Assembly (NCBI GenBank): GCA_031841125.1
Contig: CM063110.1
Span: forward strand, 15,681,626-15,745,625
DNA: 64,000 nt
Reading direction: 5' to 3'
DNA from: Acanthococcus lagerstroemiae
Taxonomy: Eukaryota > Arthropoda > Insecta > Hemiptera > Eriococcidae
Positions 1 to 64,000 of this stretch are shown here, in pieces. Under the pieces are notes generated by a model that saw only the letters and a list, made by a program, of their open reading frames with translations, did no database searches and had not been told where the DNA came from. Both the position numbers and the translations under genes were made by a program. Position 1 is the first letter of the stretch. Each line of letters opens with the position of its first letter.

Positions 1-755
1 GACTAAGGGCCGTGTTTGTAGTGTTTACAGCCATAATAATTGTAGGGAAAAATACTCCGGTGGTTTTCCGTTGCCTTTTGAAGGGTTAATCTTTCGGAGT
101 TTTCCATTTCCTAAGTGCTTTTTGGTATCAGTTGCGCCTACGATTCCGAGGAAACCGGATATAAGTTTTACTTCCATAAGGAAGTAGTAAACGCTACTCT
201 GTTGTTCGCCCTTACCCTTACTCCTTTGTCCGATCATTCTATTTTATGCTCGTTGTTACTGAGCTGAGGCACAGCTATGCCTTCACCGCGACAAGGTAGC
301 ACAAGTAAATTTTGAATTTAGAATTCAGAGTCGTAGGTCCAAGAAAGATGGATACCATATTTCTAAAGCCCCTGGATCCGCCAAAAGGGGCACATACAAA
401 AAGTAAAATTCCTATTTTGTCATCCTCATCGAAGATGGATCGAAAATTTGACAGGATATTCGGATATTCGTAATCAGCGACCCAAGAGACCTCTATTTCG
501 ACAGTCTATTCTATTTGTTCTCATTTTTTTTCGAAGTTTCACGTTGATTGGATCTTCTCTGGTCCTCCACTAGAGACAGGAGGAGGGAGAAAATTCGATT
601 CGAGATTTCTCTTGGTCTTTTTTTGATCCGAGTTGAGGGAATAACATCATGCGCTTACGAAATGAATGGGCAAGATTTGAAGGTTAAGGGTACGTGTACG
701 AGTACAGTGGGATGACTGACATAAAAGAAATTTTAAAAAGACTGGACGTGTTAGT

Positions 756-1043
756 CATTGGAGGATTTACGGGGGGGGGGAGTGGAAAGTCTCCAAATTC
801 AAAAAAATGGAACGTAAAGAAAAGGAAAAAAATAAGAAAAAAAGAAAGAAAGAAAGAAAGAAAGAGAGAAAAAAAAGAAAGAAAGAAGGAAAGAAAGAAA
901 GAAATTTTTTGTAATGCTACATTTCTCTCTTCACTCTTATTACATTAAGGAAGTCCGTGAGACGTTTCAAAGAGAGGGCAACAAATTTTATGCATTGTTT
1001 CTTAAGCCCCCCCCCCCAAGCTTATTCCCTAAATCCGCCCCTG
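756..1043. mobile_element. hAT-like MITE
   Basis: Ends cattggaggattta... and ...taaatccgcccctg form an imperfect terminal inverted repeat, and internal G10 and C10 runs lie near the ends. Flanks share gttagt (750-755 and 1044-1049). The matching site upstream of Rel-C (about 44645-44652) lacks the element, giving an empty-site comparison. Confidence 0.6.
840..903. repeat. (GAAA)n microsatellite
   Basis: Purine-rich run of GAAA/AAAGA units inside the MITE at 756-1043; it produces a spurious Lys/Arg-rich ORF. Confidence 0.9.
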
Positions 1044-1698
1044 GTTAGTATAATTTTCTTATTACTATTGCTCACGACATCGGAACCGGACGGAGTAATG
1101 AGCTTCCCCTCGAGGTCATGCCAGTAGAGTTACAACCAAATACATTATATTATTAATTATTTTCTGTGTGATTTCTGCTAAACTTTTAGACACATGCAAT
1201 TCATGTAGACAATCCATATAATCATTATGTCATTTTGGTCTTATACTTCTGTGAATTCTTCCTAAAAAATAAAAATAGAAAATAAAAAATAGAAAAAAAA
1301 ATAATAAAAAAACTGGAGGCGGAAAAATGATATATTACTGCCCTGAGACCTCACACCTTCACATGTGAATGGAGAAGAGGCAACTTCCCACACTCCTTCT
1401 CTCAAGTGTCAAAACTCCATGTATTTTTCCCATAAGAATGAAAGGGAGCTTGTGGCACGGATTCCCCTAATCCGATCGACCTGAAACTTCGTCGGTTTTT
1501 TTTTTATTGGAAACAAATAAGAGGAAATTCAAAAGAAAAATATCACCGAAAGTAAATAACGACCACCTTATTAATGTATAAAGGAAGTTACGTGTTTCTC
1601 TCAAGTATCTAACATCCTTCCACCTTACCCTCCCAGACTAGGGTATGCTCATTCGCGCAAATGTGAGTGCTTGGGGGATAAGGTTCCAATCTGCATTT

Positions 1699-1980
1699 GC
1701 AGGGACGAAACTATGGGGGGGGGGAAGAGATTAAACACCCCCAATAATTTGACAGTTGGAAAATTTCTAAACTGTTCATTTGAATTTTTCATTATCTAAG
1801 ACTGTTTGTTTTTTAAAAATTTTTTTTTTTCAATTAAAAATATTTTGACAAGAAATCGGCAAATTTTCAAATTTAAAAAAAATGGTCAGCGAATTTTTAG
1901 TTAAAAAAAATATTTGTCTGCAAATTTTATTTTCCACCCCCCCCCTCCCCTCAACTGAAAGTCAAGTTTCGTCTCTCCAG
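1699..1980. mobile_element. Possible hAT-like MITE, degraded
   Basis: cagggacgaaact at the left and aagtttcgtctct at the right are inverted, with G10 and C9 runs just inside. No clean target duplication. Similar organisation to the MITE at 756-1043. Confidence 0.35.
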
Positions 1981-2079
1981 ATTTCGGCTTCGAAGTAACA
2001 TTGACAGAGTCAGTCTATCGACCTGAGTGGTGAAATTTTAAAACAGAACCCTTAAGTTTTTCCCCCGAAAAATGCTTCT

Positions 2080-2570
2080 CCCTCGGCCTACCCAGGTTAT
2101 TGGAATTTCACATCCTCCCGTCAGTAAACACAGACCAGTACCCAGACACATACTTGTCAATATTTATTGCTGAAGTCTTACATAGTTTTATACCACAGGA
2201 TGGCACCAATAAGGAGGATTTTTGGGGGCTCAGCCTTCTTCCCCTCTTCCATTAAATTGATACTTATCAGCCCCTCGCGTGCCCCACTCCACGTTAGCTA
2301 TTTGCGTGTACAGCCAGAGGACTATTTTCGGGGTCGCTAATACCTACGAAGGGCTGCAGCAACGGGGGAGAGTATCCAGTCGGCAAAATTGTGAGAAAGA
2401 AAACTTCCTTTTTCTTACGTTTCAGCTTAAATTTCCCATGTTTTAGTCGGTATTTTTGCTGTCTACTCTCTCCTCCCACAAAAAAACTAGCTGCAGCTCT
2501 ATATTTAGAACGAAATTTTTCTCTGCCCTACTGGGTATGATACCTGGTACTATAGTCACCAACACATATT
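2080..2570. repeat. Intergenic block shared with 45250-45980
   Basis: Matching sequence in the same order upstream of Rel-C (for example 'acccaggtt', 'gctatttg', 'cagaggactattttc'-like stretches). Part of the Rel-A/Rel-C segmental duplication; no coding content is supported. Confidence 0.6.
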
Positions 2571-2690
2571 TGGAACATTTAGAAAAGTGGTGAAAATGAA
2601 ATGTTTTCAGGAACGTCAAGAGGAAAAGACAGCCCCTTCTAATCGGGGTACGGGTAAAATATTCAGTCTAAAACTTAGTTTAGTCCTATG

Positions 2691-3400
2691 AGGTAAAGGC
2701 GCCAAATTTGGCCCATTTTTTTAAGCCAAGAAAACTGTACTTGTAATGAAGATGTCCAGAAAGTTGCACATCTGTTGGGTAGAAAGAATTCTTGGCTTGA
2801 ACTTCGCTGAGTTTTGAGTCAAAATTCTAATTGGGGGAAGCAATCAAATTTTTTGTACAAAGTATGAAAATGAAAGTTTCAAAAAATGGTCGTCTAATAT
2901 CGCCCACCAACAATTTTTTCTAGAAAACGAAGAAAATTAACACCTTTCGCCACGTTATCACACTTTATTGCTTCGGAAATGTCGTATTTTAATAAATTTA
3001 TTCAGAAACATCATATAATATTTGTAATTTCACCAACCTTTTCTCTTTCACGTGCTACATAATCTTTAAGGGTAGATCTTGGCACATCAAATACATTTGA
3101 TGCTTTTGATTAGCCCACTTGTTTTATCAGGACTGCAGCAACAGCCAAATCCATTTACTTTTCTGACCAATTACGTCTTTTGGCAGTATTCAAATTTTTC
3201 TGGAACGCTATAAAATTTTTTTAACTTCAAAAAACTGTGATAACTTTTATTTTTCGGTCTTGGGAGGATGCCGATTTCTACGACATCAAATACCAACATA
3301 ACACACCTAGTACCATAATTGGCCACCAGATCGTGCTATCAACAGACGAGATTTTACTGGGCGAAATTGGGCGCCCGGGCGATATTTGGCGTCCTTACCT
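2691..3400 (-). mobile_element. pogo/Tigger-like DNA transposon relic
   Basis: Terminal inverted repeats aggtaaaggcgccaaa / tttggcgtccttacct are flanked by a two-base duplication (tg). The corresponding place before Rel-C (about 46112) is an uninterrupted empty site. On the minus strand near 3050-3185 a broken reading gives KRRNWSEK, AVAAVLIKQVG and FDVPRSTLKDYVARERE, which fits the psq-type helix-turn-helix at the N terminus of pogo-family transposases. The rest of a transposase is not seen. Confidence 0.65.
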
Positions 3401-3574
3401 TGCAAACATATAAAAATTCAAACCTCTTCCCCTTCTCTCGGTCTTATAGTCCAAACGTCAACCTCTAGGAAAGATACAAACGAATGAAGTTTTTATACGG
3501 ATAGAGATTCACGAATAATTAACGTCCACATTTTCTGTATCCTGTACTAAGAATTCAATCTGTTTCATTTTCAG

Positions 3575-6500
3575 CACGTACATGAGTATGCAGATGAAAC
3601 CTCTAATGTGTCTACATTACTGAGGTTAGCAGGCTCCATCACAGAATACCTAGATACTGATACGAAAACAACTGGTAATTCTAGTAATTCAAATTTATTC
3701 GACCATTTTTTTTTTCACAATCAAATGACTTACCCTACAGATCATTCACAGGGAAGTGCTCAGTATACAATTCGTTTTTGGAGAGTGAATTTCTGTTTTT
3801 TTATTGACCTGTGAGAGACAAAGTACCTACCCATCTATTTCCTTCTCAACTTAAATATTATAAATCTTAGTTTAAGAAGTCTTCTTATGTATCATTCGTT
3901 TATTCACTTGTCTATTTATTTTACTTAGGTTCATTCATTTATTTATTTCAATTTTGATATTACCCCAGCCATGAGGCCATCTTTGAACAGGATATGAAAA
4001 CGTTGTAAAATCGGATGGTCATTATAAGACACATACGAAATATTCAACTTATTATTGTTTTATTATAGAAGGTAGACGAGTACTTATCAATCTAGTGATG
4101 TAAATGCTATAATCCAGTTTGTTTTCATTTCGTTTTATTTTTAGAATATGTTATTGATCCACTTCCTCGCCACATGCAAGCCGCGGATTTCAATACGAGT
4201 GAGTACACTTTCTTGAATATATATAAAGGGGGCTTGTTTCCACTTCATACCTAAATTTAAACGAACCTCTATTTTCTGCAAAGAAGTTATACAAATGATG
4301 CAATTTCTTTAAAGGTATCTTGAGTCGGAGAAGTAAGTTCTTTCAGAGGAGGCAAAATCGATTACCGGACATTTTTCCGAAACCATTTTCCCGAAAATAA
4401 ATATCCCGAATCAAATTTCCCGGATGACTTTTTTGCGAATCTTTCTTTCGAAAGACAATTTCTCGAATGAATTTTTCCAAAAATAAGTACCCGTCCCCTG
4501 AATGAATTTAGACATGGTGGACTACCTTAAAGTGACATATGTTACGATTGGAGAGAGATCATATGGAAGCCATCACCCCTTGCAATCCACCTTCCATTTG
4601 GAACAGTACGAAGCCACAAAACAACAACGCTAGCAGAGGCTGGCATAGTAGCTTCGGTCTGCTCCTAGGGAAACATCACCTCGATATGCACATTCCGTTA
4701 AAAAGTTCAGAAGAAGCAGGCGGCAACCGAGGAAAGCATCGCAGAACTTAGTCTCGGTAAGAAAGTAAGCATTCGGAAAAGTGGCTGATCAGGGAATTGG
4801 CTTCGGGAAAATAGGCGAGAACCAGCCAAAATATGTAAGGAAGGTTGAGATACGATTTTAATGGTATGAAGGAGCGGTATCATCTGACAACTTTCTACAC
4901 ATACTCGCCATAGAAACACAATTAATATCGACGACTACATCGACAAAGTGCTCGACAATTTTATTTCAAACTTAAAATGAAAATTGTTGGACGTATAAGA
5001 ACATCCCTAAAGATATTGAAAATCACAGTAATTAAAGCTGTTTGATGGTTTGCCGTAGTATAATCAAGAACAACTTTATCGAGTCGATGAGGTGATACAG
5101 ATGTTGGGTCAATTTTGAAAGCTCCATTATACTCGACTGGCGATATCAACATGACTCAGACTATCAACTCGACATTGTGAGATCGGCTATTTACTCGATT
5201 GCCATATGCTGCCAATTGAAACAAAAATAATTTTGCATACTTAAAATTTGAACATAAAAACATAGAAATAATTGTATTCACAGATGAAATGTAAACTGAC
5301 AAATTAATCAAATGAGACTACATCCCGGCAAAAGACTCGATATATTCACCAACAAATGACTCGATTTTCCTGTTTACAAAGAGCTCGACTGTTGAAAGTC
5401 GTGCAAAAAGTCGATTCAACTGGCGACGTGAAAACTGATATAGCTTTTTGTATCAGTCAGGTCAGTGTGAATGTAGAGTTGTTGGCAACCTCATTGATAG
5501 CACAAAATTTGTAGTCGCCATATGTTATCGACTATGTAGATGTGATTGTCGAGCTACTGACGACTTGATTATGTCGCCCCCCTGTGTCGACAGTGGTGAT
5601 ATAATTATCGACCTCGACTTTAGTACAGAATTAGCATCTACATAACCGTCAACTTTTATACCTACATCAGGTGACTGGGAACTCAAAATGGTTTCGAATT
5701 TCATACATTGCCATTATGTCACTGTGTGGCCGAGTGGTTAACGTGTCGCTTCGCAATCCTTGCATCTCGGGTTCAAGTCCCATCAACGCTGGAAAGCTAT
5801 ACCCTCCCTCATATCCCAGTAAACACAGCGATTGCAGTATCAATCAATATTGAAAGATAGCACGCCCTGTAACCCCGCCAGTCAGAACGAACAAAGCATT
5901 ACAATCGCACGGCGTGTTACCACCAGATCAGAAGGATTTGGTACTGTGCGTGTACAGGTTGTGGCCAGCTAACTCAAAGTATCCTAGCGAACACAGCGAC
6001 TACAGTATCAATCGAGGTGGAAAGATAACGTGTCTTGTAACCCCGCCAGTTCGGACGAACAAGGCATTACAATCACCGGGCGTGTTACCATCAGATCTGA
6101 AAGATTGAGACTGTCGAGTGCACGTCGTGGACAGCTTCCTCAACGTTGTGAAAACACATGGCTAGTAAGCGAACTGCGGTTACACAATCTTTGGCATAGA
6201 GAAGGAAAACTCTAACGCAACAAACCGTGGGGAAAGCAACGGCAAACTACCTTGACTTACCCTGCCCAGGAAAGTTGCGCATCAAAAACCGCGACCGCCA
6301 ACATCCGACAACGGATACAGGCACCTGATTGATTGATATCGCCATTAACCTCATTTTTTGACTCTAAATTATAATATGTAGAATACACAAGTAGTGAGTA
6401 CTTGTCAATCTAGGGATAATCCAGTTTGTTTTCATTTTCATTTTTAGAATATGTTGATCCAGTTCCTCGTCCCGTGCAAGTCCCGGATATCAATACAAGT

Positions 6501-9500
6501 GAGTACACCTGCATACATTAATGGTGCGTGTTTCCATTTCATACTTAAATTTTAAGAAACCTTTATTTTCTGCTAAAACGTTTCATAAACGATGCAACCC
6601 CAAAAAATGTATCTTAAATCAAAAACGTAAGTTCTCTAACAGAGCCAAGATATTTAAAGAAAGTTAAAACTGAAATGATATGATTTTAATGATTTCCCCT
6701 GCATTGATACTTGGAAATTTTGAGTTGAGTCAGTTGGAAAAATTTAAGTCAGAAGTTTTTTCTTAGTTCCTATGATACTTGGGAATTCTGAGTTATTGAG
6801 TCGGTTGGAATTTTCACAATTCACCCCCTCCCCCCGCCTGCCCTCGGAAAAACTCGTCGGTACGTCCCGGCTTTTAATGGCATGGATTTTTTCAAAATGA
6901 GGTCGAACTGAAACATGAAATATGGTGTTTTTGGAGGAATACTACTCATACGTGGGTCATTCTTCAAAAATGTTGATAATTTGGCCCCAAGCAGTTATCT
7001 TAAAAGTCATTAATGATACTTTTTTTTTTTTTTTTTCCGTTGATAGACATGTCTGAATTCTACTTTTTCAAGCATTCACAAGAAAATTGATCCACTTTTA
7101 ATGGGTCAAAATTGGATTAAATATGCTAAAATGTCCGTCGGCATGGCTGTCCTAACAATTTTTTTAAATTATTATTTTCTAAATGTCTATAAGCTATTAT
7201 ATTAGAACAAACTGGCAAAATAATACTACTTTAGATAAATGAATGAATTAGTTGGTAACGTTGAAATTGCGTCTTCACAGATGAGATCAGTGTTGCCAAC
7301 CTTGAAAGTTGTCCCTCAATTTTTTGTCTTTCAGCATGGATCTTTCTCAACCAATTACCAAAACAGAATTTCCAGATATTTTTTGTTACAGTTAATAGTC
7401 AAACTGTGCGTTGTTGTCATAAGAATTCGGTCCAGCTATCAAATCCCCGTTTTTTCGTACTAGCTCTAATAGATTTGCGGATTTTCGTCTAAAATTATGA
7501 ATTAATAAAATAAAAAAAGTATCTTTCGGCATGGTTCTTCCTGCCATGGTCATACACATGTATCACCAAAAATAAAGTCATCAACTGAAGTGGTTAGTAT
7601 GTCTTTACTGATTATTCACGAAGTCGTTTGTTTTTGAAACTACAACAGCACAGCAGAATACATTTCGTTTGCTATTGTCTTTCGGCGTGGAATTTTTCGT
7701 TTGCCTTTCGGCATAGCATTCATCATTTTAATATTACCATGCCGAAACACAGAATCCCCTCACTGTCGGCTCAATCTTACCAATATGTTATACAGAACGC
7801 CTCTTAATGACTCCCATAAAAAAATTCAAATATCTCCTACTTTCCTTCGTGAAAAAAAAAACCCTGAAATATCAACATTTTTGAAGAATGACCCATGTGC
7901 CACAAACGCGATCATTAAGTATTAAGTATTGCAAAATAATTTCATCATGACATGAGATTTTGATTATTAATTCATCTACGTTATTATCCTATGTGTAAAT
8001 AAGTATAATTATGTAGGCATACTCCAGTGGATATGTTAGTATTGCTGTTTTCATTATGTATAGGTACAATCCAAGCACCATTAGTTGACAACAATATCAA
8101 TATAAAGGAACCCATTTGTAAAGGGCCGCTAAAAAGTTGCCAAAAAATGAAACCTTCCGTATACATGGATATAATAGAACAACCTCAATCCGTAATAAGA
8201 TTTCGATACAAGTCCGAGGGCCGTTTTCCCGGAGGTTCGGGTTTGTTTGGTGCGAGCAGTAAACCGAAAAAAGAAACATGGCCAACTATTCGGGTAAGTG
8301 ACATTTTCTAGTTAATTTGACCCAGATACTCGCCACCGGTCATACAAATTAAAACGAGCAGCTTCCGAGTTTCAAATTTGTTAAAAATAGTTCTAGATTC
8401 GATTCGATTTGAAATCGATATTTCACACGTATTTATTCGCAGGAAATTTATCGACAGTTTATCGTTTAGAAATTATAAGTATAACTAACCGGTTTTATTG
8501 CAGTTTGAATATAGTTAGGAAACAGTTTGGATAACTTGAAGAGCATTCATCGAGTAGATTAACGTAATAAAAGAAATAGTTATTGAACAACTGTACTGTA
8601 TATGCAGATGCCCCATCATGTACAGGGAAATATTCGAGCTGTTGTAGACATTGGTTTTGAACAATTTTCTTCAAAAATACATAGTCGGAATATATACCGA
8701 ATATCATAACCATACATGATTTATTCTGCTCTAATAACGATCTATAAATTGCATATGTGACCTGGAATCATGAAATGTGCCTCTGGTGTCAAAAAATCAT
8801 TTTTCATTTTCTAGACAATTCTTATAGAAAAAGTCACGCTCTTTTGAACGAAACAAATTGCAGCTTCCTATCTTCATTAGTTTTTCCACAAAGTGCATTT
8901 AAAAATTATATCAAACGTTGAAAAACATCCAGAGAACAAGAATTTGAAACACAGCTGTCATAGCAACGCGTAAACGCACCACCACATATGTACACGCTAT
9001 AAACATCTATACGCACCACTACCACCATCCCATCTTTACATTCGTTTATCTCAAAAATCTGTTTTCGCACAAGAGACACATTTCATGATTCCAGGTCACA
9101 TATTTTAAATCAAAAATACATCGATAGTAAATCAAAATAGTATCATGGTTTATGTAGAGCATATAGGAAATCATAGGAATGTATTTAAACAGTTATAGTG
9201 ACTATTCCCAAATGATTTCCTCCCAACATTCACAGTTCAAGTAGAGGTAGAAGATAGTAATTTTAGTTGATTAAACTGCTGTCCTAATAATGATCGATAA
9301 ATAGCAAAGTTTTAATTGAAAATAAAAATAAAATCAAAAACATAATCGCAATATACATACACAGTAAAATTCTTGGAACTGTTATAGGGACTACTTTCAA
9401 AAGATTATCCGCCAACATTCATACTCAGTTCAAATATAGGTAGAAGATAGTAATTTTACTCGACTCGATTACTGTTCAGCGATTAATTAGTCGCAAACTT

Positions 9501-12500
9501 TTAATCGAAAATTGATAGACTCATAACCGAGACTATAAGGTAAACTACCCATTATGGGCCTACTTTTTCCCATATGCGATTAGAGGGGGCGGGGGTGTCA
9601 AAAATTCATTTTTGTTTCTTGGAATACTTACTTTGATGTAAGTATCTAGTACTACTTGTGACAGTTACTTTTCAGTTTTGAGCATTTTTGATGAATTTTC
9701 TCTCAAAATTTCTCAAAACCCAAGATTGAGTGCTGCTCCCAATTATGGGCATTTTCTGATTCTCCAACAATTCGCTATAAAATATCCTCGCAATGACACT
9801 GAAGGCCTTCTAAGTTGTTCACTAGAAAATTCCAGGTGAAATTTTCTCGATTTGAACAACTTTTAAAAATACTAATCATGGGTCGACCTATAATTGGTAA
9901 CGACCCACAATTGGTACAAAATTTTTTGACATACCCACAAGTGGTAAGTATCAAAAATCAAATGAAAAATAATGTAGTTTACTTAAGATTAAATCGATCA
10001 TTTCTCTAAAATAAAATTTTACTTATTTGACTTATGATCTCAGACGAGATGAACGATTTTACTTGTCTGTAGATTTTCCCCCCAATTTGTACGACCAGGA
10101 TAGCATAAGAATAGTGAATTTTGTAGGCGGAACATTTTGGCATATTATGCCCGGAGAATCTGGGTTCGACGAATGAGGTACATTCGATGTTCTCAAAGGA
10201 AACACGTTCTGCCTTTAGCTTGAAAATAGGTCGTCACTAAAAGAGTGGACATGCAGGTCATAATTTGTTCTTTTGTCAGTCTGTAGAAGTCTTTCGTTCC
10301 AAGACATATTCAAAGACTAACTCCAGAGGAACTTATGACCAGAACTTTCGCACCCTGCGTCATTAATTTTCCAGCAGTACCAGATAACGAAGACATTTTC
10401 AAAAATGTAATACTCGTAAATAATCTTGTGTTTAGATTGTCGGGCACACAGGACCCTTTGCAGTTGTTGTATCATGCGTAACCAAAGATAAACCATACTA
10501 CGCTCATCCATATAAATTGGTCAGCAAAGAAGAAGACACAAAGGGCGGCGAACCGAATGGGTATTATTTTGTTGTAGTTGAGAATGAAAGCAGAGAAGTT
10601 ACATTTCCTCGTATGGGAATACAGTGTGTTCTTAAAAAAGAGATTACAACCTCACTTAAAGCACGTGACCGATTTGATCCGTTTAAAAGTAATTATCAGA
10701 ATTTGCAGCTTTTGATTACCTTTTTACAGGGTGTTTCAGGGTGAATGACTTTCCAGGAAAGGAGACGTTTGACAGCATACAGATATGTTTGCCTAAGCTT
10801 ACTCTTCAATAGAAGAAGTTATTCTCTTTTTCAATTGAAAACTTTTACCTCACATTCGAAATTGTTAGAATGGTGAAACATTGAAGACAACTACCCGCAC
10901 AACACTCGACATTGATAAAACGATCGACAGGAGTATCTTCGTGGGTCAAATGGTAAAAACTGCCAAATAGATAAAAACTTAGGATTAAACGCGGCCTGTA
11001 CAGCTGATGTAGAAAGTCATCACAAACATAACAAACCATGATAACCATCTAAGTGAAACACTTTAACACAAATGTAACCGTACGCCATTCTGAATCCTAC
11101 CACGCCCGTGGATGCCGAATCCTACTACACGGATCGCACCGCGTAGTCAATTCGGCATCCACGGGCGCAGTTGGATTCAAAATCGTGTATGGCTACATTC
11201 GAGTTAACGTGCTTTAGTCTAAGTGGGTTAGTCATTCAATATGGCGGCCATTTAAAGACGGTGGATTGTATGTTTCTTTCATGGATTATAACTCAGTCTA
11301 TATGGGTCCAATCTGAACAATTCTTTTCCCTAATTCGCAGCTAACTAAGAGAGCTTTGATTCAAATATTTAAATAAGTACACTTATGCTCGTATCTACTC
11401 ATATTAACTCGGAGAATGCGTAACTATTCAAACCAGCCGATTTCGTGTCCAATGTTTGCGGTCGGCGCACCTAAAATACTCGGCAAATTGAAAAGTAGTA
11501 CGATTGAAAATTGTGCGGAATTTTTCTACCTTCCAGTTGACGTTTGATTTGTCTCAATTGCATAAAGAAGAAAAGGTATCGAGAGCAAAACAGGATGGGA
11601 AGTACCTAAGACATTTCAAGTGCTGTATAGATACAGAAAATAATTATGAGGGGGGGGGGGCGAATGAGCAATGTTATAGACAAAACATAATAGCTCTAGT
11701 GTTCATGTTGGAGTGTGAGTGAACTTGGTAAATTCTGTACGTAGGGTGTGCCAATTCACAATGACAAACAGAAACAAAGGACAGAAACAACAATGTATAT
11801 AATTTATTTTTATACCTGGATAATAAATAATATACCTATGTAAAGTAATATCCGGTGCAATCAAAACTTAACTGAGTACTGAGGCCTTTTTGTTCTCATT
11901 GTCTTACATGGATTGTATCAAATGACCAGACATCAACAGAAATGTGAATCCTTTTACTTCATCAACGCCTTGTTAAACCTTTTCTCTTAAACTGTCGACT
12001 ATAAACAGAAAATTTATACTAAATTGTAGAAAACTGTAAGTACAAACAGTTTCACAACCCCTTCTCAAATAAGGCTAAGCAAATATATCTGCATTCTGTC
12101 AAAATAAGTTGTCTACTCATCAAGCTGAAGGAGGACTGTTCACAGTGAAACACTGAACATCTCATTTTGGGTTTTCTCTTGCAGAGGGATTCAAGCACCA
12201 ATTCACACCAGAAGAGCTCATTGCGGTTCGATTGTGCTTTCAAGCATATGATATAAATTATCCTTATAGCCGTCTTTGTGAACCTGTAGTTAGTGTGCCA
12301 ATATACAACGCAGGTAAGCGATGATAAAAGACACGATATAACGTAATTTATCCTCAATATTGTAACCGTGTATAAGCCTGCGTAGCTACCTGGAACCAGT
12401 ATCTGATGCTAATTCCACTTTCGTCCACAGAGAAAAGGTCGCCTCTAGTCATACACAAAATGGCTCCTTCGAGCGCTCCAGCCAGTAAACCCGGAGAGGG

Positions 12501-13555
12501 CGTTATATTATGCGACAAGATTAGCAAAAGTAATTGCGTTTTTGGCCCATCTCACCGCCGCTTTTCATCGTATGTTGAATCATATCCGTTAACAAACTTA
12601 TTTCTGTTTTACAGATGACATCGAAGTAGTATTCTATGAATTCAACGAAAATAATACAGAGGTATGGAAACGTATAGGTACATTCAAACCTGATACAGAT
12701 GTGCACAAGAATGTCGCAATCTGTTTCAAGATACCACGGTACACAAACACCATTGAGGTAAATCACCTATGGCTGTTTTATAATTACAAAATGTAAGCAT
12801 TAGAAAAGGTGACTAAGAAGGTGGCTGACAATGAAACCCTCCAGGAATACGCGAACATAACTGTGAAGACATATTATGATCCCCTCGTAACTCATTTCCA
12901 GCCTCTGTCATCGGGCTGTTAACATGTGTATGTACATCTGGTAGTTTGTCACTTTCAAGTCCAGCATGAGTATTTTTCATTATTATTACAAATATGCGCA
13001 ATACGCGACTGTGTTTCTAACGCAACGTACTTCCATTTTTTTTTTTTCATACAGAAAGGGCGCGTTGCTAAAGTTCTTGTTGAACTGAGAAGACCATCGG
13101 ATGGAGAAAGGAGTGATTCCATTATATTCACCTACACAACAGCAGATTCAGGTAAAGTGGTTTTTAGGACGAATAATATGTACTATCTATTCGTTCAGCG
13201 GCTGACAGAGTCTCACAGGTCGTAGCTAACCGCTTGGTGTGTGCCAGGGCATGAGCCATAAGGGTACAACGAAAAAATTTTTGGCTCGCTCCGCTCGCAT
13301 GTGCTAGCCAAAACGGACGCGCTTACCAGCCAGGGCAAAGCCTCGGCTGTCCTGGCGTTAGCTACGGGCCTGGTATCTTACATAAGTACACTACGAGTAG
13401 ATGACCATAACACATTATCTGCATTTCCAGATCTGTCGATGTCCAGCACATCCGGAGATGCAGCAAGTCCTGATCCTGTCAGTGTGGAGAACATGCTCTC
13501 ATCCAGTGATCTTATGAAATTATCCGACGGTGTCAGCAACATGTCAATTGGATAA
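3575..13555 (+). CDS. Rel-A: Rel/NF-kB (Dorsal-like) short protein, 10 exons, 5' end unresolved
   Basis: Exons by sequence and phase: 3575-3674, 4145-4198, 6448-6498, 8064-8293, 10436-10688, 12185-12313, 12431-12529, 12615-12757, 13055-13151, 13431-13555. All have GT/AG borders and the reading frame is open for 426 codons to a TAA. Exon 4 carries the recognition loop RFRYKSEGR and exon 5 the Dorsal-type [19 protein letters not shown]. Exon 6 has VRLCFQ and PVVSVPIYN, which close the DNA-binding half. Exons 7-9 form the IPT/dimerisation half ([39 protein letters not shown]). Exon 10 is a Ser/Asp-rich tail ending SNMSIG. Family role: a dimeric transcription factor of Toll/immune and patterning pathways that binds kappaB sites. 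Odd points: Ser replaces the recognition-loop Cys, no Lys/Arg-rich nuclear signal follows the IPT domain, and there is no activation domain or ankyrin repeats. The PKA-type RRPSD site is kept. No ATG lies in exon 1, so an upstream start exon is missing; internal Met codons in exon 4 are an alternative. An ATTAAA at 13582 could be the polyadenylation signal. Confidence 0.85.
4030..4345 (+). repeat. Rel-A exon-2 unit, tandemly duplicated at 6375-6650
   Basis: The exon [18 protein letters not shown] (4145-4198) and its flanking introns are repeated as exon 3, [17 protein letters not shown] (6448-6498). Both exons are phase 1-1, so the duplication keeps frame. Confidence 0.75.
4365..4500. repeat. 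Degenerate short tandem repeat (about 17 bases, ttcccgaa-type)
   Basis: Repeated tttcccgaaa/aatttcccgga motifs in Rel-A intron 2, immediately after the first copy of the duplicated exon. Confidence 0.5.
4925..5640. repeat. TCGA-dense tract in Rel-A intron 2
   Basis: More than a dozen TCGAC/ACTCGA/GTCGA words are scattered over about 700 bases, well above the surrounding AT-rich sequence. No period, ORF or known family was recognised. Confidence 0.4.
5717..6340 (+). mobile_element. tRNA-derived SINE with internally duplicated body
   Basis: The head has a tRNA Ser/Leu-like A box (tggccgagtgg) and B box (gggttcaagtccc). The body motif 'gcgaacacagcgactacagt' and its relatives occur twice (from 5817 and from 5982), so the body is partly duplicated. 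The tail is tgattgattgat. The flanks share gccatta (5710-5716, 6341-6347). A second member of the family is at 51350-51704. Confidence 0.7.
6690..6872. mobile_element. Fragment of the MITE family seen at 53650-53918
   Basis: Shares 'cttgggaattctgagtt'-type repeats and the terminal tcggtacgtccc with the element at 53650-53918; only one end is clear. Confidence 0.4.
6953..7895. mobile_element. DNA transposon relic with 26-base terminal inverted repeat
   Basis: tgggtcattcttcaaaaatg... at 6953 is inverted at the right end (…catttttgaagaatgaccca, 7876-7895). The interior has several 'tttcggcatgg' repeats and no transposase ORF. Lies in Rel-A intron 3. Confidence 0.55.
8756..9100. mobile_element. 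Tc1/mariner-type MITE
   Basis: tgtgacctggaatcatgaaa at the left is exactly inverted at the right end; TA is present on both sides (8754-8755 and 9101-9102). 345 bases, no ORF, in Rel-A intron 4. Confidence 0.7.
10727..12158. mobile_element. Long-TIR element in Rel-A intron 5
   Basis: The left end cagggtgtttcagggtga and about 90 further bases ('agatatgtttgcctaagctta') are inverted at the right end ('aggctaagcaaatatatctg', 'cagtgaaacac'). The same element occupies the homologous intron of Rel-C (48867-50156), and its right end is found in Rel-B (38280-38360). No transposase is recognised. The right end sits about 30 bases from the acceptor of the next exon. Confidence 0.55.
11073..11206. mobile_element. 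Foldback (palindromic) MITE
   Basis: Arms containing gcccgtggatgccgaatcc and ttcggcatccacgggc can form a long hairpin. A second copy is at 33990-34110. Confidence 0.6.
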
Positions 13556-13899
13556 CAGAAGGACAAACTGAGCATATTTTCATTAAAAATACGACTAAAC
13601 GAAGTCAATAATTAGGATTGCACCAAGACTTCAATTCCATCTACCTTCAGAACTGATCTGCACCGATTGGCGCAACTGCTCAGCCCTTAACAATTACTTG
13701 GGGGAAAAAATGCATCGACAAAAGGCTACAATACGCAAAAGTAAACGTGTCCTGGCTACAGCACGTAGGGGAAAGCTGGGCAAGAGGACCCATTAGCTTT
13801 AGAGATAATAACTTTCCTTCTAGTGACAGAATGAGAAATGTAATTGCACTAACTTTATTATTTTATTACAGCCTTGAATTAAGTAGGTACATCCCTACT

Positions 13900-14105
13900 A
13901 ATTCGCCCATCTTTGGGCATAGGCATCTGTCACTCATTTCATGTCCCCCTCTTTTGTGCTAGACTTACCCAATGAGAACCCACAAGTTTTGTAATTGAGT
14001 CCACCCATCTTGTAGCTGGAATACCCTTACGTCTCTGTTTGCCGTATGGTACCCAATCCGCAGTTCTACTCCATTTCTCCCATGAGTTCATATCTAACTG
14101 TCGAC
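13900..14105 (-). mobile_element. LINE 3' coding tail, fragment
   Basis: The minus strand reads ADWVPYGKQRRKGIP and ATRWVDSITKLVGSHWV, the C-terminal region after the reverse transcriptase in many insect non-LTR elements. Confidence 0.6.
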
Positions 14106-14149
14106 AAGTTCACACGGGCTGATAATCTCTCGTTTGTAATCGTTATTGT

Positions 14150-14828
14150 TAGTAGTGGAAGTATTATTATCGCGTATTAATTCACGTTTGATCGCGCACG
14201 GTGCAAACAACTACTCGCCATTCTAGGCGCTGAGTGCCTGCTGTATATGGCGGATACATGTCAGGCTACGGGCGGTGTAAACAACGGGCAACTGCCCAAA
14301 TCGAACGATGTCACTGCAGAAAAAGAGCTACTGACGAACTCTCAACCACCAGCATGGCAGGAGGCTAAGACACGTAAAAAAAGGCGACTGTCTGACTCAC
14401 CCTCGCCAACAAAAACAGAAAATCACCCATAAATGGCCACTAGAGCTGTGTGGAGAGAGAAATAAATATATAACGGAGATACATAAGTATGCTGATATGC
14501 CAACAGTAACCGAATACATCGAAAAACATGCCGATAAACATCACGGTCGACTGCAGAACCATCCGAACACACTACCACTACAAATCCTAGACAACACCGG
14601 CCCAAGAAGACTGAATCGTAAGCACTTCGTTGACCTGCTGAGCTAACTTTCCTCTTAAACCGCAACACACAGATGATTGCAAAAATAAAGAGGGCTCAGC
14701 AATGGCTGAGAATCCCTCTACCAAATTATTGTAAATAGTACACATATATTTAATTTGTACCATTATGTAAATTTTTAGAGCTCCGATAGCTGGTAAAATT
14801 GTATAATAAAACCTTAAAAAAAAAAAAT
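14150..14828 (+). mobile_element. Internally deleted Jockey-like LINE
   Basis: An ORF1-like start (MADTCQATGG, with KTRKKRRLSDSPSPTK) at 14247-14429 is followed closely by an ORF2-like C terminus (LQNHPNTLPLQIL ... RKHFVDLLS, 14527-14645) and a 3' end with aataaaacctt plus an A12 tract. The middle is missing, so the unit is non-autonomous. Confidence 0.55.
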
Positions 14829-14829
14829 T

Positions 14830-17700
14830 TCTCCCCTACCTCTTTGACCATATGCCCTGCTAATTTGAATTTCAATTTTAATGCTACATCTTATATCGAC
14901 GATCCCCGTTCTGTCCTTGATTATTTTGTTATATTAATTTTATCCCTCAACCGAATGCCTATAATACGTCTTACCATTGAATTTTATACTACCCTAGATT
15001 ATTGTATTTCTTTTTTTTATCAACGTCCAATGTGGGCCCCATATGTTAAAATTGGCAATACACAATTTCATAATATTTTGATTTTTGTTTTAGTACTGAA
15101 ATTGCCTTTGAATATTATTTTTTGCGCCCAAAAAGCTTTCCATGCATAGGCAATCCTTGTTTCGAATTCTTTTTCCATTTTATTTTCAAATGATGGTATT
15201 TGTCCCAAATATTTATAGTATTTTACGTTTTCAATTAACTCCCCATCTAAATATATTCCACCGGTTCCTTTATTCTTTGATAATATTTTTGTTTTTTGGA
15301 CATTCAGTTCTAAGCCCAATTTTTGGTATTCACGTTTCAATTCCCTTGCCATCCCTGCCAGCGCTTCAGTTGTTTTACCTGTCAAGACTATATATCATCT
15401 GCAAATTTGAGATTGTTGCACCATTTTCCATTCATTTTGATTCCCCTTCCTTTCAAGTCCAATTTGTGAAATATTTACTCTAGAATACTATGGAAAATGT
15501 TGGGAGAAGGGGATCTCCCCTGTTTGACCGCTCTAAGAATTTGAATGTTTCCCCCTTTTTTATCAAGAGTTTATACGAAACTTCCAGATTTTTATACAGA
15601 TTGGCCAAAACTTGTTTATTTTTTGATGTATCCCTTGTATAGCCAATGCATTCCATACTTTTTCATGGTTTACTGAATCGAACGTCTTACTGAAGTCAAT
15701 GAATAGAAAATGGACGTCCATGTTGTATTCAATTGATTCTTCCATTATTTGCCTTAGTGTATGGATGTGATCAATGGTGCTAAAATTTTCCCGGAATCCT
15801 GCTTATTCTATTGTTTGCTCTCAATCCAAAATATTATACATTCTAGCTTTCGAATTTTTCAGGAATAATTTACAAATATTGAAGGACAGGCTGATAGGGC
15901 AATAATTATTTATTTCTGATTTATCACCAGCCATTATTTAGCGATTTTTCCAGTATTTAAAATTTCGTTAAATATATCAGTCATTTTTCCCGAAAGTAAC
16001 TTCAAAATATTATTATCAGTTTCATCCAGATCTGGTGGCTTTATTCAACTTTAGTTCCCTTGAAGCTTTTATGACCTCATCTCCCACAATTGGCTCCACT
16101 TCATCCTGACTTCCCTAGTTTGATTCCCATTTTTCCAAACCTTGCCCAGTTGTTACTTCCCCTTGTACCGTACACAGTTTTTTATAAAATTAGGTATCTC
16201 TTTTTACTATTTGTTCCCTCTCAAATATCATGAAACCATTATTACCCTTGATTTTGGGTAGGATGTTAGCAGCGGCGGATCTATTGGGGGGGGGGTCAAC
16301 ACCCCCTTTCGGGCCGAAGAAGAAAAAAAAAACACTTGAGCTTCGAGTTTCTCTCCTGTTTTTGAGTATCTGCAGCACACTACAGTCTACAATGTTCATT
16401 TTGAAATGATTTAATCACATTATGAAACTTGTCTTCAGAAACTATTTAAAATGACATCCGTCTCGGTTTTATAGGGGGCGGAGGTAGAAAAAGTTTGATA
16501 TTCAAAACACCCTCATTGGAGAATTTCTAGATCCGCCACTGGATGTTAGTACCCTTTGAAATTGCTTTTTTTACTCTTTTTATTGACCATGTTTCCCCCA
16601 GTATATTTTTTACTATATCAATTTCGTATATTACTATAATATTCTTTAATTTTTATTTTGACTAGTTTGTTGATCTTCATAAGCTCAGTTCTTTCTACTC
16701 GAGTTTCTGATTTATTTTTCTTGAGTGTCATTCCTCCTTGTATAAAATTTTTTGTTTGTATACTCAGTTTGTCATCTGTTTGTGCCTCGATCCTTAAATC
16801 CCCACTTCTTACCATCGTTTCTTTAATGCACGTCTCAATTTTATCGTATTTTGCTTGTATACTCCCAATGGTAACTGTTTTCAGTTTTTCTAGTAATATC
16901 TTCAAAGCTTGTGGTATTTTATATACATAGGGATAATGTAGGTACCTCTTATTTTCATTTCTACTTTGATGTACTGAAATGTTCGTTTTATTTAAAATTT
17001 TATTTTGCACCTCCCCATCCTGTGATCTGAGCTGAGGTATAAATTTGAAATACATCATCCACTTCCATTACAATTTTCATATCATTGATCAAAATATGAT
17101 CTATTTAATTTTTTGACTTCCCATCAGGTGTTTACCATGTCCATTTCTGGTTACCACTCATTTTGAAAAACGATCCAGCGATTTTTAAATTATATTTATC
17201 AGCTAACCCTACCATCCTTTCCCCATTTTCGTTTGTTTCTCCGTTAGTATATTTACTGATATTTCTTCTATTTCCCCTGTTTTCATACATCTTGGCGTTG
17301 AAGTCCGCCATTATGATTGTATAGTATTCTTTTTACATTTTCATAATTTTGGCTCAATGGGTCGTAAAACTTTTCGATTTCCATTGCTGAAGAGTCTATA
17401 GTGTAGGAGCATAAACTTGGATTATCAAAAGCTTGGTTTATTTATTTCAATTTTCAATACTGCTATGCGTTCACTTATACCCTTAATTTCTTTTATGTGG
17501 GGTACCCACTTCTCCTTGATATAAAAACCTACTCCCCTGTACCCTAATGTTGACCTAAAATACGATAAAAGAGATTACCATTCCTCCTTTTGGATAAATT
17601 TTCCATTTTCCTTTTTGTTTCTGATATCCCAATTATATCCACTTTAGCCCCTCATCGCATTTTCTAATTCCAAAAATCTTTCATTAGCAAACCTCGGATA
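14830..17700 (-). mobile_element. RTE-like LINE relic, full-length but broken
   Basis: The minus strand shows, from 17700 downward, endonuclease pieces (GVGFYIKEKW, IDHILIND), the conserved linker (16618-17058), RT palm motif FIDFSKTFDSVNHEKVW (15690 region) and the RT C-terminal part (ELNVQKTKILSKNKG ... YKYLGQI, 15068-15385), then MVRRIIGIRLRDKI. Many frameshifts and stops. A hAT MITE (16270-16541) is inserted in it. Confidence 0.75.
16270..16541. mobile_element. hAT MITE with perfect 8-base target duplication
   Basis: Ends cagcggcggatcta / tagatccgccactg; the target duplication gatgttag is at 16262-16269 and 16542-16549. Inserted into the RTE relic, hence younger than it. Confidence 0.85.
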
Positions 17701-17701
17701 A

Positions 17702-17960
17702 TTAAAGTACACAATTCTTATATTTTTTTGTCTTTATACTGTTCAACTTCAGTACGGCGTCCGCAGTTGAGCGGCCAGTTCTGAATTCGTACTGACTGCT
17801 CGAAATCGTCTTCCGCCTCCGAAAGTGCTCTTCCAGCCTATCCACGATGGTACGCTCAAACACCATGTCGACGGTGTCGAGCAGGCAGATAGGCCGGTAT
17901 GAGGACGGCTGGCCATCTGGCTTCCCTGGCTTCTTGATCAGTGCCAGCCGCACCGTCTTC
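17702..17960 (-). mobile_element. R1-like LINE reverse transcriptase fragment
   Basis: The minus strand reads IKKPGKPDGQPSSYRPICLL and FRTGRSTADAVLKL, RT fingers/palm motifs of R1/Jockey-type elements. Truncated on both sides. Confidence 0.75.
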
Positions 17961-20598
17961 CATCTGAGCCCTGATGATGATAACAGTAATACAACAACCT
18001 ATTTGTTTTTGTTGCGTTAATGCAGTATTTCATGCCCAAGTGGCCCAAGTCAGGTAGGTCACCAACTCTGGACGGCTCTCACTATATTTTGAAAGATGCT
18101 AGGATGATACTTCTGTTCACAATCGATTGGTACTATCCTTTTGACTGTCGATTCATATCATTTCAGCCTTCTTTGTAGTGATTGCGTGGCATATAAACTG
18201 TTTTTATCGATTTTCTCAGAACGGTAAAAATTGACTTGGTTCAATTTGGAAAAAAGTTCCTCAATTCTTCGTTCTTTCTTTTTCCTTAATTCATCGAGGT
18301 ATCTACAGACTAGAGGGTTGTCACATCTACAGTAATTACATGATTACATGAAATCATCTTTAATAAGTAATACTGTTTGGTGGAGCGTATGGCGATGAAC
18401 GCAAGCCAAAATGGTTCCCCAAATATCGCACCCCTCGCTCAGGAAACTACCCTTTCGAATATCGCGTCAGTGACCAGAGGGACGAAGTATACCTTATAAA
18501 TATGATTCCTTTTCTTACTCAAGTCGATCTATAGCCCTTTCTGTCGACTAATTTTGATTTTAGGAGCAAAAATCATCGTCCACTTTAAAAAAAATAACAC
18601 AATATTCCATACCAACAGTCACGAAACCACCTAATCGATATTTTCATTATTCAAATAGTTTCAAATATCAAGTCAAACTAGCTCATTAATGCAATTTAGA
18701 ATTTTCGAGACGAAATTGAGGTCAGTCGAAAAATTTAACGTGATATTATTACAGAATGAGGTTACTCAGCAGGGGGAAGAATGTGCACGATATTTTGCTG
18801 GCAAGGAGTTATACCTAAATTATTTATTGAATTTTACCTATCCTTTCGAATAATAATACAGAGTAAAAATCGCCAAAGTACTACTGATGAGTCGGGTAAA
18901 AGAAAAAGAGAATCGAAGAGAAAAATAGCCCCGGGGTTTGAAGCCAACGGCCATCGACGCAGCGAAGTCGTTTTTGAAATAGAGCGTCGCGACAGGGCTC
19001 ATCGGAGCAAAGGGAGAAAACGGTGGAAATACATTTTTAATGAAAATAGCTTTTCTGCAGAAATCTGTTTTCTGCCCGAGATATTGGTGAACCAGATTTT
19101 CTAAAAACCTGATCACCTGCCCACAAAACTAATTAGTGTAACAGGGTGTACGTCAAATAGCAATATATAATATGTGTTCATATAAAAAGAAACAAATCGA
19201 TTTGTCGAATCATTCACGACTAACGCGACCGGATACCGGATACCACCGATAAAAAAAAACAGCTCACACCGATAAACTCATTTTTGTGCCAATTGGTAAA
19301 CAGAATTATTTTTAGTAATTACATCAGCAGTCGATAATGATTTTCATTCGCATTTCAGTTTCAAAGTACAAATATGTATTTACGTTTTAATCTGTTTTTT
19401 CCCGAAAGTTAACTATCAGTGTCAAAAAGATAAGTGGACTACATAATATATCGGTACATCGGTTAAACCCCGAATTCTGGTTAACATGACTCACCGAATC
19501 TCAAGAACTGACCTATTGGCCCAGGATGATTAGAAATTATTAAATTTTCTTGCAAAAAGTGTGTAGAAGGCGTTTTTCAGATTTTCACGCTAACAGTTCA
19601 AAATTTGTCCACACTGACCCGGCCAGCTATTCCTTTTTCAAAATTACCCACCGACCCTCCCCTCCCCATCGCAAGTTGCAGTTAAGAGTTGTGACAGATG
19701 TTCAGATCTGTTCAAACAATTCAGAGGATAACAGACTCATCGTTCGGACTAATTGCGACTCCTGGATAATAGCTCGGAGCTACAAGGTCTTCATAATACT
19801 TTCACGGGAGTGGGTTGGGATCGTTTTGTTTTGCTTTACCTGAAATTTTGCAACATTTCAGCCATTAATTAATTACTGAAAGGTCGAAAAGTCGAAGAAG
19901 TTGAAAAAAGCTGGTACACCACACAAGAAATTAAAAAGACGAGCGTTTTACTCCCTTCACACGCCAAGATTTTTCGTTTCTGCCTCGAGTAGGTTTCAAA
20001 CTTGAATGAAATGTTATGAAGTCTTAAAGTAATCCCAACAGGTCTGAATGGGTTTGTACGCAGTCTGAATGAATCTTGCATACAGTTTTAATAGATGAGT
20101 CTGGAGTTAAAATGAGTTTTTACAAAGTCTGAATAAGTTTTGACGCGGTCTTCAGAGTTCAAATAAGTTTTAACATTTATATTTCTGAATAAATCTTCAA
20201 CATTTGTCACGAATCTCAGGCGAATAATCTGAAACCAGAGGTTACAATGTTAGTCCTCCAATACAATGTGACAGAGTCTCAGCAAGTCAAGGTCTCTTAT
20301 ATCTGCTATGTTGACGTGAGAGAGCACAACCAACGATCAAGTAATCTTATACAGAGGCGTCGCTGGAATTTTGGTATGTGTGTGTGTGTGTGGGGGGGGG
20401 GGTAATTGGGTAATTTTTTCAGTAGAGTTGACCAACATTCATCGGCGTTGGTGGATTTTTTGGGGAGAGGGGTGTAGTATGTTGTATCAAAGTGTCTAAC
20501 AGTCATTTATTTTCAGTCATGGTCATTTAAAAATGTAAGAATCAGCAAACTATGGCTTGAAAGAGAAAACAAAGAATTTGGAATTGGAAAATTCTATT
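17961..20598. other. No gene recognised
   Basis: AT-rich sequence with short unsupported ORFs. A region at about 19990-20200 has degenerate 'tctgaatgagtttta' repeats. There is a (TG)n tract plus G10 near 20375-20402. Confidence 0.5.
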
Positions 20599-20606
20599 AT
20601 AATGAC

Positions 20607-21201
20607 CAGGGCTGCAATTTTTATGCCAATACATATTTTTATCTATGGCGTATATGTGTAAGTTTCTAAAGATCTTCACGAATCAAAGAATTCTGAGTCA
20701 AATGAGCAGCACTTCATCCTGCATATTTCGCATATGGAATTTACCGCATATTTTGCACGAATTCTACTTATTTTTCAATTCCCCCCTCCCCAAAAGTTAT
20801 TTTTTTGGTTCTGAGAATGATGTCCGACTCCAAAAAAGAAATTGAAAAGACTTAATGGTTAATGAATCAGTAAAATAGCTTTTAGAAAAATATATTCTTT
20901 TGCACGTGGGATAACCTTTCTCTTGCCTCCGTCACTTTCATCAATCATCAAGTAATTACGAATAGGTGCATTATCTCCTGGGTGCATCTCCTTTTAAAGG
21001 AGATTGGACTCTTAAGGAGATACTTTGCTGGATCATTTTAAAATATGATATGTCTCAGTGTATCCAACTTAATTTTTCCTTTGAAATGATTCACTGATAT
21101 AGTATTTGCATACTTATGCATATTTTACAATTTGGCGCATATTTTCGGCATAAAATATGCGCATATTTCGCTATTTTGTGTCCATTAAAATTGCAGCCTT
21201 G
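20607..21201. mobile_element. hAT-like element, 595 bases, perfect 8-base target duplication
   Basis: Ends cagggctgcaattttt / attaaaattgcagccttg; ataatgac occurs at 20599-20606 and 21202-21209. The interior (from 20839) is related to 39721-40000. No transposase ORF. Confidence 0.8.
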
Positions 21202-21298
21202 ATAATGACGATAAATCGATATATCAGCTTACAAGAGTCTTCGCATGTATGACATGTTCATGTGAGTCGTGTGAGACGTGATCATCATGCGCGTATTA

Positions 21299-22071
21299 AG
21301 GTAGGTATAAGCTCAATAAGGCCCTAAAATTTAAGGTCTTGGCTCTCCAGACTTTGCTGCAAGTGATTTCATGTTTTTCCTTTTTTGTGTTATAGTCGTC
21401 GACTGAAATATTTAAAAATTGGCTAGCTTGAAATTTTTCTATACTGTTTCACGTTCCTCGGATCTTCTAATAAAAATACCCCTTTTTCAAAACTTGATAA
21501 GGCCAGCGCACCAAAGAGGGCTGGGCCTATAACCTAATAAGACCTAACCTAATGACTAATAAGCCTGACATGAAATTCGGTAAATAAAAAGTTAAGCATG
21601 GTTCAAATAGAAATTTATGAGGAAGTTATAATTGAAATTATAATCAATTGATCTTACTAGGTTGGGCCTTTTATTAGGTTACATAACACTATTTTTCGTG
21701 AGTATCGCATACCTGGGTTTCAAATTGCTCAAATTTCACTTTTCTGGCGTCGATCGTTAACCAACTACCACTACAACAACTATCCAATGTTTGATTTCTG
21801 GATAAATTCCATTTGTGACTAACATAAAACTCGTAAATCCTCCAAGTTACACAAAAAACATATCGGAGCACTTTTTACTTTATTGTAAAATCATCAACCG
21901 GCATATCTCGCACCAGTGGACTAATATATTGACAAAAACCATTGGACAGTGTTGCCATATCATGAAAGAACAACTTTGCTGTACGTTTTAATGCAGTCTA
22001 AAGCATAGCAGTCAAGATAGGTACATTGGGCCTTATATTGGGGATCCGAGCCTTATTGGGCTCATCTACCT
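21299..22071. mobile_element. TA-flanked DNA transposon relic
   Basis: aggtaggtataagctcaata at the left end is matched by the inverted right end (ttattgggctcatctacct). TA lies outside both ends (21297-21298, 22072-22073). The interior includes repeated 'aataaggcc'/'gggcctta' words and no intact ORF. Confidence 0.55.
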
Positions 22072-22397
22072 TATGCAATAAAATTCGTTTTTTTCGCCAT
22101 GAAAATGTAGTATTATAGACGAAGAAGTATATTTAGCTTTAGTTTATCAATTTACCGCATTCATAGCAAATGGGGGGGAGAGGTCATTTATTTTCAGATT
22201 CCGATTTTGTTAGACACACTGTGTATGTGTATTACGAGCAGGGCTTGGAAGTCAGCTGAAAGCTGAAAGCTAAAAGCTAAAAAAGCCGTATTTTTGAGGA
22301 AGCCAAATACTTACAGAGCCTGAACAATTTATATCAGTCTTCGTGAAAGTGGCTTTTATTTTACTTTTTTTTTCATGACACTTATTTTATTTTCGTT

Positions 22398-22435
22398 ATT
22401 ATTATTATTTATTATTATTATTATTATTTTTATTT
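22398..22435. repeat. (ATT)n microsatellite
   Basis: Run of att/tat trinucleotides in a T-rich tract. Confidence 0.85.
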
Positions 22436-22439
22436 TTAA

Positions 22440-23230
22440 TATCTGACTCAAGAAAACTCTTTTCTTTTTAAGGCAACAAAAGAATGAACACAGAATTTTG
22501 CCGAAAACAATTTCTTCCAAGGGACGCCCGGAGGTTCCAAAATAGTGCTGTTTGGGTCTTGTGATAAATGATGTCCTTCACTCAACACTGATTCAATAAA
22601 TGTCAAAAGATAATCTATTTCTATGGCCTCCAAACTCGCTAACCTATCCTTGAAGGTTTTTTGACGCATTCCCCTCAAAGAATCCTCAGGAGGTCAACAC
22701 ATAGAGGGGTTAGTAGTTTATAACATATTGATTAATATACCGATTATAGAGTTTCCTGAGTTGCTAAGTTCATTATGAGGTCATTTTAGGGACCTCATAG
22801 CCAAAGGCTCCGCAGGAGGCTCCAACCTAAAGTATTGAAAAATTAATGCGTGGGCAACAGTGATGTTAAACATAAGATTTCTCGACTCGCTGAGGCCATT
22901 TTTGGAAACATTTTAGCAATAACTCCTACCCAAAAGGCTCCACAACAATCCGAAATATTGAAAGATGAACACGTGCGCATTACGGTGGTCCTTAGTTATT
23001 AAAGCTTTTGGAATTGGGGGCAACAAAAATACCAACACTGAATTTTTTCTCTATAACCCTTGCCGTAAAGATCTTGAGGTTTAACATGGGATTTATGTAC
23101 AACGATTTCCTAGAATCGCTGTATGACCTAAAAGCGCCCTCACCATAACAAATGAGACGGTTGTTACCACCAAGTCTTAAGAGTAGATAAACCTCCAAAC
23201 ATTTTCGACACAAATGTTTTCCTTAATTCC
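22440..23230. repeat. Degenerate tandem repeat, roughly 110-230 base units
   Basis: Recurring blocks of the type 'tttc-tcgactcgctgaggcca' (22610, 22748, 22878, 23105) followed by 'aaaggctcc' and 'attgaaa' words. Strongly eroded; no ORF is credible. Confidence 0.4.
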
Positions 23231-23579
23231 AAATTGAAATTTTGAGAAAATTTCAAAATTGGGGTATCAATATACATTAAATGTTGGAAAAAAGTTATTT
23301 TCGTTCAAAAATGCTCATTTTTAAAAACAAAACTTTTCTCGAAGGAATTTTTGCGTTTATTTCGGATATGTACTTTAATTTCACCTCATTTTCTTAGTTC
23401 TCACATAGATAGCCAACAGCGTCGTACAAACTACAATTTTAGACATTTTCTCCCCGAGTCATTGAACATGGTACCTGTTTTTCAAATTTTTGAGGTAACT
23501 GAGTTCAATGGTGACAGTTTTCTGAATACGACCCTCTCAAGTCTACCAAACAAATTTTGACAAAATAATGCCCATCACA

Positions 23580-24900
23580 AAGTCTCGCCGTAAGAGAGGC
23601 GGTAAAATACTGGAGATTATGGTTAATAGGTCGACCCTTCACAGTAATCACAGATCACAAACCCCTGGAAAAATTGAATCTACGCTCGCGACCCGATGAA
23701 GAACTCGGCGATATCGCAAACTACCTTCTTCAATATGACTTCCAAATCATATATCGCCCAGGCTCTACAAACTCCGAAGCTGACTGTCTCTCCAGAAACC
23801 CTGTTCTCGGACCATCCGGTAACGATGATACCGATTCCGACGAACCGATCCGAACAGTTAATTTTTTAACGCTTACAGGAATTAGGGAATTACAACGCGA
23901 TCTCATTCATCCCGCAAACTCGTTCATGAAGGAAGGCGTTGTCCTTAAGTCCCTACGTAATAAAGACAAAATAATCCTCACAGAAAAATCAGGTACGAAA
24001 CTAGTCAACTTCATACATAATAAGTTTGGACACATAGGTTCATTGAAAATATATTTGATGCTTCGAGAAAATTATTTCTTCCCCCACATGTACGATATAG
24101 CTCGAAAATGCTCAACGTCTTGTGAGACCTGTCTCTGCAACAAGACTAGACGACGCAATAACGCCGGTCTCCTCGGACATTTTGGTCCGGCAAACCGTGC
24201 TTTTCAGATTATGTCCCTCGATACTGTAGGAGGCTTTGGTGGCCGTCGATCTACAAAACGCTATCTCCATATCTTAGTGGATCATTTTACCCGCTTCGCA
24301 TACGTTCTCCCATCAGCGACGCAAAAATCATTCGAGTTTATACGTTTCATAAACAAAGTTAGAAGATCACCACATCGAGACCCTACTCACCGATCAATAT
24401 GGTGGACTCTCTTCCCACGAGTTTCTTGACTATCTCGCGGCAAATGATACCGCCCACTACTACACAGCAGTAGATAACCCAACGTCTAATGGTCTCAACG
24501 AAAGACTTAACCAGACCATTGTAAATCGAATACGTTGTCGAATAAATGAAACCCAAAATTCTCGCGCCTGGTCCCGTATTGCCTTGCAGTGTACCGACGA
24601 ATATAACGCCACTATCCATTCCTCAACAAACTTTCCACCGGCATATTTAATGTTCGGCAAATCCACCCTAATGTCACCCTTTATATCGCCATCCATATAC
24701 TCGTCTGACCTTATTCTGGCTTTCAACAACTCTCAGATTTCTCATATCCGCAATAAAGCCCGTTTTGATTCTAGTAAATCAGAAATTTGAAGTGCGATAA
24801 TGAAGATATTGATGACAACCATAAGTTAACGTTAATTAAATTAGTAGAAAATCTCTTCGTTAAAATACGTATGCATAGCCTGGCCAAGAATTTGAATAAC
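23580..24900 (+). pseudogene. Ty3/mdg4 retrotransposon pol fragment (RNase H-integrase), frameshifted
   Basis: The reading starts inside RNase H (LAVREAVKYW, VITDHKPLEKLNL, YRPGSTNSEADCLSRNP). It continues through the integrase zinc finger (H-x-H ... CETCLCNK) and the DDE core: first Asp in SLDTVGG, second in LLTDQYGG, Glu in NGLNERLNQ. A frameshift near 24362-24375 separates the first Asp from the second. No LTRs, gag, protease or RT are found. Truncated and not mobile by itself. Confidence 0.85.
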
Positions 24901-24959
24901 GACATTATTTCCAAGAGACGGGAAATTCACGAAAATAATTTTACCATCTAATCTGTAAG

Positions 24960-26400
24960 ATACTATGTGTTCAACCTTGTAAAATTAAATTTAGTTCGGT
25001 ACAAGTTTTTTTTTTTTTTTTTCCCCCATAAACAGGGCTGAATTAAGAAACAGGAAAATGTAGCAGCCCCTCGAGAATTCCAATTTCTAACGGCCCACTC
25101 AGTATTAATCGGCCCAAGTTTTTCTCCTATTTTTCAAATGATGGCCCAAATGCATCGCGGCCCACCGAGATTTTCTCGGTGACTCGCCTACTGGATCGGG
25201 GCCTGGGTGTAGATGAAGAAATGCTGATGAAAACTATAGCAGTTAATCTTCAGGTTCTGAATACTAATTCTGATTATCTTTACAGTGGACAACTCTTCAT
25301 TTGGGTAGAATGTAATAATAACAAATTTTAGCCCCCTACCTGCTCAAGACAGTTTATTTCTTTCGTCTAATACATTGGGAATTCGTATGTCAGAACTCAT
25401 GTTTTGCCTGCTTACAAGGACACAGATATGCAACCGCCTGGCACAGATATTTTACATAGCGGTGATGCGTAGATGTTCATCTAGGTATATATATATAGAC
25501 ATCTGTGTTATGACTGATAAAACGGTAGCATTCCCTAAGGTACAATTAGCCGCGAGATCGAATGACGGACGGTAATGGCGATTGACCTGCGATTGTAATA
25601 CTTGCTTTCAGTCTATATTCGTACATTCTAACTGTTGAAGTTCTTCCGTAGTATTCAATTGACCAGTGCCGGATTTAGCCTAATTGCCGCTGTGGACAGT
25701 TGGGCTACGCCGCCTATTTGATTGTGCGTTCAGAGTTTTTTTTTCGACTCTTTTGTTTTATTTCCTCTAAATTTGCCGCCCTCAACCGCTCTTAAATTTT
25801 TGCCGCCCTGGGCAACTGCCCATTTTGGCCTTATGGTAAATCCAGCACTGCAATTGACTGGTGACCACTCGGAAGTGAACACTTTTTGTTACTTAAATTC
25901 GCGTGAATTAGCAACTGATTTTTTTTCCTTTCGGTGAAAATCATCGCAGACAATTTGAAATTTTCTAACTTGAAGATTAGCCAATTTGGTAAGTATGAAC
26001 TATCAGAATTGCGTAAGTTCTATGTACACATTCGGTGATATTATACATGCATGATGCAAATGAGTTTTAATATTTCATTCATTTTTATTTATTTATTTAT
26101 TTTATAGAGGCAAGGGCGCCAAAGTTGACCAGTGTCAGACTGGCTTCCTTTAAGGCCCCTGGCGATTTTCGCACATTGGGCCCCATGTCATACCCCACTT
26201 TTGAAAATTGAGCCCCTGCCCTTCAACAAACAAACATATCAGAAAAGACTGTGGTTATATTTTCAATAAAAAGTTAATTTTTTAAATTTATTAATTTATT
26301 TTTTTTATTTATTTAAAGCTCACATACTCGGTCGGGCAACGGAAATTACTTAATTCTTAGATATTTACATACATTTAACTAATTAGGTAAGTGGAGTTTC
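24960..26400. other. No gene; MITE at 25664-25850 and AT-rich filler
   Basis: Contains a T17 run (25006), a possible hAT-like end (cagggctgaatta, 25034) with no partner, and a (TA)n tract near 25487. No coding signal. Confidence 0.5.
25664..25850. mobile_element. hAT MITE with perfect 8-base target duplication
   Basis: Ends cagtgccggattta / taaatccagcactg; caattgac occurs at 25656-25663 and 25851-25858. 187 bases, no ORF. Confidence 0.85.
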
Positions 26401-26409
26401 ACGTGCACC

Positions 26410-27065
26410 TCACCCAGTGACACATTGCTGTGTATGAGCTTCGATCAAGTCAATCCATGTTTTTCGATTTTTAGCTTTTTGAGACCAGACCCCGTCAGCC
26501 CATCTCAGTGGGGGTCTGCCTACTTTGCGTTTGCCTCTTCTACGATACTAGAATGTGGAGATCTTGCTCCATTTAGCCTCGGGTTGCCTTGCCACATGCC
26601 CTGCATATTTAAGTTTTAATTTGTGTATTTTTTTAACTACACTTTTTGCACCTGTTTTGGAGAAGATATCTGAAATATTAACTTTGTTTTTAAGTCTATC
26701 ATCTAAAATATTCCTTAACATTGCATGTTGCGTAATTCCTATTTTTTGTATTTGCTTTTTTTTGCACGCCCAAGTTTGCGCCCCCGTAGGTTAGGACCGG
26801 ATAAACAGTACTCTCCAAGATTCTGATTCTAGATTTAAGATTGAGACTGCCTTTAAGGATGACTTTTTGGGTCCAGAAGGCTCTCCAAGCCTTAGCTTTC
26901 CTAACTTTAATTTCATTTTTTGTTCGATTTTCAATTGTCATATTCTGGCCTAAATATGTGTATTCTTCAATTATTTGGATGATATTATTGTCAATTTTGA
27001 TTTCCCCGAATTGATTGATATTAGTCATGATTTTAGTATTACCAACATTTATCGAAAGACCCCAC
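26410..27065 (-). mobile_element. RTE-like LINE, 3' part
   Basis: The minus strand shows the RT C-terminal part (EEYTYLGQNMTIENRTKNEI, AWRAFWTQK, SRIRILESTVYPVLTYG) and, further 3', RRRGKRKVGRPPLRWAD and TWIDLIEA. Truncated at 27065, where a plus-strand element of the same family begins. Confidence 0.7.
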
Positions 27066-27097
27066 TTTTTACTTTCTGGGTTTTTATATTAATAAAC

Positions 27098-29060
27098 GCT
27101 AGGTCAACTTAGTTACTGAAATAAAAAGGATATCCGAAAGGATAGCAATATTAAAAATAAAAACAATCAACAATAAAAACATTACGATAATGCAAGTCTA
27201 CGCCCCAACTCTGGCAGCACCTGGAGAAAAGACAGACGAATTTTATGAGAGACTAGAAAACTGCTTAAGAACTGATAATGGAGATTGTAAAATTGTTATG
27301 GGCGATTTCAATGCCAAAGTTGGAAAAAAAACCTAGGTTTTAACCTAGGAGTAGGTCCGGAAGCGGCCGGCGAGACTAATAAAAATGGGTCTAAATTAAT
27401 CGAATTTTCGAATAAAAATAATCTTAAAATTGCAAACACTTTTTATAATAAAAAACCCCAATGAAGGTGGACTTGGAAATCACCTGATAACAGAACAACA
27501 AATGAAATTGACCACTTGCTAACCAGCAATCTGAGCATGATAAGCAACATTAAAATCATTCGGAGATTTGCCTTCTCCTCAGATCACAGACCGGGTTTGT
27601 GTACTATTGTAATAAAGAATGGGCCCCCAATAAACCCCCAAAAAAGGGAAAAGTCCTACGCCAACAAAATAATTCCTATCTCCTCCAAAGGTGAAGCAAA
27701 ACAAGTTTTGTTGGACTATATTGGCCAGGTCGATTGGAATAATTTAAACAGAGATATAACTTTCAGAAAAACTATAGCCGCCTGACATCGTCTCTGGCGA
27801 ATGTAGTGAACGAATTTGGTATAAATAAAAACGATATTAGAACGAAACACAAACTTAGCTCAAAAACTAAAAATCGCATAACCAAGAGATCAGCAATCAA
27901 GCAAAAAATTAACCTGACTAGGAATGAACAGATTGAATTAATAGAAATTAAAAAATTGATCAGAAAGGAAATCAGAAATAATATCCAAAAATTTGACCAA
28001 GAATTAATCAAAGAAATTATAGAATCGACCTGGTCAATTAGACAGACTAGGAAGGCACTATCCAAAGGCAAGTGGCTTCTACCCAAAGTCAGAAATGAGA
28101 GAGGTGAACTAGTCTATGATAGAAATACAATTGCTAGCACAGCAACAAAATTTTATAAAAAATTGTACGATGATGACAGAGCTAACGAGGAGAAAAGTGA
28201 AGCCGGACACTGCGACGACTCAACCGACAGTCCAAGAATACACGAGAGGGATGTTGACGAGGCAATAGCCTCCTTAAAATCCAATTGTGCGCCAGAGCCG
28301 GATAAATCAGAAAATTCAACACTCAAAACATTTAAACGAGCTCTCATTACTCCGCTGACGGTAATATTCAACTGCATTCTCTCGCTAGGTCTCGTGCCGG
28401 AACAATGGCATCTCTCTGAAATTATACTCCTTCACAAAAAAGGCGACAGGTCAGATATTAACAATTATCGGCCCATAAGCCTCTCGTCAAATGTTTGCAA
28501 ACTTTTTATGAAAATTCTCAAAAAGAAAATCTATCAGACTTTGGATTCACAGCAACCCGCCGAACAGGCTGGTTTTAGAAAAAATTGCAGCACCGCTGAC
28601 CATATATTCACACACTAAGTCAAATTTTTGAAAAAGCTAGGGAATTCCAACTAAAAATAGCAGTCATGTTTGTGGATTTTAAAAAAGCGTTTGATTCACT
28701 ATTTCACGACAAAATTTGGTTAGCGTTAAGAAACCAAGGGGTTCCCCTAGGTATCATTCGAATTTTAAGAGAGTTGTATTCCAAATCAGAAGCAATAATT
28801 GGGTTGGAGGGCAACTCAGAAAAATTCAAAATCATGAGAGGAGTCAAACAGGGCGATCCGTTATCACCCAACATATTTAATGCAGTGCTAGAAGAAATCT
28901 TCAGAAAATTTGACAGGGAAGGGATGGGTATCAACATGAGGAGAGACCATTTTTTTGGAAAAATTAAATACTTGAACAATCTGCACTTTGCTGATGACAT
29001 AGTGCTAATAGGCAAAAATAACGATGAACTTAAAGCGATGGTAACTGACTTAGCAAGGTA
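27098..29060 (+). mobile_element. RTE-like LINE, 5'- and 3'-truncated
   Basis: Endonuclease pieces: VYAPTLAAPGEKTDEFYE, MGDFNAKVG (27300), EIDHLL and SSDHRPGL (27575-27595). Linker 27806-28200. RT: NNYRPISLSSNVCKLF, AEQAGFRKNCSTADHI, then after one frameshift MFVDFKKAFDSLFHDKIW, GVKQGDPLSPNIFNAVL and LHFADDIVLIGKN. A few stops and frameshifts make it inactive, but it is the best preserved LINE here. Confidence 0.85.
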
Positions 29061-29274
29061 AAAAATACTTGTCATGAATTCTATTAAACTTCATTATAAA
29101 CATGCAAAAATGAATACAAGAAAGAATCAAGAGTAACACGGTAACATAATTCTATAAGAATTGAAGTAAAAAAAAAAAGGATAGTGTTGCCAATTAAAAT
29201 ACACTAATAACAAAGACAAAATCAAAATAGAAATCTCTTTAATTCTTTTGAGGATTGTCCAAACTGGTCAATAA

Positions 29275-30072
29275 TCAGGTAACAAAGTAATGAAGTATGC
29301 TACCCCATTGATCTAGATCTCCACCTGCTGATTTCAGGCCCCGTAGAATCGCATCGACTTCCAGTACTAAGCTACGGATACCGGATGAATCCTTGATTTT
29401 TCGGACTCTAAACAAGTCGCTGAAAAAATCGTTAATTATCATTGGTTTGTTCTCGTACCATTTGCACACCAATGCCCAAGCTTCTGGGTACGACATATTC
29501 GACGACGATGTGTCAGTTAGTAACTTTGCGGCATCTCCCTTCAGCAACTGCGTCAGGAAGTACAACTTTTCGGGGTTGGAATATTTGGGATTGTTGTGTA
29601 CTAACGATTCAAACAAGCCTTTGAAATGCATGAATTCTCGAGTTTTCCCATAGAATTCCGGAACTTCGAAATCTTTGAGCTTCGGATTTCGATCTTCGGA
29701 CGGATCGTTAGTATTTGACATCCTAACTTCTCTTGGTCTGCCTTCAAACTTAAATCTGATGTTCTCGTACTTTTCGAGAAGCTCACTATACATGGATTGA
29801 ATGGCATCCGGTTGGTCGATGGCGAGCTCCTCGGCTTTTTGCCTCTGCGCCGATTCGGTGATATCGCTGAGCTTTGACGCGATCTGGGAACATAGCCGCT
29901 TAATCGAACCTCGGATGGAATTGGCTTCCTCTAAATCGAATTGGAGACAGACCAACAAACCCGCTGTCAGTTGTGGGTTTGACTTAAATTTGCCCGCAAG
30001 CCTGTCTTTCAACTTCGAGAAACGTTTCACTTCAAATTGAACTGTATTGATTAACGGTTGAACGGTATCCAT
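29275..30072 (-). pseudogene. BEL/Pao-type gag fragment (DUF1759-like)
   Basis: A 265-codon minus-strand ORF with the gag signature LKDFEVPEFYGKTREFMHFK ... FLTQLLKGDAAKLL ... YPEAWALVCKWYENK. It ends before any zinc knuckle, protease or pol. The reading frame is intact, so it is a young fragment. No LTR recognised. Confidence 0.8.
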
Positions 30073-30201
30073 TTTCTTACTTTCTTAGATCGTGGAACCG
30101 GTATCCGGCCCGGAGGACCATGTAGTTGTTAGTTTATAACTTTTTTTTAGAAAACTTTAAAACATTATAGCATGTAACACGTGTTTACGGAAAAAATAAC
30201 T

Positions 30202-30435
30202 TTATTCTTCAATAGAAAAAATCATACATACAATAGGAAAAAAAAAGAAGAAAAAAACAATGTGACCACTTAGGGAGGGCGAAATTGCAAAATTACTTAA
30301 CAATCTCTGAATCACACTACTGTCCTGGGGGAAGACCCAAGGAGAGCACCTAAATGGTTCTGCCAAGATTTCCCCAAATGTTTTTAAGCTTTCGTTTTCA
30401 ATCCCATCTGGCCCCGGGGTCCTACCTGGTTTCAA
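30202..30435 (-). mobile_element. RTE-like RT fragment
   Basis: The minus strand reads MKPGRTPGPDGIENESLKTF, the fingers motif preceding the RT palm. Short piece wedged between the gag fragment and another LINE piece. Confidence 0.7.
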
Positions 30436-30544
30436 TCTATTGAGGGTTTATTCTATTTCAGTGAGGCTTATGGGGGGTAATCTCTTCCTTGTTGTACACG
30501 TTCTCCTGCCATCTGTCTGGGTTGCGCTCTTTCGCTCTCTTATC

Positions 30545-31160
30545 TGAATATAATTCCCGGTAAAATTCTTGCGGACGTGGGTGCGATGGCCACGTTCCAG
30601 TTCTCGTCGGACCATCGGCCTGTACGATACAAAATCAAGTTGAGTCGACCTGCCTTTTCCCCTCCGAAAGTAGTAGACACCTCGAGAACGAACAACACCG
30701 GTAACCTATGGATCCCAGTACACGCAGGAGGCATGCAGCTGAGCAAATACTCAGAGAAAAATTGAGCAAAATCAAATGGGGAAGAAACAGACTCGTCAAA
30801 TTTCCAGGATACCTATAAAAAAATCTATCAATCTGGTTCTCAAAAAATTAAGAATTGACAAAAAACAAATGAAGACAGATGACAAATTGAGCCTTATAGC
30901 ACCAAACAGTAAATTAATTCAGAAGCGAACGGAAATTCAACAGAAACCTAATCTTGTAGTAAGAGAACAAATCAAACTAATAGATTTAAGGAAATTGATA
31001 AAAAAGAAAATCAGGGAGGATATTGCCCGATTCAAACATAAAATTGCGGAAAATATCATTGAAAGTACGTGGTCTACCAAACACCCTTTCTAAAGGAAAA
31101 TGCCTCTTTCCAAAAATCCAAAACAAACGAGGGGAAGCAATCAGTGACTCGAAAAATTAC
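30545..31160 (+). mobile_element. RTE-like LINE fragment (endonuclease end plus linker)
   Basis: ATFQFSSDHRPVRYKIKL is the endonuclease C-terminal SDH motif. REQIKLIDLRKLIKKKIRED and ENIIESTWSTK match the linker of the element at 27098. Frameshifted and truncated. Confidence 0.75.
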
Positions 31161-31599
31161 TAACTTATTATTCGGCCTTAACTCCCCTTAGGTGATACCC
31201 AAAAGGTCGGATTAAAAAGTTTACCTCAAAATCGGAATTAGCAACACTGAAAACCAAGAAATCAGCACCAATCTAGAATTCCATTCCCAGCCCTCCCTCC
31301 CGCTACTTCGGAGCTTCCTCCGAGAGCCACCAACCCAGATCCAAAACCCTCATCCAAATGAATCTTTTTCAAAAGCTATGCTTTCAATAACTCGATCTAA
31401 ATTTTAACCGAAATATCGAGATGACATAATCAACTTCTTCATCAACCACATTCACGAGTGTGCCTCTCAATCCATACCAAAATACAATACCCACCGTAAA
31501 AAATCGCCGCAATCCGAAATCGCAGAAGAGCCCTAAATACTCTAAAATTAAAGTCCCCGACTTTTCTCAACCTTCTTAATTACCAAAGACTGCGAGCCG

Positions 31600-31907
31600 T
31601 CGACTCAATGTATCATATTTTTATTTTTCTAGTTTTCTGCAGTCTCTGAAGGTATGGGTTGTCTTCCTCTTCACAACATTCCCTGCATGTACCATATTTA
31701 ACTATTTTGAACTTTTGTAGGTAGTTTGCAAAATTCTCATGGCCAGTTAGATATTGTGCGAAATAGTTTGAAATTTTAATTTTTAATTCTAGTTCTGATA
31801 TCTGGAATTAGTTTATTCTTCTTCCTGTTTTTTCATTGTTACGTTTATACGATTTTTGCCAATTTTGAATAGTCTCTTCTGTTATCTGTTCGTATAGTAA
31901 TTGCTGT
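31600..31907 (-). mobile_element. LINE C-terminal fragment directly upstream of Rel-B
   Basis: The minus strand reads ISNYFAQYLTGHENFANYLQ ... CRECCEEEDNPYL, typical of the RNase H end plus LTGH/Cys-rich tail of R1/Jockey-type LINEs. Its edge is about a dozen bases from the Rel-B start codon. Confidence 0.65.
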
Positions 31908-31919
31908 TTTCATCACGTA

Positions 31920-34900
31920 ATGGATCCATCAACTATGACAGAAGTCGGAACAGCATCAGTTGACGTTAACACGGAACAAGATGAATCAATTAATGAAGGG
32001 ATTTCTTCAACTAGTATTAAAATATTAAAACAACCTGTATCCGAACAGAGATTTCGATACCCCAGCGAAAATCGTAATGGTGGACATTTACCAGACGCGA
32101 GTGATACGGGGTCAGAAGGAACAGGGCCTGTTATTCGGGTATGTCACATTTTCTTGTTTATTTGACCAGATACTAGAACAGGATAAGTATACCATTTGCA
32201 AATGGAACATTTTAGTTTATATGCCCATGAAGTCTGAGCTTCGATGAAGAGCATACACATTCGAAGATGTTCCCCTCTCAATGGAAACCCCCGTTCTAAC
32301 TTCGACTTGCATATATGTATATGTAGGTCATCACGTACAAAGAGGACACGCTGGTCAGAATTCGTTGCGTCATCAGCCACTAGAAGTATTCTGGACCAAA
32401 ATATCTCCAAAGATTATAAATAAAGAAAACAAATTATGGCCAGAACTTTCGCGCTCTGCGTCATCAATTTCCAAGATGTACGAGCTAATGAAAAGAAATT
32501 CAAGGACAATAAATCTACCATTCCATGCGTAAAGAGCCCCTCTCATGGCAGATCTTTCATCCAACCACAACTATTGGTTCCCGAAGTCCACATTTCAAGC
32601 TTGAGAAGATCAAAACTGATTTTGACTTAAAAAATTCAAGTATCAAGATGAAGGGCAATTTTGAATCTCCCAGGGCCGGCCCTAAGGGGGTGTGGGAGGT
32701 GTACCCCCTCCCCCGTCATTTCTTATTCGGCAATTTTGGCAACATTTTGCCCAATTCGGCAAAATTATTCGGTTAAACGATTGAGAAGTTTGGAAAATCA
32801 GACAAAGTAAAAAGCTTTATTCTGATACATGCGAAAGAAGACTAATTGTTCGATAATTTTCACACCTATCTGCTCCTGCTTTTTTTGTACCTATAGTTAC
32901 AATAGCACACTTTTTTTAGTCCTCTGGCATTTCCCCTTTATGATAAATATAACATATAGGGTTACCAACCATTTGCTTTTTCCAAGTTGCATTTGCCCTT
33001 TGCCAGACACAGCAATGAAATAAGAAAACTTTGCCTCTTTCACCAATTTATGAAAGTATCCCGGAAAAATGTAAAAATGTAAAGGCATTCAGCGTTTATA
33101 GGATCATTTTTAATGGACGTAAGCGTGCAAACGCGCTTCGTTGCTGCACGCTACTCGGAACACATCATTCGTCACATTTTGTGTACCGTAATCTGGGGTA
33201 ACTTCGGACTATTTTTAACTTCAAGTCCCTGTAACTCCCTAACACGTGGTACGAAGGTGGTTTGAAGGTAACTAAAAAAATCTTGTCCTGACCTGTAGTT
33301 TACCACTACATGGGCTAAAATCTGCTTAATCTTAATTTTGAACCCCCCAGAAGACTAAAAGTAGCAGTCTAAAATTTATCCAGAAAAGGGGTAACTTCGG
33401 ACTTTTTATTTCTCTCTTCAAAAAAATAATGTTTTGGTTTCCTAAAGTTCTGAAGACAGTTTTTATGAACTTTAAACGAAGAATCAATAATATTCATTCA
33501 AGCATAAAAAGGCATTTTTATTCATACAATCATTTTGAAAAAAAATAAAAATTTCTGCTATAAAAATGTTAAATTTTAAAATATAAATTCAAAATGAGGT
33601 ATACATTTCATAACTTCTTTGCCAAAGTCGTGGTGACCTCTTGACATTTTTAAAACGCCTCCGAGTTTTCTTTTATATGAACGAACCATTTTATTTCACA
33701 AACTTTAAAACTTGGTACCTATAAAAATTTTCGTCACTGTCACGAAAATCATTCTAGTTCCCCTATATCGATTTTAGAATCGATTTTAACTACATAGCAG
33801 TGTAGCCACATGCGTTGGCTTTAATTCCCTGCCAAATTTGATGGAATTCCCTTCAATCTGAACTTCGTGGGAAATGTTCCAAGTAAAAAAGTTGAATCGG
33901 TTCGAAGTTAGCCTGCATTCCGAAGTTATATCCCAGATTACGGTACTCATACTAGAGACCTGTAACCATACAAGTGCGGACATCTGCAATTTGTAGCCAA
34001 TCGTGCCCGTGGATGCCGAATCCGACTATGCAGAGCATACCGCGTTGTTAATTCGACATCGACGGGCGCGGTTGGATACAAAATGGCAGATTTCCGCATT
34101 CGTACTATTATAGATCGTTATCCATACAGATAGTACTATTCTTTCTCAAGATCTTTCCAAAATTCTGTCTATGTGAACATCAAAGTGAGGAACGAGCGAA
34201 GCGCGTTCCGAGTCTGTCTTACATTTTTGGAACATTTGCTTTTTTGTGACGACTAAATTTGCCTTTTTCACCAGCAACATTTGGGTTTTAGAAAAAATGA
34301 GTTGGTAACCTTAAGCATACTAATCTGTACAATTTATCAAGTACATACTCTCGTAAGTTCTGTAATAATTCAGCAGGTCAGCTGGTATCTCATCCACTCC
34401 TGGAGCTTTCCCGTTCTTTAATTCTCTCAATGCTTCGTTAAATTCAGATCTCAAAATTTAGTCTCTCTTCTCATCGTCTTATCACCATCAAAAAGCTTCT
34501 TTTTTTTTTTTTCGCTTTGACATAATTTCTATTTGGCGAATCGGCATTTTTAAACCCCCCCCCCCCCCCCAATAAAATTGCTCGGATCGGTTCTGGAATC
34601 ACAAAGTCAGACTGCTATGTCAAATTTTCATCGGACCCCGATTCGAGGCTCCAAAATCCGAATTTCAAACTACTTTATGACGACAAAATTAAAGCTCGAA
34701 TCATGAAATCGAGTAACCTGTCGAAATAAGAATTACCTAGGCGGCCAATTTCAAATATCAAATCCCTCACGTGGCACCAATTTTGGCCCTGAAATAAAGG
34801 TTAATTGTAAAAGGAACAAAATTTAATCGAATAAGAAAGTTGAATAAGAATCGAAAATAGGATTTTTTGGGGATTCAAGCAAGAAATCGAAATTTAAGCT

Positions 34901-37900
34901 TCGAAAAGGGCAAACTGAACTCAACTTCAAAAAACTGAACTAATTATAGGGAATGGAACGAAGTTCCCTTTCATTCAAAAATAGAATCGGATTATTTTCT
35001 TCTTCCTCAAAAAGGAGACACGACTTTTCAATTTTGAGAGATAAAACGAAACTCTTCTCATCGAGGACATGACAATGACACTTTTTCTCTTCCCAGGAAG
35101 TGTGGAAACGGTTTCTCTTTCCACAAAGACAGGAGCAAAGTTCTCATTATTCAAAAGAAGACAATGATGATTTTTTAAATCTTTTTTAATTTAATTGGTT
35201 ACGTTTCGTGTCATTCATTAATGGAATAGATAAACGTCTGCCATTTTCAAGGAGAAAAGAGGGTGGGGGAATTCTTATTCAAGAAAAACGAGAAAACAAT
35301 TTTACCATGGCTTAGAGAAGGGAAAGAGTTTCTCCTGCTTTACTAGAAGAGATGATAAAGATCTCATTCAGAAAAGGGATGGTATAATTTTTTCATCTCC
35401 CTTTAAAAAGGCTACAAATTTTTATTCCGCGAAGAATGGGATAAAGTTTTCTTCATTCAAAAGAAAAACCCGGGATAATTTGCCGCCTTGGACAGAATGA
35501 AGATATTTTCATTTAAGAAAGCTGTGAAGGCGATTTTCGCCTTATTTCTTGAGGAAAAAAACAAGTTTTTCCTCCTCGAGGAATGAAACGAAATCATTCT
35601 CAATTCAGAAAAAGGAGACAACTTGTTTTTCTCTTTTCTTGAAGAAAGGAATTAGTTTGTCATTCCACAAAATATACAACTTTCACTTCTCAAGGAATAG
35701 AACAAAGTTCTTATAAAGAAAAAAACACGGTTTTTATTTCAAGTTTCCTCTGTTATTTGATGTTGATGATTGAATAATAATATTTTGCTCATTTCCAGGG
35801 TAAAATTTGAAATTTGGGCCGGGTACCAATTCTGATGAGATATTCTGACTCAGCCACCCAAGAAAGTTCTTATTTGATAGTTCGTTCAATTTTTTTGAGT
35901 AAACTCAATTCATTCTCAAGTGTTAAACTTGAGTTTTAGGGTTCCCAAACTAAGACCTGATAAAAATTTGAATGAAATTATTCCAACTCAGCGACTCAGG
36001 AAATGCCTAAATCAACAGTTCATTCAATTTTCAAGGATAAAATGTCGGAGTTGGGGTCTAAATTAGAAATGAAAACCGATATTTAAACTCAGCAACTCAT
36101 AAAAACCACTACTTCTATGTTTTATTCGATTTTTCCATTTAAAATGATTATATGCTCTTCTCAAGTGTGAAATGCCAATTTTGAGACCCTAATTCAAGCC
36201 GGAAAAGATTTTGACGAGACGTTTGAAATCAGCGACCCGAAAAAAAAACTACTCCGATTGTTTCTCGATGTTTTCCCGCACATCAAAATCGAAAGTTGGT
36301 ATGGTACATTCTAGCCCCTCTCCTCGAGGGGAAAAGAAAATTTTGGCAGGAAACGAAACTAGACCCGGGCAAGTGAAGCCTCTGGTTAGTCTCATTTCGA
36401 TCCGGCGGCCAGCTCAAAAATAACAGGAAGGGAGAGGGGCAAACGAACACACTGTATAGGTAGTACATCACTCGCAGCTTTTAGCCTTCTTCTCCCATGA
36501 TCATACGGGCATTTTACGCTACAAAAAGGTTGGGTGTAAAATTTTAGACCATCGTCTGCTGAATTTAAGAACACTCCCCCCTCTACGTATTCAAGCCTTG
36601 GGCTTTCGTGCAGCCTCTGCGTAGCAAGTTCATGAAAAAAAAAACAAAAAAAAACTCTTACTGGGGTGTAGAATTGTCGAAGTCTCAAATGCCTAGCGAT
36701 TTCACGCACTGTTTAACAGAAAATGCTGATAATTTTTACTATATCCTCGGATAATAATTACTGTAATTCTACTAAAAGTGTGGCATGATCAGACGTCAGA
36801 GAGGTTAAATTTTTCTCGGTGTATTGTTCCATCAAAATTCATCGATTGCATCGAAAGATGCGGTCTCCGTTGTCGAGATACGTCGTCTTGAAATTGGAAA
36901 AACTGTACCAATCAAAGGGACATTTTATAAACGAAATGACACGTGATTATCTTGTGTTTAGATTGATGGATACGCAGGACCTTTGATGATATTTGTAACC
37001 TGTGTCACCAAGGACGAACCGTACTATGCTCATCCGTATAAAGTGATCGGTAGAGACAATAACCAAATCGGACTGAGAATGGGGTTTTGCGTCGTTAAAA
37101 ATTACAACGAAAACGAAAACAGGGAGATCGTCTTCCGTGATATTAGAATTCAGCGTGTGAAAAAAAATGATATTCGAAATTCGCTAGAAGAACGTCAACG
37201 TTATGAGCGCGATCCGTATGAAAGTAATTATCAATAAATGCAGTAATTGGTTACTTTTTTTAGAATTTATTCAAATCCAATACACAAAGCGTGTCAGCGT
37301 GGATGATATTCCCTGAACCGCCGGAACATAAGACGATACCTTCGCCTGACAGCTTACCAGATTTTGATTTACGGGCGCGCCGGTAAGGGCCCCCACCAAT
37401 GACAAGGAAAACAAAATGGAAACAAGAACATAAATTGTTAGTCGATCGATAATTGGTTACCTCAACGCACGAAAAATGCCAACACGAACAAACACACGAG
37501 AATCCGGAAACTAAAACGAATCCTAAAAAAGTTATAATAATATCAAATTACCAACCAATGCAATTTTATTATTTTTTATGTGTATATTATTTTAGCCTTG
37601 ACGTTTGAGTTTTTTCTACAAAATGAGGGGAAGGGGGTTCTACCAAGCTTGAGTTCCGAGGCTCAAAAATGCTAAATGCAGCTCTGCAACTTGTAGATAC
37701 TCGTAGGTATGCTTGCTTGATCTTACTTTTAAGGAACGCAGATATATGATAAGCAGAACTTATTTATTCTCTCAGTTATATTTTTTGCATTATCCTCCTG
37801 TTTAAAAATGGTAGAATGACGAAGTTTTCTCGTAACAGATAATAAAAAAGATATGCTAACAAAATAAGAGGGAAAAAAAAACGGAATTAATTTGATCGAG

Positions 37901-40900
37901 GGTTCGGAAAATAAATAGTAAATATTTTCATGTTTTGCATGTCAATTCCTAAATAAAATTTCCCTTCCTAACCCAATATTTCTTTATAGAAAACAATTTC
38001 CTCGTGCGCACTTCATTTAAACACCTGTTGACCTCACTCTTCCACCATTTAAGTGGATACTTCAATACTTAAAGATACTGAATTTTGGTTCAGCGATTTT
38101 TTTCTCTAAATCGGGGTAAACATGAAATTCATTCACACCACGCTGAACCCATTCCAATATTTTCCTTCAGTGGTTGCTGAAACTGTTCTCTATACCAGAA
38201 AGTTTCTGTTTAATTGTAGAAAGAGAAAACAATCAATTCAAGAAGTAAAATTGAGAATATGAACCATACTGCAACTAGGGCACTACATCTGCATTTTGTC
38301 GGCAAAGGTTGTCTGCTCGTCCGGCTGAAGGAGGACCATTCATTGTAAAACATCCAGTACATCTCATTTTGGGTTTTTACTTACAGTTAAATTAGACCAC
38401 AACTTCGAAAAGAACCTTCGTTTATGTTTTCAAGCTCGTGATCCACAGAATGGTTATCGCAGTGTCGGTAAACCTGTACTTAGTGAGCCAATACATAATA
38501 AGAAGAGTAAGTGATGATACAATATAGAATATGAATACAACGATATATCCTGTCGGCGTGGTTACCCTATACTTGTATCTAATGCAAACTCCATTTAATA
38601 GACGCAACACATCCTGGAAATCTGAACATACATAGGCTGATTCCGTCGAGAGCTTCTGCCTCTAAGTCCGAAACTGTCATCATAATACCCAAGTCAAGAT
38701 CTACAGGTAATGCCGTCAGCGGCCTTTCTCATTTCTGCCTTTTTCGTGCGTTGAATTTTATTATTTAGCTTATCTATTTCTACATTACAGATGCTATAGA
38801 TGAAGTCCGGTTTTATGAAGTCAACAGACATCTTGAAGAAGTATGGAGAGGTAAAGCAATGTTTACACCTGCTGATGATGTGCACAAGACAGTGGCAATT
38901 TGTATCAAGACTCCACTATACACACGCCCTATTGAAGTAATATTATATGTCGCTGTTCTAGAATTATATCATCTAGATATTCTGAAAGAGGGCTAAGAAA
39001 ATGACATACAAAAGAACTCTACTGGGATACGAGGCCATAAGTGTGAAAATATACTGTAGTTCTCCCTTCCATCCCTCATTCCCAAACTTCAAGCTGTCAA
39101 CATATATAGCTAACAATTTATCAATTTATTAGTTCAAATCCACTCGAAGTATTTTTAATTATACGTTAAGGTGGCCCTTAAAAATCAAATTTCGAGAATT
39201 TCAGCTCCCACCCCTAGAATTGTTACTTCATATGGAAAAATGATCCCCTAAAAATTTCTACTCGATTAATTTATTTTAAAGCGGCTCGAATGAGGGATTT
39301 CACGTTACAGTGCCGGGTGAAGAACGATGCTTTGCACGGTAAGGCCCGTTTCACACGTATCCGACATGCTGGTCCGACGTCGGACCGGCATAAAATTGAT
39401 ACACAGAAGGAAATAAGAGCTTTCACACGAAGTCGGCTGTCGGCCCGACGTCAGTTTGATATCGAGGAATGTCGGCTCTTGCCTCGACACGTATCCGACA
39501 AAATGACGGCTAAATGGCGCGGACCGACGTGTCGGATACGTGTGAAAGCGTTGCTATTTGCTGTCGGACCGACGTGTCGGATACGTGTGAAACGGGCCTA
39601 AGCATACGCTTGTAAAAGTACAGTTGGCGTTTCAAATTTTTTCACTGCAGATAGTGACTTTTCTAGTTTTTTACTCTAAAAATACCTACTCAAAATAATT
39701 CCCAACTCAAAAAAAAAAAAATTGAAAGACTTGGTGATTAATGAATCGCAGAAAACCTTTTAGAAAAATACATAATGTTCTTTTGCATGTGAGATGTCCT
39801 TTCTCTTGCCCTCATCACATTCATCAGTCATCAAGAAATTATGAATAGGAGTAATATATCCTGGGTGTATCTCCTATTAAAAAGAAGATTGGGCTTCTTA
39901 GGTAAATACTTGGCTAGATAATTTTGAAATTAGATAAACATTGTCTTAGTATATCCAATTTAATTTTTCATTAAAATGATATCCGTATTAATAGTTTATT
40001 ATTTTAATGCTTTCATAGTAAATTGGGAGGGAGGTCATTTGAAGGTCATTTATTTTAGAAATTCGATTTGTTTTAGAAAGTATAAACAAATAACATCAAA
40101 CATTTATTAGATGTTTTAAATTCATACATATTAGGAATAAAAACAAACATTAAACATTCGTAACATTTTATTATAGGTATTTCAATCATATTAAACTAAA
40201 AGTAGATTTCTCAGAATTTGGGTACTGTATTCTGTATTCCGTCATACCTTGTATTAAAAATTGTTTTTGTTCTTCATTGTTGCTTATTTTTAAATTTTTG
40301 ACGGTGAGGGACAATTCACAATTTCGTTTGCTCCCTTCGCTCGTAATTCACAGTTTAAACAATAAATAAACACCCAACTAACAAATAACTAACATAATTA
40401 AATCAGTGAACTGGAATACACCGAGTAGAACAGAAGAAAAAAATAATAATATTCATTTTTTAAGTCAGAAATGCAATAACTGAATTTTAGTCAACAAAAT
40501 TATACGACGTATCTCAGGGACCGTTGATGCCCGAGTTTTTTCGCGGGTTGCAACGGACATGCAAGAATAGTCGGCGCGTTACCTTCATTTTAATGAAATC
40601 TCTCATTCGGGCCATCTTAAACGTGATCAATTGAGCTGAAATTTTTAAGGGAATGTTTTTTCATATGAAGGAACAATTCTATGGGGTGGGAGAGCGAAAT
40701 ATCAAAAAAAAATTTCGTCATCGATAACAGAGGGCCACCCTATTATACATACATGCAATACATCACGATTATAAGCGCAAATAGCCGACCTTAAGTGGGA
40801 GGTCAAACGGGGGGCTAACACGTATCAGAGTTATGCTGAAAATTCTTTCATTCGCACGAGTATAATTTTCCAGCATTCTGGAAAAGAGCTTTCAGTTTAT

Positions 40901-41355
40901 TTGGAGAGCACCAGCACTCTCCCCAAACCCCCTACGTGCGCCTATGATCACGAATTTTCTAATGGAACGCGTTTCCATCTGTTCCATACAGGAAGGGCAT
41001 GTCGCTGTAGTTCGTGTTGTGCTCGTAAGCAAATCGGGTGAAAAGGAAATTTCTGGACCTCCCACTAAATTCATCTATACAAGAGCCGTTTCGGGTAAAG
41101 TATTTTCTCGTTTTCAAAACTTTCGTAAGTTTGAAATTAGATATCTATAATAGAGGTGTGTCTATAATTATCAAGAGATAGCCATTACTCACACACGTAC
41201 TCGATGACCATAAAATATTATTTACATTTTCAGATCCAAACGTTGAGGAAAGACCGAATTATTCGGTAAGTATCCCTTCAGCCAGTCAACTTCCTGACCC
41301 AGACAAAAAGACAACTTATTTTTCCCGCATTGTAAATACTTCTCGAGATTTTTGA
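31920..41355 (+). CDS. Rel-B: Rel/NF-kB short protein, 7 exons, complete
   Basis: Exons: 31920-32138, 36962-37223, 38387-38506, 38602-38706, 38791-38936, 40992-41094, 41234-41355, giving 358 aa with a consistent frame. Exon 1 starts at an ATG (MDPSTMTEVG) and contains RFRYPSENRNGG at about residue 44. Exon 2 has [17 protein letters not shown], exon 3 LRLCFQ and KPVLSEPIHNKK, exon 4 the start of the IPT domain. Exon 5 has VRFYEV, VWRGKAMF and DVHKTVAICIKTPLY; exon 6 ends KFIYTRAVSG. This is the most diverged copy. The PKA-type RRPSD stretch is replaced by SKSGEKEI, the recognition loop has Ser and loses the second Arg/Gly pattern, and no nuclear signal follows the IPT domain. The last exon reads about 40 residues to a TGA, but a good donor (gtaagt, 41267) lies inside it, so a further exon is possible. 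Intron 1 (4.8 kb) holds MITEs and degenerate tandem arrays. The start choice is supported by the lack of a Rel-A-type splice acceptor at the same point. Confidence 0.82.
33186..33943. mobile_element. TA-flanked MITE in Rel-B intron 1
   Basis: Left end ccgtaatctggggtaacttc; the right end is its imperfect inverse (…cgaagttatatcccagattacgg). TA at 33184-33185 and 33944-33945. An internal copy of gggtaacttcggac is at 33390. No ORF. Confidence 0.75.
33990..34110. mobile_element. Foldback MITE, second copy
   Basis: Contains gcccgtggatgccgaatcc and the inverted ttcgacatcgacgggcgcgg; same family as 11073-11206, more diverged. Confidence 0.55.
34360..34475 (-). mobile_element. LINE RT fragment
   Basis: The minus strand reads ALRELKNGKAPGVDEIPADL, the RT fingers motif; very short remnant. 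Confidence 0.65.
34930..35760. repeat. Degenerate tandem array in Rel-B intron 1
   Basis: Recurrent gaatggaacgaagttctcat-type words (34952, 35128, 35434, 35579, 35695) alternate with 'aaaggagacaactttttctc'-type words. Irregular spacing and heavy erosion. No ORF. Confidence 0.5.
35790..36290. repeat. Second degenerate array in Rel-B intron 1
   Basis: Repeats of 'actcagcgactcaggaaa' and 'ttcattcaattttcaaggat' types with a period near 130 bases. Related 'cagcgacccaaaa' words also occur near 57165. Confidence 0.4.
38280..38360. mobile_element. Right end of the long-TIR intron element in Rel-B
   Basis: Matches 12085-12158 and 50085-50156; ends about 30 bases before the acceptor of exon 3. The left end is not clearly preserved, although 37680-37745 resembles the subterminal part in Rel-C. 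Confidence 0.5.
39343..39598. mobile_element. PIF/Harbinger-like MITE
   Basis: Inverted ends ggcccgtttcacacgtatcc / ggatacgtgtgaaacgggcc; TAA on both sides (39340-39342 and 39599-39601). An internal second copy of the right end precedes it. Located in Rel-B intron 5. Confidence 0.75.
39620..40100. repeat. Dispersed repeat related to the hAT element at 20607
   Basis: Shares long stretches with 20839-21110 ('aatgaatc', 'tttagaaaaata', 'tttctcttgcc', 'tcctgggtg'), and 'tcatttatttt' stretches with 22140-22200. Its own ends are not clear. Lies in Rel-B intron 5. Confidence 0.5.
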
Positions 41356-43730
41356 GGAAACCTGATTTTGGTTGTACCTTGAGCCAACTGAGGATAATGC
41401 TCCACCAAGATCACTGAAGACTTTGATTTTTTTATTAGACATGTTCCCAGGTTATAATATTTTAAGAACATCTCACAATGACGTCAAAGTTGGCCTATTC
41501 CTCTATCGATAGAAGAGCAGTTTGTTCCAATTTCATTGAGTTGCGAGAGCAAAAAGGACCTAAATTTTACATTTGGTCGATTCCCTGACTCTACGGCGTT
41601 CCATCGCTGACAATCTCTTTATTTACTTCAACCCTTACATACCATACTTTTTGGAATAGCCATATTAATCACATCTAAAAGCCAAAGATCGAACTATTAA
41701 CATTCACAATCATTCATGTCAATGGGGGTAGAGGAGAAGACCGTGGTGGTTTCTCCCACTTGAAAAAAAAATAATAATAATTGCCGTGAAGAAAATTGTT
41801 TCAATTTTTCACAAAAAATAAAAGACACTTCGAGTTTTGACCTAAAATTCTAAATTATATAGAAAGAAAGGATCCTTCGAGAAAAGAAATTTTCACCTCC
41901 CCTTCCGGCAATAATAAAATAAGCAACTGTCTCCGTTGAGTACTTTCAAAAAGTTTTGGTGACTTATGCTAATCAAACTATGTATTAACAAATTGATTTG
42001 CTATAAACTTTTAATTATATTGAAACTATATTTTATAATTTATGTAATTTAATTTTGTATCAGACTTTGACCAAATAATCTTGAATTTTCCTGGAAAAAA
42101 ATTAATGATGACTTCCTATGTCCATATTTATTGGATTTTGGTCCCATCTACTGACTACCTTCACTTTTGTTTTTGTTTTTTTTAATTCATTTTATATCTT
42201 CTTTTCAATTTTTCACCCAACTTTTTAACTTTTTTTTTCAGTTCTTCTCTACATTTTTCCATTTATTGCATGCAATGTCATCCGCAGACCTTATCGTTCT
42301 AGCCATCTCCAGTTGTACTGTCACACCTGATTTCCTTCTATTCCCTTTTTCAATTACTGTTTCTACAATAGGTTAAACAGTACTGGTGACAAACAGTAAC
42401 CTTTTTGTCTCACTCTTCTGTAAATTTTCGCTTTTTCCACTTCATCCTCTATTTGTATTTGAGTTCCTTCGTACTTATGTAAATCCATATTACTCTTCTT
42501 TCTTTCATACTAAACTCCTATCTCCTTCAGTATTTGATTTGAAACATTTTAATCCATTCAACATTATCAAAAGCTTTTTCTAAAAATCTACAAATGCTAC
42601 ATAATGTAACCAAACCTTCGGTCTTTTTTCCCCTAATATAAGCCTCAAATATACTGCTTCCCTAGTTCCTCTGCCTTTTCTGAATCCGAAAAAAATTACT
42701 TTTAATAATGTGAAAGACTTTAATCCAATTAAGAATTAATTAACATCCTCTAACCTTATTCATTTAAAATCGTTAGAATACCTTTAATTTTCAAAGTAAC
42801 ATTAAAATTGTCTTGACAAATGCCATCATAAATCCTAATGAATTTTCCCAGATTATTAAAGAATGATAAATGATGGGTCACAACGAGCTTCAAAACGTTT
42901 TACCAGAGTCATCTGAGGAGTTTACATTGATCTTCAGATAAGAGTGCTGTAACGAGTCGTGAACGATCAGTCAAATGTCAGCAGAAATACAAACTAAAAT
43001 AAGATATTGTCCATAATATATCTGAGTAGTGAAGTTACAAGCAAGTCATTCCATTCATTAACTTGAAGCTATATAAAAAAGATTTCCAATAGCATTGCCT
43101 AGGCTAAATTTAGAGAAAATTCGATGGTTTCTCTTCTGAGGTAAAAATCGACTCATACCAGTAATTAGCACTTTATTATAATTTACAAAAATCAAACTTG
43201 AAAAAATGCTCTTTTGAAGAAATTAGAAGTTCCAATCAATGGAGAGCGATACTGCTTAGTAAAATTTACCAAATTTCGCATACACCATTGACTCTCTGTT
43301 GATATTGGTTCCAACATGTTTGCGTTTCAACTAACTCAACGAATTTCTTGGTTCGCTGTAATACTTCCTATTTTTCATCTGTTGAAGAAGCTTGATTTTT
43401 TGCTTTTAGACGCTAGTGGTGCCTCCCCTGTAATGGTCACATTCAAATCCACACAAAAAACTGAGCCAAGATCCTTGACGGTTTTAATTTTGTACCGATT
43501 TGAAAACCATTCAGGGTCTAAAGAACAACGTGAATAGTATTTTGGCTCCTTCAAAGAGTATTGGCAGAAAGACTAAAGGTACATGAAAAAATCGGTCAGA
43601 AGATTCGGACTCAGCGTAAAAAATAAATCGGGAAAAGTTGATTCGCTTCTCGGAGCATTTTTGGCGTAGCATAATGCATTTTTGCTTACATTCAGCGTAA
43701 AGGTCTGAGCTTCGTAACTCGCACAATACA
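41356..43730. other. No gene; LINE relic at 42120-42900
   Basis: Apart from the LINE relic, AT-rich sequence without coding support between Rel-B and the duplicated Rel-C upstream segment. Confidence 0.5.
42120..42900 (-). mobile_element. Eroded LINE relic
   Basis: The minus strand retains an RSADDI-like RT palm stretch (about 42275) and LFN-like residues downstream of it, with many stops. Family uncertain. Confidence 0.45.
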
Positions 43731-43739
43731 AGTAGTTAC

Positions 43740-44770
43740 TTGTCAAGTCAAGTCAGCTTAGCCAATGACAGGATATTCGTAGTCAAAGACTAAAGAGACC
43801 TCTATTACGACAGTCTGTACTATTTGTTCCCTTATATTTCAAATTTATATGTTAATGGGCTCCTTCCTGATCCCCTCTTAGTGATGGGTGATAGGACAAA
43901 ATTCAGTTCAAGATTCCTCTTAATAGTCCTCTATGATCCGAGTTAAGGCAATAGAATCATTTATTATTTTTTAATAAATTTATGAATACAGCTTCGTTAG
44001 ATATTACTGTTGCTCACTACATCGGAACCAGACGGAGTAATGAGCTGCTCCTCGATGCAAAAACTATAACCACATACATTACACATAAATATTGTCTATT
44101 ATGAGCTATTCTGCTGTTCACCCTTACCCGTACTCCTTTATCCGTCCATTCTATTTGTTACTGAGCTGAGGCGCAGCTAAAAGTCCCCCTCACCGCGACA
44201 AGGTAGCAGAAGGCAATTTTTAATTTAGAATTTAGAGTCGTTGGTCCAAGAAAGGTGGATACCATATTTCTAACGCCCCTGGATCCGCCAAAAGGGGCAA
44301 ATGCTAAAGCTAAAATTTCTATTTCGTTATAACCACATCGGAAATGGATCGAAAATTTGACAGGATATTCATAATTAGCGACCCACGAGACCTCTATTTC
44401 GACAGTCTGTTTTATTTGTTCTCATTTATTTCGAATTTCCATGTTGATGGGATCATTCTTGGTCCCCCCACTGAAGACGGGTGGAAGGAGACGACTTGAT
44501 TCAAGATTTCTCTTAGTCCTTATTGATCCGAGTTAAAGCACAACATTATGAGCTTACGAAATGAATGGGTATGATTTGAAGGTTAAGGCTATGTGTACAG
44601 TGATACGATTGAGATGAAAGAAATTTTGAGAAGACTGGACGTGTTAGTAGAACTTTCGAGTTACTATTGCTCACGACATCGGAACCGGACCTCTCAAAGT
44701 TACGATGGTGGAAATATAACCAAATACATATTACACATAATTATCTTCTGTATGACTCTGCTAAACACCA
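43740..44770. repeat. Upstream segment of Rel-C, itself duplicated
   Basis: Two related blocks, about 43740-44110 and 44340-44770, resemble each other ('gacaggatattc', 'gacctctatt', 'gatccgagtta', 'ctcac.acatcggaacc') and both match 450-1130 upstream of Rel-A. No clear ORF. Confidence 0.6.
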
Positions 44771-46300
44771 TGTAGGCAATATTTTCATATACCATTTCGC
44801 TTCGGCTCTCATTCCTCTAATTTCTTCCTTAAGAACTGGAGGGGGGCAAAATGATACTACTGCCTTTACGCCGTCACAAGTGGATGGAGAAGAGGCAACT
44901 TTCTACTACTTGGCTCAAGTGACATTGCTTTTAGTGAAACTACGACCTTCTATAATTCATTTCCCTCAAGGTTTTAGTTATTTGGCAAGAGTGTGAAGTC
45001 TGATTTTGATATACGTGGCATACAAAATGCTATACAATAATGCTTTCTAATATAGAATTTTACCGTCTTCAATTCTAGTTCTGTCCAAATTTTTGATCAA
45101 CTCACAAGTTTTCAAGTGAAAACCCGAACTACGCCAACAAGACATAAGGCGAATTTCGGTTTCGATGTATCGTTGACCGGTTCCGTCTACCAGCCTGAAT
45201 GGAGAAATTCTAAACCAGAACCATTACTTTTTTTTATTTTTAAGAGTCCTTTTATCTTCAGCCTACCCAGGTTGAAATTTCAGGTCTTCAGGTCGAATTT
45301 GATTATTTTGAACCCATATTGTACAATTTTGTACAGGTAATTTCTAATTTTCGTGCGTCTTTCCTGTTCACGATATTAGCGTGAAGGAAAGGGGGCTGGA
45401 GATATTCCACCTTTTTGAACCAAGTTGTAATCTCAGATGTAAATTTATGATTTGGTACAATTTCAAAATATGCACTTATGTACGTGTACATAAATAAAGA
45501 GCATACTGAACTCCGATACTGTAAGTAGCCCAGCGCCCAGTACACTTACTTGGTCAGTATTTATTACTGAAATCTAATGCAGTTTAATGGCACAGTCATA
45601 GGCTCAAATAAGGAGGAGGCTAGGCTCCTCAGCCTTCCTCATCTCCTTCACTGAATGGATACTTGTCAGTCCCTCAGGAGAATCCCCCCCCCACATCAGC
45701 TATTTGTGCGTAGAGCCACAGGACTATTTTCTCAGCTACTAGTCCTAACGGCGGAGGGAAGTGTTAACACGGCAAATTCTACTATCCAGTCGGCAACATT
45801 TGGAAAGTGAAGACTTCCTTTTCCTTACGTTTCCGCTTACATTTCTCATATCTTAATTGGTATTTTTGCTGTCTACCCTCCCCCTACAAAAAACTATCTA
45901 CAGCCCTATACTTGGCACAAAGTTTCCCCCTGCCCTGCTGGGTATGATACCTGTACTAATCACCAAAAAATGACTGGGACATATATGAAAGAGATGGAGA
46001 TGAAATGTTTTCGAGAAATTCAAAAGAAAAAAACTGGGAGCAGTATTTTGGACCGCCTCCGAATTGGGGTACGAATAAAATATTCAGCCTAAAACTTATA
46101 GTTTAGTCCTATGCAAACATAATTATAAAAATTTCAACACTCTCCCTCATTCCTAGAGTTCAGATTGCAACCTTTAGGGAAGATACACGAATGAATTAAT
46201 GTCTTTACAAGGGCAGGATTCAAGAGAAATATTACGTAATATTACGTCCGCATTTTCTGTATCTTATACTAAGAATTTAATCTATGTATTTGATTTTCAG

Positions 46301-49300
46301 CAAGGAAATAATGATTATGCAGATGAAGCCGTTGAGAGGCCTTCATTACTTGGAATAGCAACGATCAGCGAGAACAATGGTACGAAAACATCTAGAACTT
46401 CTAGTATTTCGCATTTATTCGACCAGTAACATTTTTTATTTTCTCATTTTTTTCTGTAACAATCAAGTAAATTAAATGGCTTGGCTTACCCTGTGTCACA
46501 CACTGGGAGTACTTACCGCATTATTCGTTTTTGGAGAGTAGATTTCTGTTATTCTACTGATTTATGAGGAATCTAGTATCTACCCATCTATTTCTGTCTC
46601 AAATTATAATTCTCAGTTTAAAAAGTCTTATTAAGATACTTATTCCCTCCTCTTTCGGATGGCGTTATCTGTTTTCCTCTGTCGGCCTTCGTTCGTCCAT
46701 TACAGACGAAAACTTGAATAACACACCTTTTTTCTGTTTTGCTCGCACAATGAAACTCTATCATATCATATTAAAAACTTTCCCTATTGCACATTCGAAC
46801 GAAAAATGATTTGCGTGAGGTCAAGTACTACTCTACATATTATACTCGTAATTCTGACGCAGGCCCATTCGGAGCGTTTCCGGGATAGGGGGTGTATTAG
46901 TTTTCTGAAAAAGTCCCACTTGGTCGACAAAATTCTTTATAAAATTTCTAACAAAATAAAACCTCACGGAGTTCTCTAGCTTTCTTTGTCTCGGAGATAT
47001 GCCACTTTGAATTTGTAATTTCTCGTTTTTTTATTTTTAATTGAATTTTTCTCAACATCAGTTTTTTTGAAATTTCAACTTTAAGCGGGCGTATCGCGGC
47101 GAATTTTGGAGTTAGAGAGCTCCGCAAGGTCACATTTTGTCAGAAATTTCATTTCATATACACCGGTACTCATAACTCCATGTCGACAAATTGGGACCTT
47201 ATTTCTTGCTATGCCACATAAATATAAGAAACGTAAGAAATATTCAATTTATTATTGTTTAATTATATAGGAATATAGGAGTGCTTATCAATATCGAGAT
47301 GTAAATACTACAATAATTCAACTTCTTTTCATTTCGCTTTATTTTTAGAAAATAATGATCCGGTACGAATTGTTATACTAAAGAACCCTCCATCCAAAAT
47401 CAGATTTCGATATAAATCCGAGCGCAGTGATGGCGAAAGATTCAGCGCTGCTATTCGGGTAAGTTATATTTTCTAGTTATAACTCCATCCAGATAACCCC
47501 GGTCATACAAACTGATTCGGTGAGTATTCGATTTTTAAATTTTTTAGTAAAGTTGTTCTGGATTCAATTTGATTTGAGATCGATATTCCCCTCATTTATT
47601 TACAAGCGCAACTTATCGACTGTTTATCCTTTATCGTGTAGCTCTTTTTCTAATTTACTCTCTACCCGAGTCCTGGAATCCACCCTTTCGAGCATTACTT
47701 CAGAGACGTCGGGGACGCTGTTGGCTGTCTTAGCCCACTTCCCGAAAAACCGGCCTAGGTCGAAAATTCTGCCGAGTTGCTACGTAGGCTCGAACCCGGG
47801 ACCTCCGGATTCTGAGACCAACGCGCTATCCACTCGGCCAACCAGACCTCTCCTTTATCGTGTAGCAATTATTATACCTAATTATAATTAATCTATTTTA
47901 TTGTAAATTTCCCTCCGGCCACTGATGTGATACTTGAAGTGGCAGTTCCCGGGGCCGGGGGTGCGGTGTCTTAGGGGCTACTTCGGCATGTGTGGTACTA
48001 TTATACTTTTAATTTATTTATTTTTTCGATTTACATACCTCCGATTTAATTGTTCATTTACTAAATTTGTAATTTCAATACATTTAACGTATTTCAATCC
48101 ATAAGTAAACGAGTTTCCTGAATTCTGCAGGTATAATTTCAGAACGAATAATAATCGGTAAATTGTTAAAAGGAAGATTCGATAAATAGTCGATTAACTG
48201 TGTTTCTTTGACGTACGATCTAAGACGATAAATGAACTCATTTTCCTGTCAAATGATTTGTACGACCAGGATGCCCGGAAAATCTGGGTTCGACATTTCC
48301 ACAAGAGACACGTTCTGCCTTCAGCTTGAAAATAGGTCCTCATCACGAATAGAGTGGACTTGCAGGTTGTAATTCGTTCTTTTGTCAGCCTGTAGAAGTG
48401 TTTTGATCCGGAGCACATTCAAAGACGACTCCAGAGCGACTTATGACCAGAACTTTCGCATTCTGTGTCATTAGTTTCCAAGCTGTACTATAGGTAACGA
48501 AGCCTTATTCAAATGTTATAAATAATCTCGGCGTGTTTAGGTGGTTGGACATAGCGGACCCTTCCTCATTGTTGTGTCGTGCGTGACTAAAAACAAACCA
48601 TACTCGGCTCATCCGTATAAATTGGTCTACTCGGCTCATCCGTATAAATTGGTCAGCAAAGATGACTGCGGCCCAAATCAGGAAGAACACGGGTGCTGTA
48701 TTGTTAAGGTTAACGAAAGTGGAGAGGTCATGTTTCCTCGTATGGGAATACAGCGTGTTCTTAAAACAGAAATACAAAGCTCGCTTACAGCGCGTAAAAA
48801 TTACTATCCGTTCAAAGGTAATTATCAATATTGGCAGCATTTAATTATCTTTTAGCATTCAAAATGCAGGATGTTTCAAGGTGGGCTACCTGCCTTCAAC
48901 TAGGAAAGGAGACAGTACAGTCTGAAAACGTACATGTTTGCCTAGTCTTACTTTTCAATAAACAAAATTATACGATAAGCATAGAAGTTATTTGGGTACT
49001 TTTCCGATCAAATGTTTAAATGGTGAAACTTAACGTCGCACATAAAATATAACCATTGAAAAATCCTTCGATCATCAACAGTTAACAATCAGATATCTAC
49101 AAAGGTATCAAGAAAATTTAGTCTGAGATGAAATAGTCAATGAAAATGATTTTATTGAAAAGCTTCAGTGGTTACCTTACCTCCTCTCGCCCTCATCCAA
49201 AAGCAATATAAGGGACATATAGCAAAGGCAAATTTTTTACTATAAAGAGGAGGGAGACCAAACCCCGGAAAAATACTAACTGACAACTGAATTCTGTCCC

Positions 49301-51324
49301 TTTGTAGTTTAAATCAACAAGTAATAGTAAAAAACGGATTTTGACCTAATTTAAACTTCTTTTTTTTAATATTTTATAATTCATTTTATATCTAAGTAAC
49401 GAATCATACACGTGACTATCAATTCATATCCAGTACAATCAAGACTTTACTGCGTATTAAAGCCTCTATTCTTATGGTCTGATATGGATTGCATAAAATG
49501 AACAGACAATGTCAACAGAAATGTCGATCCTTTTGTCAATTAATGTCATCCATAATTTAGATAGATTTTCAATAATATTCAACTATGAACAAATTAGTCT
49601 AAGTTTTCTCAACACATTCTGACTCACCGTACACCCCACAGTGTCTATAGTTACGTTGATACTTCTTATCAATGTGTGCTGATTACAAAAGTTTCTTGTA
49701 ACATTGACACTTGTTAGTGTTCTCATTGTAAACTGAGCTGCTCATTATAAACAAAAGACAATTCACTCGATCACCAGTAAACATTTATTCATCCTTTGTC
49801 TGCTAAGAATACGTACTATACATTGATAGTAAGCACAGTATCAACATTTATAGACAGGTCCAGCAAAATAACGAGTAAAAATGTCCTGAATTTCGGTAGT
49901 GGGCATATTAGTTGAAATTACTATTTACTTTATCAGCAGCTCGTTGAACCTTTCCCCCTTTTTTTCCTGCGAACACCGTCTACTACCAACAGAAAGTTTA
50001 TTGCAAATTGTAGGAAATCGAAGAAGTAACATTGAAAGTGTGAACTGTCTCGCAACCCCCTTCTTAATTAAGGCTACGCTAACATATCTGCACTTCATCA
50101 AGATAAGTTGTATACTCACCGAGCAAAAGAAAAACCATTCACTGTGAAACACCCTGTACACCTAATTTTGTGATTTTTCTTACAGGGAAACCTCACAACG
50201 AATTCAAACCAAAAGAGCTGGCTGTCGTTAGACTGTGTTTTCAAGTGTACGATGGAATGTATCCTCATCGCCTTCTCTGTAAACCTGTAGTTAGTGAACC
50301 AGTATATAACTCAGGTAAGCGGTAATAAGAAACACTATGTGTATAACATAACATATCCTCAATCATGACCGGTGTATAAGCTTGGGCAGCTACCTAAAAC
50401 TAGTATCTAATGCCAACTCCACAGCACAATATCCAGTCATAAAAATGATGGTTCCTGCAAGCGCTCCAGCTAACGCTTGCGAAGATGCCGTTATATTATG
50501 CGACAATATTGATAAAAGTAATGGCGTATTTGAATTTCCTCACTCCTGTTTCTCTATCGTATGTTGAATCATATCATTTGACAGACCTATTTCTGCTTTG
50601 CAGATGACATCGACGTACTATTCTATGGAAAAGACAACGGAAAGGTATGGAGACGTAAAGCAGAATTTAAGCGTGATAGTGATGTGTACAGGAATGCCGC
50701 AATTTGTTTCAAGATACCAAGATACCCAACCTCCCTTGATGTAAGTATACACCTGTGACTGTTTTAAAATTATAAACCGTAAAAGGATCAGGGAAGGTGG
50801 TTTACAATCAAACCCTATATAGGGATGCATGAAAATAACTATGAAGACTATCATTTCCAGCTTCTGTCGGATTGTCAACATATTATACATCTGCTAGTTT
50901 GTCGCTTCCAAGTTCAACTTAAGGACTATTCTTTCATTATGCATGCAATATGTAACGACATGTTTTCATTTATTCTACACAGGAAGGAACCGTTGCTGAA
51001 GTGACTGTTCAGCTAAGACAACTATCGAATAGAGCAAAGAGTGCCCCCATTAAATTTACCTACACAAGTATTCCAGGTGAAGCAGTTTTCTATCTTCAAC
51101 ATTTTCGCGTGTCAGATATGCGTATAAATACTTACTATCTATTCACCAGTCAACTGGCAGTGTCTCATATACATAATCAATATCATAACATATTATCTGA
51201 ATTTCCAGGTTCATCCAGTCAAGAGCCTGCTCCGTATATTTTGGAAGAGCAGTGGTCAACCGGTAGCCGAGATGAGTGGTACCACAATTTGTTTCAGAAA
51301 TCGTTTCCATATCAAGAAGAATAA
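46301..51324 (+). CDS. Rel-C: Rel/NF-kB short protein, 8 exons, 5' end unresolved
   Basis: Exons: 46301-46379, 47349-47458, 48541-48817, 50186-50314, 50425-50517, 50604-50740, 50983-51076, 51209-51324. The frame is open for 344 codons to a TAA. Exon 2 has RFRYKSERSDGERF. Exon 3 has VVSCVTKNKPYSAHPYKLV with a tandem repeat of the last nine residues. Exon 4 has VVRLCFQVYDG and PVVSEPVYN. Exons 5-7 form the IPT half ([32 protein letters not shown]). Exon 8 is a 38-residue acidic/aromatic tail ending PYQEE. The RRPSD dimer/PKA site of the family is changed to RQLSN. Compared with Rel-A, the two short linker exons and the exon-4 N-terminal extension are collapsed into one exon. Intron 7 (132 bases) has no stop and is a multiple of three, so a form retaining it would also be open. 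A SINE begins about 25 bases after the stop codon. Exon 1 lacks an ATG; the first exon is unresolved. Confidence 0.83.
47643..47850 (-). mobile_element. tRNA-derived SINE with 16-base target duplication
   Basis: The minus strand begins with ggttggccgagtggatagcg (A box) and has a B box ggttcgagcc. The duplication tcctttatcgtgtagc is at 47627-47642 and 47851-47866. Inserted in Rel-C intron 2. Different family from the SINE at 5717. Confidence 0.85.
48601..48654 (+). repeat. Perfect 27-base tandem duplication inside Rel-C exon 3
   Basis: Bases 48601-48627 and 48628-48654 are identical and in frame, doubling YSAHPYKLV in the DNA-binding half. Confidence 0.95.
48867..50156. mobile_element. Long-TIR element in Rel-C intron 3
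   Basis: Left end caggatgtttcaaggtgg and 'acatgtttgcctagtctta' are inverted at the right end ('aaggctacgctaacatatct', 'cactgtgaaacaccctg'). Interior blocks align with the copy in Rel-A (11830-11960 against 49430-49550). Confidence 0.55.
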
Positions 51325-51349
51325 ATTGAGCACATTTTTATTGAAAATA

Positions 51350-51704
51350 TGTGTGGCCGAGTGGTAAACGTGCCTGCTTCGCAATCCTTACATCTGAGAT
51401 TTGGGGTTTGAACCCCACAAGCGCCGGAAAAAGCTAGTGATATTCGAATACCCCCGCTAACATTCTAGCGAACACAGCGACTACGGTATCAATCACGGGG
51501 GAAGATAGCCGCCAGTTCAAACGAACAAGGCACTACAATCACAAGGCGTGTCACCACCGGATCTAAAAAGACTGATACTGTTGAGTGCACATCGTGGCCA
51601 ACTTAACGTCGTGAAACACGTGGCTAGTAAGAGAACTGCAGCTGCACGCTCTTCGAGATAAAATTTTTAATTTTTTAATTTTATATATTCAAGGTTGATT
51701 GATT
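51350..51704 (+). mobile_element. tRNA-derived SINE at the 3' end of Rel-C
   Basis: The head tgtgtggccgagtggtaaac, B box gggtttgaacccc, body 'gcgaacacagcgactacggt' and tail ttgattgatt match the family at 5717. It starts about 25 bases past the Rel-C stop and is likely part of its 3' UTR. Confidence 0.75.
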
Positions 51705-51709
51705 TTGTT

Positions 51710-52800
51710 ATTATGTATAATATATGTCCTGAATTCTAATGTTGTCTTTCAGTTTGTAACCAGAAATAGATTTTAGCATTGAGTTTTGGGTTTTCCTGAA
51801 TTTATTTAAATTTTCGTTTGTTATAGGGTCTAAGTCTCTGCACCATAAGTATATTATTAGGACAGGCAGTACGCAGCTTTCTAATATTTTGACTTTAGTA
51901 CTGATATTCATTTTGCTTTTGAAAATATACTTCAATTTCCAGAACGCCTTCCAACCCTACCCTATTCTTGCTTGTATTTCCTTGTATTTTCCATCTTCAA
52001 ATGAGATTCCTTAATCGAGGAACTAATATTCCTCTGCTTTTTCCACTTCCAAACCCTTCACTTCCATAATCTTTTCCCTTCCCTTCCTTGGTTCCCAGAA
52101 TTTTCTGCCAGTACTATTGTTTTTAATACATTAATCTCTAATCCCACTTTCTCACAGTTTATTTCCACATCCATCAACATTTCTGTTATTTCTTCGAGTG
52201 ATTTTCCAATAAGAACTCCATCATCCGCAAAACGTAAATTGTTCAGGTTTTTACCATTGGTGTTATTGCCCTTGTTCTCTCACCTCAGGTCTCGAAAAAC
52301 TTGTTCCAAAACTGCATTAAATAGATTTGGGGACAACGGGTTACTTCACCCCCCCCCCTTCTTGAACCTGAAATTCCATTCCAGCCTGATCAAGTATAAT
52401 ATATGCTGTCGCATTTTCATATGCATTTTCCTAGGACTTTCATTATCTTTATTGGGATTCCTTGTATAGCTACTACTTCCCCCTTTTTTGATTTATTGTA
52501 TCAAATGCTTTTCTAAAATCTATATGAAAAGGAGATAAACATCAATGTCGTATTCAATGCTTTTTCAATTTGGATATGGTCTACTGCTGAGTAGCCTTCC
52601 CTGAATCCGGCTTGCTTAGCTGGTTGGTCCAAATCTAAAATGTTGTAAATCCTTTCTTTTGTTATTTTTGAAAATACTTTGTTCATTGTTTATGATAAAC
52701 TCATAGGTCGGCAGTTATTTATGACTTCCCCTTTTTATTTTTTACGCAGAAGAATTATTTCAGATTTATACCATTGCTTTGGGATTTCTGCTAGTCGCCT
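51710..52800 (-). mobile_element. RTE-like LINE relic
   Basis: The minus strand has the C-terminal region (KVKILESCVLPVLI ... NLNKFRKTQNSMLKSISGYK, 51711-51935), LRFADDGVLIGKS (about 52220) and the preceding RT motifs up to about 52700. Multiple frameshifts. Confidence 0.7.
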
Positions 52801-53649
52801 AATTTGGAAATTCCATCAACGCGATAAATTTTCGATATTGACTCTCGGGTAGGCCCCAAACACCAAAATGAAAGTCGAAATTGAACGAGCTTGATTTAAT
52901 CTTTCAACATTTTCATGACCATCAAATTACCAAAATTCAAATTGGAGGAAAAATTTCAAAATTATCCAAGTATGCGTTATTATAAGGGGAACATTCGCGT
53001 ATTTAAAAATCAAAAACTATGAAATTGAACCAAAATTAGGAATTACAATAGTCGCTATTTCAATAGATTACTTGGGTTTTCAACGTCAATTAATTTTTAT
53101 CAATCTTTGGACTTCAAATGTTGGCTCGTAAAGATGCAAGCATTAATGAGTTTTTTCTTCAACATTGCACGCAAAAATTGCCATTGAACCTAAGAATGAT
53201 AAAGTCCAATCAAAGGTCCAAGGGTCATTACTAATTACTAAATTTGTAACAGCCCTTCCCCCCACCCGAAACAAGAAAATGGAAATAAAACAACTTTCAC
53301 CTCGATAGTTCAATCATTTTTTATAAAATCATTTTTGAAAATTCGGCATTTGACGATTTAACCCTTTCTCAAGAGATTAGGATTTTTGTAATGATAAAAA
53401 TGAATCAGCGATCTTTAGCATTTTCAAAAACGGCCTATTAATTTGAATTTAAGATCGTGAGAACTTTCCAATTCAATAGTCTACTCGATTTGTAGAAACT
53501 AATTAGTGCTTGTCCGTTTCGATTTATGGGGTCTTTTAAGCTTGAATCAGATTCAAAATTTAACGCATGTTCGAATTCAACTATCTTAAGGTCAGTAATT
53601 AATGTCGATAGTCTATCCACTTTGGGATCCCATTCTGAGTTCTGGAGTC

Positions 53650-53918
53650 CAGGGACGTACCGAAGAGTTTTTCATGCGGGAAAAAAGGGGAGGTAAAAAC
53701 TGTGAAAGTCCCAACTGACTCAACTCAAAATTCCCGAGTATCAGTGCAAAAGAAGAAAAACCTTTTGGCTTGTAGGGTTTTCCCAACCTCTCAACTCAAT
53801 TCTCAAATATCAAAGCAAGCAAAAAAAAAAAACTTTTAACTTGTTAGATTTTTTCAACTCGCCTGATTGAAATGGTAAATATTCCCGTTGCCAATGCCCT
53901 CTTATCGGTACGTCCCTG
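53650..53918. mobile_element. hAT-like MITE
   Basis: Ends cagggacgtaccga / tcggtacgtccctg; no matching 8-base flank visible. The interior repeats 'caactcaaaattcccgagtatc'-type blocks. Confidence 0.6.
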
Positions 53919-54474
53919 CCTTCAATAATTTGGCAGTTGGCAAACTGTTCCGGAGAGTCTTTTCGGAAATCTTTAGAAAATATTTCCAAATAAGTTGCCT
54001 ACTGGGAGGTTCCTAGCGAGAAATGCGAGACTCGCCTTCAGAAGGTGCGTAGGCAACTCATCCTGACAACGGGTAAATGTATTTGCCTGGTCTTGCATTT
54101 AAAAAGGCAAGAAGAAAATATGTCCAGTATACGTGGAAAATTGTTTTCGAACAATTTAATTTTACATAAGAACATGCTATATTTCCTTTTTGTACTTTTT
54201 TTGAAAATTTTTGAAATAATAAATTTTGATTTGCCTCACTTAAAACTGCAATATCCTGCTGAATTTTCAAAATAGGGGTCTGGAGTTGATTTTAGTAGAT
54301 TTCTAAAGGGTTTCTACATAAATTTAGCCAGCAAAATAAAAATCGAAAAATAACTGATTTCTTTTCGTACGTGCTCTCGCAGAAAGTTTATTTCTAGGTG
54401 TAGGATGAGAAGACAATTAATAGAAGAAGTAAAATTGAGAATACGAACCGTATTGCAACTAGGGCACTAAAAGA

Positions 54475-54765
54475 GCTGAGCGTGACTAACGGGAGGTAAA
54501 GATTTAAGATACGTTACTAAAAAACTCAAATTCAAATACGCAGGACACGTAACACATAACGCAGAGAATCGATGGGAAAGGAGAACATTAGAATGGGTTC
54601 CTCGAGGTGAATCGAGAAAGGTCTATAGGTTGTTCAAGGAGAAGATGGGAGGACGAAGTGATTCAATATGTAGGCCTGGCTTGGCCAAGAGACGCGAGAG
54701 TATGTAGCCGCTAGGCAAGGGTCGGTGAGGCGTATGCCCAAAAATGGGCTGGTTTAGAAACTAAG
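54475..54765 (+). mobile_element. LINE 3' coding tail fragment
   Basis: Reads KLKFKYAGHVTHNAENRWER, TLEWVPRGESRKV and, after a break, GRWEDEVIQYVGLAW, the C-terminal tail motif of RTE-type LINEs. Confidence 0.7.
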
Positions 54766-55501
54766 TGATTGTATAATGAAGTTACTGTAACCATATACAA
54801 ACGCTTATATTATTACTGTTACATGAAAAATTTTTGTGCCGAGATACTTGGGTCGTGTCAGGATTTTCAACATCTTTTCACCCTCCCTGTCGATAAGGCT
54901 CGCAACGCTCCTAGAGAGGGGAACAGTAACTATTTTCAAGTCATTTACCCAAAAAATAATTACATCTAAGCCTAACACCTGACAAATCACTTTATCTTTA
55001 TTCAACCCTGACGATCTTCGGTTCCCAGGAAATGCAATTCACGTCTAGTTGATTTTTCTTAAATTTTTAATATGCACCTCGCCTGGAGGTATCTACATTC
55101 TTAAAATGGGAAACAAGAATTCGGCGACTGTTATCAGCTTATTCACGGAATCAACGTCACTTTTCAAAAATAAAATTAAATTACTAAAAGCGGATCTACT
55201 GAACATCAAAAAGCTATTCCGAAGGAAGCTAATCCTAGTTTCGAATTTTCAAGGTGACTCAATATCCGAATATTTTGGTTTTGTACGGCATCTCTACAAC
55301 ATACTAATAATGTACTGCCTCCCTACCTTTCTCTATCTCTCTCGGGTCAGGTAAGTGACCTAGCCGCAGCCTAGCAAACCACCGATATCAGCGGGATACA
55401 ATTGAAAAACAACTTCTCGAAATCTTGTATAAATTTACGTATCTAATAAGGCAGTATCCATTAGTTAAATGATTTTCATTCTGAATACCACAAAATCAAA
55501 C

Positions 55502-58500
55502 ATGTCTATGCACATTTTCTCGGCAGTTTTCTTACTATTCTGTTGCTGTAGCAGCGGTTTTTCCGAAGTAACAGGTAAGCAAACAGTTTTTATTTTGCAC
55601 GATCGCTTTTTCATTGGTCCAGATTTTAGGTGCTCTTTTTATTGGTGCTAAAAATTGTGGATAGAATTTTTATCCTGTTAGCTCAAAAATAACTCGGAAG
55701 GTGAGATTCTTCCCTTAGTAAATCATAAACTGGAACTTAAGGGTTTGTCAGCGAACACTTTACTGCCTAAAATCGTGTTCATAAAAAATTATGTTTAAAA
55801 CTGGGGTATTAAAAAATTCACATTTGGGAAAAAAAATGGAAATTACGTAAAATGCAGTAAGCGAACTTTCCTAAACCAATTTTTTACGCTTATTTCGAAT
55901 ACGAGCTTCAAATGGCCACTCACCAACTGTTTCCTTATGATTGGCCAAAGTCATCATAATTGAGGAGAATAAATTATCATAAATGAAAGCAAAATTATAG
56001 TTAGAATTAAGTCCTTCATTTCGAATAATGATCCAAAACCTTCATAATCATAATAAACTGATAAAGAATATGAACGGGGGGGGGGGGGGCTAAACTGCAA
56101 GCACGGGTGTTTGATGTTTGGTAGCGTACAAATCCAATAACATATCTTCTTAAGTGTACGGGCATTGTAAATGTGACCGTGCAAAGACTGAAGGTATGTT
56201 ACTGGATTTGTGCGCACCAAACATCAAACATCTTGCTCGCAGTTCTAGACCCCTGGCATTCTTCACAAGTTAATTACTGTACTCAAAGTTTACATCTTTC
56301 ATCTTGATTGGCACATGCGAGTCCTACTCTCTAAGTCCGTCTTTGCTATCAGTTTGATCCTAAGCTCAAAGTTATGTCAAGAGAAAAATGTTCGTGAAAT
56401 ACATAATATGCACTGGCAGTTATGTTTTCGGTCACTGAATTGGTTTTTGACTTCACTCGAACCTGAAATTCAAAATTGTAGCACCTTGGAAAACGGGAAG
56501 GCGAAGGATAAAAATGTTCACCATATGTGATTTTCGTATCAAAATTCAATTTTTGTCGTTAATTTCTTTCACATTATTGACACTCCAAATTGAAAACTGT
56601 GAGGTAGGAGTGACCAGTATTTTCATAAAACACGTTATGCATATTGAAATTAGGTTTTGTGGTTCAGTAAGTTCATTTTTGATACCATTCTTACTTTATA
56701 AATGTAGCGCTTAAGGGGGGAGCAGAAGAGGGCTAGTTGTCATTGAAATATTCGATATATATCAAAATTCACGTTTCTTGCATAGCTCAATTAATATTTG
56801 AGTTCATTTGAATTCTAAACTTAAATTTTTAACATCTGAAGCGAGAGGGGAGCGTAAAAATTACCACACAGTATGGCATGTATGAATAACGGATAATTAA
56901 TACAGAAAAAATGATTTTATAATAACAAAGTATACTTGAGAGCTACAATCCCTATTACATACACTATTATTTATAAATCATGTTTCACCATAGTATCATA
57001 AGTCACCAGAAAACAAATAGTAGGTAGTTGTCATCGTACCCAGTATCAAAAAATTAAATTATTCGAAACAATGTACAATTACTTTCTTCTCCTTTTTATA
57101 AAATCTGCTCTCACAGATAACAAGTACCCCAATTGCTATTTCGAACGCAAAATAATATTTTGAAAAATCAGCGACCCAAACACCTAGATTTCTATACGCA
57201 TAAAGTAATTCATAAAAATATTTTGTCCTTCGCTCTCTCCTCAAATGGCGGGTGCCAAAATTCTGATTTTGGAGTAATTTTAATATTAGACGTGAATTCA
57301 GTGTCCCAGGGAATCTAAAGTCTGATATGTAGAAGGTATTTCATGAAAATTTGTTACCTCTCCTCCTCTTATCCGCCCACGGATACCATAATTTTTCATA
57401 CAGTAACAAAGTAATATTAAAATTGAAGTACATTACCTAAAAACAAAACTTGAATTTTGATACGCATAACGCATTTTATGAAAATGTATTCTCTCGCCCC
57501 TTCCCTCTTTTCCACCAACAGGTCCCACAAGTTTGAATTTTGAGTCAAAATAATATCGAAAAATCATTCAGGGAACCCAAAAACCGAAGTTTTGGAATTC
57601 GTGACATATTTCATCAACATTTTTTAATCCTTACTCCTCTTCTCCTATTCAATAAGTCACAATTTTGAACATATTTTCAATTTAACACCAAAAATGGATT
57701 CAATGACCTTGAAACCTTTGGATTAGATAAGCCATCTTCGTTTATCGCTGTTGCTAAAGTACTCCAGTGTTAAAATCAAATCCAAAAGAAATAAAAACCA
57801 CAAAAGAAAACACAAAATAGGCTGAATTGTATGGAAGGGAGGTTGGGGAGAAAGAATTCCCATGAATAAATGGACTGAGAAAACGGGGAAGGAGTAATTA
57901 GCGTTCCATTTACTATAACCAGATCTAAGAACGAAAAAAAATGTCGAAGATTTTATATTTGCCCCAATAAGCCCGCTTGCCTCAATGCGTGATAATGTGA
58001 AAGATCACTTTAAAACCTCATTTCGGGGCATTTCTGGGACGACTACCAAAAATTTTCAAGAAAACTTTTTCACGTAGAATTGGGTTAAATTTTCATTTTC
58101 GCTCGGAACTCTTTTCATTTCCAACCACAATAGGCTAGATATAGCTTGTCCTCTGAGTATTGTAAAGTTTCTCCCAAATATGGTTCCGAAAAAGGGATTC
58201 GACGTGTCGCTAATCTTCGAATGATCCTAATGTCAGTTCAAATTCATAAATCAAATTTCACATTTTCGAGGTAAAATACACGATTTTTCTTTTTAATTCC
58301 TCATGCTAACAGACCTATACCAACAATGGATGCAGCAGCCAGTCAACCATAGAAACAGTCACTCTAACAGGCAGAAAGTCAGACAAATAGGAAAATAAGT
58401 AGATAATACATTTCAACAAAAGTAAATAGGTATATCTGTGTAACATCGCGCTTATTATGACCCCTTGGATGCCAACAATGACATGTGGGAGGGTCATTGT

Positions 58501-61415
58501 GAATTTTTGATCTACCTTATATAGAAGTTTTTGCATAGGGGAAAAATAATATTAATAATCAATATAAAATAAATTAGAATAAAAGACAGAGAACAACAGG
58601 CAGGCAAGCAGATAGACAACTGATTAATAATTTGTGAACTTCTCACATCGTAGACTCGAACTTTCTTAATAAATTCCATTAAATTAAGACTTGTTTCAGG
58701 CCCCATTAATTACATATTCCGATTACCTTCACACAAAACAAAAACTTATAAAAATACCGCTATTACCAGAAGTATGAGATCATGCAATGAAATTTTAAGT
58801 TATCATAATAATTTAGACATGTTAGACCTAAACGGGAGGGGATGCCTGATAAAAACTTTACGAAAGATATAAGATCTTGAAAACTGAATACTAAGTACGA
58901 TGAACTTCAATTTTTTTTCCTTTTTTTTTTAAATGAAAAACAAATGTTTGATTATGTGTGTATGAGTCGATTACTGTCTGGCTGAGTAAATGTGGAACTG
59001 ATGTGTGGATCTTGTATCGATGGTATGTGCGTGTGGGAGTGGTCATCAGGGTAAGGGGTAGAAGCTGGTAGTGGTTCATGCCTGAGCTGTTGGCTCAGCT
59101 ATGTATCGTTCGGTTTCTGTTTTTTGTGTTTTTGTCTCTTTTGTTTTCCTTTGTTTTTTTCTTGTTTTGTACCCAGCTAATTGCAACTTGTGGTATCTTA
59201 ACTGTTCCCCTGTCCCGAATTGGGCTCACATGTGGGCGGGGGAGGTTAAAATATATAAAATGGCGAGTCATTAATTCTAACTTGGCAAGAAAGCAAAGCC
59301 CTGAGCAAAAGTGATAGTGGAGCAAAAAGTCCACGTAATCAATTTCGATTAGCCTCAATACGTCTCAACACAGTCTCAATATGTTCTGATGACATGAAAA
59401 ATATCAGCAGAATTCTAACGAACCTTGACAGAATTTTCTTAAGAGTTTCGAATAAACTCTCCAGTCTTAACAAGTCCTAACATAATCTTCACGAATCTCA
59501 AAATATTTTGACCCAAAAAGCTTTTACAGTCTAATTATGTAACAGACCATCATGTAATGGGAGTGTAAGTATCACTTGAAAATAGGGTAAATGTTCACTC
59601 ATTCGAATCCAAAAGTAAGTCCAATATACATACCCTCTACTCTGGGGTCAGGGCGCAAATTATCTCTCAAAAATTGAATTTTATGTGGGTTCATCACGAT
59701 GCGAATTCAGAATTTCTCATAGAGCGAGCTACAGTTACTTATACAGCGGTATTAGCAACTGTCGCAGAGCTGGCTTGATAGAAAATTTCACAAGTTTGTG
59801 TTCTGTCTGCTGGGAAATTCAGAGATAAACCAGTCAACAAAAAATACTGTTTTATTAACGAGAAGCAAATACACACCTAAAACTTTAATATCAGCGAAGT
59901 CGGATAAAAAATGACCAAATAATAACCATCGGACGCTAGAAACCAGTTTCAGAATTTTGATGTTCGTGCTCATAAAGCTTATCCGGCTGTAACAGGTTTC
60001 TTTATTTTTTTTCAAAACACATACGTAGGTATTATTTTCGAATAAGGTTATCAACTTCGAGCCGAGGCCAATAAATGAACACTAATCTGTTAGCTTTCAG
60101 TTAATCTTGGTCCGAAGTCGATAATTTTATTTGGAATTGAGTATAACAATGAGGCGGAGCAGTGTTGTCTTCTTACGAGAGTTCTGGGTTCCAAAAGCAT
60201 TAAGACTCCTATTTACTTAGAATCGAATCCCGGGTAAGATTCCGAGCAGACCGCAGAGATAAATTCAGCTTAAATCGGGTTACTAAGTTCATGGGTACGT
60301 TTAGTCCTTTTATGGCCCGGTTTTTTCACGGGCCATTTAACGTTTCGGGGCAAAAGATAAAACTGTTAAATCGCAATTAGCTCGTTCAGGAACAGATTAT
60401 CAATTTTTAGTAAAATGTTTATTTCATCAGAAGAATATATCAGTCTAATCGCATTCGTGTGGTCACTATCATTCAATATTTTACAAGATAACACTGTTGG
60501 AGCGAATCATTTTATTGATAACACCAAGGTAATCAGCATGATCCACTTTTAAACTCTTACAGTACATCAAGTCTTGTCCGTTCTTTTGTAGGTCCGGATG
60601 AGAAGGGAGATCACTGGCATCGATATGAGAAACGAGAAGGACCAGTCGAAATATGCCACAGAAATAAACAACTCAAAGTTGTGAATGCCAATCACTACTC
60701 CGTGGATATCGCAGAAGCACTCCCACATTTGAAAACCGATTGGGATATTTTACTTCTGCCCGAAGTTCGCCTACCGAGAGAGCGTGGTTATGCTCCCCAA
60801 CAAGTTCGAAATTATTCGTATCCCAAAAATCCCAATTTGTGGGGTTATTACGTAGCACTGAACGATGACGTCTGGAATGTCGTGTTATTTAAAAGTAAAC
60901 TGAATGTACAAATTAACGAAGTTAAACTTCAACCATTGCCGAAGGCTACAGGCGATGAATATAAAGGCACCAGAAACGGATTATACATTGATTTGAATAT
61001 CGGTAAGCTGAATTTGATAATAATAAGCACTCACTTGTCGTGGGGCACCACCGGATTTACCGACGAGAATAACATCAATTTCATAGTAGAAACTGCGGAA
61101 AAGTATCAGGACAAAAATTTAATATTCGGAGGGGCCATGAATACGAAAGCTAGCGCCGTCAAAGATAAAGTAAGAGCAGCCGGGTATAATATTTTCCCGG
61201 TTGATCTGGTCACCGTTTTCGACGAATGGGGTTGGGCATGCAGCGAATATTTGATATCGAATTTGGATGTTATCGATAGGGACGTGGAAGAAACGTTTAT
61301 AAGTCCTCATAACACCGTGTGGGTAACGTACGCAATTCCAAAAGTAGAAAAATATAACTCGAATAACTTTGCCAATGAGAATACGAAGTTCAAAAATTCG
61401 TTGAATTTTCCCTAA
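55502..61415 (+). CDS. Secreted EEP-fold (DNase I-like) protein with altered catalytic residues
   Basis: Two exons, 55502-55574 and 60592-61415, give 298 aa. Exon 1 encodes MSMHIFSAVFLLFCCCSSGF, a clear signal peptide, and ends at a strong donor (acag/gtaagc, phase 1). Exon 2 follows a strong pyrimidine tract (ttcttttgtag) in the matching phase. EEP-type motifs: N near residue 56-58 (VVNANHYSV), E82 in LLLPEVR, H172 in IIISTHLSWG, GGAMN at 204-208 where the family has GGDxN/GDxN, and SPHNTVWV at 262-269 where the family has SDHxPV. The fold assignment rests on order and spacing of these motifs. Loss of the two aspartates argues for a changed or absent phosphodiesterase activity. Superfamily members include DNase I, sphingomyelinases, inositol phosphatases and CdtB; I cannot place it in one. 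AATAAA at 61499 is a likely polyadenylation signal. An alternative first exon is described separately. Confidence 0.6.
56101..56240. repeat. Inverted repeat (about 50-base arms) in the EEP intron
   Basis: Left arm with tgtttgatgtttgg and aaatccaataacata; right arm is its inverse (tatgttactggattt, ccaaacatcaaaca). The loop is about 40 bases. A G13 run lies just outside. Probably a small MITE. Confidence 0.65.
56330..57700. repeat. Degenerate tandem array in the EEP intron
   Basis: Units near 140-150 bases: 'aaaatcagcgacccaaa', 'ttctatacgcataa.gtaattcat', 'cctctcctcctcttc' and 'ccacaagtttgaattttgagt' follow one another in order several times, strongly diverged. Confidence 0.45.
60415..60528 (+). 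other. Possible alternative first exon of the EEP gene
   Basis: An ATG opens 38 codons with a hydrophobic stretch (YISLIAFVWSLSF) and ends at a donor (aag/gtaatc). Its phase does not match the strong acceptor at 60591. It would join in frame only by using the weaker AG at 60602, giving a slightly shorter mature N terminus. Either it is an alternative secreted isoform or a chance ORF. Confidence 0.25.
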
Positions 61416-61498
61416 CAAGTTGTTGAATATGTAGTCACTAACAGAACTGAAAAATTTATACCATACTTGCGAATATACATTATGTTCTGTAATTTATT

Positions 61499-61504
61499 AA
61501 TAAA
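61499..61504 (+). terminator. Polyadenylation signal of the EEP gene
   Basis: AATAAA 84 bases after the stop codon, in an AT-rich 3' flank. Confidence 0.6.
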
Positions 61505-61759
61505 CGAATTATACTCGCTGGTTAATTAGTTAGAACTATTATTTGTCTATAGATGGATTTACGTGTGACTACAAATATACCTAAGCACCTTTGTGGTTCA
61601 AAAGGCAAATGTTTCTTCGTCTTCGGTTTGATGTGGTACAATCCTTCAGGCTTAGTTTATTCCGAAGTGAAAATATTTTCCATCTTCTAAAATAGGGCAG
61701 CTACTAACTGAAGTGCCGATTACAGTATTGTGCATTAGTGTCACAGGCAATATGCGTAA

Positions 61760-62470
61760 TATCTTTCCCTGACTGCTAACATGACTTCTGAAGTTGTATC
61801 CAGTCCAGTCTATTGTCTACAACATTCTTCAGCTCTGATGTTCTTTTCCTTCCTCGGTCTCGTTTTCCTTCTACTTTACCATATTATGTATTATTTGCTA
61901 TGTAACAGAACGTATTTTTTCCTCTGCTCAGATGGCCCAGGTATGCCAATTTCCAAGTTTAAATGGCCTGGAAAATTTGTCTATTTTTATTAGCTCTCTT
62001 CGAAACTTCCTCGTTTGTAACTTCCTTCATCCATGGTATTTTCAATAGTCTTCGATACATTCTTATCTAGCAAGCCTCTAGGAAAATTTCCTTAGGTATA
62101 ATATGGTGTGGCTTCTAATCCATACAGTAGTACTTAGAAAATGTACCATTTCATAATTCTTTTCCTGTTTTATAAATTGAGACTACCATCTGATAAAATC
62201 TTTCCCATTTTATTGAAAGCATCTTTGGCATTATGAATCGTTTTTTGATCTCTGGTTCTGGGTTCAGGTCTTGTGGGATGTAGCATCTCAGGTATTTGAA
62301 TTCATTGAAATGCTCTACACCTTCACTTCTGATGTGTGGATGTAAGTATTGTCACAGAGTTCTCTACTGATGATCATGAATTTCATCTTCTGAATATTTA
62401 TCCTCAGATCATATTTCTCTCCTGTATAACTGCCTATATCCAACAGCATCTGCACATATTAAGGGGGAAA
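61760..62470 (-). mobile_element. LINE relic downstream of the EEP gene
   Basis: The minus strand reads GEKYDLRINIQKMKFMII (about 62390) and FNEFKYLRCYIPQDLNPEPE (about 62290), RT thumb-region motifs; further 3' KKYVLLHSK. Many stops. Confidence 0.6.
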
Positions 62471-62669
62471 AAAATCAAAATAAGGGTATTTTGAGTGGCT
62501 AAACCCAAAAGTGTCATCAGATTTTTGAATTAGGTCCCAAATTTGACGTCCTCCTTTCTTGAAAAGGTAATTTTAATTTGCCGAGAAAATTCAAAACTGT
62601 ATCGGAATGAGAGTTTCCTGGATCGATGAGTTCGAAAATTGATCAATTTTCAATTTTGACATTTTCATG

Positions 62670-63230
62670 TCTGTGCTTTGGCACATAAACTAAAAAAATG
62701 TTACTTATTGAGCGTTACTTTGGAGTATCATGAAAAAAAAAGAGCTCATCAAGAGCTTTAGCACACTAATGAGCAAAACTGTTATTTTTTAGCGTTACTT
62801 CTCCTGGTCATACACTAATAAAAAAATTTCCATGGAAATTTCTATTAACAATACAGCTGCAGACCGTTTGAGCGTTACTTCTATCAGTATGATTTAGCTC
62901 TTCGTGGTCACAATTCAGGAAATTTCCAAGAAATTTTTCTTTTATTAGGGTAGGATCAGATCGAATTATTTATTAATTCTTCCATGGATTTTCCCCCATT
63001 ATTTCTTGTCGGGAGTCAAGATGCATGCTTTCTTGTCGACCCTTTTCGAGGAACGAGGTTACTTTTTTTCTCTTCTCTTCTCATTTCCAGTTCAGTTTAG
63101 TGTGAAGCCAATCCGTATGATTTAGATCTTCATGGTCACAATTCAGGTCAGTGGTCCACATTTCCATGGACATTTTCATTTCTTCTAGCCATCTTCAGTA
63201 TTTATTAGAAATTTCCATGGATTTTTTTTT
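62670..63230. repeat. Degenerate tandem array
   Basis: gagcgttactt recurs at 62708, 62798 and 62868; 'gatttagctcttcgtggtca' (62891) is repeated as 'gatttagatcttcatggtca' (63119); 'tttccatgga' words recur throughout. No ORF. Confidence 0.5.
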
Positions 63231-64000
63231 TTTACATTTTATATGCTTTCGTACCCTAATTAGAATCGATTACTGATAAGTCGATATTAAAATCGAGACA
63301 TGAAATGCTCTCCCGTGGCTGCAGATCCGTCTGCGACATGATTTAGAGTCGGCTACGATTGAGCATGAATGATGAGAGACTTAGCGGCCTGTAGGATCTG
63401 GCCTTACAGGAGTCTCTGCCTGGTTTAGGCAATAACATCATTCTCACACCCCTCCACGGTTTTGGAATATGTCCTAGAGTTTTCTTTCTTTTCTTCTGTG
63501 TATGGGTATCAACTTGGTAAATTTAGAAGATTTCAGTTTTCTAGTCAGCAGATTTTGGACCCAGTGCCCCCCCCCCCCACACACACACACAAGAATAATC
63601 TCCCGAGGCCCCAGCGAATCTAAATTACCTTAACAATAATGAACTTGGAAATTATATACTCACTAGCTGAGCCGCTATGAGGCTCATCTAGACCGTGGGC
63701 TTAGGTGAGTTGGCTGTGGTGAGCTGGCTTAAGTGAATTCGATAGAGAAACATTGGTATCTTACTCTGTATCGCAGTGCCCGTAAAATATTATTAATCAA
63801 ACGAATCATTTGGTGCGAAATTTCCCTCACATTTGGTTTCCAGACTTTTTTATTCGATTTCGATCTGGGCCCAAACTATCAAATTGGAGTGTTCTAAATG
63901 AATCACCTTGGCTTCTCGGAAAAAATAAATTTGAAGGAGGTTTTATAAAGATTTCTTAGGTCGCCGAGTTTAACAATTATTTTATTCAATTTGTGATTCG
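63231..64000. other. No gene recognised
   Basis: AT-rich sequence with a C10 plus (CA)n run near 63568-63590 and no supported ORF or repeat ends. Confidence 0.5.

Follow-up and report, generated by a model that had tools for sequence, protein, structure and literature searches.

The question that this locus raises is what several Rel genes lying side by side in the genome of Acanthococcus lagerstroemiae represent, how they arose and what they might do beside Dorsal. Insects ordinarily have a small number of Rel factors, and these evolve slowly. Within the window, i.e. the whole stretch of 64,000 nucleotides that was analysed, Rel-A (3575-13555), Rel-B (31920-41355) and Rel-C (46301-51324) are found on the same strand, as a preliminary description had it, and position 51324, with which the described cluster ended, is the final base of the Rel-C stop codon. 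The count of three given there holds for the window but not for the array, since genome searches reveal at least five Rel genes over 99 kb, with two further copies (Rel-1 and Rel-2) upstream, outside the window, and the gene order Rel1-Rel2-A-B-C. We are highly confident that these genes, five or more in number, form a tandem array derived from Dorsal, with the origin and anatomy set out below. By its COX1 the animal stands near the soft scales, with 75% identity to Aclerda and Ceroplastes and 74% to Didesmococcus among the best 120 of at least 7993 candidates. Five genes rather than three, a two-gene block duplication and a Cys-to-Ser change in all five recognition loops are what the present analysis adds to the earlier account.

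Gene models and protein domains

All exons of Rel-A, Rel-B and Rel-C are open, their introns are bounded by GT and AG (Table 1), and the splice phases are those of the insect's own Dorsal; the agreement of phases from the recognition-loop exon onward, first noted for these three genes, extends to the two other array genes and to this Dorsal. The small 5' exons of Rel-A at 3575, 4145 and 6448 were placed solely from the reading frame and the splice sites. The models of Rel-A and Rel-C contain no start codon and need an upstream exon, and the first RHD exon of Rel-B has no AG where Rel-2 has its acceptor.

Table 1. Positions of the array features in the window, with the basis of each
Feature	Positions	Strand	Basis or remark
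Rel-A upstream flank	193..755	.	about 193-392 dispersed repeat; for the remainder, matches upstream of Rel-C only
Rel-A putative 5' coding exon	3575..3674	+	GT/AG, phase 1 end; in block matching Rel-C exon 46301-46379
Rel-A putative small 5' exon, resembles next one	4145..4198	+	GT/AG and phase; tentative
Rel-A putative small 5' exon	6448..6498	+	GT/AG and phase; tentative
Rel-A RHD exon 1, recognition loop RFRYKSEGR (Ser for Cys)	8064..8293	+	PF00554 E 9.3e-08, piece 8009-8293
Rel-A RHD exon 2	10436..10688	+	PF00554 E 7.9e-15, piece 10436-10741
Rel-A RHD exon 3	12185..12313	+	spliced model, domain match
Rel-A RHD exon 4, dimerisation domain begins	12431..12529	+	spliced model, domain match
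Rel-A RHD exon 5, dimerisation domain	12615..12757	+	spliced model, domain match
Rel-A RHD exon 6, dimerisation domain ends	13055..13151	+	spliced model; alone PF16179 only E 0.014
Rel-A tail exon, 41 residues and stop, without polybasic NLS	13431..13555	+	acceptor and frame
Rel-B first RHD exon, ATG at 31920	31920..32138	+	PF00554 E 2.8e-05, under cut-off
Rel-B RHD exon 2	36962..37223	+	PF00554 E 1.5e-12, piece 36962-37234
Rel-B RHD exon 3	38387..38506	+	splice model
Rel-B RHD exon 4	38602..38706	+	splice model
Rel-B RHD exon 5	38791..38936	+	PF16179 E 2e-06, 28.2 bits vs cut-off 28.3
Rel-B RHD exon 6	40992..41094	+	splice model
Rel-B tail exon, 40 residues and stop	41234..41355	+	splice model; alternative donor possible near 41264
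Rel-C upstream flank, paralogous to 193-755	44105..44648	.	another partial copy at 43771-43960
Rel-C putative 5' coding exon	46301..46379	+	splice model; matches block at Rel-A 3575..3674
Rel-C RHD exon 1, recognition loop RFRYKSERS	47349..47458	+	spliced model, domain match
Rel-C RHD exon 2	48541..48817	+	PF00554 E 7.3e-11, piece 48541-48852
Rel-C exon 2, perfect in-frame 27-base tandem duplication (YSAHPYKLV twice)	48601..48654	+	
Rel-C RHD exon 3	50186..50314	+	splice model
Rel-C RHD exon 4	50425..50517	+	splice model
Rel-C RHD exon 5	50604..50740	+	splice model and domain search
Rel-C RHD exon 6	50983..51076	+	splice model
Rel-C tail exon, 38 residues and stop, without polybasic NLS	51209..51324	+	splice model

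Once spliced, all five array proteins exceed the cut-off for RHD_DNA_bind (profile 1-2 to 168-169, E 6.7e-23 to 1.8e-44) as well as for RHD_dimer (profile 2-14 to 100-101 of 103, E 1.8e-08 to 2.5e-21), the weakest RHD_dimer match being that of Rel-B with 34.8 bits against a cut-off of 28.3. In a profile scan of nine single-exon pieces, four passed the RHD_DNA_bind cut-off (exons 1 and 2 of Rel-A, exon 2 of Rel-B and of Rel-C; E 9.3e-08 to 7.9e-15) and a fifth, Rel-B exon 1, fell short of it (2.8e-05); two gave RHD_dimer matches below the cut-off (Rel-B exon 5, Rel-A exon 6), and no domain matched the final pieces of Rel-B and Rel-C.

In the recognition loop, the conserved Cys (C38) is replaced by Ser in each of the five genes and R33, R35, Y36 and E39 are retained throughout, positions that are given in p65 numbers and that we take to be DNA contacts. 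With these contact residues retained, the proteins may bind kB DNA as a dimer. A Cys in this place is redox-sensitive. It is present in 201 of the 213 database matches listed (script count), and one study describes Cys62 of p50 as important in DNA recognition (PMC4294364). Since the array carries Ser in all five loops instead of the RxRYxCE loop that strictly marks Dorsal and Dif, we file its members as divergent Dorsal-derived paralogs and not as Dorsal orthologs.

The tails measure 38 (Rel-C), 40 (Rel-B), 41 (Rel-A), 53 (Rel-2) and 55 (Rel-1) residues in the spliced reading, which depends on the assumed last splice and has retained-intron alternatives. In this reading no tail has three or more basic residues in a row, as expected of a polybasic NLS, and the combination of such a signal with a long activation region, another strict mark of Dorsal and Dif, is absent from the array, the model of the own Dorsal being a 392-codon frame only. 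By eye, the tails of Rel-2 and Rel-A have a short motif in common (LENIFSS...VNQMSID and VENMLSSS...VSNMSIG), not seen in those of Rel-B or Rel-C, which is a candidate for a small segment used in activation or docking.

Genome searches yielded an RHD set of one canonical Dorsal (G000:C3:55343645 onward), the five array genes and an NFAT5-like gene. No Relish was found with the RHD_DNA_bind and RHD_dimer profiles, of which the former overlooked the RHD exon that comes first in Rel-B and in Rel-C, and the latter overlooked Rel-2 and Rel-B, so that a still more divergent Rel copy could escape detection. A candidate for an additional Rel gene or Relish at C5:34469338 was rejected, as one exon there is closest to NFAT5 (E 4.9e-13; RelB 0.0047) and the adjoining piece had no match. 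Haplotype duplicates or an assembly error are ruled out by RHDs that are mutually 36-54% identical and all located on a single 70 Mb contig. The array genes are likewise neither Relish nor retrocopies, as they retain the introns and phases of Dorsal and have no ankyrin repeats downstream; instead of these repeats, which mark Relish and class I proteins, the spliced reading has stop codons 38-55 residues past exon 6.

Origin and duplication history

In an RHD-only tree rooted on p65, the five array genes form the sister group of the own Dorsal, placed within Hemiptera and next to aphids, with a support of 93/96.7 that is below the star mark of the tree program. This placement bears out the Dorsal-like type first assigned to the copies. 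A larger tree with more columns, many long rows and a midpoint root also gathers the five array rows on one branch side (98/90); the own Dorsal is not beside them there, which we read as long-branch attraction. The arrangement ((Rel2,RelB),(RelA,RelC)) is supported by 97/93 or better in both trees.

The regions of Rel-A and Rel-C, introns included, align in blocks at 66-81% identity with collinear noncoding matches, and the earlier remark that their introns are still alignable was correct. With 40 of 993 candidates scored, the upstream flanks of the two genes are 81% identical and have a repeat insertion in common, whose adjoining sequence was matched only inside the array. Taken together, the two pairs, their alternating order, the alignable introns and the shared repeat insertion point to the copying of two neighbouring genes as one block, Rel-2/Rel-A giving rise to Rel-B/Rel-C, as the last visible growth step.

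Two protein searches gave 267 significant of 1947 and 249 of 2135 candidates, and the best 120 of each comprised 213 different proteins, none of which exceeds 45% identity to Rel-A. A lineage-specific expansion, as originally supposed, is hence supported relative to the species of the protein database, which apparently include no close kin. The titles and abstract openings listed in literature searches that covered few subscription journals give no description of an array of this kind, and 'dorsal' and 'immun' are absent from the main text of the Ericerus pela genome paper (PMC6743827).

Proposed role and rates of evolution

From our point of view, Dorsal has been copied in tandem, with the copies retaining its introns and phases, and the array has grown up to the block duplication. 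The copies have kept an open, fully spanned RHD while diverging fast, and all carry Ser for Cys. Their products would be Rel proteins of small size, still capable of DNA binding and dimerisation, that act mainly as dimer partners or competitors, tuning, most likely damping, Dorsal at kB sites. A role as partner or competitor is suggested by tails that have neither a polybasic nuclear signal nor a long activation domain. We consider the chances even that the statement as a whole is right, namely a lineage-specific array of short Dorsal-derived Rel proteins that are mainly partners or competitors tuning Dorsal, and rate it slightly less probable that they damp Dorsal output at kB sites. The positions that we take to form the dimer interface show their greatest differences in Rel-B and Rel-C, and these two may no longer pair with Dorsal. 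By analogy with Dorsal, an immune and body-axis gene, the array genes may be immune factors.

A study on Manduca reports that RHD-only Relish isoforms bind Dorsal and that their co-expression suppresses AMP promoters; it also reports activation of AMP promoters by the RHDs on their own (PMC4742911). Shortness does not, then, imply inhibition. Activation by the RHDs would suit specialised activators, which we regard as an improbable alternative, though the strongest one. In it, the copies would work in a tissue- or stage-specific manner (immune, symbiont-housing or germline) and would have taken on some of the tasks that belong to Dorsal and to Relish, which is missing here. The retained DNA-contact residues, the lack of a Relish in the genome searches and the motif common to the Rel-A and Rel-2 tails are in line with this; the brevity of all tails, the lack of a polybasic run and the restriction of the motif to two of the genes speak against it.

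Fast protein evolution after duplication, proposed at the outset, is supported by pairwise dN/dS values of 0.52-0.83 (dS 0.50-0.97) among the four younger genes (Rel-A, Rel-B, Rel-C and Rel-2) and by the low identity to Rel-A among the matches listed. Such divergence could also mean that pathogen or symbiont factors binding Dorsal drive an arms race in which the copies are decoys or targets and not transcription factors. The in-frame duplication in Rel-C would fit, as would the preference for M2a over M1a (2dlnL 8.03 on 262 codons, reached in 0 of 18 parametric simulations); after removal of gap-adjacent codons, however, 2dlnL falls to a non-significant 2.78 on the 171 codons left, and positive selection is not claimed. 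Likewise, exons 3-6 of Rel2/RelB differ by 32.0% and the trimmed introns 3-4 by 20.7% (Fisher p 0.013), whereas exons 3-6 and introns 3-5 of RelA/RelC are equally diverged (p 0.53) and longer introns outside this comparison diverge at least as much as exons (K 0.45 for Rel2/RelB intron 5; 0.65 and 0.68 for RelA/RelC introns 1 and 2). A generally faster evolution of exons than of introns is rejected, as it is confined to a comparison with two short introns in a single pair and is not seen with the introns outside it. Retention of the DNA-contact residues would moreover be needless for decoys, and we deem this explanation quite unlikely.

Least probable of all are decaying duplicates under relaxed constraint, partly or wholly non-functional and most plausible for Rel-B and Rel-C with their branches longer than those of their sisters: dN/dS does reach 0.83 and the models of Rel-A and Rel-C are without a start codon, but the five models are free of stops and frameshifts, omega is 0.64 with omega = 1 rejected (2dlnL 16.0) in a test that covers the four younger genes as a set and not each gene, and copies simulated at assumed rates, Rel-1 being outside both analyses, rarely stayed open (0-0.1% of 2000 at 0.25-0.30 changes/site for the four; 2.3-2.7% of 2000 at 0.12-0.15 changes/site, Rel-B and Rel-C only). 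The pseudogene outcome with dN/dS near 1, named earlier as the contrary case, is thus disfavoured.

Returning to partners and competitors of Dorsal, the array raises the questions how NF-kB output is tuned in a sap feeder without Relish and whether a developmental transcription factor can found a fast-evolving family, and the common Cys-to-Ser change offers a concrete residue for functional work. Scale insects are known for their bacterial or fungal symbionts. One could speculate, with considerable doubt, that a diversifying and uniformly Cys-changed family of short Rel proteins has provided a circuit of one Dorsal and no Relish with graded modulators or decoys that microbes or symbionts have shaped.

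Comparison with known systems

The nearest relative of the array is the own Dorsal, its sister in the tree, with which it shares the exon phases, the full RHD and the VTKxxP stretch; its RHDs are, however, only 36-51% identical to that of Dorsal, and it differs by the Ser in the recognition loop and, in the spliced reading, by the lack of a long C-terminal part. Dif of Drosophila and the extra Dorsal-class genes of mosquitoes likewise stem from lineage-specific duplication, but these were independent events with fewer copies and with longer C-terminal regions than those of the array. Among Sternorrhyncha, Dorsal is present in Diaphorina citri and Coccidae as it is here: the consulted sections list one dorsal-like gene for D. 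citri (PMC5126049) and, in a table on Coccidae, a single E. pela scaffold that stands for both dl and Dif, and Relish as not found, as in the present genome (PMC11084805), and neither mentions an array. MsRel2A/B of Manduca resemble the array in being short Rel proteins with little beyond the RHD; they are isoforms of one Relish gene (PMC4742911), whereas the array consists of separate Dorsal-derived genes.

Extent and structure of the Rel array

Motif and open-frame scans of the window located three Rel genes on the forward strand (Rel-A, Rel-B and Rel-C). Manual exon joining gave open frames, consistent phases and GT/AG introns in each, and RHD_DNA_bind and RHD_dimer, which make up the Rel homology domain (RHD), scored above the Pfam cut-offs in every spliced protein. 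The preliminary description had proposed a three-copy tandem cluster whose limit coincides exactly with the end of Rel-C; the three copies stand, but the number does not, as genome searches (658 Mb, 438 contigs) extend the array to at least five genes. Rel-1, Rel-2, Rel-A, Rel-B and Rel-C follow in this order on a single strand over 98.7 kb, and the array is real, apparently intact and larger than first noted.

RHD_DNA_bind returned 12 matches, namely three in the canonical Dorsal of the same genome (own Dorsal, on contig C3), eight in the array (contig C5) and a weak one, judged by one exon to be NFAT5-like. The dimerisation family gave six matches in the same three places, and all 19 matches of the Rel-A protein fell in the array or own Dorsal. 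A Relish RHD was absent from the matches of these searches, which also missed some diverged array exons.

In each of the five genes a short tail exon with a stop can be reached by splicing after exon 6, and no run of three basic residues occurs in the five tails on this spliced reading; the tails would differ if the last intron were retained. Two small putative 5' exons of Rel-A are mutually similar, as if by exon duplication. By eye, fragments resembling the reverse transcriptase or integrase of transposable elements occur both between the Rel genes and next to them. A stop-free frame in the window had no match in Pfam (E 0.1) or among PDB sequences (E 1); by eye, its product is presumably of the endonuclease/exonuclease/phosphatase type. 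Own Dorsal runs into an open frame matching a Homalodisca Dorsal isoform; beyond it lies an ankyrin-like stretch (by eye) that may or may not belong to the same gene.

Locations of the features discussed (G000, this genome; C3, C5 and C11, contigs; tail lengths on the spliced reading)
Feature	Location	Strand	Size or tail
Rel-1	C5:15634201-15641744, tail exon at 15641907	+	tail 55 residues
Rel-2	C5:15662939-15670264, tail at 15670408	+	tail 53 residues
Flank upstream of Rel-A	window 193-755
Rel-A	window 3575-13555	+	tail 41 residues
Small putative 5' exons of Rel-A	window 4145-4198, 6448-6498	+
Rel-B	window 31920-41355	+	tail 40 residues
Rel-C	window 46301-51324	+	tail 38 residues
Transposable-element-like fragments (by eye)	window 15071-17998	-
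	window 23569-24787	+
	window 27103-29058	+
	window 51714-51956	-
Stop-free frame	window 60522-61412	+	297 codons
NFAT5-like locus	C5:34469338 (34.47 Mb)
Frame continuing own Dorsal	G000:C3:55355929 on		392 codons
Ankyrin-like stretch	C3:55362691
Oxidase-like frame	G000:C11:404492-408817 (L027)		749 codons

Origin and duplication history

In the phylogeny suggested by the preliminary description, run on the RHD only (31 rows, rooted on vertebrate p65; supports below the tool's star standard), the array's five proteins form one group (93/92), to which own Dorsal is sister (93/96.7), and all of these adjoin four aphids and relatives (87/78) inside Hemiptera (84/85). A larger tree (50 rows, more columns and many long branches, of which the tool warned) likewise has the five on one side of a branch (98/90), own Dorsal being placed not beside them but among other insects. 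The topology ((Rel2,RelB),(RelA,RelC)) is recovered in both trees, and the alternation of these pairs along the chromosome is explained by one duplication of a Rel-2/Rel-A block. Collinear matches join the regions of Rel-2 and Rel-B, and likewise link Rel-C to Rel-A together with the flank upstream of Rel-A. At 81%, this flank matches the region upstream of Rel-C. A dispersed repeat, present in many copies in the genome, makes up the first 200 bases of the flank, and the remainder matches only upstream of Rel-C, twice, one match being partial at 73% (40 of 993 candidates scored). Rel-1 is the array gene nearest own Dorsal (51% identity over 298 codons).

As far as the database shows, the array appears lineage-specific. 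Mitochondrial COX1 lies on a 23 kb contig (GC 12.6% in the stretch examined), and its nearest relatives among the matches listed (75% for both Aclerda takahashii and Ceroplastes japonicus, 74% for Didesmococcus, 72% for Coccus) point to a scale insect near Coccidae. Coccidae are described as having Dorsal, Relish not being found (PMC11084805), and the psyllid Diaphorina citri as having one dorsal-like gene (PMC5126049). By eye, P0192, a database protein of Cinara cedri, apparently carries two divergent RHD DNA-binding halves and would be another unusual aphid Rel gene.

The 96 scored COX1 matches lie on many contigs. Read with the bacterial code, most of them contain internal stops, and many resemble mitochondrial DNA copied into the nuclear genome. 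Contigs C1 to C9 were those observed to have coordinates reaching tens of Mb. C11 (1.5 Mb) has a bacterial look, with 40.6% GC in the stretch examined and a frame resembling, by eye, a fused cbb3-type oxidase, and would be a symbiont or contaminant.

Evolutionary rate and selection

The fast protein evolution after duplication claimed at the outset is borne out by dN/dS ratios of 0.52-0.83 in the six pairs among Rel-2, Rel-A, Rel-B and Rel-C (Nei-Gojobori; dS 0.50-0.97, dN 0.33-0.52), comparisons with Rel-1 and Dorsal being near or beyond saturation. A one-ratio codon model gave an omega of 0.64 and rejected omega = 1 (2dlnL 16.0), and a two-class model put 60% of sites at 1 and 40% at 0.17. 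Adding a third site class gave a gain in fit of 8.03 with all 262 codons, reached by none of 18 simulated sets, but of only 2.78 with the 171 codons away from gaps. Exons 3-6 are more diverged than trimmed introns 3-4 in Rel2/RelB (p 0.013), and no difference was found between exons 3-6 and introns 3-5 in RelA/RelC (p 0.53); introns 1, 2 and Rel2/RelB intron 5, left out for their length, show divergence equal to exons or higher where aligned. Together, the codon models and the exon-intron comparison show fast evolution with constraint retained, and only a hint of positive selection. Four genes were simulated as decaying at assumed rates, and copies free of stops were an unlikely outcome for them. 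In the codon model as in both trees, Rel-B and Rel-C, which form block II, have longer branches than their sisters.

Protein residues and proposed function

Residues were compared by alignment in p65 numbering. The base-contacting R33, R35, Y36 and E39 are conserved in all five array proteins, as is K123; K122 and R187 vary, and R41 is conserved in four, in Rel-C under one gap placement only. C38, a Cys in own Dorsal, is Ser in all five. The recognition-loop Cys is present in 201 of the 213 database matches listed (script count), and P0153, P0199, P0205 and P0207, among the 12 others, have Ser instead, so that this change arose elsewhere too. Dimer-interface positions (D217, H245 and V248 among them) are most altered in Rel-B, where K replaces D217, and in Rel-C, which has Y for H245 and A for V248.

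Gene structure, domains, origin and rate are the observed steps of a proposed function in which the array proteins would be produced, enter the nucleus, bind kB sites and pair with Dorsal, and thereby might lower its output. That they act instead as activators is an alternative kept plausible by Manduca RHDs, which reportedly activate promoters by themselves (PMC4742911). For pairing with Dorsal and lowered output, the same study offers a precedent, as Manduca RHD-only proteins are described there as pairing with Dorsal and jointly suppressing promoters (PMC4742911).
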